Shown one piece after another: positions 1 to 64,000 of a DNA stretch of 64,000 bases. Numbering within the stretch: position 1 is the stretch's first letter; the number at the start of each line of letters is the position of its first letter. The stretch covers positions 1-64,000 of IMG/VR virus record IMGVR_UViG_3300042896_001274. One strand, written 5' to 3'. Source of the DNA: a virus. Both the position numbers and the translations under genes were made by a program. Below the pieces are notes generated by a model. The model did not search any database. It was not told the origin of the DNA and saw only the letters and a list, made by a program, of their open reading frames with translations.

Positions 1-135
1 CAAACCGGTATCCGAGAATCCAAACCGAATATCGGTGGGGATGAGGTTAATGGTAATTGGGGATTCAGGATGGTATAACCAGTAGGTGTTACCTTTATCA
101 CCATCCTTCACACCAACCAGATCTCCGGGTTTCAC
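1..135 (-). CDS. GDLV-family protein, N-terminal part (runs off window)
   Basis: First 45 codons of a gene continuing beyond the left edge. The GTG start shares two bases with the upstream TGA (GTGA). The product opens VKPGDLVGVKDG. This is the signature of a large family of 55-95-residue proteins that fills the first 14 kb. Common features are an N-terminal x-P-G-D-[LM]-V turn, a central G-[IV]-[IV]-[LIV] strand, and in most members an [IV]-G-W strand followed by a last hydrophobic strand such as EVL. That layout suggests a small SH3-like beta barrel (inference). No function is known to me. Confidence 0.7.
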   Translation of the reverse strand, partial: MKPGDLVGVKDGDKGNTYWLYHPESPITINLIPTDIRFGFSDTGL

Positions 136-257
136 TTTAGAACCTCAACCATGTTCCAGGAAACGCGGAGAACCACACCGATCTCAGGGGTGTAACGGTG
201 GATAAACAATGCACCAGGTACCACCTGATTCACACTGGGGATATCATTGTTTCTCAT
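132..257 (-). CDS. short GDLV-family remnant or minimal member
   Basis: A 41-codon ORF that starts at an ATG overlapping the upstream stop (ATGA) and ends overlapping the downstream GTG start, so it sits exactly in operon register. The product contains VVPGALFIHRY, then PEIGVVLRV, then the family ending VEVLK. It therefore keeps the first strand, central strand and C-terminal strand of the GDLV family but lacks the G-W strand. Either a minimal working member or a decaying paralogue. Its preserved overlaps at both ends argue that it is still translated. Confidence 0.6.
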   Translation of the reverse strand: MRNNDIPSVNQVVPGALFIHRYTPEIGVVLRVSWNMVEVLK

Positions 258-538
258 ACCGGTTCAACCTCACCCCTCTTTATCCAACCAATTCCGGTGG
301 AGCACAGGATTCTTATCCAGGTTGTGAGAGATAAAGAACTTCCAAAACCATCCAGAACCTCTTTTACTTCCAGAATCATTCCGGTATCATTGAAGAAGAA
401 CGGCCGAAGGTTGTTTTGCCCCTTGGCATCGTTATCGATTGTGATTGGTTCTTCCCAAATAATTTTATAATCATTAAGGATCTTCCTGGATTGGATCTCA
501 GGATCCGGAAGAAGTTTTATCATATCACCAATCTTCAC
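254..538 (-). CDS. GDLV-family protein
   Basis: 94 aa, GTG start within a GTGA overlap. Opens MKIGDMIKLL, has DTGMILEV in the middle and ends with TGIGWIKRGEVEPV, so all three family blocks are present. It is longer than average because of an insert of about 30 residues between the first and central strands. Downstream member of the operon that begins at position 1520. Function unknown. Confidence 0.75.
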   Translation of the reverse strand: MKIGDMIKLLPDPEIQSRKILNDYKIIWEEPITIDNDAKGQNNLRPFFFNDTGMILEVKEVLDGFGSSLSLTTWIRILCSTGIGWIKRGEVEPV

Positions 539-708
539 CCCACCACCTCCAACATCTCCTTGGAATACCGGAAAACCTTATAGAGATCAGGTTGGCCGAG
601 CAACCAAACCCGGTACAAACCAGTTCCACCTTGAATATCGATGATCAACCCGAGTGTATCGGTTCTGTAACTTTTCACTTTTACCAAATCACCGGGGGAT
701 AATTTCAC
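535..708 (-). CDS. GDLV-family protein
   Basis: 57 aa. I chose the GTG at 708 because it overlaps the upstream stop (GTGA) and places KLSPGDLVKVK at the N-terminus; a longer frame begins at 738. Central block LGLIIDI and C-terminal KEMLEVVG are visible, but the G-W strand is replaced by VWLLGQPDLYKV. Function unknown. Confidence 0.7.
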   Translation of the reverse strand: MKLSPGDLVKVKSYRTDTLGLIIDIQGGTGLYRVWLLGQPDLYKVFRYSKEMLEVVG

Positions 709-917
709 ACCACCCTCACGTTTCCAACATAACACCACCCAATATTTTCACCACAAACCAATTTCACATCGGAACCTTGAAGATCAAGAATCACACCGAT
801 TCCGGTTAGATTTCCGGTGTGTTTCCTTTGTACAGGATCCAGTGATCCGATGGGTGAGGAGAACAACTTGGAATAACTTCCTTTGGTATTGTTGGTAACA
901 ATATCCCCAACTCTCAT
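705..917 (-). CDS. GDLV-family protein
   Basis: 70 aa, ATG start overlapping the upstream TGA. Opens MRVGDIVTN, centre GIGVILDL, end IGWCYVGNVRVV. A clean family member. Function unknown. Confidence 0.75.
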   Translation of the reverse strand: MRVGDIVTNNTKGSYSKLFSSPIGSLDPVQRKHTGNLTGIGVILDLQGSDVKLVCGENIGWCYVGNVRVV

Positions 918-1147
918 GTTTCATTCTCCAGGAAAATAAGATTAACCCAACCGATCCTCCCGGTTACCATGATCCGTGCCCCGTTTCCACCTTGAGGTTC
1001 CGTCGTTTCAAGAACAACACCGATCTCACCTGGTTGAATGGTTCCAATGGGTTTATCACCGCCGGCCTTGTTTCCCCAGGTGGAAAAAATTGGTGTGGAA
1101 CTATAAACTTTCTTCATCCTCACCAAATCTCCAACACAAAAACTCAT
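914..1147 (-). CDS. GDLV-family protein
   Basis: 77 aa, ATG start in an ATGA overlap. Opens MSFCVGDLVRMKK. The centre PGEIGVVLET carries the extended form of the strand (x-P-x-E-[IV]-G) seen in several longer members. Ends GRIGWVNLIFLENET. Function unknown. Confidence 0.75.
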   Translation of the reverse strand: MSFCVGDLVRMKKVYSSTPIFSTWGNKAGGDKPIGTIQPGEIGVVLETTEPQGGNGARIMVTGRIGWVNLIFLENET

Positions 1148-1332
1148 AGAGGAACCTCCGAAAGATCGTGTTTCTGGTAAGTAAACTTTTCACCGGTGCT
1201 TGGATCCACAACCACGAAGTAGGGATACGAAGAGAGCCCTACCTTGTAGATATCAACGATGATTAATGGTTTTGTGGGCGGAACAAAGAGAGAATCCCTC
1301 ACGAAAACCATATCACCGAGAGATAATTTCAC
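1144..1332 (-). CDS. GDLV-family protein
   Basis: 62 aa. The GTG at 1332 is chosen because it overlaps the upstream stop (GTGA) and gives the N-terminus VKLSLGDMVFV; an in-frame start at 1353 would lie inside the previous gene. The central block is degenerate (LIIVDIYKVG) and the G-W strand is absent. Function unknown. Confidence 0.65.
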   Translation of the reverse strand: MKLSLGDMVFVRDSLFVPPTKPLIIVDIYKVGLSSYPYFVVVDPSTGEKFTYQKHDLSEVPL

Positions 1333-1520
1333 TTCATCACCTCGAAGTTCCAAACCAAATGGTTTCCGAAATCAACATCTTTAATGATTCCGGTGTTCAA
1401 CACGAACCTCCCCTCATAAGGTTGTCTTTTCTCATCAAATCTATTGGATGGGCCGAGATAAACACCAATGAAAGGTATCTCATCGAAACGAGTTAACCTA
1501 ACCAAATCACCGGGTTTCAT
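1329..1520 (-). CDS. GDLV-family protein, first gene of its operon
   Basis: 63 aa, opening MKPGDLVRL with central FIGVYLG. It is the promoter-proximal gene of the operon running to the left edge. The ATG lies 6 bp after a TAGGAT -10 box, leaving no room for a ribosome-binding site, so translation is predicted from a leaderless transcript. Function unknown. Confidence 0.75.
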   Translation of the reverse strand: MKPGDLVRLTRFDEIPFIGVYLGPSNRFDEKRQPYEGRFVLNTGIIKDVDFGNHLVWNFEVMK

Positions 1521-1526
1521 GTTACT

Positions 1527-1555
1527 ATCCTATCATCATCCCACCGGGTTTTGCA
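1527..1555 (-). promoter_or_regulatory. promoter, leaderless type (TGCAAA-17-TAGGAT)
   Basis: Read on the minus strand: TGCAAA (1555-1550), 17 bp, TAGGAT (1532-1527), 6 bp, then the ATG at 1520. The same spacing recurs at the head of other operons here, which makes chance unlikely. Confidence 0.7.
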
Positions 1556-1778
1556 CCTCAACAAGATCTTCTATGATACTCCTCAGGTTTCCACTTCCAA
1601 TCCCCAAAGTACCAACTTCACCAATGGGAATATCCCCAATGTTCCACAGAACATCAAGGGTATAGTAAGGTTCCAGGCCCAGGGAATCCTTAAAAATATT
1701 ATCTACAATTTTCCTTGTAATAACAATACCACAATATTTCGGGTTTTCTTTAAGAACAACCAGATCACCTGGAATCAT
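1536..1778 (-). CDS. GDLV-family protein
   Basis: 80 aa, ATG start. Opens MIPGDLVVLKENP, with YCGIVIT early and GEVGTLGIG late; the G-W strand is not obvious. Its C-terminal coding end overlaps the TGCAAA promoter of the next operon, so the operons are packed with no spare DNA. Function unknown. Confidence 0.7.
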   Translation of the reverse strand: MIPGDLVVLKENPKYCGIVITRKIVDNIFKDSLGLEPYYTLDVLWNIGDIPIGEVGTLGIGSGNLRSIIEDLVEVQNPVG

Positions 1779-1784
1779 ATCTCA

Positions 1785-1958
1785 TTACCCAACCAAATGT
1801 TTATCGTTGCGGAATTCTGTTAGGATCTCCCAAAGGAGGGAAGGAAGGGAATCCTGGATGTGAATGAAACATGAATAGGAACAACACCAGGCCGGGCCAG
1901 GGGAAACAACTCCAGGTTTTTCTTTCCAAAAAACCATACCAAAAATCTTTAATTTCAT
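1785..1958 (-). CDS. small hypothetical protein
   Basis: 57 aa. The ATG at 1958 is preceded by AAGGGTGA at suitable distance; a longer frame to 1991 would overlap the upstream stop. Opens MKLKIFGMVFW and contains CCSYSC. Not a recognisable GDLV member although it lies between them. Function unknown; modest confidence because composition is unusual. Confidence 0.45.
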   Translation of the reverse strand: MKLKIFGMVFWKEKPGVVSPGPAWCCSYSCFIHIQDSLPSLLWEILTEFRNDKHLVG

Positions 1959-1974
1959 AAAATCACCCTTGAAA

Positions 1975-2340
1975 CTAGCTAAAATCACCACAAATCAGAT
2001 CATAGGATTCATTTCCATGCCCAACACAGTGATCCCCATCATGCCTCCGTGGTTCCATTCCTTCGGGACTCCATTTTCCAGGGCCACGAGTGGTGATGAT
2101 CTTCAACATGTCCTCGGGCCGGACAACCTCATCATATTCATTGAGGATCTTGGTGTCAGGTTTATCCCAGGCCAACTTCCAATCATCCAAGGAATTGATA
2201 CCTTCCTCAGGAATGATGTGAAGGGAAAAACACCAACCATAGGAGGATTTTCCAATGTGTAACACCTTGGCACCAGGGTCATGCCCACAGGTTACACACT
2301 TCAACTCAGATTTTTGGTGAAAATAATAGTTCGTACCCAC
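1975..2340 (-). CDS. conserved phage/bacterial hypothetical protein (MGTNYY...GWCFSLH type)
   Basis: 121 aa, GTG start just after the upstream stop. Contains a Cys pair (residues about 15-18, CVTC) followed by LHIGKSSYGWCFSL, a combination I recognise from a widespread family of hypothetical proteins in phages and bacteria. The CxxC may bind metal. Third gene of the operon that starts at 3117. No function known. Confidence 0.75.
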   Translation of the reverse strand: MGTNYYFHQKSELKCVTCGHDPGAKVLHIGKSSYGWCFSLHIIPEEGINSLDDWKLAWDKPDTKILNEYDEVVRPEDMLKIITTRGPGKWSPEGMEPRRHDGDHCVGHGNESYDLICGDFS

Positions 2341-2343
2341 TTC

Positions 2344-2595
2344 TCAGTTTCCTCCCAGAATCTCTTCCACCAGGAGCTCAGGTTCCCCTCTTCTCTCGGA
2401 GGATCTCCAAGGTAAGGAACCCCTCTCTGCCCTTCGGAGTTGATCCACGGATTTCAATTCCTCAATCCGATACACCTCGGATCCACAGTTCCGAACCTCG
2501 AATTCTAGGTTTCTATCCCCAATCCTCTCGGCCTCACGTTCATCACGGGCATCGATGAGGATTTCTGTATGGAATGTTACTCTGTATAGCGGCAT
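2344..2595 (-). CDS. small hypothetical protein
   Basis: 83 aa, ATG start 4 bp from the upstream stop. The N-terminus reads as a beta strand (LYRVTFHTEILIDA) followed by a helix rich in E and R. The C-terminal half is highly charged. I do not recognise a family. Translation is likely coupled to the upstream 172-residue gene. Confidence 0.6.
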   Translation of the reverse strand: MPLYRVTFHTEILIDARDEREAERIGDRNLEFEVRNCGSEVYRIEELKSVDQLRRAERGSLPWRSSERRGEPELLVEEILGGN

Positions 2596-2598
2596 GGT

Positions 2599-3117
2599 TC
2601 AATCCTCAAATTCATATCCGAGTGATGCGAGAAATTCCTCATTGTTTTTGGGAACCACACCGATGTTTGTATCATAAAGGGCAGTGAAATCATCCCTCTT
2701 CAACACATCCACCAGATCCTCTTCCTTGATGTTCTCATTGGATGGAATGAGGCAGTAGGTATCACCAGGAAACTGAGGAACCTTGATGATGATCTGAGGA
2801 ACATTACCATCATCAAGAAACACCGTGTGGAGGGTGAAGATGTTATCCGGTTTCACGTTGAGATCAACCAGTTCCGATGCGATCTTGTCATCCTTGAGGA
2901 GTTGTAGGATTCTCCCATCCGCACCGCTCTCGGAATACCGAGTTGCACTTCCGATATCGGCCACCCAACCTTGCCCGGATTCACTGTAGAACATAGGTGA
3001 ATCCCAGGAGTTATTCTCTCCATCGAGGGATGTGTGGAACCTCAACACGAAGTTCTTCTCGGTGGATTTCTTGGTGGGGTTCTTCTTCATGAAACTGGAG
3101 GTTTTCTTGGTTGCCAT
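2599..3117 (-). CDS. hypothetical protein, first gene of operon
   Basis: 172 aa with a basic N-terminus (MATKKTSSFMKKNPTKKS) followed by an acidic globular part. The order is FVLRFHTSLDG, a DIGSATRYSESG stretch, then IIIKVPQFPGDTY. No known domain recognised. The ATG is 6 bp downstream of a TAGGAT -10 box, so the mRNA should be leaderless. It heads an operon of five genes down to 1536. Confidence 0.7.
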   Translation of the reverse strand: MATKKTSSFMKKNPTKKSTEKNFVLRFHTSLDGENNSWDSPMFYSESGQGWVADIGSATRYSESGADGRILQLLKDDKIASELVDLNVKPDNIFTLHTVFLDDGNVPQIIIKVPQFPGDTYCLIPSNENIKEEDLVDVLKRDDFTALYDTNIGVVPKNNEEFLASLGYEFED

Positions 3118-3123
3118 GTTTCA

Positions 3124-3152
3124 ATCCTATCATCCTTGCACGGGGTTTTGCA
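3124..3152 (-). promoter_or_regulatory. promoter, leaderless type (TGCAAA-17-TAGGAT)
   Basis: Minus strand: TGCAAA (3152-3147), 17 bp, TAGGAT (3129-3124), 6 bp, ATG at 3117. The -10 hexamer and spacing are identical to the promoter at 1527-1555. Confidence 0.7.
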
Positions 3153-3336
3153 CCGCGGGGAGAAGATAATTTTCAGTAACGAGTTGTTGTTTTCCACTGG
3201 AGAGCAACACCACGAAGAACCGAGTATCCACGGAAACACCATGATGCTCTCTGATCACGATACCCACCGTGGGGGGAATCATTCTCTGAGGATTACCATA
3301 CAAGATGAGGTCCCCAACCTCAAGCACCACCACCAC
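3130..3336 (-). CDS. GDLV-family protein
   Basis: 68 aa. The start lies in a run of in-frame GTG codons (VVVLEVGDLIL), so the exact first codon is uncertain; all place the VGDLI block at the N-terminus. Centre TVGIVIREH, then a VVLLSSGKQQLV strand instead of the G-W strand. Its 5' end overlaps the upstream gene by 17 bp. Function unknown. Confidence 0.65.
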   Translation of the reverse strand: MVVVLEVGDLILYGNPQRMIPPTVGIVIREHHGVSVDTRFFVVLLSSGKQQLVTENYLLPAVQNPVQG

Positions 3337-3604
3337 CCTTCACCGGAATAAAATCCCAGGTGTTTGCCCAACCTACCACGCCGGACTTGGTCATCACCCT
3401 GGTCATGCAGGTTTCACCATCGATCTGAACAACAACACCGACATCACCCTTGAAAAACCGTCCCACGATCTTGGGAATCAACCCATCACGGTTCAACTCC
3501 ATCCCAAAAACATCACCATAGACATCAACAAGGACCGTCAAACCCAAGGGCTTCTTGTCCACATTGAGCCGAACAAGGTCACCAATCCTATACTCAGGCT
3601 CCAA
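3320..3604 (-). CDS. GDLV-family protein
   Basis: 94 aa with a TTG start overlapping the upstream stop region. Opens MEPEYRIGDLVRLN. Carries two candidate central strands (TVLVDV and GDVGVVVQI) and ends VVGWANTWDFIPVKGGGGA. The extra 25 residues before the second strand give one of the longest versions. Function unknown. Confidence 0.7.
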   Translation of the reverse strand: MEPEYRIGDLVRLNVDKKPLGLTVLVDVYGDVFGMELNRDGLIPKIVGRFFKGDVGVVVQIDGETCMTRVMTKSGVVGWANTWDFIPVKGGGGA

Positions 3605-3809
3605 TCAGCACCTCCGTGACGTCCAGGTTGTTCACAAATATTTCCCTTAATTCCCCTGTTGTTTCCAGTATCTTAATTCTAGAAGAATTTTTAGGGGCAA
3701 CGATGTGAACCAGACGGCTGCGTTCCACCAGGAGTCCGGTTATCGGAGGATCATCCATCCGAAAACCTTTGTGGTACCGAACCACGGAGATTAAATCTCC
3801 AACCCTCAT
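3594..3809 (-). CDS. GDLV-family protein
   Basis: 71 aa from the ATG at 3809, which overlaps the upstream TGA (ATGA) and gives MRVGDLISVVR. Central ITGLLVE and C-terminal LDVTEVLIGA are present. The region between is a charged strand pair rather than the usual G-W strand. Function unknown. Confidence 0.7.
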   Translation of the reverse strand: MRVGDLISVVRYHKGFRMDDPPITGLLVERSRLVHIVAPKNSSRIKILETTGELREIFVNNLDVTEVLIGA

Positions 3810-3985
3810 TCCACCACCTGTAGATCCGATTCTCGGCACTGAAGAATTCCTTTGTTTGGAAATAATACCCTCCAGTAGGGAAATGGGTCATGGGACTGTG
3901 TGATCCTTTCCATGATGATCCCAATGTCACCAGGAAGACCCATTTGGAAACGGAACTTCCAACCAACCATGTCACCCGGCTTCAT
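3806..3985 (-). CDS. GDLV-family protein
   Basis: 59 aa from the internal ATG at 3985 (MKPGDMVGWKFRF), chosen because the upstream in-frame extension would lie inside the neighbouring gene. Central GDIGIIMER and C-terminal ESDLQVVE are clear. Function unknown. Confidence 0.7.
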   Translation of the reverse strand: MKPGDMVGWKFRFQMGLPGDIGIIMERITQSHDPFPYWRVLFPNKGILQCRESDLQVVE

Positions 3986-4196
3986 GGCCAACTTCCTGGC
4001 AGAACCCGGAGTAAATATGATGAACACCTCCCGGGGTCAAGATGTTGTAAAAGACACGGGGATCCCCTCCGGTCTCACTAAATTCACTTAGGAATATCAC
4101 AGGGGTCGGCACATCATACCGGTGAGGATCTTGTCCCTTAACCCATCCAACAGGATAACTGTGACTCCAAACAAGGATCATGTCACCAGGATTCAT
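3972..4196 (-). CDS. GDLV-family protein, first gene of its operon
   Basis: 74 aa, opening MNPGDMILVW; the rest is divergent, with a YNILTPGGVHHIY segment in place of the G-W strand. The ATG is 6 bp after a TAGTAT -10 box with no ribosome-binding site possible on the predicted transcript. Leads the operon 4196-3130. Function unknown. Confidence 0.7.
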   Translation of the reverse strand: MNPGDMILVWSHSYPVGWVKGQDPHRYDVPTPVIFLSEFSETGGDPRVFYNILTPGGVHHIYSGFCQEVGHEAG

Positions 4197-4202
4197 GATT
4201 CC

Positions 4203-4231
4203 ATACTATCACGGTTCAACCACATTTTGCA
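4203..4231 (-). promoter_or_regulatory. promoter, leaderless type (TGCAAA-17-TAGTAT)
   Basis: Minus strand: TGCAAA (4231-4226), 17 bp, TAGTAT (4208-4203), 6 bp, ATG at 4196. Confidence 0.7.
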
Positions 4232-4455
4232 CCGGATGATCTAAACTTACCAAACCGATCATACACGGCCACCCTCCTCAAGGTTCCCATGTCATGTTCC
4301 CCGATGATCCCATCCGCCCACAACACCCGGTATCTCCACGGAACAGAAAATGGGTGCCTCATGAGCTTCTGGTCCACAAGGACCTCAACAAGAACCCCAA
4401 CCGATCTCTTGTACTCGTGGACCACAAGGTCACCTGGTCCAATTCCTCCCATCAC
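4216..4455 (-). CDS. GDLV-family protein
   Basis: 79 aa; start is GTG at 4455 or ATG at 4452, both overlapping the upstream stop. Opens with GIGPGDLVVHEYK, then VGVLVEV, then a YRVLWADGIIGEH strand. Its terminal codons overlap the promoter of the next operon. Function unknown. Confidence 0.7.
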   Translation of the reverse strand: MMGGIGPGDLVVHEYKRSVGVLVEVLVDQKLMRHPFSVPWRYRVLWADGIIGEHDMGTLRRVAVYDRFGKFRSSGAKCG

Positions 4456-4682
4456 AAGTCCCTCACCTTGATCAAGTTTTCAAACCAGAAGATCAGATGG
4501 GTGTTGATCCTCTTCATTCCTCCACCCCCAAGCAAGGATACATAGGTAATATTGCGGGGCCACACTGGACGTTCCACCTTCAACAAGGTTCCCTCGTGAA
4601 CATTTCCGTCCACGGTCTTGTAGTAGACATAGTCACCAAGCTCAACTTCGATCTCATTGCGGCCGTGGTAGGTGATCAACAC
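4452..4682 (-). CDS. GDLV-like protein
   Basis: 76 aa. The GTG at 4682 is preferred because GGAGG lies 6 bp upstream, one of the few strong ribosome-binding sites in this array. It creates a 29-bp overlap with the preceding gene. The first block is VELGDYVYYK (E in place of P), followed by HEGTLLKVE; the C-terminus FENLIKVRDL fits the last strand. Function unknown. Confidence 0.65.
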   Translation of the reverse strand: MLITYHGRNEIEVELGDYVYYKTVDGNVHEGTLLKVERPVWPRNITYVSLLGGGGMKRINTHLIFWFENLIKVRDL

Positions 4683-4860
4683 TTAATTCCTCCATGAAAG
4701 AATCGGACACGAGCTTCACTCCCAACAAGGTCATCACATGGTAATAACCCGGATGTTTTCTTCCATCACGATCCACCATGTCATATGGTCTGAGGATCAA
4801 ACCCAACCCCCAACCGCTATACACGGAAGTTGTGAACCTTACAAGATCACCTGGTTTCAT
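4654..4860 (-). CDS. GDLV-family protein
   Basis: 68 aa from the ATG at 4860, which overlaps the upstream stop (ATGA) and gives MKPGDLVRFTTS. Central LGLILRPYD and a YYHVMTLLGVKLV strand are visible. Its 3' end carries the GGAGG that serves the next gene. Function unknown. Confidence 0.75.
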   Translation of the reverse strand: MKPGDLVRFTTSVYSGWGLGLILRPYDMVDRDGRKHPGYYHVMTLLGVKLVSDSFMEELSVDHLPRPQ

Positions 4861-5081
4861 TCTTCCCCCACAAAATCTGGGACTGGATCGGAACTCCACT
4901 GGTTACTCCACAGATCCTCGACTCCTTGTGGACCAAGAATCCTGTACTTGGAATGTAACCAGCCGCTGTGAGCTTTTACCCTTTCCAGGAACAGCCCAAC
5001 CATCGGCTTCCTTCCCATCTGCACCATGGGATTGTAATCAACCTGGAACGGAGAGAAAACGTAGATCATACCCGACTTCAT
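4857..5081 (-). CDS. GDLV-like protein
   Basis: 74 aa from the ATG at 5081 (ATGA overlap). The first block reads MKSGMIYVFS, so P-G-D-L has drifted to S-G-M-I. Central MVGLFLERV and KYRILGPQGVEDL strands are retained. The tail is acidic (DFVGEE). Function unknown. Confidence 0.65.
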   Translation of the reverse strand: MKSGMIYVFSPFQVDYNPMVQMGRKPMVGLFLERVKAHSGWLHSKYRILGPQGVEDLWSNQWSSDPVPDFVGEE

Positions 5082-5272
5082 ACACAACGGATCCTCTCTA
5101 GTCCGATCAACTTTACCCCTTGCCGGGTTAGAATTTCACAGGATGGAAACGATGGTGAATAACTCGGGTGGTTCCACGGAATATTACCCAAGAAAATCCC
5201 CAAGGATGACATCACCCAGGTGTAACCGTTGAGCATCACCCCCTCAATTCTCACAAGATCGCCTGGTTTCAT
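5078..5272 (-). CDS. GDLV-family protein
   Basis: 64 aa, ATG start in an ATGA overlap with the next gene upstream. Opens MKPGDLVRIEGV; centre SLGIFLGN; then CEILTRQGVKLIGLERI. Function unknown. Confidence 0.75.
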   Translation of the reverse strand: MKPGDLVRIEGVMLNGYTWVMSSLGIFLGNIPWNHPSYSPSFPSCEILTRQGVKLIGLERIRCV

Positions 5273-5475
5273 AACGGCTTCACCTCACGGAACCAAATCC
5301 ACCCAGACCTACCATCATTCAACATGATCTGGTACCACTCGAGTTTGTTCTCGATCAGGACTCCCAAGGTGGGTTGTTTTCCGGTGTGAAAACTTCTCTT
5401 GGCAGAACCCCAATCCACGTTGCAACTGGCATGCGGTTCCACCTGGACAAGGTCACCTGGACGAATTGTTTTCAT
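5269..5475 (-). CDS. GDLV-family protein
   Basis: 68 aa. Opens MKTIRPGDLVQVEP, centre TLGVLIENK, end GRSGWIWFREVKPL, so the G-W strand is intact. The start region overlaps the preceding gene by 23 bp in a different frame. Function unknown. Confidence 0.75.
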   Translation of the reverse strand: MKTIRPGDLVQVEPHASCNVDWGSAKRSFHTGKQPTLGVLIENKLEWYQIMLNDGRSGWIWFREVKPL

Positions 5476-5659
5476 GGATGACCTCCATCATTGTTTCTAC
5501 CTCATCCACAACCACGCCTCCCTCACACATGACGGTCCACCATTGGTGCTTCTCATCCCCCCAGGTGTTGCTACGGTCGGATTCCTTGATGATGATACCA
5601 GTCATTGGGACGCCCCAGAAACCACCCACCTTATTCCTCACAAGGTCACCCGGCTTCAC
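5453..5659 (-). CDS. GDLV-family protein
   Basis: 68 aa from the GTG at 5659 (VKPGDLVRNKVGG). The same frame stays open up to 5839, but that extension would lie inside the neighbouring gene and lacks family similarity. Centre MTGIIIKE, then WWTVMCEGGVVVDEVE. Function unknown. Confidence 0.7.
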   Translation of the reverse strand: MKPGDLVRNKVGGFWGVPMTGIIIKESDRSNTWGDEKHQWWTVMCEGGVVVDEVETMMEVIHENNSSR

Positions 5660-5849
5660 TGAGGACCTCCAACTCCTGGTCACCATTTCTCCAAACATGG
5701 TAGATGAACTTACGGCCGTCTTGTTCCAGGAGCTCCATGGTAAAATCAATTCCGCTGTGATAATCTGGATATGGATGGATAGAAATGACAACACCCACAA
5801 CTGTTTTGTCACGGGCCCATTTGAACCGAATAAGGTCACCAGGTTTCAT
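5646..5849 (-). CDS. GDLV-family protein
   Basis: 67 aa, ATG start in an ATGA overlap. Opens MKPGDLIRFKW, centre VVGVVISI, end DQELEVLSEAG. Function unknown. Confidence 0.75.
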   Translation of the reverse strand: MKPGDLIRFKWARDKTVVGVVISIHPYPDYHSGIDFTMELLEQDGRKFIYHVWRNGDQELEVLSEAG

Positions 5850-6037
5850 GGGTCCAGGAACTCCAGTTGTCGATACAGAGAATCTAACACAAGCTTTTCC
5901 ACCAATCCCTTGGTCAACCGTTTCTTCCCGGTGGCCCGGAGGATCAACCCACGAATTTCTTGATTGATTTCAAGGTGCAACGTGGCGCTACCATCCGGAT
6001 TCTCTACCACCTCTACCCAGCACTTTTCTTCTTTCAT
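5846..6037 (-). CDS. small hypothetical protein
   Basis: 63 aa, ATGA overlaps at both ends. Not a GDLV member: it begins with a beta hairpin (CWVEVVENPDGSATLHLEI) followed by a basic helix (LRATGKKRLTKGLVEKLVLDSL). I do not recognise it. Confidence 0.6.
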   Translation of the reverse strand: MKEEKCWVEVVENPDGSATLHLEINQEIRGLILRATGKKRLTKGLVEKLVLDSLYRQLEFLDP

Positions 6038-6279
6038 TTCATCACCGACACCAATGAATACCGAGCAAGGTTCTTCAACCCAGTAGGGGTAATCAAGGTT
6101 CCTTTCGAAGGGTTGATCACAACGGCAGGGAAAATGTCAGAATCATTATTGACAAAACGGTTAGCACCAAGACCCTCCAACATGTAACCACCGTTGCCGG
6201 ACTGCCGGGCAGAGGACGAAGGATAAACCAAAGATCCCTGAGGAACTTCAGATAGATAGATGTCCGTGAAGCGGCTCAT
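6034..6279 (-). CDS. divergent GDLV-like protein
   Basis: 81 aa, ATG start overlapping the upstream stop. Contains VPQGSLVYPSS (compare P-G-D-L-V), then FPAVVINPSKGTLITPTGLKNL, so the family order of strands can still be traced. A Gly/Ser/Asn-rich linker of about 25 residues sits between. Function unknown. Confidence 0.6.
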   Translation of the reverse strand: MSRFTDIYLSEVPQGSLVYPSSSARQSGNGGYMLEGLGANRFVNNDSDIFPAVVINPSKGTLITPTGLKNLARYSLVSVMK

Positions 6280-6482
6280 ATGACCTCCAAGTACGAGACG
6301 TGTAACATTGCGAAGTGGGTCGGCTCAGATCCTAGAGGAAGAACACGGTAGGAGTTCAGCTGGTATGCCGTATACTTCGTAAATTTCCTATGAGAAAGGG
6401 GGTCTACGACAGGTCCCATCACCACGCCCAACCAATCACGATTGATCTTGTGCCGAACCAGGTCACCGGGCTTGACTTCCAT
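6276..6482 (-). CDS. GDLV-family protein, first gene of its operon
   Basis: 68 aa from the ATG at 6482 (MEVKPGDLVRHKI), which is 6 bp downstream of a TATACT -10 box; a longer frame would start upstream of the promoter. Centre WLGVVMGP, end MLHVSYLEVI. Leads an operon of about ten genes down to 4216. Function unknown. Confidence 0.75.
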   Translation of the reverse strand: MEVKPGDLVRHKINRDWLGVVMGPVVDPLSHRKFTKYTAYQLNSYRVLPLGSEPTHFAMLHVSYLEVI

Positions 6483-6488
6483 AGAACC

Positions 6489-6517
6489 AGTATAACACGT
6501 GGAAGATGGGTTTTGCA
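6489..6517 (-). promoter_or_regulatory. promoter, leaderless type (TGCAAA-17-TATACT)
   Basis: Minus strand: TGCAAA (6517-6512), 17 bp, TATACT (6494-6489), 6 bp, ATG at 6482. Confidence 0.7.
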
Positions 6518-6715
6518 CTATGCTTCTTTAAAAACTTCAACAAGGACATCCTCATACCACTCGAAAACCTCTCCGGTCCCACACCTTAGAATCTTACAGG
6601 CAGGACCCCCCAATGTCTCGCTGGTCCGTCCTATCACGAGGTACATACTTTCATCCTCGAATAGTTCGGGTTGGATCAACCTGACCATGGTCCCCGGCCG
6701 GAATCCGGAGCTCAT
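6518..6715 (-). CDS. GDLV-family protein
   Basis: 65 aa from the ATG at 6715 (ATGA overlap). Opens SSGFRPGTMVRLI, with MYLVIGRT in the centre and YEDVLVEVF at the end. It is the last gene of the long operon that also contains purB; its stop abuts the -35 box of the next promoter. Function unknown. Confidence 0.7.
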   Translation of the reverse strand: MSSGFRPGTMVRLIQPELFEDESMYLVIGRTSETLGGPACKILRCGTGEVFEWYEDVLVEVFKEA

Positions 6716-6990
6716 CCTGCATGAAAAGAGGCACACAGGATCCTCTTACCCGGCTGGTGTGCCACCCCCACGAGCTCTACCTCGACATCATCAGGATTCA
6801 CCCATGAATTTGACCAACTGGCCACCGTGGGATCATCTGTGTAACACCACTTACCGCGGTCAGGATTCCATTCCAGATCTCCCTGCGGATGGACACCCCT
6901 GGCCTCTGACTCGCCAGAAGCCACAATAATCGCAGATGAATATGTGTCATATTCCCTGTTAGAAATCTGGGAGATCCGGAAGATCAACAT
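6712..6990 (-). CDS. conserved phage hypothetical protein
   Basis: 92 aa. The sequence YDTYSSAIIVASGESEARGVHP, then VEVELVGVAHQPGKRILCASFHAG, resembles a small protein often seen in tailed-phage genomes that ends in a conserved ASFNAG-like motif. No biochemical role is known to me. Overlaps the next gene by an ATGA. Confidence 0.65.
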   Translation of the reverse strand: MLIFRISQISNREYDTYSSAIIVASGESEARGVHPQGDLEWNPDRGKWCYTDDPTVASWSNSWVNPDDVEVELVGVAHQPGKRILCASFHAG

Positions 6991-7002
6991 AGTCTCATCC
7001 TA

Positions 7003-7275
7003 TCACTCTTCACCTGGGCTTTTCACCGGCACAACATCGCTACCGAAAAGCCAACCGACACCGGCCGGGATCAGAATCTGGATGAAGGTATCACGGTCAG
7101 GATCGCCAGGGACGCTCCACGGGGTCACCTGCAACACCGTCCCGACCTCATCAGGTCCCCAAGGAATATCGTGTGATGACATGGGATCATCACTGGATGT
7201 GATCCAAACCGTGTCAGGTTTGTAATTGTGGACCACTAGATCTCCAGGGATTGGTTCAAATTCAGCTTTTTTCAT
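7003..7275 (-). CDS. GDLV-family protein
   Basis: 90 aa from the ATG at 7275 (ATGA overlap). Opens KKAEFEPIPGDLVVHNY, carries the extended central block GPDEVGTVLQV, and ends AGVGWLFGSDVVPV. It is a close relative of the next gene upstream (7272-7523): both share an acidic insert before the central strand and a five-residue turn before G-W. They look like a recent tandem duplication. Confidence 0.75.
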   Translation of the reverse strand: MKKAEFEPIPGDLVVHNYKPDTVWITSSDDPMSSHDIPWGPDEVGTVLQVTPWSVPGDPDRDTFIQILIPAGVGWLFGSDVVPVKSPGEE

Positions 7276-7523
7276 TTCGGAACAGTTCCCATGATCTGAA
7301 GTTGGCTCTCCCATATCCACCCAATTCCACTAGGAATCAATACTTTTACGTAGTTCTCAGGACCAAAGTCGGGCCCTGGGTCATCATACAACGTGAACCC
7401 AAGAACAATTCCTAGCTGTTCCTTGCCCCACTCCAAGGTGAAATCTTTCTCGGGGTCATCATCACCCGGGTCCAACCAGATCATGTCCCGATACCGATGT
7501 TTGACCAGATCACCAGGTTTCAC
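7272..7523 (-). CDS. GDLV-family protein
   Basis: 83 aa with a GTG start that overlaps the purB stop (GTGA), so translation is coupled to purB. Opens MKPGDLVKHRYRD, centre KEQLGIVLGFT, end SGIGWIWESQLQIMG. Near-paralogue of 7003-7275. Function unknown. Confidence 0.75.
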   Translation of the reverse strand: MKPGDLVKHRYRDMIWLDPGDDDPEKDFTLEWGKEQLGIVLGFTLYDDPGPDFGPENYVKVLIPSGIGWIWESQLQIMGTVPK

Positions 7524-8788
7524 GGCTCAGACACCACCCGATCTATGATCTCTTGTGAATACCTTAAACAGTGTTCCAGGTCAAAACAACCCTCGATCTC
7601 GTCCTTGGTGAGGTGGGTCTCGATGTCAGGATCATGGATGATCAACTTCTTGAAAGAGACACCGGACTCATGGCTCTCCAAGGCATTCCTCTGGACCATC
7701 GCATAGGCTACCTGCCGAGGAACACCCTTATCGACCAGGGACAGCAACACGGATTCACTGTAGATCAAACCGTTGCTGGAGTCCAGGTTCTTCCTCATCC
7801 GATCCACCTTGACCACCAGATTCTCCATGACACCGGTGATCCGCTCCAACATGTAGACCACGGTCGAGGTCGAATCAGGGGCTATGTGTCTCTCCACGGA
7901 AGAATGTGATATGTCTCTTTCATGCCACAACGGAATGTTTTCCAGGGCAGGTTGAAGGTGGCTCCGCACCACCCGAGCCAATCCACAGAGATTCTCACTG
8001 GAGATGGGGTTCTTCTTGTGAGGCATGGCACTTGAACCCTTCTGTCCTGCCCCAAACCGTTCCTCAACCTCACCCACCTCGGTCCGTTGGAGGTGCCTTA
8101 GATTCACTGCCAATCTTTCTATTCCTCCCGCGATGAGGGCCATGACAGAAAAATAAGCGGCATACCGATCTCGAGCCACCACTTGGGTAGATATCGTCTC
8201 GGGCCTCAACCCCAGAGATTCCAGCGCAATCTTTTCTACCTCGGGTGAGAGGTGGGCATAGGTCCCAACGGCACCAGAAACCTTTCCGACCTTGATCTCT
8301 TCTCGGGCCGACATCAACCTCTTCATGTTCCTCTTGGCCTCGGACAGGTGACCGGCCAGGAACAGCCCAAAGGTAGTGGGTTCGGCATGGATCCCATGGG
8401 ACCTTCCGATCATAGGAGTGGAGGAATACTGGTAGGCCATCCGCTCCAGGACACGGATGAATTTCTCCAACCTATCCCTGATGATCTCGGTCGATTCTAG
8501 GAGCAGGAGAGAGAAACCGGTATCAACTATGTCACTAGAGGTGCAACCCATATGGACCTTCAATGCCCGGGGTCCTAACACTTCTTCTAGGTAAGTTAGG
8601 AAGGCTATGACATCGTGTCGGGTGGTCTTCTCGATCTCCCCTATCCGATCAACATCGAATTGGATGTCAGGAAGGTCCGGTACATGTGCCGCGGAATATA
8701 TGGCTCTCTCTACGCGGTACCATGTCTCGTATTTCTTTTTTTCAGACCAGATCTCACGTGTTTCGGGACTAGAATACCTGTCCAACAT
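7520..8788 (-). CDS. purB: adenylosuccinate lyase
   Basis: 422 aa, about the length of a short bacterial PurB (roughly 430). PurB splits adenylosuccinate into AMP and fumarate (and SAICAR into AICAR) in the cytosol. Visible family signatures: SHGIHAEPTTFG (about 130-141, catalytic His region), the CTSSDIVDTG block near residue 85, and the superfamily signature GSSAMPHKKNP (about 251-261). The flexible-loop Ser and the Lys/Asn ligands are present, so it should be active. ATG with AGGTGA upstream. It lies inside the operon 11284-6518 among GDLV genes, 2.7 kb from purA, which makes its substrate. Phage-encoded PurB is unusual but known in purine-remodelling phages. Confidence 0.93.
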   Translation of the reverse strand: MLDRYSSPETREIWSEKKKYETWYRVERAIYSAAHVPDLPDIQFDVDRIGEIEKTTRHDVIAFLTYLEEVLGPRALKVHMGCTSSDIVDTGFSLLLLESTEIIRDRLEKFIRVLERMAYQYSSTPMIGRSHGIHAEPTTFGLFLAGHLSEAKRNMKRLMSAREEIKVGKVSGAVGTYAHLSPEVEKIALESLGLRPETISTQVVARDRYAAYFSVMALIAGGIERLAVNLRHLQRTEVGEVEERFGAGQKGSSAMPHKKNPISSENLCGLARVVRSHLQPALENIPLWHERDISHSSVERHIAPDSTSTVVYMLERITGVMENLVVKVDRMRKNLDSSNGLIYSESVLLSLVDKGVPRQVAYAMVQRNALESHESGVSFKKLIIHDPDIETHLTKDEIEGCFDLEHCLRYSQEIIDRVVSEP

Positions 8789-8797
8789 ATTTCACCT

Positions 8798-9034
8798 CTA
8801 TCCTAACACTTCTACATAGTCTGAATAGGTCCAACCGACCTGACCTTCCACCATGACCTTGATTGGGAACCACCTACCTCTGTCTCGGTGAAGCTGTCTA
8901 CTTTCTAAAATGATTCCAACCTGAGATGCCGTCCAATAGAAAGAAATGTGATCGACCTCGTGATCCATGTAGTCTGGATTATCAAACATGAACTCTTCAT
9001 TGTCTACCGGAACCACAAGGCTGCCAGGTGTCAT
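8798..9034 (-). CDS. GDLV-family protein
   Basis: 78 aa, ATG start in an ATGA overlap. Opens MTPGSLVVPVDNE (S for D), centre ASQVGIILES, end GQVGWTYSDYVEVLG; all blocks present. The stop is followed within 10 bp by the purB start. Function unknown. Confidence 0.75.
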   Translation of the reverse strand: MTPGSLVVPVDNEEFMFDNPDYMDHEVDHISFYWTASQVGIILESRQLHRDRGRWFPIKVMVEGQVGWTYSDYVEVLG

Positions 9035-9219
9035 AGTGTCTCCAACTGAATATATCTTGCCTTGGTCATGCCATCAGGGCCTAACAGGATGGCCGTCCAG
9101 GGATCTTCTGAATCTTGACCGATATAAACATAGATAATTTGTCTAGATTTTTTTGTGACCCACCAGCGGACCAGCTCGCCTGGAACGAATGTGTTTTGCT
9201 TTCTTTCTGGGTTGATCAT
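9031..9219 (-). CDS. GDLV-family protein
   Basis: 62 aa, ATG start. First block FVPGELVRWW is preceded by an 11-residue leader; then IIYVYIGQ and WTAILLGPDGM. The first 77 bp overlap the 3' part of the preceding gene in another frame, much longer than the 4-bp overlaps normal here. Function unknown. Confidence 0.65.
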   Translation of the reverse strand: MINPERKQNTFVPGELVRWWVTKKSRQIIYVYIGQDSEDPWTAILLGPDGMTKARYIQLETL

Positions 9220-9397
9220 CCTGGTGCTCTACTGGAAAAATAAGGTAAGAATTGACTTCTTCAACACCGTCTTGTGTCAAAACCAAACAGTTTTCATGAG
9301 CACCGTTTGTCACCCCGTCGTCTATGTAAATTCCCAATTTTTCTGGGACGATTTCAGGGGTAAATGATGTCACGATGATCAAGTCCCCCACTTTCAT
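9143..9397 (-). CDS. GDLV-family protein with out-of-frame C-terminal extension
   Basis: 84 aa. Opens MKVGDLIIVTSF, centre KLGIYIDDG, then CLVLTQDGVEEV, and the natural family ending would be near LIFPVEHQ. The last 25 residues (rich in K and R) are read over the start of the next gene. This is best explained by loss of an original stop or a small frameshift that extended the frame. Function unknown. Confidence 0.65.
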   Translation of the reverse strand: MKVGDLIIVTSFTPEIVPEKLGIYIDDGVTNGAHENCLVLTQDGVEEVNSYLIFPVEHQDDQPRKKAKHIRSRRAGPLVGHKKI

Positions 9398-9400
9398 ATA

Positions 9401-9706
9401 TCACTCGTGACCCCCAGGTATCGTGTCTCTATCATCATCACAATAGACATCAGGATGAACATCAGGATCCATGAATCCTAAGGACAGCAACCTGTCTTCC
9501 CTGCTTCTGAGGCTGTCCATGGTTCTGTGTCTGGTATTGTGGACGTTCATAATAGAATTCAATCTTGAACAAATTCCAATCGTGTCTTCCCAGCTCACTG
9601 AGCGATAGACAACAATAAAATCCTTATCATCATCAGGGTTTCTGAGGATCACTTTTTTCTCAGGCCCATCAGGTTCGACAACGAATGGCTTAAATTCGGT
9701 GAACAT
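9401..9706 (-). CDS. hypothetical protein
   Basis: 101 aa, ATG start. N-terminal half is beta-rich (KKVILRNPDDDKDFIVVYR); the C-terminal half is a charged helix followed by a Asp/His-rich tail (MDPDVHPDVYCDDDRD). No family recognised. Its stop is 4 bp from the next start, so it is co-translated with the GDLV genes downstream. Confidence 0.65.
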   Translation of the reverse strand: MFTEFKPFVVEPDGPEKKVILRNPDDDKDFIVVYRSVSWEDTIGICSRLNSIMNVHNTRHRTMDSLRSREDRLLSLGFMDPDVHPDVYCDDDRDTIPGGHE

Positions 9707-9714
9707 GACTCTCC

Positions 9715-9879
9715 TCAGACAGTAATCCTTGGTGCACAGGGACAGTTAATGGAAGCACAGGATCCCTGTCCCTTTAGATCAACACCACATGTTGGACAGT
9801 TTGTGATCTTACCTTCACTTAGGTAATTTTCCTCTTTGTGATGGTCTGCCACGATTGCTTTTTCTTTCTTGTTTTCCAT
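9715..9879 (-). CDS. 54-residue zinc-ribbon protein
   Basis: A short ORF, ATG at 9879 to TGA at 9715. It starts MENKKEKAIVADHH and ends with CPTCGV, then 12 residues later CASINCPCAP. Four to five Cys in a CxxC...C(4)CxC layout suggest a single zinc ribbon. Its first 65 bp overlap the 3' end of the neighbouring GDLV gene in another frame. Without it there would be an otherwise unused gap. Function unknown. Confidence 0.6.
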   Translation of the reverse strand: MENKKEKAIVADHHKEENYLSEGKITNCPTCGVDLKGQGSCASINCPCAPRITV

Positions 9880-10069
9880 TTTCCAATTTTTCCATCATGA
9901 AATCAAGCACACGAACGGTACGGGTCCCACCAGAAATCAACACGGTATAGATCTCATCGCAATACCCTATGATCATCCCGGTGAGACCGACGAGGTCATC
10001 ACCCACGGTAAAACTCATTGGATCATCTATGATCCGTATGAGATCACCTACCTGCCAAGCCTGGTTCAT
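9815..10069 (-). CDS. GDLV-family protein
   Basis: 84 aa. Opens NQAWQVGDLIRIIDD, centre LTGMIIGY, then YTVLISGGTRTVRVLDFMMEKLEN, where the family would normally stop. A further 20 basic residues (KQERKSNRGRPSQRGK) are read across the start of the zinc-ribbon gene, as in the overlap at 9143-9219. Function unknown. Confidence 0.65.
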   Translation of the reverse strand: MNQAWQVGDLIRIIDDPMSFTVGDDLVGLTGMIIGYCDEIYTVLISGGTRTVRVLDFMMEKLENGKQERKSNRGRPSQRGKLPK

Positions 10070-10247
10070 CCTCCTCGATCTGGGCTTCAGAAACGACTCG
10101 ATCCTGAATCATGGACATGAACCAAGCAAGACACTCGAGGGATTCTGATCCGACTTCGACGGTGACGAAATCATGATTTTCATCAGTGATTCCGTGCTCA
10201 TCTCGGGGAGGATCAACAACCAAACGAAGCTTTACATTCTTTCTCAT
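10044..10247 (-). CDS. small hypothetical protein
   Basis: 67 aa, ATG start preceded by AAGGAAAA. Begins as a beta strand (MRKNVKLRLVVDPPRDE) and continues VTVEVGSESLECLAWFMSMI. No family recognised. Overlaps the next gene by 26 bp. Confidence 0.55.
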   Translation of the reverse strand: MRKNVKLRLVVDPPRDEHGITDENHDFVTVEVGSESLECLAWFMSMIQDRVVSEAQIEEDEPGLAGR

Positions 10248-10288
10248 TTCTTATTTTCCTTTGAAACTTATTCTATAATCTACACCGC

Positions 10289-10630
10289 TCAGCTGTCGGT
10301 GTTCATGTCTTTCTTATCACCGGTCTTTCGGTACTTCACCCACAATCCCCAAAGAACGGGAACTGCCAACCAATGAAGGCACAGTGCCCAAGAAACTGGA
10401 ACTCCTGCATAAAATACAGGATGAACACAAGATCCTAGGAACATGAAGATCATAGGAAACAATACATCCTCAATGATCTCCCATCCCAAAGTTATCAACA
10501 ACAACGGAAACCCACCCTCAATCACGGTCTTCTTGAGCTCTTCCAAAGAGAAATGCTCTAACTTGTGGTGAATCCTGTGTTTCAACCAACCCGGAAACCC
10601 TTTAATGAATTGAACGACTTTAGTCAACAT
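10289..10630 (-). CDS. membrane protein, two transmembrane segments
   Basis: 113 aa. An N-terminal amphipathic basic part (GFPGWLKHRIHHKLEHF) is followed by hydrophobic segments around residues 40-65 (FPLLLITLGWEII and VLFPMIFMFLG) and 72-95 (FYAGVPVSWALCLHWLAVPVLWGL). The C-terminus is charged. Predicted inner-membrane protein; no family recognised. In the operon headed by the gene at 11284. Confidence 0.65.
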   Translation of the reverse strand: MLTKVVQFIKGFPGWLKHRIHHKLEHFSLEELKKTVIEGGFPLLLITLGWEIIEDVLFPMIFMFLGSCVHPVFYAGVPVSWALCLHWLAVPVLWGLWVKYRKTGDKKDMNTDS

Positions 10631-10640
10631 GATCCAATAA

Positions 10641-10898
10641 CTATTTATTCAGATCTTCTCCGCACTCCATCCAGGTTCCTTCGATACAGAACTGTACACC
10701 AACAAAACAGCTTGTCACACCACCATGCTCGCCCAATGTCACATGACACGGTCTCTTATCACCGTTGACACAACCCTCCTCGATCGGTGCAGAACCTCCG
10801 CGAGATTGACCAACATCACCACCAAGATCAACCACCTTAGGATCATGACTCTTGGATGAGCAACAAACCAAACACAGGAATAGAAAAAATTTCTTCAT
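10641..10898 (-). CDS. Cys-rich secreted lipoprotein
   Basis: 85 aa. N-terminal signal MKKFFLFLCLVCC, with a lipobox-like LVCC at residues 10-13. The mature part has spaced Cys in the order EGCVNGDKRPC, GVTSC, GVQFC, GTWMEC. This C-x-G-x-x-R-x-C ... G-x-Q-x-C-x-x-G-x-W-x-x-C layout resembles short secreted repeats abundant in Myxococcota and related bacteria, a hint about the host. Likely lipid-anchored and disulphide-bonded; role unknown. Confidence 0.6.
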   Translation of the reverse strand: MKKFFLFLCLVCCSSKSHDPKVVDLGGDVGQSRGGSAPIEEGCVNGDKRPCHVTLGEHGGVTSCFVGVQFCIEGTWMECGEDLNK

Positions 10899-11284
10899 GG
10901 AGCAGGAACAAAAACGTCTCCACCAGATGCCCTGATGATCTTAATGAAATCTTCAAGTGATGTTCCGGCCGAGATCGGCTTCAAATCTATAGAAGAATAA
11001 GATGAAGTCTTCAACCACGGTATTTTTCCCTTGTTAATCACGACCACAGACAACTTTGTCCTAAGCTCATCGCAACACGGCTCTTCATAATCAGACTCAA
11101 ATGCCACCTTCACGATCTTGTGTCTTTTTTGCTTGCCATCTTTTCCCTTGTGAGAATCATAAGGAGGCATTGAGCTGTACTCATAAGGTGTTTCAGTCCA
11201 CCCATCTCCCAGCTGGAAATCTAATGAGCATGAAGTGAACCATGCCCAATTACCCTTAATATAACAGAGCTTTAAATCTTTCAT
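10895..11284 (-). CDS. conserved phage hypothetical protein, first gene of operon
   Basis: 129 aa. WAWFTSCSLDFQLGDGWTETPYEYSS followed by PPYDSH resembles a conserved phage protein whose hallmark is a D-x-W-x-x-x-P-Y-E box. Function unknown. The ATG lies 6 bp after a TAGAAT -10 box, so the transcript should be leaderless. It heads the longest operon of the region, down through purB to 6518. Confidence 0.7.
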   Translation of the reverse strand: MKDLKLCYIKGNWAWFTSCSLDFQLGDGWTETPYEYSSMPPYDSHKGKDGKQKRHKIVKVAFESDYEEPCCDELRTKLSVVVINKGKIPWLKTSSYSSIDLKPISAGTSLEDFIKIIRASGGDVFVPAP

Positions 11285-11290
11285 GTTGTT

Positions 11291-11319
11291 ATTCTAACAC
11301 CGTCTCGTAAATTTTATCA
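11291..11319 (-). promoter_or_regulatory. promoter, leaderless type (TGATAA-17-TAGAAT)
   Basis: Minus strand: TGATAA (11319-11314), 17 bp, TAGAAT (11296-11291), 6 bp, ATG at 11284. The -35 differs from the TGCAAA form at two positions. Confidence 0.55.
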
Positions 11320-11505
11320 CACTCGTTTAACCCTAGAATCGACGAAGCTCTTATACTTCATGATCACCTTATTTCCAACAAGAAATTGGTATCTCAATGT
11401 CGAAGGCAAGGCCGTCTCTACAACCCCAAGAAAAATTCCAAAAAATAAATTATTGGAAATACCGGTCCGAGATAAATTAATAATCACAGGATCACCCGGA
11501 GTCAT
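11317..11505 (-). CDS. GDLV-family protein
   Basis: 62 aa from the ATG at 11505 (MTPGDPVIINLSR), which avoids overlap with purA. Central FFGIFLGVV, then FLVGNKVIMKYKSFVDSRV. Lies directly downstream of purA and is probably translated from the purA mRNA. Function unknown. Confidence 0.7.
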   Translation of the reverse strand: MTPGDPVIINLSRTGISNNLFFGIFLGVVETALPSTLRYQFLVGNKVIMKYKSFVDSRVKRV

Positions 11506-11509
11506 GGAG

Positions 11510-12502
11510 TCATAGGTTCTCTGGGTTATCACTCCAATAAATAGTCACATCGGAACCGATTTGATTTGTAATGAAATCCTTGATTCCCATCTCTGAAGAG
11601 AATGTCAACTTCTTTCCATGATAATAAAGACACCACATCCCAATTGACCTGAGAATGTCCATCTTTGAAACAACGAGATCGGTCACACCATTGATCCTAG
11701 CTGCTTTCACCAAATTATCAATGTCCAACCAATTACACTGCCGTGGTCGGCCCGTAGTTGCTCCATACTCATTACCAAGCCCTCGAATCTTTTCAAAAAC
11801 GGGATCATCAGGTTCGAACTTCTTCGTTCCAACATATGTCTCATAGATCTTAGCTGCCCCATAAATCTTTCTGATCTTCTGAGGTGGAACACCATTCATC
11901 ACGGCAGAACCCACTGTGCAGTGAGATGACGTGACATAAGGATAATCTCCCCAATCAACATCCAAATAGAATCCCTGTGCTCCTTCGAACAGCACAGAAC
12001 ATCCCTTCTTGCCGTGGAACTCCTCATAAACATCGATCAGGTAGGGTTGCAGCTCATGGACCTCTGATGCCCTAATTCCCTTACGATCGTACTTGTCTCT
12101 GTAGGCAGGTCCGTTGCCACGCTTCGTGGTTCCAATCTTGGTGTCACGGCCGTCCTCTTCTAGGTGAGAGCTAGTGATGATGTGGGTGTTCTTTGAAATA
12201 TAAACCAAACCGTTGAGATCTATTCCACAATCCTCAAGATCATCAAGCTCATCAAAGAAATGATCCACATTCACCACACAACCAGGTCCTATGATGCTCT
12301 TTACACCGTGAAGAACTCCGGCTGGAATGCTGTGAGTCACGATCTTCTTACCGTCCTTGTAGATGGTATGACCAGCATTGTTCGATCCGTTGAATCGAAC
12401 GGAATGGGTATAGTCTCCAGTTTGAACCAAAGAATTGGAAATTTTTCCTTTTCCAGAGTCACCCTGCTGCAGATCTAAAATAACATCAGCAAAATTAATC
12501 AT
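11510..12502 (-). CDS. purA: adenylosuccinate synthetase (short, archaeal-length PurA/PurZ family)
   Basis: 330 aa. Family members join IMP and aspartate using GTP to make adenylosuccinate. Visible: the N-terminal loop QQGDSGKGK (residues 12-20), NNAGHT (41-46, His45 matching the catalytic His), GTTKRGNGPAYRDK, FEGAQGFYLDVDWGDYPYVTSS and GATTGRPRQCNWLD. The length matches archaeal PurA (about 340) rather than bacterial PurA (about 430). The catalytic Asp (E. coli Asp13) is kept as Asp15, but the following Glu is Ser. In the 2-aminoadenine enzyme PurZ, as I recall it, the Asp itself is replaced, so this is more likely a PurA than a PurZ. Co-transcribed with membrane and GDLV genes from 13389. 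Confidence 0.88.
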   Translation of the reverse strand: MINFADVILDLQQGDSGKGKISNSLVQTGDYTHSVRFNGSNNAGHTIYKDGKKIVTHSIPAGVLHGVKSIIGPGCVVNVDHFFDELDDLEDCGIDLNGLVYISKNTHIITSSHLEEDGRDTKIGTTKRGNGPAYRDKYDRKGIRASEVHELQPYLIDVYEEFHGKKGCSVLFEGAQGFYLDVDWGDYPYVTSSHCTVGSAVMNGVPPQKIRKIYGAAKIYETYVGTKKFEPDDPVFEKIRGLGNEYGATTGRPRQCNWLDIDNLVKAARINGVTDLVVSKMDILRSIGMWCLYYHGKKLTFSSEMGIKDFITNQIGSDVTIYWSDNPENL

Positions 12503-12513
12503 GTGTTGTTTGT

Positions 12514-12864
12514 TTAACCTTTTCGGAACATTAAATTTTTCAGTGCAGACTTTCGAGACTCAAGCTCTCTGATCTCTTCTTCAAGCTCAAACCTCATGTC
12601 GGCCAGCTGCCGAACCCTTCGAACACCCACATCTTCTGACTCAAAATTCTTCTTATCTTTTGACATTTGTACAAAAGAACATCCGACAGAAGTGAATATG
12701 GAAACAATCGCAGTTCCCAAAAGAACCCCACCCATGGTGTGATACTCAGGACCCATAAATCCTAGACAAACACCAATCATACCAAACACTTTGGCCAAAA
12801 TAAAGAAAACAATGGCGGCCCATGACATTGATGTCATGTTCGTAAACAGTCCAGAATCTTTCAT
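12514..12864 (-). CDS. membrane protein with C-terminal coiled coil
   Basis: 116 aa from the ATG at 12864, one base after the upstream TAA. Two transmembrane segments (about residues 13-38 and 45-67) are followed by a charged helix (QLADMRFELEEEIRELESRKSA split over residues about 85-110) that should form a coiled coil. No family recognised. Confidence 0.65.
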   Translation of the reverse strand: MKDSGLFTNMTSMSWAAIVFFILAKVFGMIGVCLGFMGPEYHTMGGVLLGTAIVSIFTSVGCSFVQMSKDKKNFESEDVGVRRVRQLADMRFELEEEIRELESRKSALKNLMFRKG

Positions 12865-12865
12865 C

Positions 12866-13102
12866 TTACGCCTTTGACGGACCAAACCTCACCAGCCTGA
12901 ACAACGGACCCGCACCAAAATCTTTGATGATTTGAGATGATCCTGACCTGTTGTTTCTTCCCCACCTCAAATACTTCGGGGCCGGAAACAAGTGAAAAGA
13001 CCACACGGTCCCACGAAGAGGATGTTCACCCCAGACGTTCAACACACCGTGGTGAAACAGCGAGAAATTAATCCTCGTAAATGGAATCCTAAAAGTCTTC
13101 AT
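12866..13102 (-). CDS. small basic hypothetical protein
   Basis: 78 aa rich in R, F, W and P, e.g. FSLFHHGVLNVWGEH and YLRWGRNN. Beta-rich by appearance; no family recognised. Sits between the 92-residue gene and the membrane protein in one operon. Confidence 0.55.
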   Translation of the reverse strand: MKTFRIPFTRINFSLFHHGVLNVWGEHPLRGTVWSFHLFPAPKYLRWGRNNRSGSSQIIKDFGAGPLFRLVRFGPSKA

Positions 13103-13110
13103 CTCATTTA

Positions 13111-13389
13111 TTAAACCTTTTTCTTGGTGGTCATGACAGTGGCAGGATACCTTTCTGCGTCAGTCTCCTTGACTTGGTACTCAATCACTTCCCACAACGG
13201 TGACAAAGAAATTCGAAAGGCCTCGAGGGCAGAAAAATGCTTCTTCAATTCGCCAATGTCCTTCCAAATCTTGCCCCGCTTGGACCAAGTAGGCTCACCA
13301 GTGAACTTTTCGACCTTACCGTCCTGATACAGTCCGGTTCCCAGGTCACGCACCTTAAACTTAACCTTCTTAACTTCTGTTTCAGACAT
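13111..13389 (-). CDS. phage hypothetical protein, first gene of the purA operon
   Basis: 92 aa, ATG start 9 bp after a TAAGAT -10 box. KVKFKVRDLGTGLYQDG followed by PTWSKRGKIWKDIGELKKHF looks like a small beta-alpha protein of a type common in phages (a K-x-G-K-x-W box). Function unknown. Heads the operon 13389-11317 that carries purA. Confidence 0.65.
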   Translation of the reverse strand: MSETEVKKVKFKVRDLGTGLYQDGKVEKFTGEPTWSKRGKIWKDIGELKKHFSALEAFRISLSPLWEVIEYQVKETDAERYPATVMTTKKKV

Positions 13390-13396
13390 AACTCTA

Positions 13397-13603
13397 CTAT
13401 CTTATACCACCTTGCACGAAGTTTTCACAGCTCTGCAAAAGTTCTAATTCACTTTCGATCCGCTCGACAAATCCGACATCAGTCAGCACCGTGTACATCG
13501 GGGATGCCCACCCATATCGATATCCAACATAAATTCCAAGCCGAGGTAATGTTTCTTCAGCGCTAAAAGCATCATACACAATGACAAGATCGCCTGGAAT
13601 CAC
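13397..13603 (-). CDS. GDLV-family protein
   Basis: 68 aa, ATG start. Opens MIPGDLVIVYDAF, centre RLGIYVGYR, then YTVLTDVGFVERI and ELELLQ. Its 3' end overlaps the promoter of the purA operon. Function unknown. Confidence 0.75.
   Translation of the reverse strand: MIPGDLVIVYDAFSAEETLPRLGIYVGYRYGWASPMYTVLTDVGFVERIESELELLQSCENFVQGGIR
13399..13427 (-). promoter_or_regulatory. promoter (TGAAAA-17-TAAGAT)
   Basis: Minus strand: TGAAAA (13427-13422), 17 bp, TAAGAT (13404-13399), 9 bp, ATG at 13389. Same architecture as the leaderless promoters but with a slightly longer distance to the start codon. Confidence 0.6.
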
Positions 13604-13842
13604 TTCAAAACCTCAAGCTCAGAAACATTTGCCCACCACAACTTGGACCCAATCATCAGCTTCACTCGACAGCTGTTTTCCCGTTGAATCTCTATGACCA
13701 ACCCAGTTTCTCCCCGGTGCAGCCATCCTATGTCTCCTAGGTATCCATAATAAATGTTTTCTGGATCTATAGAAAATTCCACTGACTCGCTAAGAAGACC
13801 GACACTATCTCCTATGGGAACCACAATGTCTCCCGGTTTCAT
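13600..13842 (-). CDS. GDLV-family protein
   Basis: 80 aa, ATGA overlaps on both sides. Opens MKPGDIVVPIGDS, extended central block GETGLVIEIQ, then KLWWANVSELEVLK. Function unknown. Confidence 0.75.
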   Translation of the reverse strand: MKPGDIVVPIGDSVGLLSESVEFSIDPENIYYGYLGDIGWLHRGETGLVIEIQRENSCRVKLMIGSKLWWANVSELEVLK

Positions 13843-14066
13843 CGGATTTCCTTTACTTCATCATGAAAGCACAGACCAACACCACCAGGTATCATCACCA
13901 ACACCCCAACTTGACCCACTACTGCAGGCAAAACAATCCCAACCTCGTGGGGATGCCATTCAGGCCACTCACTTCCCTCCGGGTCATTCAACGGGGTGAG
14001 CCTCACGATACCATTCAAATGAGAAGGATAACGGGAAACAGATCTCACCAATGTCCCAGGCCTCAT
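13839..14066 (-). CDS. GDLV-family protein, first gene of the array
   Basis: 75 aa. Opens MRPGTLVRSVSRY, centre HEVGIVLPA, end GGVGLCFHDEVKEI (L for W in the G-W strand). First gene after the divergent region with the tail-fibre gene. Function unknown. Confidence 0.75.
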   Translation of the reverse strand: MRPGTLVRSVSRYPSHLNGIVRLTPLNDPEGSEWPEWHPHEVGIVLPAVVGQVGVLVMIPGGVGLCFHDEVKEIR

Positions 14067-14079
14067 AACTAGAATACAA

Positions 14080-14108
14080 ATTATACAATGATCTTACTGA
14101 GTTTTTCA
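14080..14108 (-). promoter_or_regulatory. promoter (TGAAAA-17-TATAAT)
   Basis: Minus strand: TGAAAA (14108-14103), 17 bp, TATAAT (14085-14080), 13 bp to the ATG at 14066. The strongest -10 match of the set; drives the first three GDLV genes. Confidence 0.6.
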
Positions 14109-14178
14109 TTGAGAAGATTCTTATATGTTGTTGGTGTTATAAAAAACAAATATTAAATTTTCAAACAAAAATAACTTT

Positions 14179-14186
14179 AATATTTA
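14179..14186 (+). promoter_or_regulatory. candidate late-promoter box AATATTTA
   Basis: AATATTTA ends 22 bp before the ATG of the tail-fibre gene. The same or a one-base variant box stands 20-29 bp before several virion-type genes in this window. Comparable in position to the T4 late box, but AT-rich octamers are expected by chance, so this is weak. Confidence 0.3.
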
Positions 14187-14208
14187 TCGTGAAGAAAGAA
14201 TCACACCC

Positions 14209-16425
14209 ATGGCAATAATCACTAGCAAAACCTTTAATGGGATTCAGCTGTTAAAAGTTAATTCAAATCCGTCTGGAATCTCCGCGCCTAATGGATCGAT
14301 TGCTTTAGATACATCAACCGCAAACAAATATCGAAACGTTGGTGGTGACGTATGGAATCTCATAGTTTCTGGTAGCATCACGGAACCTCAAGCTAGTGGT
14401 ACACAGGGACCTCAAGGCCCTCAAGGTTCAAATGGTGATAGAGGAACCCAAGGTGTTCCAGGTACTCAAGGAAGCCAAGGTTCAAATGGTGATAGAGGAA
14501 CCCAAGGTGTTCCAGGTACTCAAGGAAGCCAAGGTTCAAATGGTGATAGAGGAACCCAAGGTGTTCCAGGTACTCAAGGTCCTCAAGGTTCGACCGGCGA
14601 CAGAGGAGCTCAAGGTGTTCCAGGATCACAAGGGGCAACTGGATCTGGTACGCAAGGTTCTCAAGGATACCAAGGCCCTCAAGGAGTTCCAGGATCAGGT
14701 GGAGGTGGTGCAAGTGGCGGATTACCAGTCATTAACGTTACAACGGATTTAGTTGGACTGGGGTATTCTGCAAACGCAACAAATGATGGATCGTCAAACG
14801 GCGGAGATGCAATTCAAGACGCGATAGATCATTTCTTATTAAATCCTGCAGACTTTTATGCGATTTATATACCTCCTGGCGTTTATAGCATTTCAAAATC
14901 ACTCATTATTGCATATCCACCATTAGGAAACGCCGCGGCAGGAACATGGTCACAGTGTAATATCATATCATCATTGAACATGTTCCCAGACGTCGGGGGA
15001 GCTGCAATACAATGGAATTCAGGACTCGGTAAAGTTGATCCGATGCTGGTCATACAGGGAGCAAGAAACGTTTCCTTATCAGGAATTACGTTCAACGGTC
15101 CAAACGCTGCACCTTTTAATTTACTAGACGCGCCAAATCATTATGAAGCATTATTTACTTCAGAATATGCTGACTGGCTTTCCTACGGCATAAGAGATAA
15201 TTCCATGTCGCCGCAATGTTGTATTGCAATCGACCCTTTTGTAAACGGAAATCCTGGGGGTGATGCATCAAATGCATACCCAAACTTGACCGCATATTAT
15301 ACTGATAAATACCAAAGGTCTTCTAGCAATATTGTGTTTGAAAATTGCGCATTTAGAAAGAGCAACTTTGGCGTTGTCATATCTCCATCAGGTCCTGTAG
15401 GGGGAGTCGACGTAATTGGTAATTCAGAAAATTTCTATTTTAAGAATTGCTTTTTTGAATACAATAGAGTTCATTATAGTACCGGACAATCACAAGCAAG
15501 AGCAAATAATCTATTTTCACCTAGAATGATTGGTTCTTGGATAGCGATAGATACAGAATTAGTCGGACCAGGTGGTAATCAAGGTGTCGCACCTACGTTA
15601 TCAGGTGCTCCAAACTTTGGCGGATGTAAATACGTTTTCAACATAAATACAAGAAATCAAGTTTTTGATGCATCAAGTTGTTATTTTGAATCAATCGCAA
15701 GTCTAGGAAGAATAGACTTCGGTGCTGGGGGATTAGGGGCTAGATTCTCATCTTGTAGCATTACTTTTATTGCGCCTGGTGACGTAGGGACAGATACCGC
15801 GGCGAGCGCTGCCGTGGGTGGTACTGTTGCAGGAATCCCTTATCATTTATCCAATATGGGAATGTTGCATATGGATCGCTGTGGCATAAACACTGGAGAT
15901 TATCCTTTAAAGATTTGGAATGACTCTTCAGCTAGATTAAAACTAACACAATGCGCAATACAAACCCAAGGAAGTAACTCTAAGATTCAAATCGGATTTG
16001 ACAAATATTCACTTCGTAATGATCAAAAGATTGTAATAATCGATAACATAATAGTCGTCCCTGTCACGGGAAACATTATTCAAGATAGTCCTACAACGAC
16101 GAAGTGGAATAGCTACGATATCGGAGGCGCAACGTTTACACAAGGCGCCAATCAAACGATCGGTACATTCACTGTAACATCAGGTCAGGCAGAAAATCTT
16201 GAAGTAGGAGATTTGATCTACTTAGAAAGTGGTCCAGGAAACGATTTTCAACCAGAAATATTTACTACGAATGGTTATTCAGCTGCAGACCTATGGGGAA
16301 CAATTGGTAAGATACAATCTGTAACAGATTCCGGAGAAACAAGAACAGTTACAGTAAAACACATACACAAAGGATTTCCATTTGATACCGCAGTGAATAT
16401 TAGGCGTTTTAGATGGTCAGCATGA
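14209..16425 (+). CDS. tail fibre/spike with collagen-like stalk and beta-helix domain
   Basis: 738 aa. Residues 1-60 (MAIITSKTFNGIQLLKV, then GSIALDTSTANKYRNVGGDVWN) look like a tail-attachment head domain. Residues about 62-165 are Gly-x-y collagen repeats built on an 18-residue unit (GDRGTQGVPGTQGSQGSN). The rest is a repetitive Gly/Asn/Ser-rich beta structure with short strands such as NIVFENCAFRKSNFGVVISP and KYVFNINTR, typical of right-handed parallel beta-helix (pectate-lyase-like) spikes. The C-terminal 100 residues form a different domain (GQAENLEVGDLIYLESGPGN). Likely recognises or degrades host surface glycan; enzymatic activity not demonstrated. Single plus-strand gene with its own terminator. 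Base composition is more A+T-rich than the GDLV array next to it. Confidence 0.85.
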   Translation: MAIITSKTFNGIQLLKVNSNPSGISAPNGSIALDTSTANKYRNVGGDVWNLIVSGSITEPQASGTQGPQGPQGSNGDRGTQGVPGTQGSQGSNGDRGTQGVPGTQGSQGSNGDRGTQGVPGTQGPQGSTGDRGAQGVPGSQGATGSGTQGSQGYQGPQGVPGSGGGGASGGLPVINVTTDLVGLGYSANATNDGSSNGGDAIQDAIDHFLLNPADFYAIYIPPGVYSISKSLIIAYPPLGNAAAGTWSQCNIISSLNMFPDVGGAAIQWNSGLGKVDPMLVIQGARNVSLSGITFNGPNAAPFNLLDAPNHYEALFTSEYADWLSYGIRDNSMSPQCCIAIDPFVNGNPGGDASNAYPNLTAYYTDKYQRSSSNIVFENCAFRKSNFGVVISPSGPVGGVDVIGNSENFYFKNCFFEYNRVHYSTGQSQARANNLFSPRMIGSWIAIDTELVGPGGNQGVAPTLSGAPNFGGCKYVFNINTRNQVFDASSCYFESIASLGRIDFGAGGLGARFSSCSITFIAPGDVGTDTAASAAVGGTVAGIPYHLSNMGMLHMDRCGINTGDYPLKIWNDSSARLKLTQCAIQTQGSNSKIQIGFDKYSLRNDQKIVIIDNIIVVPVTGNIIQDSPTTTKWNSYDIGGATFTQGANQTIGTFTVTSGQAENLEVGDLIYLESGPGNDFQPEIFTTNGYSAADLWGTIGKIQSVTDSGETRTVTVKHIHKGFPFDTAVNIRRFRWSA
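14425..14640 (+). repeat. four 54-bp tandem repeats encoding the collagen-like stalk
   Basis: Units begin at 14425, 14479, 14533 and 14587. The first three are nearly identical, the fourth has diverged at many third positions. Each encodes 18 residues (six Gly-x-y triplets). Near-identity at DNA level implies recent expansion and a stalk of variable length. Confidence 0.85.
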
Positions 16426-16433
16426 AATTAGAA

Positions 16434-16468
16434 ATTCAGGCTTCGCGTGAAGCCTGAATCGCTTTTTT
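16434..16468 (+). terminator. intrinsic terminator after the tail fibre
   Basis: An 11-bp perfect stem (ATTCAGGCTTC / GAAGCCTGAAT) with a GCGT loop, followed after CGC by six T. It separates the fibre gene from the convergent lysis-type gene. Confidence 0.85.
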
Positions 16469-17132
16469 ACTTTGAAGATTCTTGTTTAAGAGCGTCTTGC
16501 TGTTCTGCAGGTTTAAACAACCCTTTTTGTTTCTCAATTTCATTATTGAGTTGCTCTGGTGTCTTCTCTAGTAGGTGTCTATAGAAAGACTCACGATTAT
16601 TAACACCAGGCCAATTACAAGATCCAGCCCCGCCATAAATTGCCATCGCACCATGAAATGTTCCGCATTGCTTCATTCCCATGGCCAGGTAACGAACTGC
16701 AACATTTGCTGACATCATTGTTGATTCAAGGCTTGAAGAATTCATTGTCTTGTATTCATCTTGATTAACAAGGCCAGTCTTTTGGATCTGCCATGGAGAA
16801 CGAGCCTTGTGATAAACAGTTCCACTTGCCGACACCGAAGGATCACATTCGTATTTTCGACACTTACCTTCGTGGACGTTCTTGGCAAACTTGCTCTCCC
16901 AATACCCCATGGTAATTAGAAGAAGTGCCAGGCTCTTCTTTTCCTTTGGCCAGGTACGTACGCATGTCTTATCAGACTCATATTTGTCAGAACACGTAGC
17001 TTTTGATGATGCATCATCGATTGCCTGAGCAATAATTGACATGCGATCAACACGTTGTTGCCAAGCCTCACCGTCCCCGTAAGTGGGCTGAAGGCTTAGC
17101 AGAACCGTTGTAATGTAGTTAACGAGATTCAT
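16467..17132 (-). CDS. lysozyme/lytic-transglycosylase-like endolysin
   Basis: 221 aa. The core LLITMGYWESKFAKNVHEGKC followed by ARSPWQIQKTG fits the SLT/lysozyme-like fold: Glu in a Y-W-E-S-K-F helix as catalytic acid, then the P-W-Q-I motif. Several Cys (CSDKYESDKTC, CRKYEC, CGTFHG, GSCNWPG) could form disulphides, which would suit a periplasmic enzyme. The N-terminus (MNLVNYITTVLLSLQPTYG) may be a signal-anchor. Very likely the cell-wall hydrolase used for lysis or for entry. The start is 7 bp downstream of a TATATA -10 box. The C-terminal 50 residues are charged. Confidence 0.7.
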   Translation of the reverse strand: MNLVNYITTVLLSLQPTYGDGEAWQQRVDRMSIIAQAIDDASSKATCSDKYESDKTCVRTWPKEKKSLALLLITMGYWESKFAKNVHEGKCRKYECDPSVSASGTVYHKARSPWQIQKTGLVNQDEYKTMNSSSLESTMMSANVAVRYLAMGMKQCGTFHGAMAIYGGAGSCNWPGVNNRESFYRHLLEKTPEQLNNEIEKQKGLFKPAEQQDALKQESSK

Positions 17133-17139
17133 GGAATGT

Positions 17140-17168
17140 TATATATCACCTTTACGAAAGTTTGTTCA
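17140..17168 (-). promoter_or_regulatory. promoter (TGAACA-17-TATATA)
   Basis: Minus strand: TGAACA (17168-17163), 17 bp, TATATA (17145-17140), 7 bp, ATG at 17132. Near-leaderless. Confidence 0.5.
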
Positions 17169-17216
17169 CCTTTGTTTACATCAAATTACAGAATTCGCTG
17201 ACGAATATTTTAAAAG

Positions 17217-17245
17217 TGTAAAATAGCCGTGCCACGTGATAATAT
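17217..17245 (+). promoter_or_regulatory. promoter (TGTAAA-17-TAATAT)
   Basis: Plus strand: TGTAAA (17217-17222), 17 bp, TAATAT (17240-17245), 12 bp to the ATG at 17258, with an AAGG that can act as a weak ribosome-binding site. Confidence 0.55.
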
Positions 17246-17257
17246 AAGGTACAGTTC

Positions 17258-17680
17258 ATGATCCCAACTCTCAGTCCATATGGATTAATACAAGAGTCGC
17301 TTTGGCCTGATTCTTGGAAGATCCTTGTTTCTTGTGTGATGTTGAACTGTACAACTCGGAAGCAAGTAGAAAAAGTTCTTCCTAAGTTTTTTTCTCTTTG
17401 GCCGAGTGCCGAAGAACTTTTGAAGTCAAACCCAGAAGATATTACCGAAACAATTGCAGCACTTGGGTTTAAGAACAGAAGGACCAAGAACCTATTAAGC
17501 ATGACCAGATCGTATCTGGAATGTGAATGGAAAGACCCAAGGGAACTTCCTGGTGTTGGTGAGTACGGTGCCAGAGCTTGGGAGATATTTTGTGCAGATA
17601 AATTAGGGGATGAACCTCCAAAAGACGGAGCCCTGGTGTTATATTGGGAGTGGAGAAAGAAACATGACAATCGAACGTAA
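17258..17680 (+). CDS. HhH-GPD DNA glycosylase, MBD4-like
   Basis: 140 aa, little more than the minimal catalytic core. LVSCVMLNCTTRKQVEKVLPKF, then LGFKNRRTKNLLSM, then ELPGVGEYGARAWEIFCAD follow the order of the helix-hairpin-helix glycosylases. The stretch from KDPRELPGVGEYG to KDGALVLYWEW matches the C-terminus of MBD4 closely, including an Asp (about residue 124) at the place of the MBD4 catalytic Asp. MBD4 enzymes excise T or U opposite G. Likely role: removing mispaired T or U, or attacking modified host DNA. No Fe-S cluster Cys seen. Overlaps the next gene by 17 bp. Confidence 0.8.
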   Translation: MIPTLSPYGLIQESLWPDSWKILVSCVMLNCTTRKQVEKVLPKFFSLWPSAEELLKSNPEDITETIAALGFKNRRTKNLLSMTRSYLECEWKDPRELPGVGEYGARAWEIFCADKLGDEPPKDGALVLYWEWRKKHDNRT

Positions 17681-17984
17681 ACAATTTCAACAGAAGCCTG
17701 AAAAGAAAAAGGTCGACAAGATTGACGCCCGGAAACTCAAGCGGAGTTTCAAGACAGATTCATTGTCGGACGCAATCGTTGAGGGGAAGTTCGTAGGAGA
17801 GATTGGCTGTGAGATCGTTGTCAGCAGGTTTCGCAATGGAAAAGACACATTGTCAGTCTGCACCGTGAAACAGGTGGATGAAAAGGATCTCATCCACACT
17901 TGGGATGAAACCCTTCAACAGTGGTTTGTGTTTCCAATCAACGAATCGCCTAAGATCACAAAGTTACTTACGATTAAAAAGTAA
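17664..17984 (+). CDS. hypothetical protein coupled to the glycosylase
   Basis: 106 aa from the ATG at 17664, inside the end of the glycosylase gene. Basic N-terminus (MTIERKQFQQKPEKKKVDK), then a beta-rich part (GCEIVVSRFRNGKDTLSVCTV) and HTWDETLQQWFVFPI. Not recognised. Co-translation suggests it works with the glycosylase. Overlaps the convergent gene tail by 21 bp. Confidence 0.6.
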   Translation: MTIERKQFQQKPEKKKVDKIDARKLKRSFKTDSLSDAIVEGKFVGEIGCEIVVSRFRNGKDTLSVCTVKQVDEKDLIHTWDETLQQWFVFPINESPKITKLLTIKK

Positions 17985-19028
17985 AAAGAACTTTTTGATC
18001 ATATCGAATAAGAATCCAAGGAAACTTGGGTTCTTTTCTAGTTTCACGGGCGGTACTGCCACAATGGCATTTAGTTCATTGATCAATTCTTTATTGATCG
18101 TGGCTGTAGAGACTGGTTTTGAATCGATCGGTGCACTTATTATGATTGGTTTGACTTCTTCAAGTTGAACGAAAGACCACTTCTCTAGTTCTGCGGAATT
18201 GTTCGGAAGATCAACACCGAACAAACTTTCGACAATCGGTCTGAGAGCATCATATCTCTTTGGGTAGATCTTGATGTTTGGACCAAAAGTGAGTCTCTTG
18301 ATCAATGAGATGCACCATTCTTGGGACCACTTTTTACCCACAAATTTCGTTGATGAAAACATTTCTCCTGCGATTCGAGGAAGATTGATCGCGAAGGTAA
18401 GATAAATCGCTCTTGTTGCATCGGCCCAAGGGGTTGAGGTTTTATCATCGAACAGAGACTTTTTCACCTCTGCGGGAACGAATCCCATTAATCTATCCAC
18501 GGTAAACTTTTTTTGAATTTCATGGGTACGTGGATCTTCAAAGACAGATGCCACAGCTGCGGCCCACGTTTTCGCATACATCCTCAGCTCATTGTTCCAC
18601 TTTCCCTTCCGACCGTCACAACCCAAGAACAATTTCTGTTGAAGTGCAATGCTATTGACCTCAGAATCGCCTATAAAAAATCTCCAAATTCCTTTATGGT
18701 TTTTCCTAAAAGAAGAATTTGAAATTTTTAAAGCAGGCTTCAAGTGCTCTTGAACCATAGATTCTTTTCCAGAATCGCAAATTGCACCGAGGAGCTTCGA
18801 AACAGAAAAAGTGTTGGCCTCTCCCCATTGAATGAGACCCACGGTCAAAATCATCCGATCATACATGTTTATGGCATCATAATGGCCACTTTCGATCGCG
18901 GTGATCGTGGCAAGATATTTGTCCTCAAGAGAAGGATTCTTAGGAAGTTCAAACTTGGTCTTTCCACGGTAAAATGGACCCTCAAACTCCTGATACATGC
19001 TCCAATAAACGTCTTCTACGCGAGCCAT
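17964..19028 (-). CDS. putative lysozyme-like protein with C-terminal membrane segment
   Basis: 354 aa. The N-terminal part contains YLATITAIESGHYDAINMYD, then RMILTVGLIQWGEAN, similar in order to muramidase-like phage and bacterial proteins in which a Glu in an A-x-E-S-G helix is followed by a G-x-[IM]-Q-[WF] turn. The C-terminal 20 residues (SFLGFLFDMIKKFFLLFNRK) form a hydrophobic, basic-ended tail suggesting membrane association. Strong GAGGAGGAA ribosome-binding site. Function as a lytic enzyme is inferred; I am not sure of the family. Confidence 0.5.
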   Translation of the reverse strand: MARVEDVYWSMYQEFEGPFYRGKTKFELPKNPSLEDKYLATITAIESGHYDAINMYDRMILTVGLIQWGEANTFSVSKLLGAICDSGKESMVQEHLKPALKISNSSFRKNHKGIWRFFIGDSEVNSIALQQKLFLGCDGRKGKWNNELRMYAKTWAAAVASVFEDPRTHEIQKKFTVDRLMGFVPAEVKKSLFDDKTSTPWADATRAIYLTFAINLPRIAGEMFSSTKFVGKKWSQEWCISLIKRLTFGPNIKIYPKRYDALRPIVESLFGVDLPNNSAELEKWSFVQLEEVKPIIISAPIDSKPVSTATINKELINELNAIVAVPPVKLEKNPSFLGFLFDMIKKFFLLFNRK

Positions 19029-19060
19029 AAAGTTCCTCCTCGAATTTAGGAAAAATTATG

Positions 19061-19777
19061 TTAGTATATAACTTCCTCTTTCGCAAGAAACTTTGAAATT
19101 ATATCTTTATGGATGAAAAAAGTCAAAAAAGGTCCAGATGTTGAAACCCAAGAACATGTTCCAATAAAATGCCCATCAGAATCAAAGGCTCCACCCCCGG
19201 AATTACCCATCCAAGCAGGAGATGAAATCTGAACCACCTTGTCAACAGGTGCCTCAAGCGGTCCCTTCATTCCAATACGAACCGCAGACACATATCCCTT
19301 CGAATATGTCCACCCATAACCAGCCGTGTGACCCATTATGTGAACCTCTTCACCAGACTCTATTATCTCATCAGTGAATATAACATTGTCATGAATCGGT
19401 TCAGATGTCGGATCAACTGCCAAAAGTGCGAGATCATTTGTCTCATCAACGGCTCTAACAACCGCCATGTGAATTCCATCATCCTCATCAAAGGTTTCAT
19501 ATGTAACCAATTTATGACTGTTTATACAGTGCCCAGCTGTCAATAAAAATCCCCTCTTGACCCACACTGCAGAACAACGGATCCACGGATTCCTTGGATC
19601 AAGGTCTGTCAATGCAACTGTCAATCCTTTCAATCTACGAACATTTTCAATCTGATCAGATCGATGATTTTGATGAGAAACATGTGAAATCTGCAAGTTT
19701 TTCGCAGGACTAGCACAACATCCCATGAGAAAGAAAAATAAACTAAATGCAAATAGGCTCCCGAAATTTTTCACCAA
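19061..19777 (-). CDS. trypsin-like serine protease, lipoprotein
   Basis: 238 aa, GTG start with AAGGGGG upstream. Signal MVKNFGSLFAFSLFFFLMGCC with lipobox LMGC, so probably lipid-anchored and facing the periplasm or outside. The chymotrypsin-fold triad is visible: His in LTAGHC (about 77), Asp in ETNDLALL (about 112), Ser in MGNSGGGAF (about 193). Likely an active S1-type endopeptidase. A phage-encoded secreted protease could act in superinfection exclusion, lysis or host-surface remodelling; no direct evidence for any of these. Confidence 0.85.
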   Translation of the reverse strand: MVKNFGSLFAFSLFFFLMGCCASPAKNLQISHVSHQNHRSDQIENVRRLKGLTVALTDLDPRNPWIRCSAVWVKRGFLLTAGHCINSHKLVTYETFDEDDGIHMAVVRAVDETNDLALLAVDPTSEPIHDNVIFTDEIIESGEEVHIMGHTAGYGWTYSKGYVSAVRIGMKGPLEAPVDKVVQISSPAWMGNSGGGAFDSDGHFIGTCSWVSTSGPFLTFFIHKDIISKFLAKEEVIY

Positions 19778-19867
19778 AGCCCCCTTCAGCAGGTCGAAAA
19801 TCCAGCTTAATAATACCTATATGTGCTCAAGTCTGCCCGATGCTTTCGACTATGAAAATATTGCTTT

Positions 19868-19896
19868 TGTAGAATTTTGGTAAACAAATGTAATAT
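19868..19896 (+). promoter_or_regulatory. promoter, leaderless type (TGTAGA-17-TAATAT)
   Basis: Plus strand: TGTAGA (19868-19873), 17 bp, TAATAT (19891-19896), 6 bp, ATG at 19903. The plus-strand example with the 6-bp rule and a recognisable -35 box. Confidence 0.6.
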
Positions 19897-19902
19897 CAAA
19901 CC

Positions 19903-20133
19903 ATGCCTCTATCGAAAGAAAACCAAGACTTAATTCGAGCCGCGGCCAAGGAAGCCGGTGATCACCTCAAGGGTAAACTTCCTCCTTGCAAGTTTCTCAA
20001 GGAACGGAACTCATATGCTCACATATGGGAGAGAATAGCTTCTCGTATGGGAAAGTCTTACAAGGATTGCGATGATCATCAAGTTCCACAGATCTTAGAG
20101 ATGATCGAATGGTACAGAAACAACCCATGCTAA
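19903..20133 (+). CDS. conserved phage protein (AHIW...GKSYKDC type)
   Basis: 76 aa, all-helical by appearance. RNSYAHIWERIASRMGKSYKDCDDHQVPQI resembles a small protein found in many tailed phages with the box A-H-I-W ... G-x-S-Y-x-D-C. Function unknown. Start fixed by a -10 box 6 bp upstream. Overlaps the next gene (ATGCTAA). Confidence 0.7.
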   Translation: MPLSKENQDLIRAAAKEAGDHLKGKLPPCKFLKERNSYAHIWERIASRMGKSYKDCDDHQVPQILEMIEWYRNNPC

Positions 20134-20435
20134 ACATCATCAAGAATATAAAATGGGACATCAAACAGGGTCGGTATAACAAGTTTCCGACATGTTGTGT
20201 CACCTTTTACTCTTTCCTATGGTCTAGGATCAGTGACTTAGGGGTATCAACGGATTCTATCCATGAAACAGGATGGTGGAGGTTGCTTGTCTGTAATCCC
20301 TACAACTTTCTCATCAAAACCGGATGGAAGCTAAGAGGTAGGGATTATCAAGAAACAACTTGGAACAGGATTCCCTGTCCCAAGTGCATTTTTTTTGGTG
20401 AACCCACTGATCCGATTGACGGATTCGCGGAATGA
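20127..20435 (+). CDS. hypothetical protein
   Basis: 102 aa from the ATG at 20127 overlapping the upstream stop. Contains FPTCCVTFYSFLW and IPCPKCIFFG, giving two Cys pairs that could bind zinc. No family recognised. Ends 2 bp from the convergent zincin-like gene. Confidence 0.55.
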   Translation: MLNIIKNIKWDIKQGRYNKFPTCCVTFYSFLWSRISDLGVSTDSIHETGWWRLLVCNPYNFLIKTGWKLRGRDYQETTWNRIPCPKCIFFGEPTDPIDGFAE

Positions 20436-20436
20436 A

Positions 20437-20985
20437 TCACTTGCCTGACTTTATCTTTTCAATTGTGGAATCAAACCACTTCTCTAGGTTTCCGCGGAAG
20501 GGCCACATCCAGAAATAATTCGCTGTTGTAAACTGCGAAATGATGAACTCCCTTACCTGCGAAGAAGAAGCGGCTTTTTCTCCATGATATTGGTAGATCG
20601 CCCGGATGCTCTCTTCGTATGCCTCTTGTTCAAACTTCTTGCGGAAGTAAGCCAAACCTACTGGAAGCGGGAATAAGAGATATAAGAAAGAGAAAAGAAA
20701 CCTTCCGTACTTCTTACCCTGTCTCATGTGAATCCTTTCGTGCCTTAGGACCTCAACCTTGTCCACAAGGCGGTTGGATTCCCACTTCTCTGTGACATAC
20801 ACCTTCACTCCAAGGGTGGTTATGAAATTGGTCATGAATGTTTTCATCTGACCGAAAGTGATCACCTTGAGGCAGACATCAATTAGCTTCATCAGCTTTG
20901 AATCTGTCTTCTTGATGATGTCAAAATCTGGGAACTCTTTCTTAATTTCTACCAGCAGTGCCTCATAGTCTTCTTTAATCGCCAT
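20437..20985 (-). CDS. putative zincin-like metalloprotease with membrane segment
   Basis: 182 aa. RHERIHMRQ (about residues 79-87) is an HExxH zinc motif (H-E-R-I-H), followed by a hydrophobic segment FLFSFLYLLFPLPVGLAYF and then EQEAYEESIRA, whose Glu could be the third ligand. This arrangement recurs in small phage and bacterial hypothetical proteins. Proteolytic activity is inferred. Good AGGAG site before the ATG; a TATAAT box lies about 23 bp upstream. Confidence 0.6.
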   Translation of the reverse strand: MAIKEDYEALLVEIKKEFPDFDIIKKTDSKLMKLIDVCLKVITFGQMKTFMTNFITTLGVKVYVTEKWESNRLVDKVEVLRHERIHMRQGKKYGRFLFSFLYLLFPLPVGLAYFRKKFEQEAYEESIRAIYQYHGEKAASSSQVREFIISQFTTANYFWMWPFRGNLEKWFDSTIEKIKSGK

Positions 20986-21057
20986 AGAATTGTTTCTCCT
21001 GAGAGATGATTATAATCCAGAACAACTAGAAAGTGTTGGTATAAGGTAACAAAATAG

Positions 21058-21348
21058 ATGACGGTCAAGAAGCTCCTACCCCCTGGAACTATGCTCGTGT
21101 GCCGCATAGATCTAGATCAATTGATCCTATGGTCATCATACAATTGTGATCTTGATGATATTAATGCAACAGTGGATGTGAATGAGGTCCTGATGGTAAT
21201 CGATTCTAGGGTCACACCTGAAGAAGATCGACCGAAGTATGATGAAGTCTACACGGATGAATGGAAGAACGGTGCTTACTTTGTCATGTCTTCATCAGGT
21301 GTGAAGGGGTGGATCGGTGAAGGTTGGGTAATGCCGGTCACCATCTGA
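21058..21348 (+). CDS. GDLV-family protein outside the array
   Basis: 96 aa. Opens TVKKLLPPGTMLVCRID; the centre is VNEVLMVIDSRVT and the end SSGVKGWIGEGWVMPVTI, with duplicated G-W motifs. An isolated plus-strand relative of the array genes, ending in an 11-bp overlap with the convergent lipoprotein gene. Function unknown. Confidence 0.65.
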   Translation: MTVKKLLPPGTMLVCRIDLDQLILWSSYNCDLDDINATVDVNEVLMVIDSRVTPEEDRPKYDEVYTDEWKNGAYFVMSSSGVKGWIGEGWVMPVTI

Positions 21349-21613
21349 TTCTGATTCCACAAGTTGCCCCTGTTGGTTTGACTGGAGCTGGTATTCCAGT
21401 GATCTTGGTCAGATTGACATCGAAACGAAATTCAACAGGAGACCGATAGCCTCCTGACTTTTTCTTCTCTGTGACCAGAGGAACTCCGATGCTTATAGAA
21501 GAGCTCTGAATGCTGAACTTGACCGGGACAGGTTCAAGGGTGGTCGGGACGGACGACAAAAATGTTCCACAACCCGAACACAATAACAATAGGGGAATTA
21601 TTAAAAGCCTCAC
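21338..21613 (-). CDS. small lipoprotein
   Basis: 91 aa, GTG start with AGG upstream. Signal MRLLIIPLLLLCSGC with lipobox LCSGC. The mature part is beta-rich (KFSIQSSSISIGVPLV) with one further Cys near the end. Not recognised. Downstream of and co-directional with the exonuclease gene. Confidence 0.6.
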   Translation of the reverse strand: MRLLIIPLLLLCSGCGTFLSSVPTTLEPVPVKFSIQSSSISIGVPLVTEKKKSGGYRSPVEFRFDVNLTKITGIPAPVKPTGATCGIRIRW

Positions 21614-21627
21614 CTAAGTTAAGTAGG

Positions 21628-22455
21628 TCACCCCCACAGGTGTTCAAAGCATCCGGTGAACTTCTCCCAGCTTCCATCCTTTGTAAGTGACTTGAAACCG
21701 TGACCCTCGAACGCCGCCTTCACATCATCCCATCCTTTCTCAGGAGAAGTTGATGTCATCTCCATCCGTTCCTCCTCAGACCAAGGACGAAAAGAAATCA
21801 AATCGTGGTTCCGGGTGAAGATCTCCGCATGTTGAGGATCAGCAAGAAACTTTGAGAGCTTGTCTGGATCAGATGCCAGGTCGGCAGCCGTCTTGTCTCC
21901 AACACCAGGAATTCCAGGAATGTTATCACTACCGTCTCCCCTCAAGGACTTCCATGTCACATAGTCATAATCCTGAGGAGCAACAACATAGTCTTTCTTC
22001 ATGGGATTCCAGATCTTCACGTGATGGAATTCCTGGAGCAACTGGGTAAAGTCTGAATCATTAGAGATGACTGTCCACGGTACTGCTGTGGAACTCCGCT
22101 TGATGAGGTTGTAGATGGTATCATCACATTCGGACGTTCCATGTCGAACCACGGAGACAGGGAATCGGGTGGACAACAACTCCACGATCTCATCCTTCTG
22201 ACGGAAAAACTTCTGGAGCTCTTGGTACTTGGGATCATCCTCCTCGACCCTACGAGTTGCCTTGTATTCAGGCAAGAGTTCATACCGCTGGACAGGCCGA
22301 CCCTCAAGGACCACATAGACTCGTGTCGGCTTGAACTGGTCGACCAAGGCCTTGAACTGCCGAAAGAAGTTATAAACAACCGGTGCAGGACCCATGAGAA
22401 AACCGCTACGGGCTCGGTGACACAGGTTCATAAAATCGATACAGAGGATTGACAT
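21628..22455 (-). CDS. 5'-3' exonuclease / flap endonuclease (Rad2/FEN family)
   Basis: 275 aa, close to T4 RNase H and to the N-terminal domain of Pol I. Acts on 5' flaps or RNA primers during lagging-strand synthesis. Visible metal ligands: CIDFMNLCHRA (Asp6), TSECDDTIYNLI (about 117), TVISNDSDFTQLL (about 138-146) and the helix-3-turn region GDGSDNIPGIPGVGDKTA (about 183-200), which also carries the helix-hairpin-helix. All acidic clusters are present, so it should be active. Leaderless promoter 6 bp upstream of the ATG. Confidence 0.9.
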   Translation of the reverse strand: MSILCIDFMNLCHRARSGFLMGPAPVVYNFFRQFKALVDQFKPTRVYVVLEGRPVQRYELLPEYKATRRVEEDDPKYQELQKFFRQKDEIVELLSTRFPVSVVRHGTSECDDTIYNLIKRSSTAVPWTVISNDSDFTQLLQEFHHVKIWNPMKKDYVVAPQDYDYVTWKSLRGDGSDNIPGIPGVGDKTAADLASDPDKLSKFLADPQHAEIFTRNHDLISFRPWSEEERMEMTSTSPEKGWDDVKAAFEGHGFKSLTKDGSWEKFTGCFEHLWG

Positions 22456-22461
22456 ATTATG

Positions 22462-22490
22462 ATCTTACCATCTCGAGAAACAAGATTACA
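22462..22490 (-). promoter_or_regulatory. promoter, leaderless type (TGTAAT-17-TAAGAT)
   Basis: Minus strand: TGTAAT (22490-22485), 17 bp, TAAGAT (22467-22462), 6 bp, ATG at 22455. On the opposite strand TATAAT at 22499-22504 stands 7 bp before the ATG at 22512, so the two divergent genes share this 56-bp region. Confidence 0.6.
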
Positions 22491-22511
22491 CAACGTGATA
22501 TAATTTATCAC

Positions 22512-23432
22512 ATGTTCAATCACTCTACAGAATCTCCAGAAGTCATCATGTACATCGATCAAGCTCACAAGGAAGGAGATCGATACAGATTCATAGGTTG
22601 GATTGCCCACCTCACAGAGAAGGTCAGGGGTCTCAAGGTCGGAGATTCAGAAGTGACTTGCATCTTTACCATGAGAAACGATGTCACGGCAACATATCCC
22701 GGACTTCCGTCTCCCTACGTAGGCGTAGAATTTTCGATAAAGAAAAATTCCCTCAATGCTCCCCTCACTGTCCGCACCGAACCAGGCCACGAATATCAGG
22801 TAGGAAAGATGACCAAATGGGCCGTCATGGCCTCGGGATTCAAGGCCTCGCAAAGAAGTGTGACCGTGGTGGACGGCTTCTACAAAGATCCTGACTTCAT
22901 CAGGGATTTCGCGATGAACAACCTGACGTTCACACCATCAGGGTACCACAAGGGATGCCGAAGTGAAAGGTTCCTATTGAACGGTACGAAGGAGAAACTG
23001 GAAGAAATTCTGGGGAGAAAAGTTATCAACTGGAACCACCCGCAGTATGCCAATGGAGTCTTTCAGTTCTGTACCAAGGATGACCCCATAGTCTACCACA
23101 GCGATACCCAGACCTATGCCGGGGCAGTCTACCTCACACCTGATGCTCCACTTCGATCAGGAACCTCGACCTACCGGAGCACGACCACAGGTGCAACTCG
23201 ATTCGACCCAGAAGAGATGAGCTCGGAACGGTTCAAGACCACGTTCTCGCACGGAGGTTCTGAAGTGAACTTCTACGATAATTCGACCCTAGAGGTCGTC
23301 GATTCAATTGCGAACGTCTACAATCGGTTGGTCGTATGGGACGGTCGGGCAATTCATGCAGGAAACGGTTATTTTGGAACTGACATCGGAAATTCCAGGT
23401 TCTTCCAACTTTTCTTTTTCGACCTAGAGTGA
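22512..23432 (+). CDS. 2OG-Fe(II) oxygenase-like protein with N-terminal beta domain
   Basis: 306 aa from the ATG at 22512, chosen for the TATAAT box 7 bp upstream. Residues 1-95 (VIMYIDQAHKEGDRYRFIGW and following) resemble beta-sandwich modules attached to glycosyltransferases. Residues about 115-306 (VTVVDGFYKDPDFIRDFAMN, then VYHSDTQTYAGAVYLTPDAP, then WDGRAIHAGNGYFGTDIGNSRFFQLFFFD) have the H-x-D ... H ... R order of a non-haem iron, 2-oxoglutarate-dependent oxygenase of the DUF6445-like type. Substrate unknown; could modify protein, glycan or nucleotide. Overlaps the convergent gene tail by 9 bp. Confidence 0.65.
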   Translation: MFNHSTESPEVIMYIDQAHKEGDRYRFIGWIAHLTEKVRGLKVGDSEVTCIFTMRNDVTATYPGLPSPYVGVEFSIKKNSLNAPLTVRTEPGHEYQVGKMTKWAVMASGFKASQRSVTVVDGFYKDPDFIRDFAMNNLTFTPSGYHKGCRSERFLLNGTKEKLEEILGRKVINWNHPQYANGVFQFCTKDDPIVYHSDTQTYAGAVYLTPDAPLRSGTSTYRSTTTGATRFDPEEMSSERFKTTFSHGGSEVNFYDNSTLEVVDSIANVYNRLVVWDGRAIHAGNGYFGTDIGNSRFFQLFFFDLE

Positions 23433-24014
23433 CGGCTGCCGGGCATACTTCTTGATGGCACCCTTAGAGATCCGTTCCTGAGGAGGTACGAAGTCCATCT
23501 CGAGGATGTCAAAGAAGTCCTGTTCTTCAGGGATCCACAGCTGTTCACCGGTCGGCATAGTAGGCATGCAGTCTGTCATCCGACCACCACCGGACAGCTT
23601 CTTGAACCTCCCAAAAATTCCAGGAATGAAACCGTTAAAGGTGCTACCATCCGGACTCGCACCAGATCCGGTCCGCATCATGTACAACCCACCCCAGTTC
23701 TGCTGGGTACCAAGGAAGACATCAAGGTTCATCCCCTCCTCCAACCGAAGGCGGAGGTACTTGGCTTCCACCTTGGGGACCCACGGAACGGCACCAGGAA
23801 CTCCAGGTTTAATATGCTGACCAATATCACCCAACAATTGGATCAATTTTTCTCGATCACCGGGGATGCCACAGATCTCGATGTCACCGACGACCTCTTT
23901 TCGACGGCGAATTGAACCGGCCACTTCGACACGGTCCATCACCGGAGAGATGTGATCACGGACTTTATTCGCAATTGATTCAGCTACACCCAGGTCGATC
24001 TTACCGATGCCCAT
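23424..24014 (-). CDS. small Pol-beta-like nucleotidyltransferase (family X palm)
   Basis: 196 aa. EVAGSIRRRKEVVGDIEIC (about 31-49) matches the family X catalytic motif G-S-x-x-R ... G-D-[IV]-[DE]; the third acidic residue is in GMNLDVFLG (about 95-103). QQNWGGLYMMRTGSG recalls the nucleotide-binding G-x-x-x-F-T-G-S region of Pol X. The N-terminal HhH and lyase domains of full Pol beta/lambda are missing, as is the PHP domain. Likely a repair or end-processing polymerase, or a template-independent transferase. Start fixed by a promoter 6 bp upstream. Confidence 0.75.
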   Translation of the reverse strand: MGIGKIDLGVAESIANKVRDHISPVMDRVEVAGSIRRRKEVVGDIEICGIPGDREKLIQLLGDIGQHIKPGVPGAVPWVPKVEAKYLRLRLEEGMNLDVFLGTQQNWGGLYMMRTGSGASPDGSTFNGFIPGIFGRFKKLSGGGRMTDCMPTMPTGEQLWIPEEQDFFDILEMDFVPPQERISKGAIKKYARQPSL

Positions 24015-24020
24015 GATAAG

Positions 24021-24049
24021 ATCATATCATTTTCTTGTACAACTTTGCA
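24021..24049 (-). promoter_or_regulatory. promoter, leaderless type (TGCAAA-17-TATGAT)
   Basis: Minus strand: TGCAAA (24049-24044), 17 bp, TATGAT (24026-24021), 6 bp, ATG at 24014. An exact -35 match well outside the GDLV array. Confidence 0.7.
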
Positions 24050-24325
24050 CTAATCCTCTAGCGGAGGATCTTTTTCTTCTGACCCTAGACGGACATATTC
24101 TTCTTTGATGTAGTCATCATCGGCCCACGGCATCTTACGGACCATGTGATCATAGAAGAGAGGATAGTAACCATATTTGGCAAGGATGGTGAGTCGGACA
24201 ATGTCTTCAGCATTCAACCCGGCTTCTTCATCATGTCCCGAATATCGCTGGATGGCCTTTATGGCAGCACCAGCTATGGCTGTTCCAAACAGAAATTTAC
24301 CGATGGAGCCCAGTTTCACCTTCAA
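24050..24325 (-). CDS. hypothetical protein
   Basis: 91 aa; start is TTG at 24325 directly after the upstream stop, or GTG two codons later. A hydrophobic, Gly/Ala-rich N-terminus (IGKFLFGTAIAGAAIKAI) could be a membrane segment. The remainder is acidic (EEYVRLGSEEKDPPLED). Not recognised. Confidence 0.55.
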   Translation of the reverse strand: MKVKLGSIGKFLFGTAIAGAAIKAIQRYSGHDEEAGLNAEDIVRLTILAKYGYYPLFYDHMVRKMPWADDDYIKEEYVRLGSEEKDPPLED

Positions 24326-24757
24326 TCACCTATCGCCGTATAAACTACGTTTCTTGTAGATTCTGTCGATATATTTTTCAGGTCCTATGTCTTCAGGTTC
24401 AGAAGGACGCTTGTCTACGTCAGGTTGTGACGGTGCAGGTTGTGACGGTGTATTCCATAATTCTGCAATTTTGCTTATTAATGCTTCTTTAGGATCACCA
24501 TCAATTTCGCCACGGATTTTTAATGCCTCAAAATCTTTCAGCATACCAGCGTACTTCCAGTCGCCCGATTCTATTGATTGAATTACGGAATGTAAAGATC
24601 TACGATTTCTCTTCGCATAATTGACAGTACCTTGAAGATTTGTCATGATCGTTTCTTTAGAAAGTTCTGTAGGAAGATCTACATTCACGACTTCATTTAA
24701 AGACTTTGAAATCTCTTCTTTGATGATCTTGCGAAGTTGATTGACTGTGATCTTCAT
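24326..24757 (-). CDS. capsid-targeted protein (MKITVNQLRKIIKEE leader)
   Basis: 143 aa. The first 22 residues, MKITVNQLRKIIKEEISKSL then NEV, form an amphipathic basic-acidic helix ending at an L-x-E site. The same leader, nearly identical, starts the proteins at 55267 and 59515. In T4, such leaders target internal proteins to the prohead and are removed by the gp21 protease after [LI]-x-E. The body is helical with a Pro-rich C-terminus (PSQPAPSQPDVDKRP). Role in the virion unknown. AAAGGG site 6 bp before the ATG. Confidence 0.65.
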   Translation of the reverse strand: MKITVNQLRKIIKEEISKSLNEVVNVDLPTELSKETIMTNLQGTVNYAKRNRRSLHSVIQSIESGDWKYAGMLKDFEALKIRGEIDGDPKEALISKIAELWNTPSQPAPSQPDVDKRPSEPEDIGPEKYIDRIYKKRSLYGDR

Positions 24758-24785
24758 GGGTTACCCTTTAATCCAATTACGAATG

Positions 24786-25055
24786 TTAAATATTCGTATT
24801 TTGATCATTTCTTAAAACTTTAATTTCCTCAGGTGTTGAGGGTGGAGGAGCGTCTTGAAGATTTTCAGACAACCCTCCAACTTGTTCAACCAAAAAGTCC
24901 AGATGATCCTTAACATATGGCATCCAAGACCACTCATGACCTATATGAATTTTTGATAAATCATGTGAGGATAATTCAACCAATTTTTGTTTGATTTGTT
25001 CTAGAGCCGTGTGGACCGTACTATAAGTGTCGCTTCGTTGTTCTGGCATAATCAC
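24786..25055 (-). CDS. helical hypothetical protein
   Basis: 89 aa, mostly alpha-helical (TVHTALEQIKQKLVELSSH, then VKDHLDFLVEQVGG) with a Pro-rich tail. No family recognised. Overlaps the upstream gene start by an ATGA-type junction. Belongs to the operon 26150-24326. Confidence 0.55.
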   Translation of the reverse strand: MIMPEQRSDTYSTVHTALEQIKQKLVELSSHDLSKIHIGHEWSWMPYVKDHLDFLVEQVGGLSENLQDAPPPSTPEEIKVLRNDQNTNI

Positions 25056-25465
25056 ATTCCTGGAAATGGCATACGAATCTTGGCAACGGTTCCATCAGGA
25101 AGAGTTATCATCGCGTCTTCTTCTGATTGTAAGACTTCTGAAGATTCAACCTCACGATGAACTTGGATTACATCATCAACGTTATACCATTCTTGAGATT
25201 TCTTCACGGTATTTGTAATGATGTTCTCAACAGAACGTGTTATTCGTTCGTATAACGTTGTACGAAGAACTTCTACAGAGTCAAAAACTTGGCCGTCTAA
25301 ATCAGACAGCGACATTGTTTCCCCTTTCTTTCCAAGTTTAACGATGTATGTTGTCGTTTCTCCACCCAAAGTTCTCTTGGTAATTTCTTCGACGACTTGA
25401 ACAGGGCAGATCTTCGTCTCACGATTTAATAAAACATATAAAACTTGACCAATTTTATAGCTCAT
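25052..25465 (-). CDS. hypothetical protein
   Basis: 137 aa. The N-terminal half reads as a beta barrel (YKIGQVLYVLLNRETKICPV, then TTYIVKLGKKG), similar in spirit to an SH3/KOW-like fold. It is followed by a long helix (VLRTTLYERITRSVENIITN) and an acidic part. Not recognised. Fourth gene of the 26150 operon, ATGA overlap. Confidence 0.6.
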   Translation of the reverse strand: MSYKIGQVLYVLLNRETKICPVQVVEEITKRTLGGETTTYIVKLGKKGETMSLSDLDGQVFDSVEVLRTTLYERITRSVENIITNTVKKSQEWYNVDDVIQVHREVESSEVLQSEEDAMITLPDGTVAKIRMPFPGM

Positions 25466-25842
25466 TCTTGTTCCTCATCTGGTAGTTCTAATCCCCTAGG
25501 GAAATCTTCATCATCTCCCCCGCCTTCACTCATCATCTCAAAAACGCCGAGCTGAGGAGGGGCAGAGATGGTTACAACAAAGTCAGGCGCTTCATCGCCC
25601 ATAGGAATGTTAGATTCCTCGCACAAACCAGCAATCTTATTCCACAGTTTAGATTCAGCCATGTGTCGACCTTGACTAGACGCTATTGCTTGGCTGACCG
25701 TGGTTTTCATGTCTGGAGGTAGCATGATTCCAAAGAGATCTCGAAGATGAACTAGCTCTTGTTTTGAAAGCCTCAACGTAAAGACTTTTTTTGGTTTAAG
25801 AACCTCTTCTGTCTCTTTAGATTTGGTTTGAATTCGACTCAT
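25462..25842 (-). CDS. hypothetical protein
   Basis: 126 aa. A basic start is followed by KKVFTLRLSKQELVHLRDLFGIMLPP, a strand-helix pattern. The tail is strongly acidic (GGGDDEDFPRGLELPDEEQE). No family recognised. ATGA overlap with both neighbours. Confidence 0.6.
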   Translation of the reverse strand: MSRIQTKSKETEEVLKPKKVFTLRLSKQELVHLRDLFGIMLPPDMKTTVSQAIASSQGRHMAESKLWNKIAGLCEESNIPMGDEAPDFVVTISAPPQLGVFEMMSEGGGDDEDFPRGLELPDEEQE

Positions 25843-26150
25843 GCTTCACCCACGTTTTGAGCTTCACCTGGGGCTGGATCTAGAACCTCTAGGAACAAGT
25901 CAAACGTGTCGCGATGAGCAACACCTTGTTGAATCTTTACGACCTTCATAGCTGCCTGAAGAACCTTTAGATCTAGCTTCGTTGAATATTCTTCAATGAG
26001 ATCTTTTCGATCTTCCTTAAGAAGTTCAATCTCGTTGTCGACGTTACCTACTCGAGTAACAAATTCTTTGACGAGTTTCTTAAGCTCGCCAATCTCATCA
26101 GGTTGCATCAAATCTACGTTGTAGCTTTTCTTTGGTTGTCGCTTTGCCAT
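25839..26150 (-). CDS. GapR/DUF2312-like helical protein
   Basis: 103 aa. After a basic start, residues about 18-90 form two long charged helices: IGELKKLVKEFVTRVGNVDN, EIELLKEDRKDLIEEYST, then KLDLKVLQAAMKVVKIQQ. Length and order resemble the GapR (DUF2312) family, which clamps overtwisted DNA, but I cannot confirm homology. In a phage such a protein could organise DNA or act in transcription. First gene of an operon of five. Confidence 0.45.
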   Translation of the reverse strand: MAKRQPKKSYNVDLMQPDEIGELKKLVKEFVTRVGNVDNEIELLKEDRKDLIEEYSTKLDLKVLQAAMKVVKIQQGVAHRDTFDLFLEVLDPAPGEAQNVGEA

Positions 26151-26199
26151 GGTCTAAACTATAACTGCGCGACTACTATATGTTTAGTAAAACCATCAA

Positions 26200-27225
26200 C
26201 TACATGTTCGATTTTATTTTTTTGATGATTTCATCATAAGCATAAATGAGACTTCCTGGGCCGGAATACACCGACTCAGAAACTCCCGGAAATGCCTGCT
26301 TTATTTCTGATATTGCTTGGGCTCTTTCTGCTTCAACTTTAGAAAGAATTTCTCCAAGCTTCATAGCTTTTGCAGCGGTTAAAACTTCTTCTGGTTTTGC
26401 CTTTGGGTCGTTTGTTACTTTTTTAACGATGTCTGTAGGTAGTTGTCCAAGATCTTCTATCTTTGACGCAGAAACAGTTGCTTTCACTTCTGAATCAACG
26501 CGCGAAGCATAATCCATCATTGCTTTCCTAGATTCTTTCATGGCATCCTTCAACCAAGGATGTTTTTCAATAATCTCTTTAGGATTTAATTCCCGATCTT
26601 CTTCGTTTAATAGATTTTTTGAAATAAACAAATTTTCAGAAGTTTTTTCTTTTTTGTTTTTGTTTTTATCTTTATCTTTATCTTTATCTTTATCTTTATC
26701 TTTTTCGCCGTACGCCATCGTGTCGATCTTCTTTTTTACTTTTTCGATGGCGTCGGGGGCTTTTTCTTTGGCTGCACTAATAATGTTAGAACCTGCCATG
26801 AACAATAACGGATTTGTGAAAAATGCCGTGGCTGCGGCACCAGTTAATCCAGCTTTTGCTACACCGATTAAAGGAGAAAAATCATTAAAGAAAGTTTCTC
26901 TAGCATGCTTTATGTCTGCTCCGTGCTTGCTCTCTATGTTTTTTAAATCGTTTTGATATTCTTGTTTGATTTTATCGTAATTTGCGGAAAGAAGGCCAAG
27001 AGTTCCTAACTCTTTTAATGCTCCCCATGAAATTTTTGCCAAGTTTTTCAAAGATGCAAAAACTTGTTTAGATTTACCAGAAATGACACTTGCGAGTCTT
27101 CTTGTAGGTTCGCTGACTGCTCTTTTTAAAGCGGCACCCATCGCTCCAGGAGGAGCATATTCAAGAACTAATGCTTCTCTAACATATTCGCGGATAAGTT
27201 CTTCTTGTTTAAATTCACTTTTCAT
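26200..27225 (-). CDS. capsid-targeted protein with Lys-Asp repeat
   Basis: 341 aa from the ATG at 27225, which overlaps the upstream stop. The leader MKSEFKQEELIREYVREALV is a variant of the targeting helix. An Ala/Gly-rich hydrophobic centre (VAKAGLTGAAATAFF, LLFMAGSNII) may be membrane-active. A Lys-Asp repeat at about residues 175-200, encoded by a hexamer microsatellite, is followed by helices. Possibly an ejected internal protein that inserts into membranes; speculative. Confidence 0.6.
   Translation of the reverse strand: MKSEFKQEELIREYVREALVLEYAPPGAMGAALKRAVSEPTRRLASVISGKSKQVFASLKNLAKISWGALKELGTLGLLSANYDKIKQEYQNDLKNIESKHGADIKHARETFFNDFSPLIGVAKAGLTGAAATAFFTNPLLFMAGSNIISAAKEKAPDAIEKVKKKIDTMAYGEKDKDKDKDKDKDKNKNKKEKTSENLFISKNLLNEEDRELNPKEIIEKHPWLKDAMKESRKAMMDYASRVDSEVKATVSASKIEDLGQLPTDIVKKVTNDPKAKPEEVLTAAKAMKLGEILSKVEAERAQAISEIKQAFPGVSESVYSGPGSLIYAYDEIIKKIKSNM
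26665..26700 (+). repeat. TTTATC hexamer microsatellite
   Basis: Six perfect TTTATC units, encoding alternating Asp-Lys on the minus strand. Length changes by multiples of six would keep frame, so the linker can vary without loss of function. Confidence 0.9.
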
Positions 27226-27472
27226 TGTGACCTTCATTGCGACCAATAAGTATGGGGTAAATTCCTGTCTTTTGATGCCATTTTTCTGCGACAATTTTCT
27301 CAAACGTGTTCATCTGCTGAACCTTTGTGACAGGATCCCTTGTAGAAAAATACATCCGATCTGCAGGAGTTAATGTCTTCAACAACTCTTTTTTAATGAC
27401 CATCCAATCGGTCGTTTGGCCGACATAGCTGGATACCATTTCTATTGCTTCATCGATGATCTTCTTATTCAC
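27215..27472 (-). CDS. hypothetical protein
   Basis: 85 aa, helical: DEAIEMVSSYVGQTTDWMVI, then MNTFEKIVAEKWHQKTGIYP. Not recognised. Lies between the NUDIX gene and the capsid-targeted gene, overlapping both by a few bases. Confidence 0.55.
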   Translation of the reverse strand: MNKKIIDEAIEMVSSYVGQTTDWMVIKKELLKTLTPADRMYFSTRDPVTKVQQMNTFEKIVAEKWHQKTGIYPILIGRNEGHNEK

Positions 27473-27887
27473 CGACGTAACCTCCCAAAATCAAACATGC
27501 CGCATCAAGGATCGGACGTTGATAAACGTAAATGGGTGGTAAGCTATCAATGTCAAACCACTTAACGTCAACGACTTCGCTTGCCATGTGATCACAGCGA
27601 GGCTCAGAATCGCATGTCTGAATTGCCAGATAAGGAACAACAATCTTTTTATAAGAATTTTTTTCTAAGGTAACGTGAGGCAATCTGGTTATGACTTTTA
27701 TGTCTAACCCTGTTTCTTCTTTGACCTCACGGCAGGCGGTGGTGATGTAGTTTTCCCCACGTTCCATGTGTCCCTTAGGAATTCCCCATCCAGGATTATT
27801 TCCATTCTGCTTTACCAACAATACCCATGTGCTGCCTTGATCTTTTTTATAGACCACCGCACCGCAAGATATCGTTGATTTAGGCAT
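27465..27887 (-). CDS. NUDIX hydrolase
   Basis: 140 aa from the ATG at 27887 (MPKSTISCGAVVYKK). The NUDIX box is complete: a G at the start of GHMERGENY followed by REVKEETGL (about residues 43-65), matching Gx5Ex7REUxEExGU. These enzymes hydrolyse a nucleoside diphosphate linked to another group, such as ADP-ribose, dinucleoside polyphosphates or damaged dNTPs. The spacing resembles Ap4A-hydrolase-like members. Substrate not decidable here. Divergent from the HxGH transferase gene, 46 bp apart. Confidence 0.88.
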   Translation of the reverse strand: MPKSTISCGAVVYKKDQGSTWVLLVKQNGNNPGWGIPKGHMERGENYITTACREVKEETGLDIKVITRLPHVTLEKNSYKKIVVPYLAIQTCDSEPRCDHMASEVVDVKWFDIDSLPPIYVYQRPILDAACLILGGYVGE

Positions 27888-27933
27888 AGACTGAAAATTA
27901 TTATTATTTTGAAATAAATATAGGTTTATAGAT

Positions 27934-28551
27934 ATGGACGTGCACAAAACAATCGCTCTCATACCACTCGCGGCCAAACCTTATCATGCTGGACATGATG
28001 GATTGGTAAGAATCGCATCATCTGAAAATGATGAAGTTCATCTTTTCGTATCCATTTCCGACAGAGCACGAACAGGTGAAATGAAAATCGATGGCGAAAC
28101 TATGTTCATGATATGGAAAGATTACATAGAAGACACACTTCCAGACAATGTTAAGTCCTTTATAGATTACACTGTCACCGCTCCGGTCAGCAAAGTCTAT
28201 AATGAACTTGAAAATGCTGAATCGCAAGGGTCACAAGACGTATACACGATTTATTCTGATGTTGATGACATCAGAAAATACACAGATGAAATGTTGTCAA
28301 AGGTCGCTCCAACGCTTTTCTCTAAAGGTCAGATACAAAGACGAGGAATAGAAAGAACAGAGACCGTTGATGTGAGCGGTACCGAAATGAGAGAATTCAT
28401 AGAAGATGGTGACATCGTAGGATTCACTGCGCTGTTGCCACCTGCTATCCAACAACACGGCAAAGAGATTTTTGATCTTTTAGTAGACGATGTTGTCGGA
28501 GAATCTGTTTTACGAAGATATATTAGAAGCTCTTTAAAGTTCGTATTGTAG
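27934..28551 (+). CDS. HxGH nucleotidylyltransferase (cytidylyl/adenylyltransferase-like)
   Basis: 205 aa. MDVHKTIALIPLAAKPYHAGHDGLV has the T/H-x-G-H motif of the nucleotidylyltransferase superfamily (NMNAT, PPAT, CTP transferases), and VSGTEMREFIEDGD matches the second motif ([IV]-S-[GS]-T-x-[IM]-R) near residue 150. Phages carry relatives of unknown or NAD-related function; adjacency to a NUDIX enzyme fits nucleotide-cofactor chemistry. The last 12 residues (LRRYIRSSLKFVL) look like the capsid-targeting helix, but at the C-terminus. Confidence 0.75.
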   Translation: MDVHKTIALIPLAAKPYHAGHDGLVRIASSENDEVHLFVSISDRARTGEMKIDGETMFMIWKDYIEDTLPDNVKSFIDYTVTAPVSKVYNELENAESQGSQDVYTIYSDVDDIRKYTDEMLSKVAPTLFSKGQIQRRGIERTETVDVSGTEMREFIEDGDIVGFTALLPPAIQQHGKEIFDLLVDDVVGESVLRRYIRSSLKFVL

Positions 28552-28609
28552 ATTTTACAATACCCGATTAAATTGAATTTTTCAGTTGCTTACAACAATA
28601 GGTGGTTCT

Positions 28610-29860
28610 ATGAAGGATAGATTTGCAAACATCAAGAGAAACTATACGGACGCAGACGTTTCACGCCTCAAAGGCAAGACCAAGATTGAACATACATTGG
28701 CTAAGATCGGTGCAGAAAGATTCTGGAAGCTGATCAATGAAAGGCCATACGTTCATGCACTCGGCGCTTCAACTGGTGCTATGGCGGTACAACAAGTCAA
28801 GGCAGGTTTAGAGGCTATCTATCTATCGGGGTGGCAGGTTGCCGCAGATGCAAATCTATCTGGTAACACATATCCTGATCAGAGCCTATATCCTGCAAAT
28901 AGCGTTCCTGCCATCGTTCGTAGGATTAATAGTGCTCTTCTACGTTCAGAACAAATCGATCACGCAGAAAATCCAGACAACGATAAACATTGGATGGCAC
29001 CAATCGTTGCAGATGCAGAGGCAGGCTTTGGCGGACCTCTAAACGCATATGAATTGATGAAAGCCATGATTGAATCCGGCGCCGCGGCGGTCCATTGGGA
29101 AGACCAACTTGCGTCAGAAAAGAAGTGCGGTCATCTAGGTGGAAAGGTTCTGGTTCCAACTTCACAGTTCATTCGTACTCTTACAGCAGCTCGACTTGCA
29201 GCTGACGTCTGTGACGTTCCAACCGTGATCATCGCTAGGACTGATGCAGAGTCCGCTAGATTGATCACTTCCGATGTTGATCAAAGAGATCATGAATTCA
29301 TCGATCATGAAGCCGGCCGAACTGCAGAAGGTTATTATCACCTCAAAGGAGACGATCTTGGGCGTTGCATCGCTCGTGGCTTGGCATACGCCCCCTTTGC
29401 GGACATGATATGGATGGAAACTTCAACGCCAGACCTTGAACAGGCTCGCAAGTTTGCTGAAGGAATTCACAAACAATTCCCAGGAAAGCTATTAGCATAC
29501 AACTGTTCTCCTTCATTCAATTGGAAGAAGAAGCTTGATCAAGAAACTATTGCAAAGTTTCAACGTGAACTTGGAGCAATGGGTTACAAATTCCAATTCG
29601 TGACATTGGCTGGATTTCATTCACTAAATCATGGAATGTTTGAATTGGCACGTAATTATAGAGATCGTGGCATGGCGGCATACTCTGAACTTCAACAAGC
29701 TGAATTTGATTCTGAACAGCACGGGTACACGGCTACCCGGCATCAACGTGAAGTTGGTACAGGATATTTTGATGAAGTTACCAAGGTTATTGCCGAAGGT
29801 GTTTCATCAACATTAGCTTTAGAGAATTCTACTGAAGCACAACAGTTCGATGAAGTCTGA
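28610..29860 (+). CDS. aceA: isocitrate lyase
   Basis: 416 aa from the ATG at 28610, with AGGTGG 5 bp upstream. Cleaves isocitrate to succinate and glyoxylate, the first step of the glyoxylate shunt. It follows E. coli AceA (434 aa) almost from end to end: [32 protein letters not shown], the catalytic signature [11 protein letters not shown] with Cys173, [25 protein letters not shown] and GTGYFDEV. All metal and substrate residues I can check are present, so it should be active. No malate synthase is in the window. A full isocitrate lyase in a phage is very unusual. It is flanked by phage genes and fits their composition, so a recent contaminant is unlikely. Confidence 0.93.
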
Positions 29861-29872
29861 GAAAGGACAATT

Positions 29873-30112
29873 ATGAAACTCATTAGAGTTATTGCAAAAG
29901 TTGCATATTTTCTTTCGTGGGGGCTCTGTATCCTACCAGCTGCACCTCCGCAAGAAGAAAAGCCACATGAGCAAGTAGATGAACATATCGAAAAAGATCA
30001 TCAGTTAACTGAAGAAGATATCGATGAAGGTGTGTGCGAGTTTCCTTTGCAACAAGGCATCTTGAAAGATCGTGAAAGTAATCATGAAGACTATGATTCT
30101 GGTGATCATTAA
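29873..30112 (+). CDS. small membrane or secreted acidic protein
   Basis: 79 aa, GAAAGGA site before the ATG. A hydrophobic N-terminus (VIAKVAYFLSWGLCILPA) is a signal anchor or signal peptide; the rest is very acidic and His-rich (EKPHEQVDEHIEKDHQ, ESNHEDYDSGDH), possibly metal-binding. Co-directional with isocitrate lyase, 12 bp after it. Not recognised. Confidence 0.55.
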   Translation: MKLIRVIAKVAYFLSWGLCILPAAPPQEEKPHEQVDEHIEKDHQLTEEDIDEGVCEFPLQQGILKDRESNHEDYDSGDH

Positions 30113-30143
30113 GCCATAGTTCTTATACATAACTCTAAGAATT

Positions 30144-30207
30144 AAAGGTCATGAATTCTTTCGGTATAAAATAATGTATTATTCCGAAAGTTTTATTCAT
30201 GACCTTT
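30144..30207. repeat. 64-bp near-perfect palindrome around a start codon
   Basis: Three nested perfect arms: AAAGGTCATGAAT with ATTCATGACCTTT (13 bp), CTTTCGG with CCGAAAG (7 bp), AATAAT with ATTATT (6 bp). Only short unpaired bases separate them. The right outer arm contains the ATG of the next gene (30199). It could be a cruciform, an operator, an attenuator that hides the start codon, or a terminator of the preceding gene. Confidence 0.85.
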
Positions 30208-30444
30208 TCTTTAGGCGAAATTGTAGTAAGCGATTTTTCTGGTATGAGCCGCCAGATGTATACAATGGGAAACCAAGGTCCACAAAAAAGTAAACAAGAA
30301 AATGATAATCTTTTGAACATAAAAGATGTCGGAATCGTTGTTGACGTTTATAACGAAGGGGCCAGGGGATTCACCTGGATTAAATTGTTGACATCAACAG
30401 GTTCAATTGGGTACATTCCGTCCATATGGGTCAAAAAAATTTAG
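30199..30444 (+). CDS. GDLV-family protein with palindrome-embedded start
   Basis: 81 aa. Opens MTFSLGEIVVSDF, centre DVGIVVDV, end WIKLLTSTGSIGYIPSIWVKKI. One of four plus-strand relatives outside the array. The start codon lies inside the arm of a large palindrome, suggesting translational or transcriptional control. Function unknown. Confidence 0.7.
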   Translation: MTFSLGEIVVSDFSGMSRQMYTMGNQGPQKSKQENDNLLNIKDVGIVVDVYNEGARGFTWIKLLTSTGSIGYIPSIWVKKI

Positions 30445-30455
30445 GATTTTTTGAT

Positions 30456-30463
30456 AATATTTA
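30456..30463 (+). promoter_or_regulatory. candidate late-promoter box AATATTTA
   Basis: Ends 20 bp before the ATG at 30484. Same box as at 14179. Confidence 0.25.
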
Positions 30464-30483
30464 AACCGGGCGTAGGTGCCGTC

Positions 30484-30666
30484 ATGACGAACAAACGCGA
30501 GTCTCTAGTTGAAGAGATCAATCTTCTCAATGAACGTATCCGTCAATTACGAAGCATTGGAAAAGATTGTTCTAAAGAAACACAAGAATTAATAAAATTG
30601 ATCATAGAGTTAGATAATTTAGAACAGGATAAGGAAATCAAGGAATACGACGAAGACGGTTCGTGA
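30484..30666 (+). CDS. small coiled-coil protein
   Basis: 60 aa, almost entirely one charged helix with leucine heptads (LVEEINLLNERIRQLRSI, then LIKLIIELDNLEQDKEI). Likely forms a dimeric coiled coil. Not recognised. Ends in a GTGA overlap with the next gene. Confidence 0.55.
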   Translation: MTNKRESLVEEINLLNERIRQLRSIGKDCSKETQELIKLIIELDNLEQDKEIKEYDEDGS

Positions 30667-30941
30667 AAAATCCACACAAAATTCCAAATCCAGGAGATCT
30701 TGTGATGTTATACAACATCGGCAAGTCTACTTCACTTGTCATTTGGGCATCATGGAGTGACCATCATGATGAATCTAAAGATGAATTCTGGCCTAAGATT
30801 ATAGGCGAACTTAGAGAAAATGAAACTGCGCTGGTGTTTGAAATTTTATATCCCCCAAAGGGACCAATAGGGGCAAGAATCTGTACGGAAAGAAATATAG
30901 TAGGGTGGATCAGCGCAAAACATCTTCGTAGCGTAACTTAA
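30663..30941 (+). CDS. GDLV-family protein
   Basis: 92 aa, GTG start (GTGA overlap). Opens KNPHKIPNPGDLVMLYNIGK, extended centre ENETALVFEIL, end IVGWISAKHLRSV. It shows the acidic D/E/H-rich insert seen in the pair at 7003-7523. Function unknown. Confidence 0.7.
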   Translation: MKNPHKIPNPGDLVMLYNIGKSTSLVIWASWSDHHDESKDEFWPKIIGELRENETALVFEILYPPKGPIGARICTERNIVGWISAKHLRSVT

Positions 30942-30983
30942 TGAATATACAAACTAATTCTGAGGTTGTAGGTTTAATGTACC

Positions 30984-31547
30984 ATGTCAGAATTAGAAAG
31001 ACCAGCACCACGTAACCTGTTCCTTGCACAACAAGTTGATCAGGATTCAATGAACCACCTTTCACGAGCAATTGTGGAAATCAGAGAGCACGATGAGTAT
31101 CTAAAGAAACTCTATGCTCTTTATCACCTGAAGTATGATCCACAACCCATCGTAATCTACATTGATTCATACGGTGGTGCGGTATATCAGTGCTTCGGTC
31201 TACTTTCAATCATGAAGGACAAGGGAACTCCAGTGAACACAATCGTCACCGGTTGTGCAATGTCGTGTGGATTCATGATTGCAATTCACGGAAATCACAG
31301 AACTGCTCACAAACATGCAACTCTCATGTATCACCAGGTAAGCACTGGCGCTCGAGGTAAAGTTGCAGACGTTGAGGAGGACATCCTTGAGGCCAAGAGG
31401 CTCCAGAAGGTGATTGAGGAAATGACCTTGGAGACAACAAAGATCACCAAGGATAAACTGGATAAGGTCTATAAAAAGAAGCAAGATTGGTACATGGATG
31501 CCAAGGATGCCCTTAAATGGGGCTGCGTTGATGTAATTGTGACGTGA
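30984..31547 (+). CDS. ClpP-like serine protease
   Basis: 187 aa, close to ClpP length (about 195). IVIYIDSYGGAVYQCFGLLSI, TGCAMSCGFMIAIHG (Ser94 nucleophile), ATLMYHQVS (His117) and QDWYMDAKDALKWGCVD (Asp of the triad) are in order. Self-compartmentalised peptidase fold. In phages ClpP-like enzymes may act as head-maturation proteases or alter host proteolysis. The leader-cleavage sites seen here are of the T4 gp21 kind, so which protease cuts them is open. Overlaps the next gene (TGATG). Confidence 0.85.
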   Translation: MSELERPAPRNLFLAQQVDQDSMNHLSRAIVEIREHDEYLKKLYALYHLKYDPQPIVIYIDSYGGAVYQCFGLLSIMKDKGTPVNTIVTGCAMSCGFMIAIHGNHRTAHKHATLMYHQVSTGARGKVADVEEDILEAKRLQKVIEEMTLETTKITKDKLDKVYKKKQDWYMDAKDALKWGCVDVIVT

Positions 31548-31804
31548 TGAATCAGTCAGCCAAGTATAAGCTTGGAAGCCTGATTGCTGTCGACAAAGGC
31601 AGAAAATTCCCGGTCGTTCTTAGGGACGGACCGGGATATACTTTTTCTAGGGTCGAAACAATAGAACCAGGAGAAATAGGAATTGTTCTTGGTTCAATGA
31701 TCGGTCATGGAATGATTTGGTGGATCCTCATTCATGTTGCAGTCAGAGAAAAAGCGGGATGGATTCCAGAGGGTTTGATCTATCATACAATAAACCGTCA
31801 TTGA
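31547..31804 (+). CDS. GDLV-family protein
   Basis: 85 aa from the ATG overlapping the ClpP stop. First block KYKLGSLIAVDKG, extended centre EPGEIGIVLGSMI, end KAGWIPEGLIYHT. Coupled to ClpP translation. Function unknown. Confidence 0.7.
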   Translation: MNQSAKYKLGSLIAVDKGRKFPVVLRDGPGYTFSRVETIEPGEIGIVLGSMIGHGMIWWILIHVAVREKAGWIPEGLIYHTINRH

Positions 31805-31813
31805 AAACAGTAG

Positions 31814-31819
31814 TAATAT
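31814..31819 (+). promoter_or_regulatory. candidate leaderless -10 box TAATAT
   Basis: TAATAT lies 6 bp before the ATG at 31826, matching the leaderless spacing; the -35 position (31791-31796) reads TAAACC and is a poor match. Confidence 0.35.
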
Positions 31820-31825
31820 ATTTTC

Positions 31826-32734
31826 ATGAATCCCGCAGCCATTCTAGTACCTCTATTACTTTCAGAACCTGTTTGTTATGAAGATTGTTCTTACATTCCA
31901 GGACAATTATTTGCAGAATGGAGCTTTGTTACAGAAAACAAACATTGGATTTCTGTACAAGATCCTGGGATTTCTATATTAGGATCTCTTAATTGTCCTG
32001 ATGGGAACATGATTGAGATTAATGGAAGAATGGTTCCTGATCTCGATCCAAACCCGTATGGTTACGGTACAGCAGAGTGGATGCAAAAACGAGCTTGCAC
32101 AAAATGGATCAATATAGAATTTCCAGAAAGGTGCTCACAATTCGATCGATCCAAATGGGAGTGGATGAGAGATTCGCTTGTAAGAACTAATGGTAGAAAA
32201 GATATGAATTTCTGCATCGATCGATATGAGTGGCCCAACCGAGAAGGAGCTGCTCCTTGGATCATGGTAACTTGGACTGAAGCAAAAAAACTTTGCGAAT
32301 CTAGCGGCAAACGATTGTGTACTGAAGATGAATGGACTTTCGCATGCGAAGGAGAAGATGCTCTTCCATATCCGAATGGATATATTAGAGATTCTCAAAA
32401 GTGTAATATAGACAAACAATGGAAAACTTATAGTTCAGATCTTTTTCCAAGGGGAACTGAAAAATGTGGAAAAGAGCTAGAAAGACTATGGCAAGGCCAC
32501 GTTTCAGGATCTGATCCTCAATGTGTTAGTCCATTTGGGGTTCATGATATGATAGGAAACGTTGATGAATGGACAACAGCAACTAGACCAAGTAAGTACC
32601 CTTCTATTCTCAAAGGAGGATATTGGGGCCCAGTTAGAACAAGATGCAGACCTTCAACAAGGAATCATGCCCCAGGACATGCATTCTATCAACAAGGATT
32701 TAGATGTTGTAGCGATCCAAAGCCTATGCAGTAA
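31826..32734 (+). CDS. secreted SUMF1/formylglycine-generating-enzyme-like protein
   Basis: 302 aa with a short hydrophobic N-terminus (MNPAAILVPLLLS) and ten or more Cys. FCIDRYEWPNREGAAPWIMVTWTEAKKLC begins the FGE-sulfatase (C-type-lectin-like) domain; KRLCTEDEWTFACEG, GVHDMIGNVDEWT, LKGGYWGP and RNHAPGHAFYQQGFRC complete it. Family roles include formylglycine generation, ergothioneine-type chemistry and ligand binding (also in diversity-generating retroelement targets). The Cys-rich secreted form with ENEC-type boxes is frequent in Myxococcota. Probably not catalytic; may bind host surface. Tail-to-tail with the next gene. Confidence 0.78.
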   Translation: MNPAAILVPLLLSEPVCYEDCSYIPGQLFAEWSFVTENKHWISVQDPGISILGSLNCPDGNMIEINGRMVPDLDPNPYGYGTAEWMQKRACTKWINIEFPERCSQFDRSKWEWMRDSLVRTNGRKDMNFCIDRYEWPNREGAAPWIMVTWTEAKKLCESSGKRLCTEDEWTFACEGEDALPYPNGYIRDSQKCNIDKQWKTYSSDLFPRGTEKCGKELERLWQGHVSGSDPQCVSPFGVHDMIGNVDEWTTATRPSKYPSILKGGYWGPVRTRCRPSTRNHAPGHAFYQQGFRCCSDPKPMQ

Positions 32735-33916
32735 TCATGTTTTTTTCATCGTTTTAATAAATTCTTTATATCCTTCGCCTATTTCCACATCAATTCCCCT
32801 ACGGCGAGCAGCTGATCCAATCTCTAAATAAAAAACATTTTTAATGTTGACTTCCTTACCGACAGCATCAACAACAAATGCACGAGAAATTTTTTGTTTA
32901 GCCTCTTCCGGCTTTTTAACGACAAAATTAAATTCTTTGCTAGGTCCTGATGATATCGTTTCAATGTCAACACTTTCTGTATCGCTAAACTTAACAAGTA
33001 ACGTGACATCTGAAACGGGGGAAGCATATCCTAATTGAGTCTTTAATAAAGTATCAATTTTTGATGAAAATCCTTTCTTCTCCATTTCACTATAAAAATC
33101 TGCGCGGCCTTGCTCGTCTTTAAAAACATCATAAATGTCATCAAAACTAGAAGAACCTTTTATCATAGCATCACGGACATCTTTATAAATGTTACTCGGA
33201 TTCAAGTCTTTTACTGCGTTGAATTGATCGGCGGTCGTGGCGGCGCTTCGTTTTTCGCTTCGTAGACCGATAAGACGATTAGATTGATACTTGACATGAA
33301 TATTGTATTTTGTTTCACCAAGCAAAGCAACTACATCGATTAAATCGTTACCTCCAGAAGGAGGTTCGTCTGTAGCTTTCAAGCCTTTCAACTGCTTTGA
33401 TTCAATCTCGTTAAGAAAAGCTGCCAGCATCGAATCACAGTCAGCATAAAAATTTTCAACGAAGGCTTGAGGTGATGTTCTAAGGGCAGTTCTTAAACGT
33501 GAATCATTTTCAATGTTGGAATACATAGTCTCAGGTGAAGGATCGGGGCTAAGAGCCGAATAGACAGCGTGTTCTGCTCCGTAACCAAGCATTTTACCAG
33601 AAGACAAAATATTCTTTTCGGTAAGATCGATTAAGACAACAGGTATATCTTTGTTTTCTGACTTAAAAATATACGTTGGATATTTCCCTGACTTTGCATC
33701 GGGCTTGCCGGGGCTAATTATAGCGACCTCATTGCCTTCAACTTGCGTGCGAAGGTCGGCAGGTGTTCCATAAAAACGAATATGAGGACCACGGTCACCG
33801 TCTTTCGGTGAAAATTTACCGCCTATTTCATTAGCAAAAATTTTCAACGTTTTTCTGAAATCTTTCTGTTCATCCTCTAGAATTAATCTGATATATTCTT
33901 TTAATATATTTTTCAT
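32735..33916 (-). CDS. capsid-targeted protein, large
   Basis: 393 aa. The leader MKNILKEYIRLILEDE is an amphipathic helix ending in an I-L-E site. The body contains RGPHIRFYGTPADLRTQ, VVLIDLTEKN and a KYNIHVKYQSNRLIGLRSEK stretch; no family recognised with confidence. Likely a virion protein, possibly an internal enzyme. AGAGG site before the ATG and a candidate late box 25 bp upstream. Confidence 0.6.
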   Translation of the reverse strand: MKNILKEYIRLILEDEQKDFRKTLKIFANEIGGKFSPKDGDRGPHIRFYGTPADLRTQVEGNEVAIISPGKPDAKSGKYPTYIFKSENKDIPVVLIDLTEKNILSSGKMLGYGAEHAVYSALSPDPSPETMYSNIENDSRLRTALRTSPQAFVENFYADCDSMLAAFLNEIESKQLKGLKATDEPPSGGNDLIDVVALLGETKYNIHVKYQSNRLIGLRSEKRSAATTADQFNAVKDLNPSNIYKDVRDAMIKGSSSFDDIYDVFKDEQGRADFYSEMEKKGFSSKIDTLLKTQLGYASPVSDVTLLVKFSDTESVDIETISSGPSKEFNFVVKKPEEAKQKISRAFVVDAVGKEVNIKNVFYLEIGSAARRRGIDVEIGEGYKEFIKTMKKT

Positions 33917-34037
33917 TTTTTAGATCCTCTTTGTCCGTACTTAAATAATAGCCACATGTGCGAAGTGTTCGCTTAGGTTTAGTAATGCTGATTCAGCAAC
34001 GTGCATGAAAATAGAGTTAAGGTGCCGGTAAACTTAA

Positions 34038-35267
34038 TCATTTACTATTCATTTTCGACTTTGTAGAACCTCTGCCATACTTGAAGAGACCTAGAATTTG
34101 TGACGCCGAGGCAAAACTTCCCGTAAATTTATAAGCATTACCCTTATAGATGAACACGACACCCTCTACCGGCGATGTTATGTTTTCAAGCGATTTCAAT
34201 TTTTCCATTTGAACCTTAAGAATTGTCATCGCTGCTTCATCGCCAGAGGATTCAATTGCAGAAATTGCTTTTGAAACTTCTCCTTGAAGTCGAACAACTT
34301 CTTCTTCTGTATTATCAATCAAAGTTGATTGTAATCCCTTTAAAAGTTCAACTGCAAAGTCATTGATAGCTAACTCAATCGGTTTTATGTATGTCTTGAG
34401 CCTCTTTGGAGATGACTTTATAAATTCGTTGATTGTTTCATAGGTCGATTTATCAACCTTTTTCTTGATGTCAACTAGAGTGGGAGAACCAGGTTCTGCA
34501 AGACACCTTAATACAACCATGTCAGAAATTTCTGGAGATTGATTTAATTCAGAAACATCTTCTCTAATCTTTGATTCTATGTAATCACGAACAGTTGATG
34601 ATGGATCCAACCCAACTGAAGATAATTCATTATCAATCTTAGATAACGTGTCGTTTAAAATGGAATCATCTGATAATTTTTGCATTCTTGCCAATGCCGG
34701 TCCTCTGACCTTCCACCCACGGATCTCTACGGCGTTTTGCATTTTCTCAACGTAACTAGTGAGAAGATCAACACCTCCCATATCATCGTCAGTCATCTCA
34801 ACTTTGCCATCTTCTACTTTGAATACGGGCCATCCGTGGAAAACGACATTATTTGAATCGTAGTTAATGACGTTCGGATTCGCGACATATATGATCTCCA
34901 TTGAGTACCACCGACTTGCCTGTGGACCGAAGACCTTCAACTTTGTCTTTTGAGGTAAAGAACCCAATGCGCCATTTAGAACTTTGAATGCCGAATCAAA
35001 AGCTTCTGATAGATTTCCTCGACCCTCAAACTTTGCAGCAAGAGATTCGGCATCCAATCCTCCACTTTTAATGTTTCCAGAATTTCTGGCAACCTTGAGC
35101 GAATCTGTGGAAACATCCCACGAAAATACGAGGTTAAGACCGTCAAGCTTTTCTGAGACTTTTTCAAGCTTACCAGAAGCTGCTGATGTAAGAATGTCCG
35201 CTATCTCACCGAAAGTAAGATCACGATTGTCATGCAAGTGTGCAAGATGACCGACTGCACCACCCAT
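34038..35267 (-). CDS. covalent nucleotidyltransferase-like protein (ligase/RNA-ligase fold)
   Basis: 409 aa. EKVSEKLDGLNLVFSWD (about residues 35-52) contains K-x-D-G, the lysine-adenylation motif I of DNA/RNA ligases; KVFGPQASRWYSMEIIYVANP resembles motif III-IIIa; SPVEGVVFIYKGNAYKFTG (about 370-388) matches motifs IV (E-G-[VI]-V) and V. The middle 150 residues are a helical insert. Similar proteins occur in T4-like and other large phages without assigned role. Likely binds ATP covalently; substrate (DNA, RNA or protein) unknown. Confidence 0.65.
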   Translation of the reverse strand: MGGAVGHLAHLHDNRDLTFGEIADILTSAASGKLEKVSEKLDGLNLVFSWDVSTDSLKVARNSGNIKSGGLDAESLAAKFEGRGNLSEAFDSAFKVLNGALGSLPQKTKLKVFGPQASRWYSMEIIYVANPNVINYDSNNVVFHGWPVFKVEDGKVEMTDDDMGGVDLLTSYVEKMQNAVEIRGWKVRGPALARMQKLSDDSILNDTLSKIDNELSSVGLDPSSTVRDYIESKIREDVSELNQSPEISDMVVLRCLAEPGSPTLVDIKKKVDKSTYETINEFIKSSPKRLKTYIKPIELAINDFAVELLKGLQSTLIDNTEEEVVRLQGEVSKAISAIESSGDEAAMTILKVQMEKLKSLENITSPVEGVVFIYKGNAYKFTGSFASASQILGLFKYGRGSTKSKMNSK

Positions 35268-35270
35268 GGT

Positions 35271-35561
35271 TTATTCCCCGTCTTTCTCTGATAACATTTT
35301 TTGTGAAGCATGACGGTACGCAGACTTCAATTCTGCTCTCAATCTTGCCTCAACTTTTGCCCATTCGGCTCTTGCAGCTGATCCACGTCCATGACGAGAC
35401 TTTCTCTTTTGAATCTCAGCGATTTGTTCCTCAAGATCTGCGACATGATCGGGAGCCCCCCATTCGGAGACCCTATCCCCTGTTAGGTGTGCCTCACGAA
35501 CCCTAGATTCAACAACGAGTTTAATATATTCAACCAAAGCTTCTTTATTAAATAGTCTCAT
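35271..35561 (-). CDS. helical protein with targeting-like leader
   Basis: 96 aa from the ATG at 35561, overlapping the upstream stop. MRLFNKEALVEYIKLVVESR resembles the capsid-targeting helix. The rest is a long charged coiled coil (HVADLEEQIAEIQKRKS, then WAKVEARLRAELKSAYRHAS). Possibly a scaffold or internal protein. Not recognised. Confidence 0.55.
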   Translation of the reverse strand: MRLFNKEALVEYIKLVVESRVREAHLTGDRVSEWGAPDHVADLEEQIAEIQKRKSRHGRGSAARAEWAKVEARLRAELKSAYRHASQKMLSEKDGE

Positions 35562-35742
35562 TTTCTTGCCTGTCGATTGCACCCTTGAATGCACCATAAA
35601 TATACATTCGAATGTGATCATCATCTACAGGCAAAGAAAGGCCCAACCCAAAGTGGGCACGGACCTTCTCAATGAAACCAGGATAGATTGTTACTTCTAG
35701 AGTTTCTCCACTAGGCAGCTTGATAAACTTGACGTCTTGCAT
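35548..35742 (-). CDS. small hypothetical protein with leaderless promoter
   Basis: 64 aa from the ATG at 35742. A longer frame to 35778 is rejected because a TATAAT box lies exactly 6 bp before this ATG. MQDVKFIKLPSGETLEVTIY then FIEKVRAHFGLG, beta hairpin plus helix. Not recognised. Confidence 0.6.
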   Translation of the reverse strand: MQDVKFIKLPSGETLEVTIYPGFIEKVRAHFGLGLSLPVDDDHIRMYIYGAFKGAIDRQENETI

Positions 35743-35748
35743 TCCAAG

Positions 35749-35777
35749 ATTATACCAAATTGCCTCGTGAAAAGACA
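35749..35777 (-). promoter_or_regulatory. promoter, leaderless type (TGTCTT-17-TATAAT)
   Basis: Minus strand: TATAAT (35754-35749) 6 bp before the ATG at 35742; the -35 position reads TGTCTT (35777-35772), with TTGTCT one base further upstream. Lies against the stop codon of the upstream gene. Confidence 0.6.
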
Positions 35778-35778
35778 A

Positions 35779-36291
35779 CTATTTTTTCTTTGCAACAATA
35801 GGTGCCGGAGGAGTTGTGTCCTCAGGAGACTTACTGGCTCTCTCTTTTGGTTTTTCACCAGCAGATGGCTTCTTGATCACGTTTGGCTTAATTGTGACTT
35901 TTTGTGAAGATGGCTTCTTTTCCATCTTAACGTTAGCCGGCTTATCACTAGGCTCAAGGGCTTCCTTACCCTCGACCTCGCCACCGACGATTTGCGCAAT
36001 TCCCTTAAGAAACGCGAACAAAGCTGTCTTCTCTGCGTCATCAAGGTCACCGACGTAAGATTCCATGGCTGTCTTTATGTTCTGGTCTTTAAAAGATTTT
36101 CCTGCCCTAATCGTATTGAGCTTTTCAATCACTTCATCGGCATTAATATCTCCAGACTTTAAAGTTTCTTTTTCGTCTTCGTCTTGCTCGACGATGAGCT
36201 TTTTCTTAGACGACAAAGTCTCGTTGATTACACTACTCAAAAAATCTTTAAGAGCAATCGTGTCCTTGATAACTTCTTGCTTTGACATCAC
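35779..36291 (-). CDS. capsid-targeted/internal helical protein, Lys-Pro-rich tail
   Basis: 170 aa. The N-terminus MMSKQEVIKDTIALKDFLSS, then VINETL gives a helix ending at an I-x-E site. The C-terminal 60 residues are low-complexity (KPANVKMEKKPSSQKVT, then KKPSAGEKPKERASKS) and basic, which would suit DNA contact in the head. Not recognised. Confidence 0.5.
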   Translation of the reverse strand: MMSKQEVIKDTIALKDFLSSVINETLSSKKKLIVEQDEDEKETLKSGDINADEVIEKLNTIRAGKSFKDQNIKTAMESYVGDLDDAEKTALFAFLKGIAQIVGGEVEGKEALEPSDKPANVKMEKKPSSQKVTIKPNVIKKPSAGEKPKERASKSPEDTTPPAPIVAKKK

Positions 36292-36503
36292 TTCACCTTC
36301 ACGTACTTAATGCGATTTGCTGCTCTCTCAATGTAACGCTTCACGTATTCGCGTTGTGGAGTCTCCTCCTTGAGAACAGGACGTTGGACGGATTCCTTGA
36401 TGATGATATCATCCATGAACTTATCAAAGGTGAAAGTTTGTTCTTCGCCTTCGATTGCCTCTTCAATTAATTCAACTTGATCTTCTTCATTTTCGTGCGT
36501 CAT
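36288..36503 (-). CDS. small acidic protein
   Basis: 71 aa from the ATG at 36503, chosen for AAGGAG 7 bp upstream. Very acidic N-terminal half (HENEEDQVELIEEAIEGEEQ), then KFMDDIIIKESVQ and a basic end (YVKRYIERAANRIKYVKVK). Could be a scaffold-like or head-packaging protein. Not recognised. Confidence 0.5.
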   Translation of the reverse strand: MTHENEEDQVELIEEAIEGEEQTFTFDKFMDDIIIKESVQRPVLKEETPQREYVKRYIERAANRIKYVKVK

Positions 36504-36547
36504 GACACACTCCTTTGGATAAATAGGAAGTTTTATCAAAAAATAAC

Positions 36548-36931
36548 TCACTTGGTGGTTCTTGTCACCAATTTAAGGCACAATGTACAATCTCGTCTTG
36601 ATTGATCGACATCGCGAACCTTAACGCCACTGATCATAAATGGCCCACCAAGGGACACAGATGTCTCAAGATAAATTACCTGAATGCTTTCAAAGGTAAT
36701 ATCGGACATATTTTTAAAAATTTCCAAGGCCGTTGCGATGTCAATCTTCAACTCAATATCTGGATGATCATATGTCGAAACGCCTACAAGGTTTCCCTTA
36801 ATCGGTTCATCTTGATCAAGAACCTTGCAAAGAACAACAGCAAGTTGCCCATACCCAAAAATAGATTCATCTTCAAGATCCGGGACAAGACCTTGAAGTT
36901 CTGAGCTCATCATCAATGTAGATTCATTCAT
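36548..36931 (-). CDS. hypothetical protein
   Basis: 127 aa. A beta-rich sequence (GYGQLAVVLCKVLDQDE, then VSLGGPFMISGVKVRDV) with three Cys, two in the C-terminal CTLCLKLV. Not recognised. Overlaps the next gene upstream by 8 bp. Confidence 0.55.
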   Translation of the reverse strand: MNESTLMMSSELQGLVPDLEDESIFGYGQLAVVLCKVLDQDEPIKGNLVGVSTYDHPDIELKIDIATALEIFKNMSDITFESIQVIYLETSVSLGGPFMISGVKVRDVDQSRRDCTLCLKLVTRTTK

Positions 36932-37295
36932 CCTTGGGATTATAAACCAAGTCTCTACGAACTACATCGGCATATTTCGCATATTCTTTATCGAGTTCTG
37001 TCACCTTGTCAACATCCTTCGTAATCAAGGATATTGTCACCTCTAACTCTTCTATCTTAAATCCTGCATGATGTCCCACCTGAGTCTCATACTCTAACAC
37101 CGATTTCAAGAACCTGTTTCTATCTTCGTAAGATTCAAACATGAACTTCTTGTTCAGCTTGCCATCGGTCATCTTCCACTTTTCAATCGCGATAATTGGC
37201 TTGTCAAGGTTCGAAACCTTGATAGGAAGACCTGATGAGATCAACGGCCGAGTGGACCGATTGATAAATTCTCGATGAAGCTCGACCAATTTCAT
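36924..37295 (-). CDS. pterin-4a-carbinolamine-dehydratase-like protein
   Basis: 123 aa. The segment KKFMFESYEDRNRFLKSVLE, YETQVGHHAGFKIEELEVTISLIT and VTELDKEYAKYAD follows the dehydratase fold: the H-H of the E-x-x-x-H-H-P box, the beta strand V-x-V-x-L-x-T, and the final T-x-x-D-x-x-x-A helix. Pro after H-H is Ala here. Family members recycle hydroxylated pterins or act as coactivators. Relatives occur in phages. Activity uncertain. Confidence 0.6.
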   Translation of the reverse strand: MKLVELHREFINRSTRPLISSGLPIKVSNLDKPIIAIEKWKMTDGKLNKKFMFESYEDRNRFLKSVLEYETQVGHHAGFKIEELEVTISLITKDVDKVTELDKEYAKYADVVRRDLVYNPKDE

Positions 37296-37306
37296 TTTTT
37301 ATTTCC

Positions 37307-38065
37307 TCAAAGAAGAACCATTCCACCAACAACTGCAACTTCGGTAAAAGATGATCCGTTCGACCAAATCTTTCGATTCCTGTCGATCACACAAGACCCA
37401 CCTTTAAAGTTTAGGTCTCTTTCCTTGCCGACACGGTTTGAAACGATGACATTTGCAGATGTTTGCTCCGCCAAATCTACCCAACAGCTATCTGGATATC
37501 CATAATCGCCACTCCAATTTGTCAAGAGAGCCAGCGTGTCCACTGACCCCTTCTTGTAGAATCGATGCCCTTCATTATAGAATTTATAAGAATTTCTATA
37601 ATTGTTCATGGAGTCTCTACAAATCAATGTTCCTAACCTACCGGCTCGTGTTACCACGCAAGGATTGATTTGTTCTGATGGTGTTGCCCAAAGGTAATCA
37701 TTGGCCCAAAGGTTGTGTTTCTGAACATTTCCTTCAATGCCCTTTGGACCAATTGTCACTGCAGAATTGTAGAGGTTACCTTCCCTCAACTCGACGTAAC
37801 CCAGCACGATGTGACAGTTATGATTCTCAGCAACCTTCATGAATGCTTGAGTTTGATAACCATCTCTTGCCTGAGCACATTCCATTGCCTCAGATGGGTT
37901 TTCAAGAGTATATCCACTGATGCATAGTTCAGGAAGAACTATCACAGCAGCACCCTTGGCCGCGGCTTCATGTACTAATTGTACTGCGGTTCCAAGGTTT
38001 TCATGAACCTCGAGTAGTTTTGGCTCAAATTGAATTGCGGCTGCGATTGTTTGTAACATATTCAT
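37307..38065 (-). CDS. carbon-nitrogen hydrolase (nitrilase superfamily)
   Basis: 252 aa. The Glu-Lys-Cys triad is visible: PELCISGYTLE (Glu45), NVQKHNLWAND (Lys about 115) and TLICRDSMNNYR (Cys about 149). These enzymes hydrolyse or condense amides, nitriles and carbamoyl compounds; NSAVTIGPKG is the usual N-S-x-x-[VI] strand. Substrate unknown; possibilities include N-carbamoylputrescine-, omega-amidase- or NAD-related amides. Such enzymes are rare in phage genomes. Located between virion-type genes, 10 bp from the upstream gene. Confidence 0.82.
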   Translation of the reverse strand: MNMLQTIAAAIQFEPKLLEVHENLGTAVQLVHEAAAKGAAVIVLPELCISGYTLENPSEAMECAQARDGYQTQAFMKVAENHNCHIVLGYVELREGNLYNSAVTIGPKGIEGNVQKHNLWANDYLWATPSEQINPCVVTRAGRLGTLICRDSMNNYRNSYKFYNEGHRFYKKGSVDTLALLTNWSGDYGYPDSCWVDLAEQTSANVIVSNRVGKERDLNFKGGSCVIDRNRKIWSNGSSFTEVAVVGGMVLL

Positions 38066-38074
38066 TCCGTTAAA

Positions 38075-38893
38075 TCAATCTTCAACGTTTTCTGATTCTT
38101 TTCTTGCACTTTTTATGGCGTTATTTAAAAATTCCCTAAAACCGTCAAGTTCTCTAACAATCCCAGGATTGTTCTTTAAAAGAGAAACTTCTTCATTGCT
38201 AATCTCGCCGGTGTTCTTGAGGATGTCAATATACTCGCTCATGCTCTGTAACACAAGAATTTCAAGATCATCTTGGTCCATTGATCCAACAAATTTTGCT
38301 TTTTGCATGGCCTTTTCTACTGCTTGCTTTGCCCCAGACTCAGCAGCAAAACCCAATTCTTTAGCAATGTCCTTGAATGAAGTACCGTCAGACATCATCA
38401 CATTCTTACGTTGACGACCCTGTGCAGGTTCATCTCCGCGGAGTGTCTCTTCAGGGTCATCAAGTTGCATTTTTTCTAAATCCTTGCGTAAAGATGCTAC
38501 TCTAGGAGAATTAGGGCCACGTGGAATGCCAGAAACACCAAAAGGAATTTTTTTGACTGGTGGAAGATCTGCTTCCACCAACATTTTTCTAACTTGTTGT
38601 CTAATGATTTGTTCAACCTTCGTTTCTTTTTTCATTTCGGCTTCCTCTTTTTCGATAGCATCTTTAACTGCAACGTATACCTGCGGGATTCTTTCATCAT
38701 CAACTGGATCTACCAGGGCCCGAAGTGCAGACATCAATTCAACTTTGTCAGAAGGGGCAAAATTTTGATTTGTAGGATCTGTCTCTGCTGCCTGTGGATC
38801 AACTACGGGATTTGGGAAAATTGGAGCATGAGAATTCATTAATTCACGCAATAAATCCCGTAGTGATGACTCTGTTATTAATACCTTACGCAT
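38075..38893 (-). CDS. capsid-targeted protein with internal second helix and HTH-like segment
   Basis: 272 aa. MRKVLITESSLRDLLRELMN opens like the targeting helices and has an I-T-E site. A second copy-like helix, KVEQIIRQQVRKMLVEADLP, lies at about residues 90-110. SFKDIAKELGFAAESGAKQA followed by VEKAMQKAKF (about 170-200) resembles the helix-turn-helix of sigma region 4. A fusion of two targeted modules, or an internal DNA-binding protein. Function unknown. Confidence 0.55.
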   Translation of the reverse strand: MRKVLITESSLRDLLRELMNSHAPIFPNPVVDPQAAETDPTNQNFAPSDKVELMSALRALVDPVDDERIPQVYVAVKDAIEKEEAEMKKETKVEQIIRQQVRKMLVEADLPPVKKIPFGVSGIPRGPNSPRVASLRKDLEKMQLDDPEETLRGDEPAQGRQRKNVMMSDGTSFKDIAKELGFAAESGAKQAVEKAMQKAKFVGSMDQDDLEILVLQSMSEYIDILKNTGEISNEEVSLLKNNPGIVRELDGFREFLNNAIKSARKESENVED

Positions 38894-38912
38894 AAGTTAA
38901 TGCCGATAAGTA

Positions 38913-39239
38913 TTACTGCGCAGTCTCATTTTGTTCTACAGAATCGCTTTGTTGTTGCGATTCAGCAACCTGAGAAACAACTTTTGAAACTGCAGATGGC
39001 AATGAATACTTTGCGTCTGTAAGCTTTCGTCCAAAATATAATGAAATTGCTGGAATGAAATATGTCATCGCAGCTGAAACATCGAAGTGTCTAAAAGTTA
39101 CCGTACCAATCTTTTCAAAAGCTGATCCCAGATAAACAAGGGTCGTAACCAGGAAAGACACTGCTGCAAAGGTCACAGAAACAGACTGCGATCCTTTATC
39201 ATTTCTCATCCACCACCATGGAGTAGATTTGTTTGCCAT
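38913..39239 (-). CDS. small membrane protein, holin-like topology
   Basis: 108 aa. Two hydrophobic segments (about 20-42, VSVTFAAVSFLVTTLVYLGS, and about 52-70, AMTYFIPAISLYFG) with a short loop, followed by a hydrophilic Gln/Glu/Ser-rich tail. Topology compatible with a class II holin, and the neighbours look spanin-like, but this is inference. Confidence 0.5.
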   Translation of the reverse strand: MANKSTPWWWMRNDKGSQSVSVTFAAVSFLVTTLVYLGSAFEKIGTVTFRHFDVSAAMTYFIPAISLYFGRKLTDAKYSLPSAVSKVVSQVAESQQQSDSVEQNETAQ

Positions 39240-39263
39240 AAATTTATTTCCTCAATCAATTAA

Positions 39264-39818
39264 TTATTGTTTCACTGCATAAACTACTGCTGCGGCTGTC
39301 AAAGTCGAAACAAGAACACCGGCTCCTACACCAACAGCTGCCCAAACTATAGGATTAGGCCGATCTTCTTTTTCTTTCTTGAGAGCAGCATCTAGTCGAT
39401 CGATCTCTTTTCTTTGTTCTTGAATCCTATTCAACGAAAGTTTATTGTCAGATTCATTTCTTATTTTTTCAACTGTCATTTCATAGGAATGTTGAATCTC
39501 AGCTGTTTCAATAACCCTTTGAATTTCAATTTGAATCTCTTCATCTCTAGACTGTATGTCTGCAATAATAGATGCAATTGCCTTAGGGGACAACAACAAC
39601 CCAGTAAATGGTGCTGTTTGACCTTTTTTCATTGGAGATATTGCTTCCCCGACGTCTGTCTCATTCTTGGCGAGAGGAGGAACTGGCGGGAGTGATAACA
39701 ATGAGGTATCTTCGCCTCCGGGATCTGGATTATAGTCTTGTGCGATTGCGATCTGCGGCAAAACCATCGATACAGTTAATATTGCAATGAGTAATGGATT
39801 CTTTTTCATAGGTTTCAC
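39264..39818 (-). CDS. signal-peptide protein with coiled coil and C-terminal TM (spanin-like)
   Basis: 184 aa; start at 39818 or the Met three codons later. Signal MKKNPLLIAILTVSMVLPQIAIA, then KGQTAPFTGLLLSPKAIASI, a motif common in phage inner-membrane spanin-like proteins. Then a long coiled coil (EIQIEIQRVIETAEIQHS ... LDAALKKEKEDR) and a terminal membrane segment (VWAAVGVGAGVLVSTLTAAA). Likely periplasmic coiled coil spanning part of the envelope; role in lysis inferred. Confidence 0.55.
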   Translation of the reverse strand: MKPMKKNPLLIAILTVSMVLPQIAIAQDYNPDPGGEDTSLLSLPPVPPLAKNETDVGEAISPMKKGQTAPFTGLLLSPKAIASIIADIQSRDEEIQIEIQRVIETAEIQHSYEMTVEKIRNESDNKLSLNRIQEQRKEIDRLDAALKKEKEDRPNPIVWAAVGVGAGVLVSTLTAAAVVYAVKQ

Positions 39819-40207
39819 TTTTCAGGCATGATAACTTTAAATCCAGTAACCTTTGACAATTTTTCAGCCAAACCTGCTGGATCATCTTGATGCTGTTGTA
39901 GAATTGTTTTTATTTCTTGCTTCTTATTATCATCAAGATTTTTCTTCTTTTCAGAATATTGTTTTTCCACGTGTGCCAGACCATCATCTAACTTCTGTTT
40001 TGCTTCGTCTTCTTTTCGATTCTCTTCATGCCTAACTTGATTAGATAAATCTAACTGCGAATCGTAAGAATCTCGAATCGTTTTCGTGTCATCTGGCTCT
40101 GACTTCTTTTTAAAAGCCAATACCGCAATCACACCACCAACAAACATGGCAATATAACCCCAATACTTCTTAAAGAAGTCACGGACTTTGTTCCAAAAAA
40201 TTAACAT
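39815..40207 (-). CDS. membrane-anchored coiled-coil protein
   Basis: 130 aa. N-terminal membrane segment (YWGYIAMFVGGVIAVLAF) after a basic start, then about 90 residues of charged coiled coil (DEAKQKLDDGLAHVEKQYS, KKKNLDDNKKQEIKTILQQ). Overlaps the spanin-like gene by 4 bp, so the two may form one complex, possibly an inner-membrane spanin pair. Not recognised by family. Confidence 0.55.
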   Translation of the reverse strand: MLIFWNKVRDFFKKYWGYIAMFVGGVIAVLAFKKKSEPDDTKTIRDSYDSQLDLSNQVRHEENRKEDEAKQKLDDGLAHVEKQYSEKKKNLDDNKKQEIKTILQQHQDDPAGLAEKLSKVTGFKVIMPEK

Positions 40208-40500
40208 TAGTTTGGTTTATCCTTCTTTGTATCTACCTTGGAAGAAAGAACAATTTCACTATTTTTACTATTACTAGAAGCGAGCTCTAAGGCTTTAACA
40301 ATGTCATCCAAAGTTTGTTGATGAACTTGTATTACTTTTGAAAGGCTTATCAGCGATGTTCGAATTGAATTAACATCATTAGCCAAAGCTATGAGCTCTG
40401 TAACAATACTTGCAATAGTTTTTGAAGATTTAATCGATGACTCAAAAATATAGTCAAATAATTTCATCTTAGTCTTCGGATTTTCTTTTTCCTGAGTCAT
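40207..40500 (-). CDS. small helical protein
   Basis: 97 aa. Two helices (KLFDYIFESSIKSSKTIAS and VTELIALANDVNSIRTSLIS) with a heptad-like pattern up to residue 75 and a basic tail (DTKKDKPN). Probably a trimeric or dimeric coiled coil. Not recognised. Shares one base with the previous gene's start. Confidence 0.5.
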   Translation of the reverse strand: MTQEKENPKTKMKLFDYIFESSIKSSKTIASIVTELIALANDVNSIRTSLISLSKVIQVHQQTLDDIVKALELASSNSKNSEIVLSSKVDTKKDKPN

Positions 40501-40798
40501 CTGAGTTGATCATATTATACAACGTATTATGATCTAGTTCATTAATGTTGCCACGATTGTATCCGTCGGACTTCTTTATTGGCTTCTCTAATGACTCTCT
40601 GGCTCGACGTAAAGCAAGATCTTCAACGATCTTCATCGCATGTCTGTCTTCATTAATGACTAATTTAGCAAATTCATCAAATACCCACTGCATGGATAAT
40701 TGATGATGAAACAATTTTTCTCTTAATTTAAGATGCACATCCTTGCTTAGTTTGATGTGAATCCCTTTTCTTTCGTGAAGAATGTCAGTTCTGATCAA
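40469..40798 (-). CDS. conserved phage protein, ribbon-helix-helix-like
   Basis: 109 aa. RKGIHIKLSKDVHLKLREKL, then FHHQLSMQWVFDEFAKLVIN fits the strand-helix-helix order of Arc/MetJ-type DNA binders, and is a sequence I associate with a recurring phage protein. The C-terminal third is polar. Could be a transcriptional regulator; evidence is the pattern only. Overlaps neighbours by 4 and 32 bp. Confidence 0.55.
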   Translation of the reverse strand: MIRTDILHERKGIHIKLSKDVHLKLREKLFHHQLSMQWVFDEFAKLVINEDRHAMKIVEDLALRRARESLEKPIKKSDGYNRGNINELDHNTLYNMINSDDSGKRKSED

Positions 40799-41382
40799 AC
40801 AGCACCTCCACCTCCGCTTCCTGCACCGGCAGCGACTGGGGTTGGGAACTCATTATCTTCTTCCTCAGCTTTTGATTTTCCAACAGTGATATCATGTTCA
40901 TCCTCAAGAACAATCTTAAATTGGGTAACAACATCTTGAGAGTAATTGTCAGATAAGAAATTCATTGCTCTGCGAGCCAATGTGTTACGAACCTCTAGAA
41001 GAGAATCATAATTGTCGATCAACCTAACAACGCTTGAAGCAAATTCTTCGATGTCGATATCTTCTGCAGATAGCTTCTTCTTTTCTTCTGGTTTTTCTTC
41101 ATCTCCCGCTTCATCGGCAGGCTTTTCTTCCTCTTCGTCACCCTCTGCTTCAAGAAGGTTACGAGAAGTTGTAGATAAAAAGCTACGTGTCATTGAACGA
41201 AAGTCAAACCCTTCATTCTTTTTCACCTTGGCATCGGATTCGTAGCTAATAAGAAAATCATCGACCTGCTGATCAAGAGAATCTTGAAGCTCTTTCTTAA
41301 CAGTTTCTTCAAGAAGAACGCTTCTAATCTGCTCTCTGATTATTTTTTTTAAATCTTGAGAATTAATCTTTCGTGACATCAT
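40795..41382 (-). CDS. capsid-targeted acidic protein
   Basis: 195 aa. Leader MMSRKINSQDLKKIIREQIR then SVLLEE, ending at L-L-E. A Glu-rich middle (EAEGDEEEEKPADEAGDEEK) is flanked by helical parts (YDSLLEVRNTLARRAMNF) and a Gly/Ala-rich end (VAAGAGSGGGGAV). Acidic internal proteins can act as scaffold or DNA-mimic proteins. Directly downstream of the superoxide dismutase gene (ATGA overlap). Confidence 0.6.
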   Translation of the reverse strand: MMSRKINSQDLKKIIREQIRSVLLEETVKKELQDSLDQQVDDFLISYESDAKVKKNEGFDFRSMTRSFLSTTSRNLLEAEGDEEEEKPADEAGDEEKPEEKKKLSAEDIDIEEFASSVVRLIDNYDSLLEVRNTLARRAMNFLSDNYSQDVVTQFKIVLEDEHDITVGKSKAEEEDNEFPTPVAAGAGSGGGGAV

Positions 41383-42110
41383 TTCACCTTCAATACTTGA
41401 GCCATCGACTCAGCCTTATTAAAACGATCTTCAATAACGTTCCAATTAAATTCTCTCATGCGGGCGACGAGATGGCTCTTCTTGTCCGTAAGATAGTCAC
41501 GGTAATATGCATGCTCCCACATGTCAACTACAATAACTGGGTATAGACCCAACATAACATCTCCGCTGTGATGGCTAACTACTGTATTAACGTAACGTTG
41601 CAAGAAGGTGTGATATCCACAAACAGCCCATCCAGATCCAGCTGACATTGCACATGCCATAAAATCTCGTTGCCAATCCTCAAATGTTCCCCAGTCACGT
41701 TCAAGTCTCAAGTAAGACAATGAATCCATCGTGATCTCTGAGTGAGGGTCAAAACTGTTTGCAAAATAAAGCTCATGAAGCCATGTTGCATTAAGGTTAT
41801 AAATCTCATCAAGCTTCAAAGAACGATATTCAGAATGTTTAGAGTCAGCTGCACCGCGATCAACTGTGTCTAACTTTGCTGAAACCTTATTTAGGGTTTC
41901 TACATAACCCTTGTATAGTTGAGCGTGAGCATCTTTCGTCTTTTGAGTTGAAAACTCAGAAACTTGTTTAAAGATCTTTGGCTCAGCAACGTAAGCTTCA
42001 TCAAGAGATTCAACCTTTGGTAGAGTTGCAGTCTGCTGCGCAATTGCACTTTTTACTGTTTTCTTGAGCAAAAGATCCAAATCTACTCCGTCAAATATTT
42101 TTTTATCCAT
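41379..42110 (-). CDS. Fe/Mn superoxide dismutase with capsid-targeting-like extension
   Basis: 243 aa, about 45 longer than ordinary SODs (about 195). Converts superoxide to peroxide and oxygen. Metal ligands in order: His in KDAHAQLYKGYVETLN, His in LNATWLHELYFANSFDP, Asp and His in VVDMWEHAYYRDYL. The substrate-gating core (G-S-G-W in AGSGWAV) is present. The first 45 residues are extra: DLDLLLKKTVKSAIAQQTAT, then KVESLDEAYVAEP, an amphipathic helix followed by L-D-E. This is what would be expected if the enzyme is packaged into the head and trimmed. Co-transcribed with capsid-targeted genes on both sides. Confidence 0.88.
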   Translation of the reverse strand: MDKKIFDGVDLDLLLKKTVKSAIAQQTATLPKVESLDEAYVAEPKIFKQVSEFSTQKTKDAHAQLYKGYVETLNKVSAKLDTVDRGAADSKHSEYRSLKLDEIYNLNATWLHELYFANSFDPHSEITMDSLSYLRLERDWGTFEDWQRDFMACAMSAGSGWAVCGYHTFLQRYVNTVVSHHSGDVMLGLYPVIVVDMWEHAYYRDYLTDKKSHLVARMREFNWNVIEDRFNKAESMAQVLKVK

Positions 42111-42119
42111 GATGCTTCA

Positions 42120-42476
42120 TCACTCTCTTTCGTAATTATCCTGAAAATCCTGTAACGATACAATAACTTCTTTTGTATCCCCACCGGTTGCTGCTGGGCG
42201 ACTTAACGTAACTGTCTTATCTTTAACATTAACGTCAACTACGTCGTAATTCAATCCTGACATAGGATCGCCTTTAGACGCTTTCTTTTTTACTTTTAAT
42301 CCAACAGCAGCAGAAAGAACATCTTCACTTTTGCCATCGATATTAGCAAATACTTTAAGACCTGTTTCTGGCTTTTTAGATTGCTTGTTTGGCTTTTCAA
42401 GCAAAGAATGAACTTTTTTATCCCATTCTTCTTTCATGAGATCGATAATATATCTCTCTGTAAGCTTTTGCTTCAT
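42120..42476 (-). CDS. capsid-targeted protein
   Basis: 118 aa from the ATG at 42476, chosen for GGAG 6 bp upstream; the frame extends to 42506 over the previous gene. Leader MKQKLTERYIIDLMKEEWDK with an L-L-E site at about residue 25. Then a Lys-rich linker (KPNKQSKKPETG) and a beta-rich domain (VVDVNVKDKTVTLSRPAATG). Not recognised. Confidence 0.55.
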   Translation of the reverse strand: MKQKLTERYIIDLMKEEWDKKVHSLLEKPNKQSKKPETGLKVFANIDGKSEDVLSAAVGLKVKKKASKGDPMSGLNYDVVDVNVKDKTVTLSRPAATGGDTKEVIVSLQDFQDNYERE

Positions 42477-42502
42477 GACAACTCCGTGTAAGTAATTATC
42501 GA

Positions 42503-42982
42503 TCAAGTCTCTCGAATCTTCAGGATAGTAGCTGGATTCTGCAAAAGGTCATCAAATTTAACACATGAAGTACCAGTAACTTCAAATATATGATTGCTAG
42601 AGGCTTCTGCATCAATATAATCAGAATGATAGATGACGTTCTTAATCCCACTATTAACAATCCTTCTTGCACACATGGAACATGGTTTGTGCGTGCATAA
42701 CATCAAAAGATCACCTCTTAGTTCATATGGCTTACAGAGGTGAAATAAAGCATTTTCTTCTGCGTGAAGAAATCCTGATCTTCCAGACTCTAAAGATGAT
42801 CTCTCGTTAGGACCGCCTTTATATCCACCGTTGTATCCAATTGCACAAACTTCTCGATAATCTTTTGTGATTATGATTGCTGCAACTTTGTATTTCGAGT
42901 CATAAGACAATGTCGATAACTCTGTGCACATCTTCATGAAAACAGATAGTTTTTGTTTATGTCGATTAGATGTGTCAATCAT
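42503..42982 (-). CDS. deoxycytidylate deaminase
   Basis: 159 aa. Zn-dependent conversion of dCMP to dUMP, feeding thymidylate synthesis. The catalytic box HAEEN (73-77) and PCSMC (100-104) supply the His, Glu and two Cys. An N-terminal GYNGGYKGGPNE loop is typical of dCMP rather than cytidine deaminases. Adjacent to thymidine kinase and the thymidylate-synthase-family gene in one operon. If DNA contains modified cytosine, this enzyme would compete for the same dCMP pool. Confidence 0.9.
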   Translation of the reverse strand: MIDTSNRHKQKLSVFMKMCTELSTLSYDSKYKVAAIIITKDYREVCAIGYNGGYKGGPNERSSLESGRSGFLHAEENALFHLCKPYELRGDLLMLCTHKPCSMCARRIVNSGIKNVIYHSDYIDAEASSNHIFEVTGTSCVKFDDLLQNPATILKIRET

Positions 42983-43556
42983 GATTGCTAGAAAATAAAC
43001 TTTCTCTATTTAGAATCAGCGGATGACATTTGCAACATCGAGGTTCATATAATTCAGAACCACCGACTTCAATCTCATTCCCACCAGTCTGCTTCTTATA
43101 AGTGTAGTAAGCATCTCTATTACAAACTACACAGACAGCGCTCAGTTTTTCAACCTTAGTTGCCCAAGGTAACATTTTTTCAATTTCTTCAAAGGGCTTT
43201 CCTGCCGCAGAAAGATCTAGACTAGAAACTACAACTGAATATCCACTACGATATAACCAAATCAAGACGTCTGCTACACCTGGTATCATGAATGCTTCAT
43301 CAACCGCAATCACATGAGGATTTTCATCCATCTCAGCAAGGTGCTCAAGTATGTCTGTCCCATTCTTTACACAAATTGCAGGAATTTTCCACCCGCTATG
43401 TGTAGAAATGTTGTCAGTACTATATCGATCATCAAGGCGAGGTTTGAAAGTTGCGATTCGCTTGCTTTGATATTTGAATCTATCAAGAATTGACAATAAT
43501 GATGTCGTCTTTGCAGAAAACATCGGCCCACAAAATATTGTAAATGTAGCGGTCAT
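42975..43556 (-). CDS. tdk: thymidine kinase (type II)
   Basis: 193 aa, the usual length. ATP-dependent phosphorylation of thymidine. P-loop GPMFSAKTTS (10-19), catalytic Glu in VIAVDEAFMIPG, lasso-domain SLDLSAAGKPF, and a structural zinc site CVVC ... CCKC. Complete. Overlaps both neighbours by 4-8 bp, so the three pyrimidine genes are co-translated. The type II family is common in T4-like phages. Confidence 0.92.
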   Translation of the reverse strand: MTATFTIFCGPMFSAKTTSLLSILDRFKYQSKRIATFKPRLDDRYSTDNISTHSGWKIPAICVKNGTDILEHLAEMDENPHVIAVDEAFMIPGVADVLIWLYRSGYSVVVSSLDLSAAGKPFEEIEKMLPWATKVEKLSAVCVVCNRDAYYTYKKQTGGNEIEVGGSELYEPRCCKCHPLILNRESLFSSNHD

Positions 43557-44548
43557 GGCTTTGCAAAATACCTATACCCTTCAAACGTTGTAGAAAGAAG
43601 TAACTTATTTGCCAATTGAGGATCCTTAAGCTTCGTGGCTCTATGTGATGCCAGTACCTTGCACCAATCAAGCCAATAATCATCAAGACCTGACTGATCA
43701 AGGATGTCAGAAATTTTCTTCTCGCAACCAGACTTTCTAACATCATTCTCCACACCCATCAACAAATCTAGTGGTGGATTACCAGGCATCTGAGGCATCT
43801 CTAAAACATTTCGATAATCCTGCTTCTTATCTTCCTCTAGTATTTTCTCGACCATTTTAAAGTGCCTCTCGTAGACATGAAGAGATGCGCTCAGGTGCGT
43901 GTAAGTTCCTAGTCCGATAGGCCGACCCAATTCATTTGTGAGCTGAACTGCCAAGAGCTCCTGAAAGATGGTGAATGCTGGAACATCATAGGCTAATCCA
44001 AGAATCACATCGGAAGATCTCATCGAGGTCACCATATGAATCTTGTCATTCCTCAAGAAAAATTGAAGTGATAGCGTGCAAGGTACATCAAGCTTGGCAT
44101 ACTTGCTGTCTTGCGGCATTCTAATGTGAATCACAGCCCTACGAGAATCAGGATCAAGCTTCAACTCATTCTTAACATATTCCCATTGCGTCCATGTCCC
44201 CTCTTCAGGACCTTGGTAGGAATGATGTTTAAAGATTCTAGACCCATATGAGCTGTTTGCCGTGGCGCCATCGTCAGAAATCTTCGACCAAAATGCAGAA
44301 TAATTCGAAATCCAGTCGGTGGAGTTGTTTCCGCTCAAATACCAAAGAAGCTCTGCAACCATGTAGTGAACCGACAAATCTCTACCAGGAACATAAGGAA
44401 TCCTATTTCTTGGATTTAGTATCTTGAACTGATAACCTAAAATTTCTTTTATTTTCATTCCGCGAGGCGATGATGTGAATTCAGGATGTTCGTATACGTC
44501 CTTGGCGATATCGACATATGCTTCGGTAAAGTTATTATAGACTTTCAT
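43553..44548 (-). CDS. thymidylate-synthase-family enzyme, possible dCMP hydroxymethylase
   Basis: 331 aa. Catalytic Cys157 in DVPCTLSLQFF; PDSRRAVI supplies the phosphate-binding Arg pair; SMRSSDVILGLAYDV and HLSASLHVYERHF follow. The residue that selects uracil in thymidylate synthase (E. coli Asn177) is Asp188 here. T4 dCMP hydroxymethylase has Asp at this place, and its sequence around the site (MRSNDVV...ND and SLHVYSRHF) resembles this one. The family uses methylenetetrahydrofolate to methylate dUMP or hydroxymethylate dCMP; the Asp favours cytosine. Which reaction occurs is not decided. In an operon with tdk, dCMP deaminase and an epimerase. Confidence 0.8.
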   Translation of the reverse strand: MKVYNNFTEAYVDIAKDVYEHPEFTSSPRGMKIKEILGYQFKILNPRNRIPYVPGRDLSVHYMVAELLWYLSGNNSTDWISNYSAFWSKISDDGATANSSYGSRIFKHHSYQGPEEGTWTQWEYVKNELKLDPDSRRAVIHIRMPQDSKYAKLDVPCTLSLQFFLRNDKIHMVTSMRSSDVILGLAYDVPAFTIFQELLAVQLTNELGRPIGLGTYTHLSASLHVYERHFKMVEKILEEDKKQDYRNVLEMPQMPGNPPLDLLMGVENDVRKSGCEKKISDILDQSGLDDYWLDWCKVLASHRATKLKDPQLANKLLLSTTFEGYRYFAKP

Positions 44549-44549
44549 G

Positions 44550-45521
44550 TTATGCCTTGAGACTCAACTTCTTAATCATATCCCAGTTCTCATCATACCA
44601 CTTGATGGTACGATCAAGACCCTCCCAAAACCTAACTAGAGGAGTGTATCCAAGAACTTCTGTTGTGTTAGAGACATCTGCCAACGTGTGCATGACATCG
44701 CCAGGACGCCATGGTGCATCATGATACTTTGCATCTGGATATTTGGATAAAAGATATTGAAGAATTTCTTTGTTTGTAGTTCTATCTCCACAAGCTACAT
44801 TTAAAGACTTAGCCCTTAATAGGCCTGAAGCCTCGCCGGCTCTTATGCAAGCATCAACGACATTGTCAACATAGCACATATCGCGAGATTGAGAACCGTC
44901 CCCATCTGAACGCATAGATTTTCCATTTTTAATTGCGGTAAGCCATGATCCAATTACCGTCGCGTATGGAGAATCTCCGAGTTGGTGTGGTCCAAAAACA
45001 TTAAAAAATCTTAAAGATACAGAGTCTAAACAATAGAGATCATTATACATTTTCAAATAATCTTCGATGATAGATTTTTGTAACGCATAAGGAGACTTAG
45101 GACTCTTTTGACACGTAACGGGGGTCGGCAACAATTCTGTGTTTCCATACACAGAAGATGATGATGCAAAAACAAAACGTTTAATATTGCCTCTGCGGCA
45201 AGCATCAATTAGTTTAAGTGTTTTTGAAACGTTTATATCGTTGGTTTCTAATGGATACTTTACTGAATAACTAACTCTTGGAACTGCTGCAATATGAAAA
45301 ACAACATCATATAACTTTGATCTAACACGATTCAAAATTTCTTCTGAAGAAAAATCATCGATAATAATCTTAGATTTTAATTCTTCTAGTAGAAATTCTA
45401 TTTTTCCATTTGACATATCATCAACGATATCAACATCAACTCCTCTTTTTGTCAATTCAATTGCCAAATTGCTACCGATGAATCCTGCTCCACCAGTCAA
45501 TAATGCTCGTCTTGTCTTCAT
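44550..45521 (-). CDS. NAD-dependent sugar-nucleotide epimerase/dehydratase
   Basis: 323 aa, extended SDR. Rossmann motif TGGAGFIGSNLAIE near the N-terminus, then VVFHIAAVPRV, active-site FASSSSVYG and SPYALQKS (Y-x-x-x-K). Most like UDP-glucose 4-epimerase-type enzymes; DGDGSQSRDMCYVDNVVDAC is the usual C-domain segment. Produces or interconverts UDP-hexoses for LPS-type or DNA glycosylation. Separated by 1 bp from the thymidylate-synthase-family gene. Confidence 0.87.
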   Translation of the reverse strand: MKTRRALLTGGAGFIGSNLAIELTKRGVDVDIVDDMSNGKIEFLLEELKSKIIIDDFSSEEILNRVRSKLYDVVFHIAAVPRVSYSVKYPLETNDINVSKTLKLIDACRRGNIKRFVFASSSSVYGNTELLPTPVTCQKSPKSPYALQKSIIEDYLKMYNDLYCLDSVSLRFFNVFGPHQLGDSPYATVIGSWLTAIKNGKSMRSDGDGSQSRDMCYVDNVVDACIRAGEASGLLRAKSLNVACGDRTTNKEILQYLLSKYPDAKYHDAPWRPGDVMHTLADVSNTTEVLGYTPLVRFWEGLDRTIKWYDENWDMIKKLSLKA

Positions 45522-45572
45522 ACCGTTTCAAATATTATAACATTTTTTTACCAAAGTTCATTACTTATTTTC

Positions 45573-46283
45573 ATGAAAACGTTTAACATCATCAATCATT
45601 CTTCCAAGGTCTCAAATGACGATCTACAACTAATGATAGAAGCTTGTAAGATTCAACTAAGAGATCATGCTGGACCCGCACTGGACAGAACGCCTTGGGA
45701 CATCAAGCTCAGCGGAGATGATGGGTTTCCTATGAATATCTTTGATGATACCGATCATGCAGGAGTCATGGGATATCACAGCCAAGACCCAAACGGGAAA
45801 GTCTGGGGTAGGGTCTTTGTGAATCCCATTCTAAATAGTGGCGGAACAATTATGAACGGAACAAAATCCGTCTCGGTGGTACTGTCACACGAAATTCTTG
45901 AAACCTTCTACAATCCGTATATCAATCTTTGGTCAAATAGAGGTGATGCCACTTTTGTTGCCGTTGAACTTTGTGACCCTGTCGAAAATCATAGTTACGA
46001 AATTGACGTAAATGGTAAATCAGTAAGTGTATCAAACTTCGTTCTTGAATCTTGGTTTGATAAGGAAATGGCGTCGGCAGGAAAGTTTGATTATCTTTCT
46101 ATTTTAAAATCACCTTTAACTTTAGCGCCGGGCGGGTACAACATCATTTTCGATAGCATAACAGGAAAAATGGGACCTGTATTTGCATCAAAAGAAGATG
46201 AAGATGCTCATGATTTGTTCAAACCTTCCCATCCTGCCGCGAGATCAAACAGGCACAAATCATTCAATACCACCACCACCTGA
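45573..46283 (+). CDS. putative metal-dependent hydrolase (HExxE-type), phage hypothetical
   Basis: 236 aa, plus strand inside the minus-strand nucleotide operons. VVLSHEILETFYNPY (about residues 107-121) is an H-E-x-x-E motif, and DHAGVMGYHSQDPNGK and VAVELCDPVENH could supply further ligands. Resembles a widespread hypothetical family in phages and bacteria; peptidase activity not proven. Divergent from the epimerase gene (51 bp); its tail overlaps the convergent gene by 24 bp. Confidence 0.55.
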   Translation: MKTFNIINHSSKVSNDDLQLMIEACKIQLRDHAGPALDRTPWDIKLSGDDGFPMNIFDDTDHAGVMGYHSQDPNGKVWGRVFVNPILNSGGTIMNGTKSVSVVLSHEILETFYNPYINLWSNRGDATFVAVELCDPVENHSYEIDVNGKSVSVSNFVLESWFDKEMASAGKFDYLSILKSPLTLAPGGYNIIFDSITGKMGPVFASKEDEDAHDLFKPSHPAARSNRHKSFNTTTT

Positions 46284-46490
46284 AGATCCATCAACTGATT
46301 TTGATGTAGATGAGTATAGATCTTTATACCATCCTCCACCCTTCAGCGCAAATCCAGATCCTCCTGAAATTAATCTTTGAAGTGCACTCACCAAACATTT
46401 TGGACACTCTGACAGTGGGTCATCCTTCATGGATTGAAATGCTTCAAAACAATGATTACAACACTTACATTGATATTCGTATGTAGGCAT
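46260..46490 (-). CDS. FmdB-type zinc-ribbon protein
   Basis: 76 aa. Begins MPTYEYQCKCCNHCFEAFQS, then PLSECPKC: the FmdB/CxxC_CxxC_SSSS regulatory zinc ribbon, including the typical IS-GGSGFALKGGGWY-type end. A small metal-binding protein; family members are called putative regulators. Gly/Ser tail (DGSSGGGG). Confidence 0.8.
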   Translation of the reverse strand: MPTYEYQCKCCNHCFEAFQSMKDDPLSECPKCLVSALQRLISGGSGFALKGGGWYKDLYSSTSKSVDGSSGGGGIE

Positions 46491-46502
46491 TTGCTTTTCT
46501 CC

Positions 46503-47279
46503 TCATGGCACAATAACTACTGGAAATAAAACCTGCTGACCTGTAATCTTTTGAACATCCTGTTGTCTATCATTCTTTAATGGCCCATTTGATGTAACAA
46601 GATGAGACATGTTTGGATCTTTGACAAGATCAGAGAAACGATATTCAACTCCATCAATCCAACATAGTTGCGAAACTAGTTGACAAGTTTGAGAATAATC
46701 CGTGTGATTCGGATCATGGGCAGTTGCATTAGGTTGAATAACCTTTGCGCCCTTTCCACAATACAAGGTTGCTGCAGGAAATCCCGTAATTCCGTTGAAC
46801 GAAGCACCTGTAAAGTGCCATCCATAATTGCAAGCCTGCCTTCTTGCATATTCTAGCTTTTTATCAAGAATCCAGTGTTTTCCTGCAGGAGAAACAATTC
46901 CTCCGTTGTACGCCCCCAGAAGCTTATCTACTCGTTGACTATGAGCCAGCATAGACTGAACTGAAGATGAAATAGGTTGAGGAGAAGGAGCAATTCGATG
47001 ATTCGCGTTTGCATACATAAAATCTGCTACCTGAGCAGTTAACAGGGATGCATCAAATACATCTGCAAGTTGTTGTTGTAATGTCGCTGTGACATTGACA
47101 CGAACTCCACCAATTTTGAGTGCATCTGACATGACATCGAGCTTTACTTTTTTTCCAGCGATGTCATATTCAAGAGGAACCCAAGATGCTTCAAAATTTC
47201 CTGCAACAACTTGATCAAAGATGTACTTTTGACGATCAGGGATCTTTTCTGGAAATATTGTCGTTGTAATCATGATCAC
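46503..47279 (-). CDS. hypothetical protein
   Basis: 258 aa. TTTIFPEKIPDRQKYIFDQV, then a LYCGKGAKVIQPNATAHDPNH stretch and VTSNGPLKNDRQQDVQ. Several Trp and Tyr in the middle (HWILDKKLEYARRQACNYGW). Resembles phage hypothetical proteins but I cannot name a domain. ATGA overlap with the upstream epimerase gene. Confidence 0.6.
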   Translation of the reverse strand: MIMITTTIFPEKIPDRQKYIFDQVVAGNFEASWVPLEYDIAGKKVKLDVMSDALKIGGVRVNVTATLQQQLADVFDASLLTAQVADFMYANANHRIAPSPQPISSSVQSMLAHSQRVDKLLGAYNGGIVSPAGKHWILDKKLEYARRQACNYGWHFTGASFNGITGFPAATLYCGKGAKVIQPNATAHDPNHTDYSQTCQLVSQLCWIDGVEYRFSDLVKDPNMSHLVTSNGPLKNDRQQDVQKITGQQVLFPVVIVP

Positions 47280-48265
47280 TTTTTCCAGAAAGAGTACATG
47301 TTCTTCTCAATCTCATAATCCATATTCTTCATCGGACGATTTGGTTGTTCTTGCGCCCACTTAAACATCTTCATAATGGTTTCATGAAGATCTGTATTGT
47401 CTTTAAATCCAAGAAGCTTGTGTGCCTTTGTATGATCGCAATATGCAGTATGAACTTCATTACGAGGTTCAAGATGAACCTTAGTTGCATTGATTCCTAG
47501 TTCCTTAGCAACGTTAATGACTGCTTCTGCAGCTTCATTAATTGTATAATGTTTATCTGCACCGATGTTGAATATCTCACCATCATGAGCAGTCATCAGT
47601 TTTTCAAAAGGATCCATGTAGAACTTAATGTCAGAAAATGCGCGGATCTGAGTGCCGTCTCCGAAAATAGTCAGAGGTTCACCAGCCAAAGCCTTACGAA
47701 TCCAGATTCCAATAACATTACGATAACGATCCCAGATGTTTTGATAAATTCCAACAACGTTATGAGGACGAACAATACTATACTTCAATCCAAACATTTC
47801 ATGCGCAAGTTTTAGATCCATTTCAACAGCATACTTTGCGATACCATATGGATCTTCAGGCGTCGGAAGCTGACTTTCTGTAAACGGAGGGTTTCCTACA
47901 CCATATACCGCCATAGATGAAGTAAAAACAACCTTCTTAATTTCGTTATTGATACATGCATTAATGACGTTTGCTGAAGAAAGAATGTTATTCGTATAAT
48001 TGTAATTACGAATAAAAGGACTCAATCCTTCTGCAGCGTATGCCGCAAAATGGAAAACATAGTCTGGCTTTTCACTTGAAAAAATTTCTTCTACAGCTTT
48101 TCGATTTGAAAGATCTTGTTTATAAAATGTCATTTTAGAAGGAACTGAATCTTCATATCCTCCACTAAGATCATCAATTCCTACGACTTTATAACCCTTA
48201 TTCAAAAGATGACGAGAAAAGTTTGCGCCGAGAAGACCTGCTGCACCTGTGATTAATACTTTCAT
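47276..48265 (-). CDS. NAD-dependent epimerase/dehydratase (UDP-glucose 4-epimerase-like)
   Basis: 329 aa. TGAAGLLGANFSRHL Rossmann motif, VFHFAAYAAEG, TSSMAVYG and EDPYGIAKYAVE (Tyr and Lys of the active site). Second epimerase in this gene group. NVVGIYQNIWDRYRNVIGIW is a typical substrate-loop region. A role in glycan or DNA-sugar synthesis is inferred from its neighbours. Confidence 0.87.
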   Translation of the reverse strand: MKVLITGAAGLLGANFSRHLLNKGYKVVGIDDLSGGYEDSVPSKMTFYKQDLSNRKAVEEIFSSEKPDYVFHFAAYAAEGLSPFIRNYNYTNNILSSANVINACINNEIKKVVFTSSMAVYGVGNPPFTESQLPTPEDPYGIAKYAVEMDLKLAHEMFGLKYSIVRPHNVVGIYQNIWDRYRNVIGIWIRKALAGEPLTIFGDGTQIRAFSDIKFYMDPFEKLMTAHDGEIFNIGADKHYTINEAAEAVINVAKELGINATKVHLEPRNEVHTAYCDHTKAHKLLGFKDNTDLHETIMKMFKWAQEQPNRPMKNMDYEIEKNMYSFWKK

Positions 48266-48272
48266 TTTTTCC

Positions 48273-49298
48273 TCACACTAAGGACTCTAGAAAATCTACA
48301 ACTCCGTCAATAGAAAATACACCGCTCGATTTTAAATTGTTTTCTTGTTCTAAAATTAATGAAGTTCTATCATCAATCGACATCGAAAATATCTGCTTTA
48401 CTTTATCAACGACAGATCCAGATCCAGTAACAATCCAATCTTTTCCTAATAGACCTGGGATCAAAAATTCTTCTGGTACTAATCCTGGTACATTTGAAAC
48501 TATGTTTTCTACGTACCTAGGAGAAGCAAATCCTCGAAGTGCATATTCTGGTTTTGTTATGTGTGTTGTACAGACGAACGTATTCAACCTCTTCATCGAA
48601 TCATAGAAGTTTAACCTAGGAGCGAATGCAACGTTCATATGAGATGATATCAACTTTTTAGGGGATTCACGCTCAGGTGAAACTTCTAACCAGTTTCCAT
48701 GAACCGTTGTTTGGATACCAAATTCCCTAAGTTGTGAAGAAGGAAATGAATAATAACGTTCAAACGCTTGTGGGCGTTCATAATTGTTACCAACGTATCC
48801 GTACTCGAATGATGATCCATTAACTGGCATCAATTTCTTCCAATCCGTCCAGAACATGAGACGAGTACGGTTCCTAGTCAAGCTTCTAGGATCAAATGCT
48901 GGATCTGCAATAACGGCTTGCGGCCACTTCAACTCGTCTTGTTCTGTGACCTTATAATCACAATCCCAAATCACGACAGGGATTTTTCCATGATAATAAG
49001 ATAAAAGCTCAGTCTGTCGATCAAGATCTGGTTCAAACTTACTTGAACCAGAATTCTTATATGTTGGCCATCTCCACTCTACAAACAAAATATCAATATC
49101 AGGAAATCCATCATCATACTTCAATCCAGGATATGGGGCTGGTTCCCTACGGGCTTGTAATGAATAAACTTCATGACCTCTTCCTACCAAAGAATCTACC
49201 ATAATAGGCCGACCGTACCGATGACCGTCCGGCGTCTTTGCTTCTTTTGACGCCTCGAAAGGCTCACAAAATCCCCAATAACTGATTCCTAGTTTCAT
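48273..49298 (-). CDS. glycosyltransferase-like protein (GT-B/CgeB-like)
   Basis: 341 aa. The N-terminus MKLGISYWGFCEPFEA and HEVYSLQARREP, then VVIWDCDYKVTEQDE, resemble the first Rossmann domain of GT-B enzymes; SSHMNVAFAPR, YALRGFASPRYVENIVSNVPGLVPEE and DWIVTGSGSVVDKV fit the second domain and nucleotide-sugar site. Between an epimerase and a deoxynucleotide kinase in the same operon, so transfer of a sugar to DNA bases or to a surface glycan are both plausible. Family assignment by pattern only. Confidence 0.65.
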   Translation of the reverse strand: MKLGISYWGFCEPFEASKEAKTPDGHRYGRPIMVDSLVGRGHEVYSLQARREPAPYPGLKYDDGFPDIDILFVEWRWPTYKNSGSSKFEPDLDRQTELLSYYHGKIPVVIWDCDYKVTEQDELKWPQAVIADPAFDPRSLTRNRTRLMFWTDWKKLMPVNGSSFEYGYVGNNYERPQAFERYYSFPSSQLREFGIQTTVHGNWLEVSPERESPKKLISSHMNVAFAPRLNFYDSMKRLNTFVCTTHITKPEYALRGFASPRYVENIVSNVPGLVPEEFLIPGLLGKDWIVTGSGSVVDKVKQIFSMSIDDRTSLILEQENNLKSSGVFSIDGVVDFLESLV

Positions 49299-49299
49299 G

Positions 49300-49824
49300 T
49301 TATCCTTTTTTATTAATAAATTCTAGAATGGTTTTCATTTCCCAATCAATGTCTTCTGAATCGACGCACAGTCGCAGAGTCTCACATTTGGTCCAAATTA
49401 TAAATTCAGCATACATGTCAGATATTTTTTGCATTGCTTTGCAATCAATGTCATGCATATCATCATGCATTCCTTCATATGATGTTCTGTACGGAATCAC
49501 AATTTTAACGCCTACTTTAGCTGCAAGGTCATCGACATATGTCAACGCTTCATGATCAGTGATTCTATTATAAACTCTTGAGTATACCCATTCAGAAGGA
49601 TAAGAACGATCAAGAACGACAGAAGTTCCTGTCATCTTTAAAAAATTATAAAAATATGGATCTCCATACTTCAATGCGTTTGAAAAATATGAAGGATCTT
49701 TTGAGAAAGCATTCCATTCAGATTCGTTCTTAAAATACGGAACTTGAATTCTTTTTGACAATTCGCGAGCCATCTCCGTCTTGCCGACCTTATCAGACCC
49801 ATCAAATAAAATAACGGTTCCCAT
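49300..49824 (-). CDS. deoxynucleoside monophosphate kinase-like P-loop kinase
   Basis: 174 aa from the ATG at 49824 (GAGGA upstream); frame extends 12 bp further. P-loop ILFDGSDKVGKTEMARELSK near the N-terminus, and DRSYPSEWVYSR (the D-R-x-x-x-S motif of thymidylate-kinase-type enzymes). Probably phosphorylates dTMP or a modified dNMP; the T4 counterpart for hydroxymethyl-dCMP is gp1. Substrate not decidable. Directly after the polymerase C-terminal gene. Confidence 0.75.
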   Translation of the reverse strand: MGTVILFDGSDKVGKTEMARELSKRIQVPYFKNESEWNAFSKDPSYFSNALKYGDPYFYNFLKMTGTSVVLDRSYPSEWVYSRVYNRITDHEALTYVDDLAAKVGVKIVIPYRTSYEGMHDDMHDIDCKAMQKISDMYAEFIIWTKCETLRLCVDSEDIDWEMKTILEFINKKG

Positions 49825-49832
49825 TTTATTCC

Positions 49833-52070
49833 TCATGAATCAATGATCTTAATACGGTTCATGAAAGTTTTATTACCGTAGTTATCAACCGTGATTTCAG
49901 AAAGACAAACACTATATTTTGGAATCTCAGTCTTGCCATCCCATCCCCAACAAAACAACCTTCGATTTTGACCGCCTAATCCAGTTATGGTCAACAACAA
50001 ATAAGGTTTTCCTGTCTTGGTTTTCTTTGGTTTTGAATCAGCAATGATAAACCAATAAATGTTTGTATCTGAAAGATCGTCGACCGATTGAACACCCTTC
50101 GATTCAAGCTTTTGAAGAATGTCTTCAGGCATAAGCATAGCTGCGTTGAATGACCCGAGATATTTTATGCTGTTATCTACCATCTCAGATCTGGTCCATT
50201 CTTCAATATCTTGAGTTTCGATTAAGATATTTTTAAATGATTCCATTCCGACCAACGGATTCTTTTTTGTATGTTTCTTGATTTCTACATTCCTATCAAT
50301 CAAGATTTCATTCATTTGCTTATAACTGCTAAACGTTTTTCCGTATCCGATACAATCCAAAGAATCGAAGGCTTTAATTCCAATCAGCGCTTCGAGTGAA
50401 CGTTTATTAAATTTTGAATGTTTCCACGAACCGTCTTCATTCCACAACATCTCTTCTACATTCTTATAAGGACGCTTTTCAATAATCTCATCCACCGCTG
50501 ACTCGCCAACTCCCTTACATGAAAGGAAGCTCGGCATAAATCGTTTGCCTTCCAAAATAGTCCAGCTCTTCGTCGCATAGTTAATGTCGATATTAACGAT
50601 TTTATATCCCAATGCTTTAACTTCAGAGAATGCTTTAGAACGTTTTTCGTCATTTCCTGACATGGATTCAAGATATGCACAAAGCCATTCCTCTTCAAAG
50701 TAAGTTAGAAGCCATGCACAGTAGTAAGAATCAATTGCATAAGAAACTGCGTGAGATGCATTGAAACCGTATCCTGAGAAGAACAACATCTTTTCATACA
50801 GCTCGTCTGCAACTCTTTCAGGTATTCCATTCTTCATTGATCCGTTAACGAACTCTTCTTTTGCCTTGCGAGCATCTGCAGCAGCATCATCTTTCTTTGC
50901 AGCAGAACGTTTCATAATGTTTCTACGGATCGTGTCTGTCTCTGCCTCAGGAAAACCTGCAACTACAGAGCACAACTTCATAACTGATTCTTGGAAAATG
51001 ATGCAACCATACGTGTTCTTAAGAACCTTTTCAATCAATGGATGTTGATAATCGATGTTATCTGCATTGTTCTTCGCGTCGATGTAAAGCTTATCAACGT
51101 TCGCAGCCAATGGACCTGGACGATAGATTGAAGTCAACGTTGCGATGTCGATGATGTTACGAGGCTTTGCCTTCATAAAAAGGCGTTGCGCGCCAGGCTG
51201 CGTACATTGGAAAACACCGGCAAATCTTCCTTCATGATAAACATATTCATAGACCTTTTGATCGTTTAGATCAATGTTCTTTGGATCCATGCGTTTATCG
51301 AACCACGACTTGATGTCTTTAAATGTAGGATTTGCGATTCCTTCTCTACGTTGTAAGATCAAATGAATGCATCGTTCAATGATTCGTAAGGTTTCAAGGC
51401 CAAGCAAATCGAACTTAATCCAACCAAACTCTTCTAGATGTTTGTAATGCATGCCCTCGACCCATGGCGTTTGAGGTTCGCCACGGGCCAAGATGAGAGG
51501 CATCTGTTCTGCAACATTTTCAGATACGATAACTCCACCAGCATGACGGCCAAGAGATCTGTTTTGTTTGAATAAAATCTCAATCGGCTCTGCAACTTCA
51601 GGATGCAAAGCCACAAAGTCTTGCATGGATTTTGAATACTTCATCGCATCTTCATACGTCAAAGTAAACAAATTCTTGTCAACACCAGGTTTAAAAACTT
51701 CTTTCTTAACGTCATCCTCAATGGGAGCCAATGCAGCATTCACTTCTTCGAATGGAATGTTATAGAACCTAGCAATGTCCTTGATAAGGCTCTTTAGCTT
51801 AAAAGTATTGTAGTTAGAAATTGGAATGACATTATGATTTCCAAAATTTTCGCGAAGCAAGTCGATTAGCTTATCACGGTCTCCAATATCAGAATCGATA
51901 TCAGGAGCACCTGAATTATGAGTTAACAGCCATTCTTTACTTGTGTTTGAAACAAAAAACGTGTGATCATCGTCAACTTCGATATCGATTAATTCGATTT
52001 CATCTTCTAGGTCAACAATCTCAATTGAATTAATCTTTGTACGTTTTAATGAGATAAGCTGTTCTTCCAT
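49833..52070 (-). CDS. dnaE: DNA polymerase III alpha, C-terminal fragment with intein C-part
   Basis: 745 aa. The first 52 residues are an intein C-terminal half: block F IELIDIEVDDDHTFFVSN and block G ending WLLTHN (penultimate His, last Asn). The polymerase resumes at SGAPDIDSDIGDRDKLIDLL, with Ser as the nucleophile of the C-extein. PDIDSD supplies the active-site aspartates (Asp401/403 in E. coli). Fingers (IDIATLTSIYRPGPLAANVD, HAVSYAIDSYYCAWLLTYFE) and a C-terminal OB-like region (PYLLLTITGLGGQNRRLFCW) follow. Exteins of 500 and 693 residues would give a complete DnaE of about 1190. The ATG lies 41 bp inside the endonuclease gene. Confidence 0.92.
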   Translation of the reverse strand: MEEQLISLKRTKINSIEIVDLEDEIELIDIEVDDDHTFFVSNTSKEWLLTHNSGAPDIDSDIGDRDKLIDLLRENFGNHNVIPISNYNTFKLKSLIKDIARFYNIPFEEVNAALAPIEDDVKKEVFKPGVDKNLFTLTYEDAMKYSKSMQDFVALHPEVAEPIEILFKQNRSLGRHAGGVIVSENVAEQMPLILARGEPQTPWVEGMHYKHLEEFGWIKFDLLGLETLRIIERCIHLILQRREGIANPTFKDIKSWFDKRMDPKNIDLNDQKVYEYVYHEGRFAGVFQCTQPGAQRLFMKAKPRNIIDIATLTSIYRPGPLAANVDKLYIDAKNNADNIDYQHPLIEKVLKNTYGCIIFQESVMKLCSVVAGFPEAETDTIRRNIMKRSAAKKDDAAADARKAKEEFVNGSMKNGIPERVADELYEKMLFFSGYGFNASHAVSYAIDSYYCAWLLTYFEEEWLCAYLESMSGNDEKRSKAFSEVKALGYKIVNIDINYATKSWTILEGKRFMPSFLSCKGVGESAVDEIIEKRPYKNVEEMLWNEDGSWKHSKFNKRSLEALIGIKAFDSLDCIGYGKTFSSYKQMNEILIDRNVEIKKHTKKNPLVGMESFKNILIETQDIEEWTRSEMVDNSIKYLGSFNAAMLMPEDILQKLESKGVQSVDDLSDTNIYWFIIADSKPKKTKTGKPYLLLTITGLGGQNRRLFCWGWDGKTEIPKYSVCLSEITVDNYGNKTFMNRIKIIDS
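51915..52070 (-). other. split intein C-terminal half (IntC, 52 residues)
   Basis: Codes for MEEQLISLKRTKINS ... EWLLTHN, followed by +1 Ser. Together with IntN it should catalyse protein trans-splicing. Confidence 0.9.
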
Positions 52071-52965
52071 AATCTTTATTTTCTAAATTGGGGATTTTAT
52101 CATAGAGACCAGATGATCTCAACATTGAATAAAAATCGTTCATATACACGACTTTTATTTTCACATCTGCAGAATTTAAACTCTCCCTAGCAGCTGAATT
52201 TGAATTTAACTTTTTCGAGAATAAATTTTCACTTTCTCGAATACCTTTTAATTCGATAAATTCGCCTAAGTCTGGTAAGTAAAAATCGGGAGTATAAAAT
52301 CTTTTCTTTCCGTTTATTTCCGTTTCAAAAACTTTTTTTTCGTATTCAAATCGAATTTTTAGATAAATGCAATATCTCGCGTAATCTGCTTCAAGAGAAC
52401 TTTTAAAATAAGGAGAATCTTGTATGTCAACCCTCCACCCTGTTCTTCCGTTTGTGTGTGACTTTATCAACCCTAACGATTGACCTTTTCTTGAACAAAT
52501 TTTATTACAAAAACGAGTTGTTGCAGATTTTTTTACTGTTAGTTTAGAGTTGCAAACTTCACAAAAAATATCTTTTCTATCATAAAGACTTTTTGAAAAA
52601 CAATCAGGAGAACAAAATTTCTGAGTGCTATTTTCATTTATCTCAAACTGTTTAAGACAGTTATTACATTTTTTTTGGACTTTTACATGCCTGGTATTAA
52701 CAAATGACATGTGCTTTGCGTAACAATTTTTTGAACACGTCACACGATTTTTTGCTTGCGAATGAGGAAGATAAAATTCTTTACAACATATCTTGCATTC
52801 AACTTTTTGCTTAGATCCATTTTCAGGAATTTTGTACCAGGCTTTTTTGCATTTTTCACCGCAGTACTTCTTTCTTGCTGAACCTGCAGAACCAGATCCA
52901 TTAACGACATATTCTACATAAAAAATCTTTTTGCAATGTTTACATGTTTTCTCAATTCTTTTCAT
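52030..52965 (-). CDS. free-standing homing endonuclease, zinc fingers plus PD-(D/E)XK
   Basis: 311 aa, located between the two split-intein polymerase ORFs. Residues 1-160 hold four treble-Cys modules (CKHCKKIF ... CGEKC; CKICCKEF ... CSKNC; CNNCLKQF ... CSPDC; CEVCNSKL ... CNKIC), likely DNA-binding zinc fingers. The nuclease core follows: SSLEADYARYCIYLKIRFEY, then RFYTPDFYLPDLGEFIELKG, with P-D and E-L-K of the PD-(D/E)XK fold. Position and type fit homing endonucleases that sit in fractured genes beside split inteins. Base composition is more A+T-rich than the flanking polymerase, pointing to separate origin. Confidence 0.85.
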   Translation of the reverse strand: MKRIEKTCKHCKKIFYVEYVVNGSGSAGSARKKYCGEKCKKAWYKIPENGSKQKVECKICCKEFYLPHSQAKNRVTCSKNCYAKHMSFVNTRHVKVQKKCNNCLKQFEINENSTQKFCSPDCFSKSLYDRKDIFCEVCNSKLTVKKSATTRFCNKICSRKGQSLGLIKSHTNGRTGWRVDIQDSPYFKSSLEADYARYCIYLKIRFEYEKKVFETEINGKKRFYTPDFYLPDLGEFIELKGIRESENLFSKKLNSNSAARESLNSADVKIKVVYMNDFYSMLRSSGLYDKIPNLENKDYGRTAYLIKTYKD

Positions 52966-52973
52966 GCAGATAA

Positions 52974-54752
52974 TTATTTAACGATAGACAATAATTCGTC
53001 TGTAATTAAAATTTCTTTAGCTTGAACTTCAATCTTTTTATCATCACGGACAACAATCCATAGATGATTTTCTGAACATTCGATACACCCTTCATCAGTT
53101 CTAAATCGATAAACTCTTTTTGCTTTTGAAATAAACTTGCTATTAACTTTCTTTAATGACCCAGATCCTCCGACTACTAAATCACCAATTTCTAAATCTT
53201 TGATTTTTTTAAAACTTTTTTCAGTTTTTACTAAAGTTTCTGGATTTAAACATCTATGAGGATTAAGAAACCTTTCAAACGAAAGGTCGTACTCCATTGG
53301 GTCAAGGTTCGTCACACCAAGAACATAAGCAACAAGAGAACCTGCTGCAGATCCTCGACCTGGACCGATCAGCATGTGTTCGCGGGCGATATCCATGATC
53401 GCCTTCATCGTCAAGAAGTACCTAGAGAACTTCTTACCCTTAATGATTCCTAGTTCATACTTAATACGCTCGATGTACTCTGGTTTGTCATCGAGTCCCC
53501 GCCAAACAAGTCCTTTCTTACAAGCATCAACCAATGCCTTGTCCTCTGTCATTCCTTCCGGAATCACGTAGGAAGGAAGCTTCATCTCTTTGTTGGGATG
53601 AATGTCTCCAATTTCGTTGTGGACGATGTCGTGTGTGCGCTCAACTGCTTCACGAACAACATCATCATCATAGAACTCCATCTCACCAGCTGTCTGGATA
53701 TAAGAATCCCAGACCTGAGAAGCATTCTTTGGATACAACTCGCACTTAAGATCATCCTTAGATTTTGGAAGCTGGCTAGGGTCAAAGTTTTGATAGTTCA
53801 ACCAACCAAGTTTCTTATAGATCTCACGTTCCTTCCAGTTGTCTGGTCGAGCATAGTGAGAATCGCACGTCACGATCAACCTGTCTTCAAGGGAATTTCT
53901 CTTTGCAAATTCGATGATCGCACGATTGACAAGATGCTGAGCAGGAAGCTTGTTAAACTGAAGCTCTAGACATACGTTATCACGACCTAGAGCGTCTGCT
54001 AATTTGTCATAGGTATTACCCATCTCGAGTAGAGCAGCTTCCATGATGGACTGATCATCCAGAAGCTTGTAGGAAAGGTCCTCGAATTTTACTCGTTGAA
54101 CCTTTGAGAACACGTCATACGACAGCGGCCCTCCCAGACAAGCTGAGCTCACCATCAAGTGACCACCTTGAGCTGCTTCCTTAAGCATTCCGTAATCAAC
54201 TCGTGGGAACCTGTAGAAGCCCTCCAAATAACCTCGAGAAACTAGATGGAATAATCTTTGTAGACCAATCGAGGTTTTTGGTAGGACAACCAGATGGTGC
54301 CGGCGCTTCACTGGGTCATTGTACTTACCAGATTTTGTCTCTTCCTCGTTCTCAATGGTCAGAGCAGCTTCGTCTGTTCCAATATCTGTTGTCTCATCAT
54401 TTCCATCTACTACTGCAGTGAGAGGTGTGAGGATAGACTCATCTTTGACAGGCTTCTCTTTTGATTTTTGTAGGTCCCTCTGCCACTGCTTCAAGTCAGG
54501 ATGGACGTACATCTCACACCCAGGAATGAACTTAAAGTTCTTACCAGACTTACGAAGCTTCTCAGCATGAAGGTAGGCATGTCCAAAACCATTCATGTGA
54601 CCATGGTCGGTCAGCGACCATGCGTCCATTCCATTCTCAAGAACATAATCGATGTGCTCTTGTGGGTAGTCAAGTCCATCGAAGGTTGAAAATCCAGAGT
54701 GAGAATGTACACCTACGAATCGTGAGGGCACTTTTTTGTGATTTACGCTCAT
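52974..54752 (-). CDS. dnaE: DNA polymerase III alpha, N-terminal fragment with intein N-part
   Basis: 592 aa from the ATG at 54752 (MSVNHKKVPSRFVGVHSHSG); the frame runs to 54803 but that includes the promoter. PHP domain: HSHSGFSTFDG, WSLTDHGHMNG, PGCEMYVHPDL, all metal-type residues kept, so a Mg/Zn exonuclease site is possible. Palm: LIGPGRGSAAGSLVAYVLGV, LDPMEYDLSFERFLNPHR. The native sequence stops there and 92 residues of intein N-terminal half follow (block A CLNPETLVKT, block B GCIECSENHLWIVV). The break is 5 residues before the catalytic Asp pair. Promoter upstream. Confidence 0.92.
   Translation of the reverse strand: MSVNHKKVPSRFVGVHSHSGFSTFDGLDYPQEHIDYVLENGMDAWSLTDHGHMNGFGHAYLHAEKLRKSGKNFKFIPGCEMYVHPDLKQWQRDLQKSKEKPVKDESILTPLTAVVDGNDETTDIGTDEAALTIENEEETKSGKYNDPVKRRHHLVVLPKTSIGLQRLFHLVSRGYLEGFYRFPRVDYGMLKEAAQGGHLMVSSACLGGPLSYDVFSKVQRVKFEDLSYKLLDDQSIMEAALLEMGNTYDKLADALGRDNVCLELQFNKLPAQHLVNRAIIEFAKRNSLEDRLIVTCDSHYARPDNWKEREIYKKLGWLNYQNFDPSQLPKSKDDLKCELYPKNASQVWDSYIQTAGEMEFYDDDVVREAVERTHDIVHNEIGDIHPNKEMKLPSYVIPEGMTEDKALVDACKKGLVWRGLDDKPEYIERIKYELGIIKGKKFSRYFLTMKAIMDIAREHMLIGPGRGSAAGSLVAYVLGVTNLDPMEYDLSFERFLNPHRCLNPETLVKTEKSFKKIKDLEIGDLVVGGSGSLKKVNSKFISKAKRVYRFRTDEGCIECSENHLWIVVRDDKKIEVQAKEILITDELLSIVK
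52977..53252 (-). other. split intein N-terminal half (IntN, 92 residues)
   Basis: Starts at the Cys after FLNPHR and ends at a stop. Cys1, the S-E-N-H motif of block B and an IGDLVVG strand are present; no endonuclease domain. Confidence 0.9.
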
Positions 54753-54768
54753 CTTTGCCTGTCTGTAC

Positions 54769-54797
54769 ATTGTATCCCAAAGGACAACGATTTTGCA
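54769..54797 (-). promoter_or_regulatory. promoter of the polymerase operon (TGCAAA-17-TACAAT)
   Basis: Minus strand: TGCAAA (54797-54792), 17 bp, TACAAT (54774-54769), 16 bp to the ATG at 54752. Exact match to the array promoters in -35 and spacing, 40 kb away. Confidence 0.65.
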
Positions 54798-54814
54798 CAA
54801 CAAAGATTCTGAAA

Positions 54815-54842
54815 TGAAAAAGGCCCCATTAAGGAGCCTTTC
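54815..54842 (-). terminator. intrinsic terminator
   Basis: Minus strand: AAGGCTCC, loop TTAAT, GGGGCCTT, followed by a T run (TTTTTC). Eight-base stem with one G-T pair. Ends the transcript of the capsid-targeted gene 54890-55267 just before the polymerase promoter. Confidence 0.75.
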
Positions 54843-54889
54843 CAGGTAAATTCAATAAAGAATTACGCGGTTATCGAATGTTCCCTAAA

Positions 54890-55267
54890 TCACTGAAAAG
54901 ATTCTTCTGGTATCTCTCTCCACTCTGTATCCATTGGATCAAAGAAATAAGTCGGTATTCTTCCTTTTTCGCCAGCTAAAAGAACAGGACCAGACATACC
55001 AGATTGTGGAATTTTGCCTAGCATAAATGAAACCTGTTTAGGATCTCGTGGAGGGGCTTCAGGTCCTCTCCGCGGTTGTAACATGTCAGCTACTTTTTGC
55101 AAAGTATCTTTTGGGTTTTCATCGCCCACCATGTCTAGGTTTTCTAAAGCCTTTGAGTACCCTATTTCTTTAGAACCGATATTCGGATTGTACGAGATTT
55201 TTTCCGATACGATTCTTTCGACTTCTTCCTTGATGATTCTGCGTAGTTGATTGACTGTGATCTTCAT
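54890..55267 (-). CDS. capsid-targeted protein (MKITVNQLRRIIKEE leader)
   Basis: 125 aa. MKITVNQLRRIIKEEVERIV then SEK: the leader is almost identical to those at 24757 and 59515. The body is short, with PRRGPEAPPRDPKQVSFML and TYFFDPMDTEWREIPEE. Single-gene transcript with its own terminator and a candidate late box 25 bp upstream of the ATG. Not recognised otherwise. Confidence 0.65.
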   Translation of the reverse strand: MKITVNQLRRIIKEEVERIVSEKISYNPNIGSKEIGYSKALENLDMVGDENPKDTLQKVADMLQPRRGPEAPPRDPKQVSFMLGKIPQSGMSGPVLLAGEKGRIPTYFFDPMDTEWREIPEESFQ

Positions 55268-55292
55268 GTTATATTTCCCTAATCGATGTCGT

Positions 55293-55300
55293 TAAATATT
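55293..55300 (-). promoter_or_regulatory. candidate late-promoter box AATATTTA
   Basis: Minus strand AATATTTA ends 25 bp before the ATG at 55267, in a 49-bp intergenic gap with no other use. Confidence 0.35.
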
Positions 55301-55316
55301 AACCCACGTAAAAAAA

Positions 55317-56321
55317 TCACATTACCTGTGCCGCGATCAAGCAACCACGGGCAACGGCATGAAGAGGATCTGCTGCATGACGGACCTCCTTGACTGGAAG
55401 AGGAAATCCATTTTCCTCAAGTTTCTTTGCGAATAGATCCACGAAACCCTTGGCCTTCGAAGTTCCACCGGCGACGACGATCGGAAGCGGATCCTTGAAT
55501 TTCGGAATTGATTTATGACCATCCATCGCTGATGCCAATTGCTTCGTCGTATAATCGATCAAACGATCGTAGTAAGAAGCAACGGCTGCTAGAACCTGAT
55601 TATCATTTGGCTCACCGACCGTAAAGTCGCCTTGTTCCTTCTCTGCCTGGACAATAGAGTCGGCTTCACCTGTTGCGACGGCTGCCATGCGGTCGACCCA
55701 ATCACCTGACTTCGTTGTGGAAAATGTGACGACAGGTTCACCGTTCAACATCACACAAACGTTGACCATACCTGCACCCCATGAAAGAGCAACTCCGGTA
55801 TAATCATCCTTTTCTAGTTCTGAATAGCAAAGGGCTTCGGCCTCATTGATTGCACGAGCAGAGTATCCTACCTCTGTTAGGAGCTTGACAATAACATCCT
55901 CGTGATAACCAACATCGAAGTCATCATCCTCCTGATCAACAGGCTGTGCGGGGATGCAAAACACCAACTTCTCTCCAGGCTCTGAAGGCTTACCAGAAAC
56001 TTCCTTTAAGATATACGTTAGGATCCTGCGAGCATCTTTCTCCTTAGAAGAAACCACTCCTTTATACATTGGACGCTTGGCTGAGTCGTTTCTTTCTACG
56101 GCCTTTTCAATTGCGTCCTTGCCGAGGATGATGAAAGAACCGTCTTCATCCTTGACGAAAGTCTTTCCTGCGAGACCTTTCTCAATCATCTTGGTTGCGA
56201 TGGGTGTTGTTGGTTTGATGACATAAAATGCATCGCGGAAATCCTTATATGTAACTTTGTTCTTAGAGCCTTCTTCAGCGAGAACGATGAAAGAAGTACC
56301 GACGTCGAGACCTTTAGCCAT
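55317..56321 (-). CDS. actin-like ATPase (ParM/MreB/Hsp70 superfamily)
   Basis: 334 aa. MAKGLDVGTSFIVLAEE (phosphate 1), VDQEDDDF region, AINEAEALCYSE (connect 1), ALSWGAGMVNVCVM (phosphate 2) and LPIVVAGGTSKAKGFVDLFA (adenosine site), followed by PLHAVARGCLIAA. All five actin-fold motifs can be traced, so it should bind ATP and may form filaments. In phages such proteins can segregate genomes or position replication. Preceded by AGGAG. No partner DNA-binding gene is obvious next to it. Confidence 0.75.
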   Translation of the reverse strand: MAKGLDVGTSFIVLAEEGSKNKVTYKDFRDAFYVIKPTTPIATKMIEKGLAGKTFVKDEDGSFIILGKDAIEKAVERNDSAKRPMYKGVVSSKEKDARRILTYILKEVSGKPSEPGEKLVFCIPAQPVDQEDDDFDVGYHEDVIVKLLTEVGYSARAINEAEALCYSELEKDDYTGVALSWGAGMVNVCVMLNGEPVVTFSTTKSGDWVDRMAAVATGEADSIVQAEKEQGDFTVGEPNDNQVLAAVASYYDRLIDYTTKQLASAMDGHKSIPKFKDPLPIVVAGGTSKAKGFVDLFAKKLEENGFPLPVKEVRHAADPLHAVARGCLIAAQVM

Positions 56322-56345
56322 TTGATTTCTCCTAATCTGGAAATA

Positions 56346-56648
56346 TTACTTATTCTTTTTGAGTTGTGCAAGTTTCGACACTGACGTGCCAACATCATCA
56401 TTGACTGTCACCTGTGTGCCTAACTCGCCGCCCTTCTTGATGAGCTTATCAGTCGTGACATCAGTCACAAACTTTTTATCATCAATCTCAACAATCTTCT
56501 TCTGGCGTTGCGCAGGTTTAAAGAATGAACCCTTTGCGTCTATTTGATCGTGAACCTTAGGACCTGTTATCTTACCGATGACAAATCCTAATCCAAATGC
56601 TGTCACATATAGAAGCACTTGAATCGAGAAGATCGTTATGTCGTTCAT
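56346..56648 (-). CDS. membrane-anchored small protein
   Basis: 100 aa. One N-terminal membrane segment (FSIQVLLYVTAFGLGFVIGKI), then a polar region (RQKKIVEIDDKKFVTDVTTDKL) with Lys-rich end. Upstream of the actin-like gene in the same direction, so it might be a membrane anchor for it; inference from position only. Confidence 0.5.
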   Translation of the reverse strand: MNDITIFSIQVLLYVTAFGLGFVIGKITGPKVHDQIDAKGSFFKPAQRQKKIVEIDDKKFVTDVTTDKLIKKGGELGTQVTVNDDVGTSVSKLAQLKKNK

Positions 56649-56681
56649 AGAATAATCTATCTATCAAAGATATTTAGTACC

Positions 56682-57404
56682 ATGAAGAAGAATTTAGAAA
56701 AAACTTTAGTTGAAATGTTCGGAGACCCAATCGACCCTAAGCTTGGAACAAAGATAGGACAGCTACCTGGAATCACCACTGTTGGTGCGGTGGGAGTAAG
56801 AGACATGGGAATGAACGATGATCTTGGAGATGTGTGCCAAAACTGTGGAATGATGTCCATAGACGGAAAATGTGGCTGCGAAGAAATGCCAGAAGAACAC
56901 CACGATTCGCTAGAAGGAATGTGTCATGGTTGTGGAATGCCAGTTGAACAATGCATGTGCGCATCAAAAGAAACATGCCCAGTTTGTGGAATGTCACCTT
57001 GTGAGTGTGGCGATTATGGTGACAATGTTTGTTCTTCTTGTGCAATGATGTCACCTAGCATTGAAGCTCCTTCATGTGGATGCTTAAGCACAGGCGAAGA
57101 AATGTTAGAAGAAAAAACATGTTCTGAATGTGGAATGAATGAATCCGTCTGTGAATGCGGAATGGATGAAGGCATGGGAGCACGCTGCGAAGCATGTGGA
57201 ATGGATGAATCCGTCTGTGAATGTGGATATATGAGCGAAGCAAAAAAAAAAGGTCCAAGTAAGAAAACTGCAAAGAAAATTCTTCGTGGAACAAAGACCT
57301 TTGCACAAAAAATGAAAAAAGTTTCAGGTTGGGCAGAAGATCCAGCAGCTGCTGCAGCATGGATGATGCATAAGGCTACAGGGAAATGGCCTTCAGAAAA
57401 ATGA
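56682..57404 (+). CDS. protein with six tandem zinc-ribbon repeats
   Basis: 240 aa from the ATG at 56682. The N-terminus MKKNLEKTLVEMFGDPIDP resembles the capsid-targeting helix (L-V-E site). Residues about 45-185 hold six repeats of the form C-x-x-C-[GA]-M ... C-x-C: CQNCGM, CHGCGM, CPVCGM, CSSCAM, CSECGM, CEACGM. Each probably binds zinc. The C-terminal 55 residues (KKKGPSKKTAKKILRGTKTF, then AAAAAWMMHKATGKW) form a basic helical domain. No enzyme fold; maybe a nucleic-acid-binding virion protein. Confidence 0.7.
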   Translation: MKKNLEKTLVEMFGDPIDPKLGTKIGQLPGITTVGAVGVRDMGMNDDLGDVCQNCGMMSIDGKCGCEEMPEEHHDSLEGMCHGCGMPVEQCMCASKETCPVCGMSPCECGDYGDNVCSSCAMMSPSIEAPSCGCLSTGEEMLEEKTCSECGMNESVCECGMDEGMGARCEACGMDESVCECGYMSEAKKKGPSKKTAKKILRGTKTFAQKMKKVSGWAEDPAAAAAWMMHKATGKWPSEK

Positions 57405-57416
57405 TTTAATTACGAC

Positions 57417-58502
57417 TCATTTACCATGGGGCTTATTTTCTTGAACACCTTGTGGGGTCACTGTGACGAATCTAGCCTTACCTCGCAACTCTCTGATGGT
57501 CCGGGCTCCTGAATAGGATAACCCGGACCGAATTCCGTCTAGCATCTCTGTTATCGTTGTCCTCATGGATCCCTTATAGCCAACCATCGTAGACTCACCT
57601 TCGACGACTGAAACACGGCCTCTCCAACTCATCTGAGCTTCCTTCGAAGCCATGCCTCGAAACTTCTTAAACAATGGAACACCGGCATGAGGCTTGGTCT
57701 TATATGTCATGCCCTTTTCATCCACAAGCTCACCTGGGGATTCATCATGACCGGCAAGAATCGAACCTAACATGAGCATGTCGGCTCCGGCTGCCAAAGC
57801 CTTCACAGCATCTCCGCTATTCCTAATTCCACCGTCAGCAACAAGGTAGACATCCCTATCTGACTTGCCACAATCCATCACAGACTGCAGGGTTGGAATT
57901 CCATGTCCTGTACGGATCCGCGTTGAACACATGCTCCCGCCCCCGACACCGACGCGGATCGATGAAGAACCCCAATCAGCAAGGTCATTGAATGCCTCCA
58001 GGGTAGCAACGTTTCCGGTCATGATGTGAATGTCATTCCCGAACTTGTTCCTCATCAACGTCAATGCAGATTTCACGGATGAATGATGGCCGTGGGCGAC
58101 ATCAATACAGAAAGTCTGACATCCGACGTTGTGAAGAGCAGTGGCCCTTTCTAGAAAATCTCCAGTTGCACCAACGGCAATCATAACATTTGGAATCATT
58201 CTTTCAGGAGTCACCCTTAACTCGTTGACCTTGAGAAATGCCTTGACAGCTTCATCGATCGTACAATACCGATGAAGAATACCAAAGCCACCCAACTCAT
58301 CAAGTAGAGCGGCGGCAGTTGGACCTATGACAGTATCCATCGGAGATCCTACGATCGGACAAGAAAGAGATGGATGAATCTTGGTTAAAGATGCTGTTGC
58401 TTCATGGAAGCCAGTCACGCAAAGACTAACATTCGATCGTGATTCAATCTCAGAATATTGTGGAGTCAATAGGACATCATCAAAGCAAAGAGTTCGCTGC
58501 AT
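57417..58502 (-). CDS. IMP dehydrogenase/GMP reductase family enzyme, GMP-reductase-like
   Basis: 361 aa, no CBS insert (IMPDH about 490, GMP reductase about 345). CFDDVLLTPQYSEIESRSNV, PMDTV, CIDVAHGHHSSV, GNVATLEAF, and VGVGGGSMCSTRIRTGHG with the catalytic Cys and Thr. After RGMASKEAQMS the segment to VVEGES is short and lacks the Arg-Tyr pair of the IMPDH flap, as in GMP reductase. Other parts (AHGH, GGFGILH) look more like IMPDH. If GMP reductase: GMP to IMP, which PurA and PurB turn to AMP. If IMPDH: IMP to XMP. Confidence 0.8.
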   Translation of the reverse strand: MQRTLCFDDVLLTPQYSEIESRSNVSLCVTGFHEATASLTKIHPSLSCPIVGSPMDTVIGPTAAALLDELGGFGILHRYCTIDEAVKAFLKVNELRVTPERMIPNVMIAVGATGDFLERATALHNVGCQTFCIDVAHGHHSSVKSALTLMRNKFGNDIHIMTGNVATLEAFNDLADWGSSSIRVGVGGGSMCSTRIRTGHGIPTLQSVMDCGKSDRDVYLVADGGIRNSGDAVKALAAGADMLMLGSILAGHDESPGELVDEKGMTYKTKPHAGVPLFKKFRGMASKEAQMSWRGRVSVVEGESTMVGYKGSMRTTITEMLDGIRSGLSYSGARTIRELRGKARFVTVTPQGVQENKPHGK

Positions 58503-58547
58503 GCCTCAATGGTATTCCAAAAGAGGCATGCTTTACAAACTAAAAGT

Positions 58548-59138
58548 TCACTGATCGTCTTCGATCGAATCTGTTTCAGAAACGAATCCCCAGTCACCGC
58601 GCATCCATGCTCTCATTTCCTCTTGGGTAACACGAGCATGAGCCTCATTAAGGTTGCTAGACTTACGGTTACGAGATTCCCCAATTGGCATATCCATTCC
58701 GACAGGTTCGACTGCGGATGAAACTTCTTGGTGGGATCTCATTTCCTCATCACCCATGAGGTAACCATGGACCTGCTGAAGGTTTTCATGAGCCACTGCA
58801 ACATGGTCCTGAACCCAAGCAGGAAGTTGGTCCTCAGAATCAAGAAGACCACAGACGTCTTCTGCCATCTTTTTCATGGAAGCCATACGAGACTTGACCA
58901 TGTATCCTTCATCATCGTGTGGATGGCCTTCGTCTGATCCATGGAGGAATTCTTGGTGATCGTGTCCTGGTTCTGGCATGGCATCGCCAGAGACATAACC
59001 TAAGTCACCATTCTTCCACGCAGCAATTTCATCCTCTGTGATTCTTGTCATTGCCTCGGAAAGGTTCTTCTTGCCTGAAGTAGCCTTTTTGACTTCTTCA
59101 CGGATGATGTTGCGTAGTTGTGATGGTGTTAGTTTCAT
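58548..59138 (-). CDS. capsid-targeted protein with duplicated E-x-x-A-W-x-x-G-D module
   Basis: 196 aa. Leader MKLTPSQLRNIIREEVKKAT then LSE site. Two copies of a short module follow: TRITEDEIAAWKNGDLGYVS near the front and ARVTQEEMRAWMRGDWGFVS at the end, separated by an acidic His-rich region (HDHQEFLHGSDEGHPHDDEG) and a helix. Repeats suggest a peptide that binds a repeated partner. ATGA overlap with the gene upstream. Confidence 0.6.
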   Translation of the reverse strand: MKLTPSQLRNIIREEVKKATSGKKNLSEAMTRITEDEIAAWKNGDLGYVSGDAMPEPGHDHQEFLHGSDEGHPHDDEGYMVKSRMASMKKMAEDVCGLLDSEDQLPAWVQDHVAVAHENLQQVHGYLMGDEEMRSHQEVSSAVEPVGMDMPIGESRNRKSSNLNEAHARVTQEEMRAWMRGDWGFVSETDSIEDDQ

Positions 59139-59515
59139 TTTTTATCTCTTATATTTTTAGTTGTTTTCTCTGCTTTTGCGATTGCCTTTTTTTTCGGTAA
59201 TCCTGATGCCATCATACGAGATGCCATAACATCGGTAAAATCTTCTTTACCATCTCCTGTTACGTCTTTTTCTTCAGATTCAGTCATTTCTTGATTATCT
59301 TCTTCTTTAATCAAGTCGCACATTCCCTGTGATTCAATCATGATTGCTTCGCAAACTTGATCTACGGTAAGTCCGGATGCAAGGTAAGTATCAGCAAAAT
59401 ATCTTAAAGCATTACTTAAACCTTCTAGAGCATCTAGTTTGCTCTCCGTGAGAAACAACTCGTTGCTTACTTCTTCTTTAATGATCTTACGTAGCTGATT
59501 AACTGTAATTTTCAT
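59135..59515 (-). CDS. capsid-targeted protein (MKITVNQLRKIIKEE leader)
   Basis: 126 aa from the ATG at 59515. Leader MKITVNQLRKIIKEEVSNEL then LTE, the clearest L-x-E site of the set. Acidic helical body with VTGDGKEDFTDVMASRMMAS, which is a common ending of virion-associated helical proteins, and a Lys-rich tail. Not recognised otherwise. Confidence 0.65.
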   Translation of the reverse strand: MKITVNQLRKIIKEEVSNELFLTESKLDALEGLSNALRYFADTYLASGLTVDQVCEAIMIESQGMCDLIKEEDNQEMTESEEKDVTGDGKEDFTDVMASRMMASGLPKKKAIAKAEKTTKNIRDKK

Positions 59516-59523
59516 GTCGTTCC

Positions 59524-59757
59524 TCATGGTCTAGATGGATATACACCTTCAACACAGATTATTGTCTTTAATCCATTAACTTCTGCGATCTTTGGAAGAT
59601 TGAAAGTATGGACACCGTCTCCACCAAATCTATTTCCGAGTAGAGAGAACAATGCTGCATACTGTTGTGTTTGTAATGTAGAACCGTCACAAGACATCCA
59701 GCCCTGAGGAACAAAGCTTCCCGCGAAGTACATGATTGTTGCTAACATTGGATCCAT
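59524..59757 (-). CDS. phage tail-collar domain protein
   Basis: 77 aa. FAGSFVPQGWMSCDGSTLQT, then FSLLGNRFGGDGVHTFNLP is the tail-collar (MdpB-like) fold found at the ends of many tail fibres. The complete short domain stands alone rather than at the end of a fibre. Likely part of the tail tip or fibre. Confidence 0.85.
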   Translation of the reverse strand: MDPMLATIMYFAGSFVPQGWMSCDGSTLQTQQYAALFSLLGNRFGGDGVHTFNLPKIAEVNGLKTIICVEGVYPSRP

Positions 59758-59767
59758 GATAAATTCC

Positions 59768-60331
59768 TCAGACTAGTGGTTTAGAGATTCTCTGCTTCAA
59801 GAGGTAGATATGACCTTCGTGAGTATCGGCAATTCCCTGGAGCATGTTGGAAAGACCGTTGGTCATCAGTCCGCATTCTTCTAGTGAAGATATCATGACA
59901 TCAATGACCTTGAGGAAGTTCATTTCGGCCATCAATGATTTTCGAGCGAGGTCTGAAGACTTTGGAATCATTGATGCTCCGCCTGAACCAGAGATGAGCT
60001 TGAGGACCTGAGAATTTTGAAGAGCTAGATCAACGTTTGCTGTGCTTCCAAGACCGATAGCCTTTTCTGCAAGACCGTCAATCTCTTCTACCGTTGCTCC
60101 ATAGAGACGCTGGAATAGTTGATGATCTCCGTAGAATGGATCTCCCATTGTTGTCCAATGATGATTCTGATGAAGAGCATAAAGATACTTAAGATGAACT
60201 AACAACACTGAAAGTTGTGGGTAAGAAATCCCACCCCACTCTGCCATCATGTTGTCTGTGATGATGTTTGTATTTGGTTCAACGGTAAGAATAAATTCCA
60301 TTGATTCAGTTAGTTTCTTCTTTCTCATCAC
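59768..60331 (-). CDS. Dps/ferritin-like protein with targeting-like leader
   Basis: 187 aa. After a basic leader (MMRKKKLTESMEFIL, with an L-T-E site), LLVHLKYLYALHQNHHWTTM, GDPFYGDHQLFQRLYGATVE and EIDGLAEKAIGLGS follow the Dps helix pair with the ferroxidase-type H-x(3)-D-x(3)-E order, and ADTHEGHIYLLKQ is the terminal helix. Dps proteins oxidise and store iron and protect DNA. Packaged Dps would pair with the targeted superoxide dismutase. Homology is good in the core, but metal binding is not proven. Confidence 0.65.
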   Translation of the reverse strand: MMRKKKLTESMEFILTVEPNTNIITDNMMAEWGGISYPQLSVLLVHLKYLYALHQNHHWTTMGDPFYGDHQLFQRLYGATVEEIDGLAEKAIGLGSTANVDLALQNSQVLKLISGSGGASMIPKSSDLARKSLMAEMNFLKVIDVMISSLEECGLMTNGLSNMLQGIADTHEGHIYLLKQRISKPLV

Positions 60332-61392
60332 TTTAGCTCCACTTTAAAAGTAATCTTGTTCATGGCTTCAGGATGATTATCCCACCTGAGCTTAAAAGGT
60401 TCTCCCATCATCTTTTGTTTATCGTTCCAATGGTCTACAAAAGTGTCGAGAGCGATCTCATCAATTCTGCGTGGGGATGAATTGTGGGTAAGCATGCAAG
60501 AAACTGGTATCTTGTTCAAAGACAGACCTTCTCGAATTTTGTACTTCATGATTCCGGGAGGAAGAGTTGCATAACGAATATTAAAAACCTCGTTGCAACG
60601 ATCAATGAATTCTTTTGGAGACAAATTTTCGCCGATAAGATCGTCAATTGGGTCTTCTGCAATTTCAGATTCCGAGATCAATCTTTGAAGGCTTTCATTA
60701 ATTCCAAGCTCTTTTGCCCTTGCTTGATCATATGTTGAAAGAAGAGAATCCATCTTTTGCATCAGCTTTACAGCATCAACATTAACCCTTGTTGATGAAC
60801 GAACAGAAGAACAATATTGCTTTACTGCAGAAGTTTTCCAAGTCGTATCTAAAGTTCGGCCGTAATCTTGAATCAACTTACGAGCAACTCCGTCATACCA
60901 CTCCTCGCTTAACATGTCTTCATCTTTAGAAGAGGCCGCGGCTTCGAGGGCAGAAACTTTGTCCTTTTTCTTTTCTTCAAAGAGATCATTTAAAGCTACG
61001 TCATTTGGAAACTTGCGGAGAGCCTCTTTGATCATTTTTGCTGATGATTTTTTTGCTGCTGCAATCCTAACGGAAGCATTGCGGTCAAGCAATAAAGATG
61101 ACGCAACACTTTCTGGGAGGATTCTGGCCACGAATTTTCTGACGTCTGCAGATTCATGATTCACCATTCCTAATGCAACTTTATCAGAAAAGTGCACTGT
61201 GTCTAAGTGTCCTTTGTATTCAAGAACATCCAAATGTTCATTTGCAGCTTCAACGAGAGATCCAAGGGTGTTACCGACAATCACCGAAGGTCCAAAGACT
61301 TTCTTAATCTCATCGCAAAAAGCATCACTATGCTTTTTTTCCTGTAATGTCTCTTTGACGACTTGTTGTAGATCAGATAACTTCAAGCGCAT
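60328..61392 (-). CDS. capsid-targeted protein, large
   Basis: 354 aa from the ATG at 61392; a TTG two codons upstream is closer to AGGAG and may be the real start. Leader MRLKLSDLQQVVKETLQEKK with L-Q-E. The body is helical with HESADVRKFVARILPES and RNASVRIAAAKKSSA, which resemble HEAT-like repeats (residues 75-140). Cys in SYVR-type stretches and a C-terminal beta part (ITFKVELK). Likely virion protein; not recognised. Confidence 0.6.
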   Translation of the reverse strand: MRLKLSDLQQVVKETLQEKKHSDAFCDEIKKVFGPSVIVGNTLGSLVEAANEHLDVLEYKGHLDTVHFSDKVALGMVNHESADVRKFVARILPESVASSLLLDRNASVRIAAAKKSSAKMIKEALRKFPNDVALNDLFEEKKKDKVSALEAAASSKDEDMLSEEWYDGVARKLIQDYGRTLDTTWKTSAVKQYCSSVRSSTRVNVDAVKLMQKMDSLLSTYDQARAKELGINESLQRLISESEIAEDPIDDLIGENLSPKEFIDRCNEVFNIRYATLPPGIMKYKIREGLSLNKIPVSCMLTHNSSPRRIDEIALDTFVDHWNDKQKMMGEPFKLRWDNHPEAMNKITFKVELK

Positions 61393-61456
61393 GGGCAAAA
61401 AACTCCTAGCATAACTATTCTCAACAATAACACTTTTTGTGTCAGTTGATTAATAT

Positions 61457-61987
61457 TTAAATGTTCACAAATATTGACCAGTCATCGTGCCACACAGATG
61501 ACTTAGATAAATCCCAAAAATGTAAGGCCGATGGTTCAATTGGTTTTTTAGAAAGACGCATTCCAACCTCTTCTAGGGTCTTCCAGCCTTTCTTTCTGTT
61601 ACATGCTTTACATGCAGCAACACAGTTTTGCCATGTTGTAGGTCCACCCTTACAAACTGGAATTATATGATCAACTGTTATTGCAGAATAGCTCAATTCT
61701 ATTCCGCAATACTGACATTTCCAAGAATCCCTATTAAAAAGTACTCTCTTTTGAAAACGAGCCTGTTTGCGATCTATCCTTCGAATGATATAATTCTTTA
61801 ATCTTAAGACAGCAGGTAACTTAAAGTTTGAAGAACATGTTTTGTATTCTTCTTCCCAATATGAAGGTTGGCCTGTTAACCCAGATTGTGGGTCAGCCCG
61901 ACCACTGAGCATCAACTTGATTGCTCTAACTTCGGTGATGAACTGTAATGGTTCACCGTTCGAGTTCAACAGTAGTGATCTCTTCAT
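61457..61987 (-). CDS. HNH endonuclease family protein
   Basis: 176 aa from the ATG at 61987 (MKRSLLLNSNGEPLQFI). CQYCGIELSYSAITVDHIIPVCKGGPTTWQNCVAACKACNRKKGWK is the HNH/zinc core: C-x-x-C, D-H (catalytic), N, and C-x-x-C. The N-terminal LLLNSNGEPL...IKLMLSGRA box is shared by McrA/HNH-type proteins often found in bacteria and phages. Likely a nuclease; may be a stand-alone homing or defence enzyme. Confidence 0.85.
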   Translation of the reverse strand: MKRSLLLNSNGEPLQFITEVRAIKLMLSGRADPQSGLTGQPSYWEEEYKTCSSNFKLPAVLRLKNYIIRRIDRKQARFQKRVLFNRDSWKCQYCGIELSYSAITVDHIIPVCKGGPTTWQNCVAACKACNRKKGWKTLEEVGMRLSKKPIEPSALHFWDLSKSSVWHDDWSIFVNI

Positions 61988-62003
61988 GGCCGCACTAATA
62001 TAA

Positions 62004-62837
62004 TTAGATCGATATTGAACTTGCCAACTGCGGATTCCCATAAATTGCACGGCCAACTTTCACATTTAAGTTATTAAGAAGATCGTCATCGTAATGACTA
62101 TGAGCATGTCCTGATAACACTGTAAATTTGATATGGGGATATGCCTTGGCCGCAGCTAATAATGTATCACCCATCAATTTACATGTGTACCACGGAAGAA
62201 CATCATTCACCGACATCCCAACATATTTCTCCATTGCATTAAACGATTCTTTGAATGGAGGAACATGAGTCATCACAATGATGTGATTGCTATCCTTGAC
62301 TACGGCTTTAATTCCATTTGCAACGTGATTTGCTGCCTGTTGGGCCAACTTACAAGAAATTTCAATAATCACACGCTTGTTAAAAATTTGTCCCCCAAAG
62401 GCTCCTCTCAATGCGGCATTAAAATCAGATATTTTAATCCAGTCATTCATCAATAATGCATTGCTATGAGGATTACCATTCTGCCCATCATACCATCCAT
62501 CATGCCCAACAAGACTGACGCCAGGACTCAATCTTATGAAAGGTACACTAGACATGTACCTCAAATAAGAGGACGATTTACAAAAATCATTTACCACGTG
62601 CCGAACTGTTCCAAAATTTGAACCATAATAATCATGATTTCCCAAAACAAAATAAATCTGTTTTTCAAGAGTCATTTCCAATAATGATAAATGTTGCAAA
62701 ATCATGTTTGAAACAGATATGTCACCAGTGATAAGAACAGCGTCTGCATCTCTAGATGCATTGGCGATAGATCGAACTTTATTAATCGTATCACCAGTCA
62801 TATCAAGATGAATGTCTGTCGCCCATGCTAATCGCAT
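62004..62837 (-). CDS. calcineurin-like metallophosphatase
   Basis: 277 aa. All five motifs are visible: DIHLDMTGD (D-x-H), VLITGDISVSN (G-D), FVLGNHDYYGS (G-N-H-D), VMTHVPPF (H), VLSGHAHSHYD (G-H-x-H). A dinuclear metal phosphoesterase; could act on phosphodiesters, nucleotides or 2',3'-cyclic phosphates. Substrate unknown. Adjacent to the HNH gene with a 16-bp gap. Confidence 0.88.
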   Translation of the reverse strand: MRLAWATDIHLDMTGDTINKVRSIANASRDADAVLITGDISVSNMILQHLSLLEMTLEKQIYFVLGNHDYYGSNFGTVRHVVNDFCKSSSYLRYMSSVPFIRLSPGVSLVGHDGWYDGQNGNPHSNALLMNDWIKISDFNAALRGAFGGQIFNKRVIIEISCKLAQQAANHVANGIKAVVKDSNHIIVMTHVPPFKESFNAMEKYVGMSVNDVLPWYTCKLMGDTLLAAAKAYPHIKFTVLSGHAHSHYDDDLLNNLNVKVGRAIYGNPQLASSISI

Positions 62838-63265
62838 CTAATAATTCCTAACTTTGTCTTACGCTCATCATCACAATTACCACAAAGCGTTTTAATCCAT
62901 CCACCGCCACGCGGCTCGCCTGGACAACCACAATTCTCACAGGTTCTATGAGTCATAGATTCAGCCATGGAAACCATTCCTTCGACGGCTTCATCTCCAC
63001 CATGATAATAAAATCTTAGTGTGCCGTACTTCTCTTTTACCTGATCAGCAACGACTTGTATCAATTCGCGCTCTTCATCAGGAAGGTCCTTATATTTCCA
63101 ATCAATGTGATGTTGAATCTCATGGCAAAGTATGTCGATGATATCGAACCACCCAGAATCACACTCAAAGCCCCACGCCATGCAAGTATCCATGATCGAA
63201 CCGTCTCGATTCTTGAAAATCTTTGGATATTTTTGGCAAAGAATCTTGTCTTCTTCTTCAGTCAT
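62828..63265 (-). CDS. conserved phage protein with zinc-ribbon end
   Basis: 145 aa. FECDSGWFDIIDILCHEIQHH (around residues 33-53) resembles the C-G-D-G-W-F helix of a known phage family. YGTLRFYYHGGDEAVEGMVS, then ESMTHRTCENCGCPGEPRGG and TLCGNCDD match its zinc-ribbon C-terminus. HEIQHH is an H-E-x-x-H motif, so a metalloprotease activity cannot be excluded. Function unknown. Confidence 0.75.
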   Translation of the reverse strand: MTEEEDKILCQKYPKIFKNRDGSIMDTCMAWGFECDSGWFDIIDILCHEIQHHIDWKYKDLPDEERELIQVVADQVKEKYGTLRFYYHGGDEAVEGMVSMAESMTHRTCENCGCPGEPRGGGWIKTLCGNCDDERKTKLGIIRCD

Positions 63266-63288
63266 ACTATGAATAATAGTACAAACTA

Positions 63289-63320
63289 TTCGGCGCTTTT
63301 ACAAACGTAAAAGCGCCGAA
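63289..63320. terminator. strong hairpin, probable bidirectional terminator
   Basis: 14-bp perfect stem (TTCGGCGCTTTTAC / GTAAAAGCGCCGAA) with AAAC loop in the gap between convergent ends. The T runs on both sides are weak, so termination efficiency is uncertain. Confidence 0.65.
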
Positions 63321-63348
63321 AATTAAAAACGAATATGTAATTTTAGGT

Positions 63349-63855
63349 TCAGCCGCCCAAGCCAGCAATTCCCATCAATTCTGAAGTAAGAATTGTTGAA
63401 GCTAAAGACTTAGCTTCATCTTCACTCATACCAGCAGAAACAAGTTGTTTAATTCCAGTTGCTAATGCCTTTTGAACGTCAGATTTAAGAGAATTCTTGA
63501 ATGATTCTTGTGCCGCTTGTGCTGCAGCTTTTAGAGTCTCATCCTTGATTTGATTGACAAAGTTAGAAACATCTCCAGCTGCCTTAGCTGCACCTGCTGC
63601 TGCTGATTTGACAGCTGCAACTGCAGGAGCTAAAGCTTTACCAGCTGCATCGCCAAGCTTACCTCCTGCCGCGCCAGCACCACCCTTTAAAGCTGCAAAT
63701 CCAGCTTTTATAGAATCCCAAAGACCCTCATCAAGAACTTGTTCCGCCAAATAATTGGCTCTTGCTTCTGTCATTAGTGTGCCAGCTGCAGCTGGTGTGA
63801 CTCTAAGGTATTCTTCCTTAATGATTTGTTGTAATTGCTTTTTAGTAATTTGCAT
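63349..63855 (-). CDS. capsid-targeted Ala/Gly-rich protein
   Basis: 168 aa. Leader MQITKKQLQQIIKEEYLRVT, followed by possible sites M-T-E, L-A-E and L-D-E. The body is a long Ala/Gly/Lys-rich amphipathic stretch (AAFALKGGAGAAGGKLGDAA-type, VKSAAAGAAKAAGDVSN), then helices. Low-complexity helical proteins of this kind could be ejected with DNA or coat the genome. TAGGAG site and a TATATTTA box 24 bp upstream of the ATG. Confidence 0.65.
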   Translation of the reverse strand: MQITKKQLQQIIKEEYLRVTPAAAGTLMTEARANYLAEQVLDEGLWDSIKAGFAALKGGAGAAGGKLGDAAGKALAPAVAAVKSAAAGAAKAAGDVSNFVNQIKDETLKAAAQAAQESFKNSLKSDVQKALATGIKQLVSAGMSEDEAKSLASTILTSELMGIAGLGG

Positions 63856-63879
63856 GGTTTTTCTCCTAAATCGTACAAT

Positions 63880-63887
63880 TAAATATA
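63880..63887 (-). promoter_or_regulatory. candidate late-promoter box TATATTTA
   Basis: Minus-strand TATATTTA ends 24 bp before the ATG at 63855; a one-base variant of the AATATTTA box. Confidence 0.3.
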
Positions 63888-63904
63888 ATTGTCTATGAAT
63901 AAAA

Positions 63905-63931
63905 ATAAAAAAGCCCGAAATAATCGGGCTA
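63905..63931 (-). terminator. intrinsic terminator
   Basis: Minus strand: AGCCCGAT(T)ATTTCGGGCT followed by six T. Follows the incoming gene at the right edge of the window. Confidence 0.8.
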
Positions 63932-63961
63932 ATAAGACTTAACTACCTACGATTTTTATTT

Positions 63962-64000
63962 TTAAGTTTCAATATTAATTTTTCTAACAGCGCATTCAGG
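63962..64000 (-). CDS. 3' end of a gene from beyond the window
   Basis: Last 12 codons plus stop on the minus strand (PECAVRKINIET). It is followed by a clear terminator, which supports a real gene end. Nothing more can be said from this fragment. Confidence 0.4.
   Translation of the reverse strand, partial: PECAVRKINIET

Follow-up and report, generated by a model that had tools for sequence, protein, structure and literature searches.

Small SH3-like genes at the left end of an uncultured phage contig: probable membership of a recombining cassette array

How does a phage genome come to carry dozens of small genes of one family side by side, and what holds them together? This question is raised by the left end of the window, that is, the whole stretch of DNA that was analysed (64,000 nucleotides, bases 1-64000 of a 68,034-base IMG/VR record). 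Positions 1-14066 hold 52 genes, of which profile searches assigned about 33 to a single small-protein family. All array genes of this region lie on the minus strand, and the array reaches the contig end and runs off it, cutting the gene g01. A preliminary description had counted about 35 copies here; the family stands, while the count is corrected to 33-34, g20 being reached only through its L005 orthologue. The shared features are an N-terminal GDLV block, a G-[IV]-[IV] strand, an [IV]-G-W strand and a terminal EV strand, and the small genes said to carry them were found in place and scored above chance. As argued below, the left 14 kb is probably part of a recombining cassette array of SH3/KOW-like barrels with diverse binding.

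Membership was assessed with two profiles. In the leave-one-out test, each protein was dropped from the profile in turn and scored against 500 of its own shuffles: 35 of 37 proteins outscored all of these, 20 still outscored their shuffles once the GDLV block was deleted, and none of the 17 interspersed genes did so. That a profile should link the members had been set beforehand as a check; an independent profile, built from 300 genes of other phages with the window and its close relatives excluded, recovered 26 of the 33 array members (E<0.01, each above 200 own shuffles) and no non-member of the array region. Three further genes, g10, g27 and g28, were considered as divergent units and rejected with both profiles. 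It is close to certain that we are dealing with one SH3-like family, whose weak members are g02, g07, g18, g22, g30, g36 and g45. About 17 unrelated genes are mixed into the array, in addition to PurA and PurB.

In the reading direction, the first array gene is g52 (13839-14066), found by both profiles (E 5.8e-4; E values of genes refer to the independent profile, and bits to the leave-one-out profile within the window) and 96% identical to its L004 orthologue (dN/dS 0.09). Just upstream lies a promoter-like ATGAAA-18-TATAAT (14109-14080), of a type whose total number is not above that in shuffles. Both profiles also support g51 (13600-13842; E 1.2e-7; dN/dS 0.11 versus L004) and g50 (13397-13603; E 2.4e-5; dN/dS 0.07), each overlapping the preceding unit by 4 bp. 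A PurA-type adenylosuccinate synthetase, which is not a unit, lies within the array (11510-12502; Pfam PF00709, E 7e-80), and is followed by the weak unit g45 with a GDPV block (11317-11505; 7.3 bits versus 7.0 for the best shuffle; not found by the independent profile). The unit g40 (9815-10069; E 2.9e-4) has an L005 orthologue, and one leave-one-out shuffle scored higher than it. Then come g37 (9143-9397; both profiles, E 1.1e-4), the weak g36 (9031-9219; 9.6 bits versus 8.8 for the best shuffle; not significant with the independent profile) and g35 (8798-9034; both profiles, E 9e-4). The second metabolic gene that is not a unit, encoding the adenylosuccinate lyase PurB (7520-8788; Pfam Lyase_1 and ADSL_C), overlaps with its stop the start of g33 by 4 bp. 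Both g33 (7272-7523; E 8.7e-8) and its closest paralogue g32 (7003-7275; E 0.0072; 38% identity) are supported by both profiles, as is g29 (6276-6482; E 5e-7; dN/dS 0.22 versus L273); g30 (6518-6715; 9.0 bits versus 8.0) is weak and not significant with the independent profile.

Further along, g26 (5646-5849; E 3.8e-10), whose 3' end encodes the Shine-Dalgarno sequence (SD) GGAGGT, overlaps g25 (5453-5659; both profiles, E 2.7e-10) by 14 bp. Two more units found by both profiles are g24 (5269-5475; E 4e-5; L273 orthologue 88%, dN/dS 0.20) and g23 (5078-5272; E 5e-6), which has a 64% match in L242 and is without orthologue in L273. In the weak g22 (4857-5081; 19.6 bits; not significant with the independent profile) the GD motif is degraded to SGM. 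The unit g21 (4654-4860; E 1.2e-7) sits between g07 and g06 in L273, and has therefore moved. Neither profile alone supports g20 (4452-4682), a probable divergent unit whose L005 orthologue (39%) has PGDLI; together with g19 (4216-4452; E 1.1e-7) it comes after g21 in the window and before g29 in L273. Next are g18 (3972-4196; 21.5 bits; L242 match 44%; not significant with the independent profile) and g17 (3806-3985; E 1.7e-10), the latter placed before g16 in the window and after g15 in L273. Both profiles find g16 (3594-3809; E 2.8e-3; dN/dS 0.33) and g15 (3320-3604; E 2.3e-6; dN/dS 0.21); g14 (3130-3327; E 4.9e-5) has a 54% orthologue in L273.

At the very end of the contig, g09 (1536-1778; both profiles, E 1.1e-5) is followed by g08 (1329-1520; E 3e-6), nearly identical to its L273 copy (dS 0.08), yet the PurA of that phage pair is saturated at silent sites. 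The weak member g07 (1144-1332; leave-one-out profile) adjoins g06 (914-1147; E 9e-7), a unit with a hybrid start, while extra units intervene between the two in L273. The L201 orthologue of g05 (705-917; E 5e-4) is 70% identical with unlike upstream DNA, and g04 (535-708; E 8e-8) shares 93% nucleotide identity with L273, the DNA on both flanks being unlike. The last three are g03 (254-538; both profiles, E 2.4e-4), the weak 41-aa g02 (132-257; 6.2 bits versus 5.4; L273 orthologue 90%) and the truncated g01 (1-135; E 5.7e-4), with a complete orthologue in L201.

Four outlying copies had also been proposed, all on the plus strand. One of them, at 31544-31804, holds (E 0.0098), as does its coupling to ClpP (Pfam E 1e-25), whose stop its start overlaps by 4 bp. 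Those at 30663-30941 (E 0.017) and 30199-30444 (E 0.054) are found with the leave-one-out profile and are marginal; the copy at 21058-21348 is the weakest (11.6 bits versus 10.4 for the best shuffle; E 1.2; L005 orthologue 46%).

The suggestion of a small SH3-like beta barrel was borne out for the two members modelled. AlphaFold gave confident barrels of five to seven strands (pLDDT 85.2 for g33, with seven strands, and 91.7 for a unit of L012), which Foldseek matched to SH3, KOW and related barrels (probability mostly 0.9-1.00, TM about 0.6-0.85), among them Abl SH3, the eS4 KOW, PetP, the UvrD C-terminal domain and YorP. Sequence-profile matches were to Spt5/NusG KOW, MIB1 and uL24. The fold predicted for these two members is a small beta barrel of SH3-like / KOW-like type. 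Core strands are conserved and loops are variable (3.5-4.1 bits). That the genes are maintained is borne out by the dN/dS of the window orthologues (0.07-0.56): purifying selection keeps their reading frames intact. As selection between orthologues is purifying and not diversifying, it gives no hint of a continuing arms race at this scale, which counts against the proposal made below.

Related phages were found with PurA as bait, and later with DNA patterns of the start block described below. This yielded 1,735 members (E<0.01) in 217 loci of uncultured phages, with up to 37 per 15 kb; none of 20,954 reversed decoys matched at the same threshold. Among 1,761 units, 763 types were distinguished, 525 of them seen once, and we put the whole pool at no fewer than ~1,900 types, with ~10-35 units per phage. 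The carriers are large uncultured phages of natural waters. No family match was obtained in NCBIfam or PADLOC, nor any PADLOC link, and Rfam gave no RNA element match. Pfam and PHROGs gave nothing above chance, that is, scattered weak matches mostly to SH3-type models, and no weak database match was common to more than 3 of the 119 members tested. Searches of single units against the cultured phages of INPHARED (tblastn and blastn) returned nothing significant; the best match, a Gordonia minor tail protein (E 0.7), was treated as chance. In GTDB species, the junction pattern occurred in only six contigs, all of them MAGs. Units on a WOR-3 chromosome lie near a gene that reads like a large terminase, and given this neighbour they are presumed to be phage DNA.

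Each unit is one complete small gene of ~55-90 residues, and units follow one another head to tail on one strand. In canonical arrays the start block is RTGAARNYNGGTGAYYTNGT, encoding M-K-x-G-D-L-V, and a conserved start is present in every clear unit; the end block encodes E-V-[IV]-S/N and carries the GAGGT ribosome-binding site of the next unit. Neighbouring units overlap in most cases, and exact lengths of 14 or 4 bp are common. The 4-bp overlaps that had been said to link the paralogues account for 21 of the 51 junctions in positions 1-14066 with the chosen starts, the remaining ones being other overlap lengths or short gaps. The 14-bp overlap is found in 22% of adjacent unit pairs in PurA-selected loci, which are free of junction bias, and in 45% and 65% in other locus sets, compared to 1.8% of control gene pairs. 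The junction consensus, TgGAGgTnaTcA followed by gTGAAagtcGGTGAttTgGT, is inflated by the fact that most loci came from start-block pattern searches. At the junction site the Glu codon is GAG by 370 to 17, compared to 3,015 to 4,430 elsewhere, and an ESR tail is present in 12% of units without a follower at 14 bp versus 76% of those with one. As all units carry the same kind of start and the same kind of end, they would be translated as a coupled operon whatever their order.

Gene order was compared between arrays. In the same locus pairs, order discordance was 512/2,092 (24%) for units and 45/853 (5%) for other, neighbouring genes; once loci picked by means of the GTGAAAGTCGGTGA block were set aside, the counts were 110/609 and 3/415. 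Between arrays, units are gained, lost and reordered, singly or in blocks. For 1,424 units the closest relative was sought: it lay in another phage's array in 1,125 cases and in the same array in 43. The notion of a local tandem array of diverged paralogues is contradicted by these counts, which led us to reject tandem duplication as the main source and argue for shuffled cassettes of a large shared pool. Units move from phage to phage as entire genes, and breakpoints fall at short repeated gene-border sequences, the start and stop blocks. Identity was followed along 91 pairs of units whose neighbours differ: it jumps from ~0.30-0.35 to >0.8 at the start codon, and drops after the stop codon. 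The first ~17 nt of g06 correspond to the unit located after g07 in L273 and the remainder matches L273 g06, which puts a crossover inside the GGWGATTT block, the DNA encoding the GDLV block. Judging by such comparisons, cassette exchange at gene borders is highly likely. Background mosaicism is high in the array-bearing phages.

We propose that units are inserted, deleted and reordered at the repeated start and stop blocks, either through general phage recombination or by template switching. The barrel core would serve as a fixed scaffold whose long variable loops bind different targets, each phage carrying a sample of the shared pool. That the blocks themselves act as recombination sites is fairly likely. 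Within one canonical array they share up to 20-30 identical bp. At window junctions identical runs are short (mean 4.8 bp, 90th percentile 7, versus 2.7 and 4 in random stretches), so that the blocks may recombine less readily in the window than in canonical arrays. Because the blocks hold SD, start and stop, their conservation is accounted for by translation as well, and they could be preserved simply by selection on coupled translation, with recombination no more than tolerated there. Such a role, limited to translation, would leave the array to the mosaicism of every phage, with illegitimate recombination anywhere and purging of intragenic breakpoints. Both flanks are indeed unlike in 23-32% of other genes of the same contigs, compared to 55% of units; units are, however, reordered several times more than those genes, and one crossover maps inside the GGTGAT block, which makes this account rather unlikely.

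We somewhat favour diverse binding by the loops. Domains of KOW type might instead be directed at RNA or the ribosome and act on transcription or translation, as would fit the best sequence-profile matches (Spt5, NusG, uL24 and eL21, all KOW-type) and, by structure, eS4. We hold this to be unlikely: loop sequences are near-random, dozens of different copies per genome fit one common target poorly, and net charge ranges from about -8 to +6 (5th-95th percentile) with no common sign, for which reason charge was also discarded as a pointer to either DNA mimicry or RNA binding. If the loops do bind diverse targets, host proteins would be the likeliest of these, and host defences may be the main ones; among the options such host inhibition or anti-defence is the likeliest, although a tentative choice. 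Selfish cassettes, spread by their boundary structure with little benefit to the phage, would be in keeping with the shuffling and with so open a pool, but the consistent purifying selection and the lack of any recombinase or mobility gene seen in a unit make them very improbable. Finally, duplication and divergence in place, with old paralogy and gene loss behind the differences between phages, is suggested by the head-to-tail, one-strand layout and a few recent local pairs (g32/g33; an L063 pair at 87%), but is most improbable given the nearest-relative counts, the order scrambled between related arrays and the very unequal dS of units within one phage pair (0.08 to saturation).

A great many small genes in phage genomes have no known purpose. 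Since hundreds of such genes share one fold and plan here, a large piece of this unknown can be tested together. If the units bind host or defence proteins, the arrays would offer small inhibitors in the form of a natural library, and the conflict between phage and host could be read from them directly. Their connector structure offers a concrete, testable mechanism for single-gene swaps without operon disruption.

Among known proteins, YorP of prophage SPbeta (PDB 2heq) resembles the units as a small single-domain SH3-like phage protein (TM 0.70 to the L012 unit); no sequence relationship was detected, and we know of no array to which it belongs. Nip of phage phi3T, with predicted SH3-like domains, binds and blocks the TIR defence SpbK; it is a single-gene product of Bacillus phages, 279 residues long, with two SH3-like domains and an HU-like domain (PMC11984713). 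At the level of fold it is a precedent for what SH3-like domains are capable of, with no homology by any test performed here.

What is new is the construction of the array as shuffled cassettes; short-motif shuffling and boundary recombination in phages were already known. In T4-like phages, PeSL shuffling is described as involving a promoter-terminator stem-loop between genes (Arbiol 2010, Comeau 2014, via PMC4503421). The two systems have in common small non-core genes with a repeated short motif at their borders, shuffled between related phages; they differ in that the PeSL motif is intergenic, whereas the array block lies within coding sequence, as an SD together with a start and a stop that overlap, and the shuffled genes belong to one protein family. 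PeSL-type modules were rejected here: promoter-like sites (21 versus 19.6 expected in shuffles) and terminator-like sites (16 versus 14.0) are not above shuffles and most junctions overlap without a spacer. In lambdoid phages, modules are bordered by short conserved sequences, and homologous recombination at these builds mosaics (PMC3029335). The arrays differ in scale, with tens of one-fold units per genome, many of whose borders show a constant overlap of 14 bp or 4 bp.

Integrons hold rows of single-gene cassettes, most without a known function, which come from a large common pool and change their order. The phage arrays are likewise made of single-gene units from a large pool that are reordered, but these overlap, are co-translated and have one common fold; as they mostly overlap by 4-14 bp, no intergenic room is left for an attC-type site. 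We put forward, as a tentative candidate, a virus-borne, integrase-free cassette system, in which aquatic jumbo and T4-like phages might share thousands of SH3-like mini-binders, the start block, itself coding, acting together with an embedded ribosome-binding site as a universal connector by which units could be exchanged and reordered with translation intact, and which might give each lineage a fast-changing counter-defence or host-control kit.

Gene calling on the minus strand of positions 1-14066, with starts set by reading frame and ribosome-binding site, gave 52 genes (g01-g52); the window covers positions 1-64000 of an IMG/VR virus record of 68,034 bases in full. The preliminary description had about 35 genes of the GDLV family of small proteins ('units') filling the first 14 kb. 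The family stands; the count becomes 33 of 52, with PurA- and PurB-type enzymes (11510-12502 and 7520-8788 respectively, both minus strand) and about 17 small unrelated genes interspersed. Just past the array start, the opposite strand encodes a fibre-like protein (14209-16425, plus strand) that has a collagen-like repeat and weakly matches a pectate-lyase type.

Few members were joined by pairwise BLAST (strongest pair g32/g33, 38%, E 3e-15). With a twelve-seed profile, further members scored higher than the best shuffles, and with leave-one-out profiles 35 of 37 members exceeded all 500 of their own shuffles; none of the 17 interspersed genes exceeded its own. Twenty members still did so without the GDLV block, and the family likeness is therefore not a matter of this N-terminal block alone. 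The best test of the family used an independent profile of 300 units of other phages, the window and its close relatives being left out. It recovered 26 of the 33 array members at E < 0.01 and matched no non-member of the array. The other seven, and three of the four copies outside the array, gave E > 0.01. The proposal of a single family, linkable by profiles, is thus borne out. Elsewhere in the window, a unit overlaps the stop of a ClpP protease gene and adjoins an FGE-sulfatase-type protein (30984-32734, plus strand).

The AlphaFold model of g33, computed from aligned sequences of the window and its relatives, had seven strands and a mean pLDDT of 85; a canonical 59-residue unit of a more distant array, L012, reached 92. 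Foldseek matched the former to Abl and other SH3 domains and to the UHRF1 tandem tudor, and the latter to eS4 KOW, PetP, the UvrD C-terminal domain and SPbeta YorP; the nearest viral models were short unnamed proteins (TM 0.77-0.87). A sequence-only profile search of PDB gave Spt5 and NusG KOW domains, MIB1, uL24 and, weakly, Src SH3. E-values were modest, as is usual for 60-residue barrels, and every line points to a predicted SH3/KOW-type barrel for both units, in agreement with the SH3-like barrel proposed earlier.

With the window PurA as query, 58 related viral contigs were found, and arrays were present in loci L004 (86%), L005/L273 (82%, a 211 kb contig) and L012. Further loci came from searches with two DNA patterns drawn from the start block, the conserved DNA encoding the GDLV-type N-terminus, and totals from these are lower bounds. 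At E < 0.01 the profile picked up at least 1,735 members in 2.9 Mb of loci and none of 20,954 reversed decoys. At least 217 loci hold members, the densest among those listed having 37 in 15 kb, and 20 whole records gave 1 to 33 matches apiece. The family is absent from NCBIfam and PADLOC, and had no match above chance level in Pfam and PHROGs: it has no entry in the databases searched. In cultured phages, tblastn and blastn with single units gave no significant match, a search that very distant relatives would escape; the SH3/KOW-type fold itself occurs there singly.

Units were also seen in three regions of a WOR-3 MAG whose record is a single 2.8 Mb chromosome (CP070664.1; loci L292, L293), one of them near an apparent large-terminase gene; from the sequence, these read like a prophage or like phage DNA that assembly placed in the MAG. 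Phage-like genes of these loci also carry an N-terminal tag like MKITVNQLRKIIKEE, which in the window is common to five otherwise different proteins (24739, 55249, 59120, 59497 and 63837, minus strand) and may be a sorting or processing signal. Also on the minus strand of the window are an IMPDH/GMP reductase-type enzyme (57417-58502) and a DNA polymerase III alpha (49833-54803) that an intein divides into two genes. An intein-like N part (CLNPETLVKT...) closes the N-side gene (52974-54803), an intein-like C part (...FFVSNTSKEWLLTHNS) opens the C-side gene (49833-52070), and the separate endonuclease-like gene between them (52030-52965) has a weak Phage_endo_I match, a fractured-gene arrangement.

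Order was compared between arrays sharing at least five reciprocal-best units at a mean identity below 97%, the pairs not being independent. Units stood in opposite order in 512 of 2,092 pairs, and the other genes of these locus pairs in 45 of 853; without loci chosen by the GTGAAAGTCGGTGA block the figures were 110 of 609 and 3 of 415. Arrays at least 97% identical were collinear. In the 91 unit pairs whose neighbours were unlike, nucleotide identity was about 0.3 ahead of the start codon, climbed above 0.8 there and dropped after the stop. Pairs with both flanks unlike numbered 145 of 264 for units; among other genes they numbered 53 of 235 for small and 134 of 419 for large ones. Mosaicism is high throughout, and clearly higher for units. 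Of 1,424 units in the loci listed, 1,125 had their nearest relative in another phage and 43 had it within their own array. The 1,761 units formed 763 types, 525 of them met once, and the Chao1 estimate is at least about 1,900 types, some being merged by single linkage.

The window array itself displays this shuffling. It shares with L273 the order g29-g26-g25-g24-g16-g15-...-g08-g07-g06-g04-g02; g19-g20, g17 and g21 have moved, no L273 counterparts of g18, g22, g23, g03 and g05 were found, and L273 has extra units between g07 and g06. The first 17 or so nucleotides of window g06 are those of the unit following g07 in L273 and the rest is g06 sequence, the switch point being the GGWGATTT block. 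For g04, g05, g06 and g08, identity to the relative is 0.33-0.41 upstream of this block, where the DNA is unlike, and 75-99% downstream of it. Silent-site divergence within one phage pair ranged from 0.08 (g08) to saturation (g14, g21, PurA), a spread that differing unit histories would produce.

In the loci listed, neighbouring units (1,033 pairs) always lie on the same strand, and their commonest overlap is exactly 14 bp, followed by 4 bp. Since the search patterns partly select this excess, the data were split by search origin: among pairs found through PurA (no pattern bias, only 32 pairs) the 14-bp overlap accounted for 22%, among those from the MKPGDLV pattern for 45% and among those from the other pattern for 65%, compared to 1.8% in ordinary genes of these loci. 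The junction, TgGAGgTnaTcA followed by gTGAAagtcGGTGAttTgGT, reads ...E-V-I-S-E-S-R-stop in one frame and M-K-V-G-D-L-V in the shifted one; the ESR tail is therefore the next gene's start read in another frame. The codons of the conserved E-V contain GAGGT, which is the ribosome-binding site used by the next gene. Two observations argue for this double coding: the Glu codon is GAG in 370 of 387 cases at this site and in 3,015 of 7,445 elsewhere, and ESR-type tails occur in 12% of units without a 14-bp follower, compared to 76% otherwise. The EVL-like terminal strand noted earlier is thus present, its conservation being partly due to DNA and not to the protein alone.

For orthologous units with measurable dS, dN/dS was 0.07-0.56; the paralogues are maintained, as previously suggested, and the units are functional proteins. 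In the canonical alignment, strand residues are conserved and long loops near random (3.5-4.1 bits). Net charge spreads from about -8 to +6, and so gives no hint that the units have a DNA-mimic or RNA-binding surface in common. The scaffold is fixed and the loops are free, genomes carry tens of copies, phages exchange them and every copy is under purifying selection; together, these features suggest that a collection of binders for different partners would be a better fit than one task common to all. Host defences would be the likeliest class of partner. The phage protein Nip, with predicted SH3-like domains, blocks a TIR defence (PMC11984713); it offers an analogy for the units, their own targets being putative.

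In T4-like phages, according to a citation in PMC4503421, small genes are shuffled at the promoter-terminator motifs called PeSL. In the unit arrays, by contrast, the connector is coding, and promoter and terminator matches in the array were not above shuffles; PeSL-type modules were rejected. Integron arrays, like unit arrays, are rows of cassettes, but they need attC sites, for which overlapping units leave no room. The boundary sequences of lambdoid phages (PMC3029335) embody the same idea as the unit borders on a smaller scale. We conclude that the unit arrays are a variant of known gene-shuffling systems, carried by a family missing from the databases searched.

What the first reader, a model, noticed from the sequence alone, without database searches (positions are those of the whole stretch)
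49833..54752. Fractured DNA polymerase III gene: split intein plus free-standing endonuclease at the catalytic site
The N-part ends in a 92-residue IntN and the C-part begins with a 52-residue IntC, with a zinc-finger PD-(D/E)XK endonuclease gene between them. The break is five residues before the catalytic aspartates, so the polymerase is dead until trans-splicing. This belongs to the fractured-gene arrangement known from metagenomes and phages, here in a DnaE-type polymerase. The endonuclease gene and IntC frame overlap by 41 bp.
Basis: partly seen in the sequence, partly recalled or inferred. Interest (0 to 1): 0.78.

Follow-up and report, generated by a model that had tools for sequence, protein, structure and literature searches.

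The report
Phage polymerase broken by split intein
A large phage's main DNA-copying enzyme is made as two half-proteins, each ending in half of a self-splicing element with a gene-spreading DNA-cutting enzyme encoded between them, and relatives show the same insert arriving, losing its cutter and apparently healing back into one gene.

Summary
Window 54752-49833 (minus strand) encodes a DnaE-type polymerase in two ORFs: 500 aa + 92-aa IntN, and 52-aa IntC + 693 aa. Between them lies a 311-aa endonuclease whose end overlaps the IntC start by 41 bp. The 1338-bp insert is 30% G+C; the polymerase halves are 45% and 39%. Empty alleles 80-91% identical in protein join the halves without a scar. The intein is gp41-1-like (profile E 9e-12). 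The endonuclease has four zinc fingers and a T7-endonuclease-I-like PD-(D/E)XK domain. It belongs to the known "fractured gene" kind (Dassa 2009).

The comparison adds more. The insert is mobile: dS is about 0.2-0.5 inside it, saturated or nearly so in the exteins. One occupied/empty pair, 98.6% identical to the right, shows a short converted tract that replaces Gln+1 with the splicing nucleophile Ser+1. Across phages this site is found empty, fractured with endonuclease, split without it, carrying a methyltransferase gene pair, and contiguous. One contiguous allele matches a fractured relative minus 954 bp, so fractured genes probably heal. Some relatives have three-piece polymerases, one with a 33-aa middle exon. 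Trans-splicing and cleavage are inferred, not shown.

The parts
53253..54752 (-). N-extein of DnaE-type Pol III alpha (500 aa: PHP domain and first part of the nucleotidyltransferase domain, ending ...ERFLNPHR)
52977..53252 (-). IntN, 92 aa, begins with Cys1; stop TAA at 52976-52974
52030..52965 (-). endonuclease gene, 311 aa: four CX2C...CX3C zinc fingers (about residues 8-156) and a T7-endonuclease-I-like PD-(D/E)XK domain
52246..52392 (-). endonuclease catalytic region, residues 192-240 (E192, D227, E238, K240)
51915..52070 (-). IntC, 52 aa, ends Leu-Thr-His-Asn
52030..52070 (-). 41-bp overlap of the endonuclease 3' end with the IntC 5' end in another frame; the overlap arrangement recurs in all endonuclease-bearing relatives checked
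49833..51914 (-). C-extein of Pol III alpha (693 aa), begins Ser+1: SGAPDIDSD
51894..51902 (-). codons of the active-site motif Asp-Ile-Asp, residues +5 to +7 of the C-extein
   Evidence: alignment to Taq Pol III alpha; catalytic role from general knowledge

Best explanation
This is a fractured-gene mobile element in the phage's Pol III alpha gene. The two polymerase halves are translated separately. IntN and IntC, a class-1 gp41-1-like split intein with Cys1, penultimate His, Asn and Ser+1, associate and trans-splice to give one 1193-aa polymerase (inferred). The zinc-finger PD-(D/E)XK protein encoded between them acts as the homing endonuclease. It cuts intein-free dnaE alleles of co-infecting phages near the codons for R|xGxPDID, and repair copies IntN-EN-IntC plus short flanks into the cut allele (cleavage inferred; the recombination footprint is shown by sequence). 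Because the native +1 residue of near empty alleles is Gln or Thr, the copied flank brings the Ser. Occupied alleles are immune because the target is interrupted (inferred). Relatives show the element losing its endonuclease, and in two cases the fracture itself.
For: Exact insertion between two codons of a gene that is intact in about 40 distinct relatives. The intein is homologous over its full length to a contiguous intein at the same site and to gp41-1. Splicing residues are conserved in all occupied alleles. EN has the four PD-(D/E)XK residues in T7 endo I spacing and is under purifying selection (dN 0.036-0.039 against dS 0.33-0.38). Insert dS is 0.18-0.52 between the window and L007/L008; the exteins are at 2.1 or saturated, with sharp identity steps at both ends of the insert. 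Occupied L011 and empty L040 are 98.6% identical over 5.66 kb starting just right of the junction; the first six bases differ (TCAGGA against CAGGGC, so Ser+1 against Gln+1), and about 55 bp on the left match fractured L008 instead: a co-conversion tract. L007, fractured L008 and empty L014 come from one metagenome. On the wider dnaE tree the fractured label needs at least 4 changes.
Against: No splicing, cleavage or expression data. AlphaFold models of the intein homologue and of EN were too poor to use (mean pLDDT 42 and 48). L091 shows a break near the same place without an intein, so splicing may not be strictly needed for activity. The L011/L040 pair is one event inferred from metagenome contigs, and the region left of the junction is mosaic over about 880 bp.
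Confidence: 0.9

Rival explanations
1. The halves work as a two-subunit polymerase held together non-covalently; the intein pieces are present but splicing is slow, partial or unnecessary.
For: Aeh1 NrdA works although split by an endonuclease gene without splicing (PMC3653736); L091 has Pol III alpha broken near this place with no intein.
Against: All splicing residues, including the imported Ser+1, are kept in every occupied allele; IntN and IntC are under purifying selection; contiguous relatives L082 and L179 need a working intein.
Confidence: 0.06
2. The split intein has been adopted by the phage as a switch that delays or controls DNA replication (for example by redox state or the ratio of halves), so it is kept for benefit rather than by homing.
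For: The break sits beside the catalytic aspartates, so unspliced halves are probably inactive; several relatives keep the split after losing EN (L187, L191, L198, L195).
Against: Most relatives have the site empty; the insert is much younger than its host gene in the window clade; EN is maintained there.
Confidence: 0.07
3. A group I or II intron, a sequencing frameshift or a decaying pseudogene splits dnaE.
For: Two ORFs and an AT-rich insert with an endonuclease are also seen in introns.
Against: No intron found by Rfam; identical or near-identical arrangement in independent contigs; clear IntN and IntC homology; strong purifying selection on all parts.
Confidence: 0.01

Closest known systems
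Fractured genes (Dassa et al. 2009, doi 10.1093/nar/gkp095; paper not held here, its content known from memory and from citing papers)
   Same: A conserved DNA-metabolism enzyme broken in two by a split intein with a free-standing endonuclease gene between; mainly in phages.
   Different: The endonuclease here is a four-zinc-finger T7-endo-I-like PD-(D/E)XK protein, not the Vsr-like EDxHD family named in that paper; its 3' end overlaps IntC in all relatives checked; the native +1 residue of near empty alleles is Gln or Thr. Whether Pol III alpha is among that paper's genes could not be checked.
gp41-1 split intein (PDB 6qaz, 6riz)
   Same: Cys1, Thr-His-Asn end and Ser+1, similar split position, profile E 9e-12.
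   Different: About 34% (IntN) and 48% (IntC) identity; IntC is longer (52 aa against 37, the latter from memory), the extra N-terminal part being encoded where EN overlaps; host protein is Pol III alpha, not a helicase.
Cyanobacterial DnaE split intein (Ssp/Npu)
   Same: Naturally split intein in Pol III alpha.
   Different: Different insertion site (Y|CFNK, from memory) and no endonuclease gene between the halves. An IntN resembling Npu DnaE at that classic site occurs in phage contig L091.
Collaborative and intronless homing (F-CphI and psbA, PMC6083498)
   Same: Free-standing relatives of this endonuclease sit directly upstream of dnaE in L082 and many other phages; L082 also has the endonuclease-free intein at this site.
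   Different: In the window the endonuclease is encoded inside the split intein; the target of the upstream relatives is unknown.

Membership tests
Fractured gene with split intein | one conserved enzyme gene in two adjacent ORFs, intact in relatives | tested here: met
Fractured gene with split intein | IntN at the end of the first ORF and IntC at the start of the second | tested here: met
Fractured gene with split intein | free-standing endonuclease gene between the halves | tested here: met
Fractured gene with split intein | trans-splicing yields the full enzyme | not testable with these tools
   needs co-expression
Class 1 (gp41-1-like) intein | Cys1, block B His, block F Asp and His, penultimate His, terminal Asn, Cys/Ser/Thr at +1 | tested here: met
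   C1; CSENHLW; LIDIEVDDDH; LTHN|S
PD-(D/E)XK nuclease, T7 endonuclease I-like | E, then PD, then E-x-K in T7 endo I spacing | tested here: met
   E192, D227, E238, K240 invariant in alignment A2; 1m0d profile E 1e-9; Pfam Phage_endo_I itself only below its cut-off (25 against 29.1 bits)
PD-(D/E)XK nuclease, T7 endonuclease I-like | fold | tested here: inconclusive
   AlphaFold mean pLDDT 48
Vsr-like (EDxHD) homing endonuclease | Vsr-type catalytic domain | tested here: not met
   no vsr match for the window EN; ENs at other dnaE sites in L035 and L040 do match TIGR00632 below its cut-off
Homing endonuclease | movement into empty alleles with co-conversion of flanks | tested here: met
   sequence footprint
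Homing endonuclease | site-specific cleavage of the empty allele | not testable with these tools
   needs purified protein
Cyanobacterial DnaE split intein | insertion at Y|CFNK | tested here: not met
   insertion is at R|SGAPDID
Bacterial DnaE-type Pol III alpha | PHP, nucleotidyltransferase, fingers and helix-hairpin-helix domains; active-site PDxD motif | tested here: met

The most novel reading that the evidence does not exclude
The usual direction (a contiguous intein broken by an endonuclease gene) runs backwards at this site. The fractured, endonuclease-bearing form is the older state of this intein family, and present-day contiguous and endonuclease-free split inteins arise from it repeatedly by loss of the endonuclease: in-frame healing (L179, probably L082), a simple split (L187/L191, L198, and L195 with a zinc-finger remnant), or replacement by other cargo (an adenine methyltransferase with a partner gene in L182). 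Natural split inteins without an endonuclease would then be a decay product of homing elements.
Probability: 0.6. Interest if true: 0.78.

Novelty: new member of a known kind. Interest (0 to 1): 0.62.

Why it matters
The locus belongs to a set of alleles of one insertion site that show nearly every state of a fractured gene: empty, recently invaded, endonuclease lost but still split, other cargo, and contiguous again. The origin of natural split inteins is usually told as contiguous inteins invaded by endonucleases (PMC11766414) or broken by rearrangement (PMC5874633); these alleles let both directions be tested with real sequences. The pair L011/L040 suggests how an intein can enter a site whose native +1 residue cannot splice: it brings its nucleophile in the converted flank. 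The intein is also a new gp41-1-like split pair, and several relatives need two trans-splicing events for one protein, one with a 33-residue middle exon, which is of interest for protein engineering.

Tried and rejected
AlphaFold of the contiguous homologue and of EN: poor models because the alignments were shallow, so no fold search was run and sequence profiles were used instead. Dassa 2009 is not in the paper library. DNA search in cultured phages found only an 88-bp piece at 75% identity in Streptomyces phages; protein search of the C-extein listed DnaE at about 25-32% identity; no cultured phage carries this intein beyond a 30-residue weak match. The 13 bacterial genome matches to the HN[S/T/C]xxPDIDxD pattern are not dnaE on translation, so no cellular counterpart was found with that pattern. 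Group I/II intron rejected. Recent capture of the window EN from the free-standing EN upstream of dnaE was considered: same family and architecture, but only about 30% identity, so not recent. PF14890 and TIGR01445 do not detect the window's own intein, so their negative result for further inteins in the window record is weak. L091 was considered as another site-a fracture and set aside because there is no intein at that break.
Full report
WHAT IS THERE. The window lies in a 68-kb virus record. On the minus strand, dnaE-N runs 54752-52974 and dnaE-C 52070-49833. Pfam's Pol III alpha domain ends at its position 102 in one ORF and resumes at 98 in the other. The N-part ends ...ERFLNPHR|CLNPETLV... 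(IntN, 92 aa); the C-part begins with a 52-aa IntC ending ...EWLLTHN|SGAPDIDSD. Between them is a 311-aa ORF starting 8 nt after the IntN stop and ending 41 bp inside IntC in another frame. The insert is 1338 bp and 30.3% G+C, against 45.3% and 39.2% in the halves.

THE INTEIN. Contig L082 (298 kb) has an uninterrupted 135-aa intein at the same codon boundary that aligns end to end with IntN + IntC (47% and 54% identity). A profile of these sequences finds the gp41-1 intein structures 6riz and 6qaz at E 9e-12. Cys1, the block B and F residues, Thr-His-Asn and Ser+1 are present. The THN ending is reported as important for efficient C-terminal cleavage in gp41-1 (PMC12245125).

THE ENDONUCLEASE. 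Four CX2C...CX3C fingers precede a PD-(D/E)XK domain with E192, D227, E238-x-K240, matching T7 endonuclease I (profile E 1e-9). Against L007 and L008 its dN/dS is about 0.1, so it is maintained. Free-standing members of the same family sit directly upstream of dnaE in L082, L041, L016, L046/L053, L101, L108, L112-L116, L146, L148 and L159. No such gene lies upstream of dnaE in the window.

EVIDENCE THAT IT MOVES. (a) Near relatives are empty: L035 (90-91% aa) has PSR|QGAPDID, L013/L014 have PSR|TGAPDID, L040 has PSR|QGAPDID. (b) Between the window and L008 or L007, dS is 0.18-0.52 in IntN, EN and IntC but 2.1 or saturated over the exteins, with identity stepping from about 75-85% to 86-97% at the insert's borders. 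(c) L011 (the L007 contig, occupied) and L040 (empty) are 98.6% identical over 5.66 kb to the right of the junction and 96% identical further left. Just right of the insert six bases differ (TCAGGA against CAGGGC), which turns Gln+1 into Ser+1. On the left, about the last 55 bp match fractured L008 (CCTAGATCCTGTAGAGTATGACC...). This is what gene conversion from an L008-like donor would leave, and it supplies the nucleophile. The element is not simply copied from L008 reads, because the two inserts differ by about 7%. L008, L007 and empty L014 come from one metagenome. In the wider family the +1 residue of empty alleles is E, T, Q, K, S, V or H; in the L102/L179 group an empty relative has Thr+1 natively (L146).

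OTHER STATES OF THE SAME SITE. A DNA pattern for HN[S/T/C]xxPDIDxD in the viral contigs gave 23 stretches, all of them dnaE with this kind of IntC. Together with the others, the states are: with EN overlapping IntC: window, L007, L008, L101, L102, L185, L193, L194, L186, L196, L200; contiguous: L082, L179; split without EN: L187/L191 (short spacer with AGGA before IntC's own ATG), L198 (stop and start overlap, ATGCTTAA), L195 (a short zinc-finger-like remnant MIKNCKNCGKEFEIEARNKAGSG between the halves); other cargo: L182 (a 197-aa protein of unknown family with a PD...ExK-like motif, and a D12 adenine methyltransferase, PF02086 E 1e-33), L184 (a 330-aa antisense open frame).

L179 aligns to L200 without gaps on both sides of a 954-bp difference...AAGTCTCCGTG|TGAGTT... 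against ...AAGTCTCCGTG|AAAC...[EN]...CAAT|TGAGTT.... The TG of the IntN stop TGA survives as part of a Cys codon in L179. L200 and L102 share the fractured form and the same IntN stop, L179 groups with L200 (support 93/94 on the intein, 100/100 on the extein), and the two contiguous inteins do not form a clade (AU p 9e-4 on the intein, 2.5e-49 on the extein). The simplest reading is healing of a fractured gene in L179; for L082 the same reading is favoured but less secure, because its branch is long. Caution: the higher identity within about 450-600 bp left of the L179/L200 join suggests recent exchange there, so transfer of EN into a contiguous allele is not excluded.

OTHER SITES IN THE SAME GENE. 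dnaE of these phages is also fractured at YG|C (L035, L016), STA|C (L040), GFNK|S (L041) and GPGRG|S (L198); the ENs of L035 and L040 are Vsr-like. At these four sites the native +1 residue is Cys or Ser, unlike site a in the window clade. L187 and L182 have breaks at STA|C or its equivalent and at site a, and L198 at GPGRG|S and at site a, so those polymerases are in three pieces; in L198 the middle exon is 33 aa.

MECHANISM: SHOWN AND INFERRED. Shown by sequence: exact intein insertion, conserved splicing residues, a maintained endonuclease, lateral movement with co-conversion, repeated absence of EN in relatives. Inferred: trans-splicing in vivo, dependence of polymerase activity on it, site-specific cleavage, immunity of occupied alleles, direction of change between states. 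A phage NrdA broken without splicing is reported functional (PMC3653736), so dependence needs testing.

NOVELTY. The element is a new member of the fractured-gene kind. The T7-endo-I-like zinc-finger endonuclease, the recurring EN/IntC overlap, the imported nucleophile and the apparent healing were not found described in the papers searched, but the founding paper could not be read here.

Noticed in passing
L182:9486-10915 (viral contig 3300007735_000739): Between IntN and IntC of a fractured dnaE, in place of the homing endonuclease, lie a 197-aa protein with a PD...ExK-like motif and a D12 adenine DNA methyltransferase: a restriction-modification-like pair inside a split intein.
   Followed up: partly
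L198:10240-13466: dnaE in three pieces with breaks at GPGRG|S and at R|T before PDID; the middle exon between two inteins is only 33 residues. The contig ends just after PDIDSD.
   Followed up: partly
L187:468-4512: dnaE in three pieces: one break with a homing-endonuclease-like gene, a second (site a) split without an endonuclease.
   Followed up: partly
L175 (G002:C1:201500-212500): The L082 phage also has a RecA-like gene whose first part ends in a very short IntN-like tail (CVGPSTQLTVRKRVA), and a ribonucleotide reductase in three pieces with two different endonuclease genes.
   Followed up: partly
L177 (G008:C1:207500-211500): dUTPase-like gene fractured by a split intein with a PD-(D/E)XK-like endonuclease gene between the halves.
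   Followed up: no
L176 (G002:C1:258500-262000): Portal-like structural protein with a contiguous intein carrying an HNH-like region.
   Followed up: no
L091:1352-8336: Pol III alpha broken near site a without an intein, with unrelated genes between, and with an IntN resembling Npu DnaE at the classic cyanobacterial DnaE split site further on.
   Followed up: partly
L035:9251-10800; L016:5551-7098; L040:5400-7100; L041:9500-11300: Three further fractured sites in dnaE of related phages; the endonucleases of L035 and L040 are Vsr-like.
   Followed up: partly
L082:4137-5063; L041:5993-6910; L016:2318-3241; L101:1896-2096: Free-standing zinc-finger PD-(D/E)XK endonuclease gene directly upstream of dnaE in many phages of the family; absent from the window.
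   Followed up: partly
window 55317-56321: Actin-like protein matching Pfam Volactin (E 5e-67); near-identical genes lie upstream of dnaE in L016 and L041.
   Followed up: no
window 11510-12502: Match to a PHROG named 2-aminooxy adenylosuccinate synthetase (E 3e-65): a possible PurZ-like gene, so modified adenine in this phage's DNA is possible.
   Followed up: no
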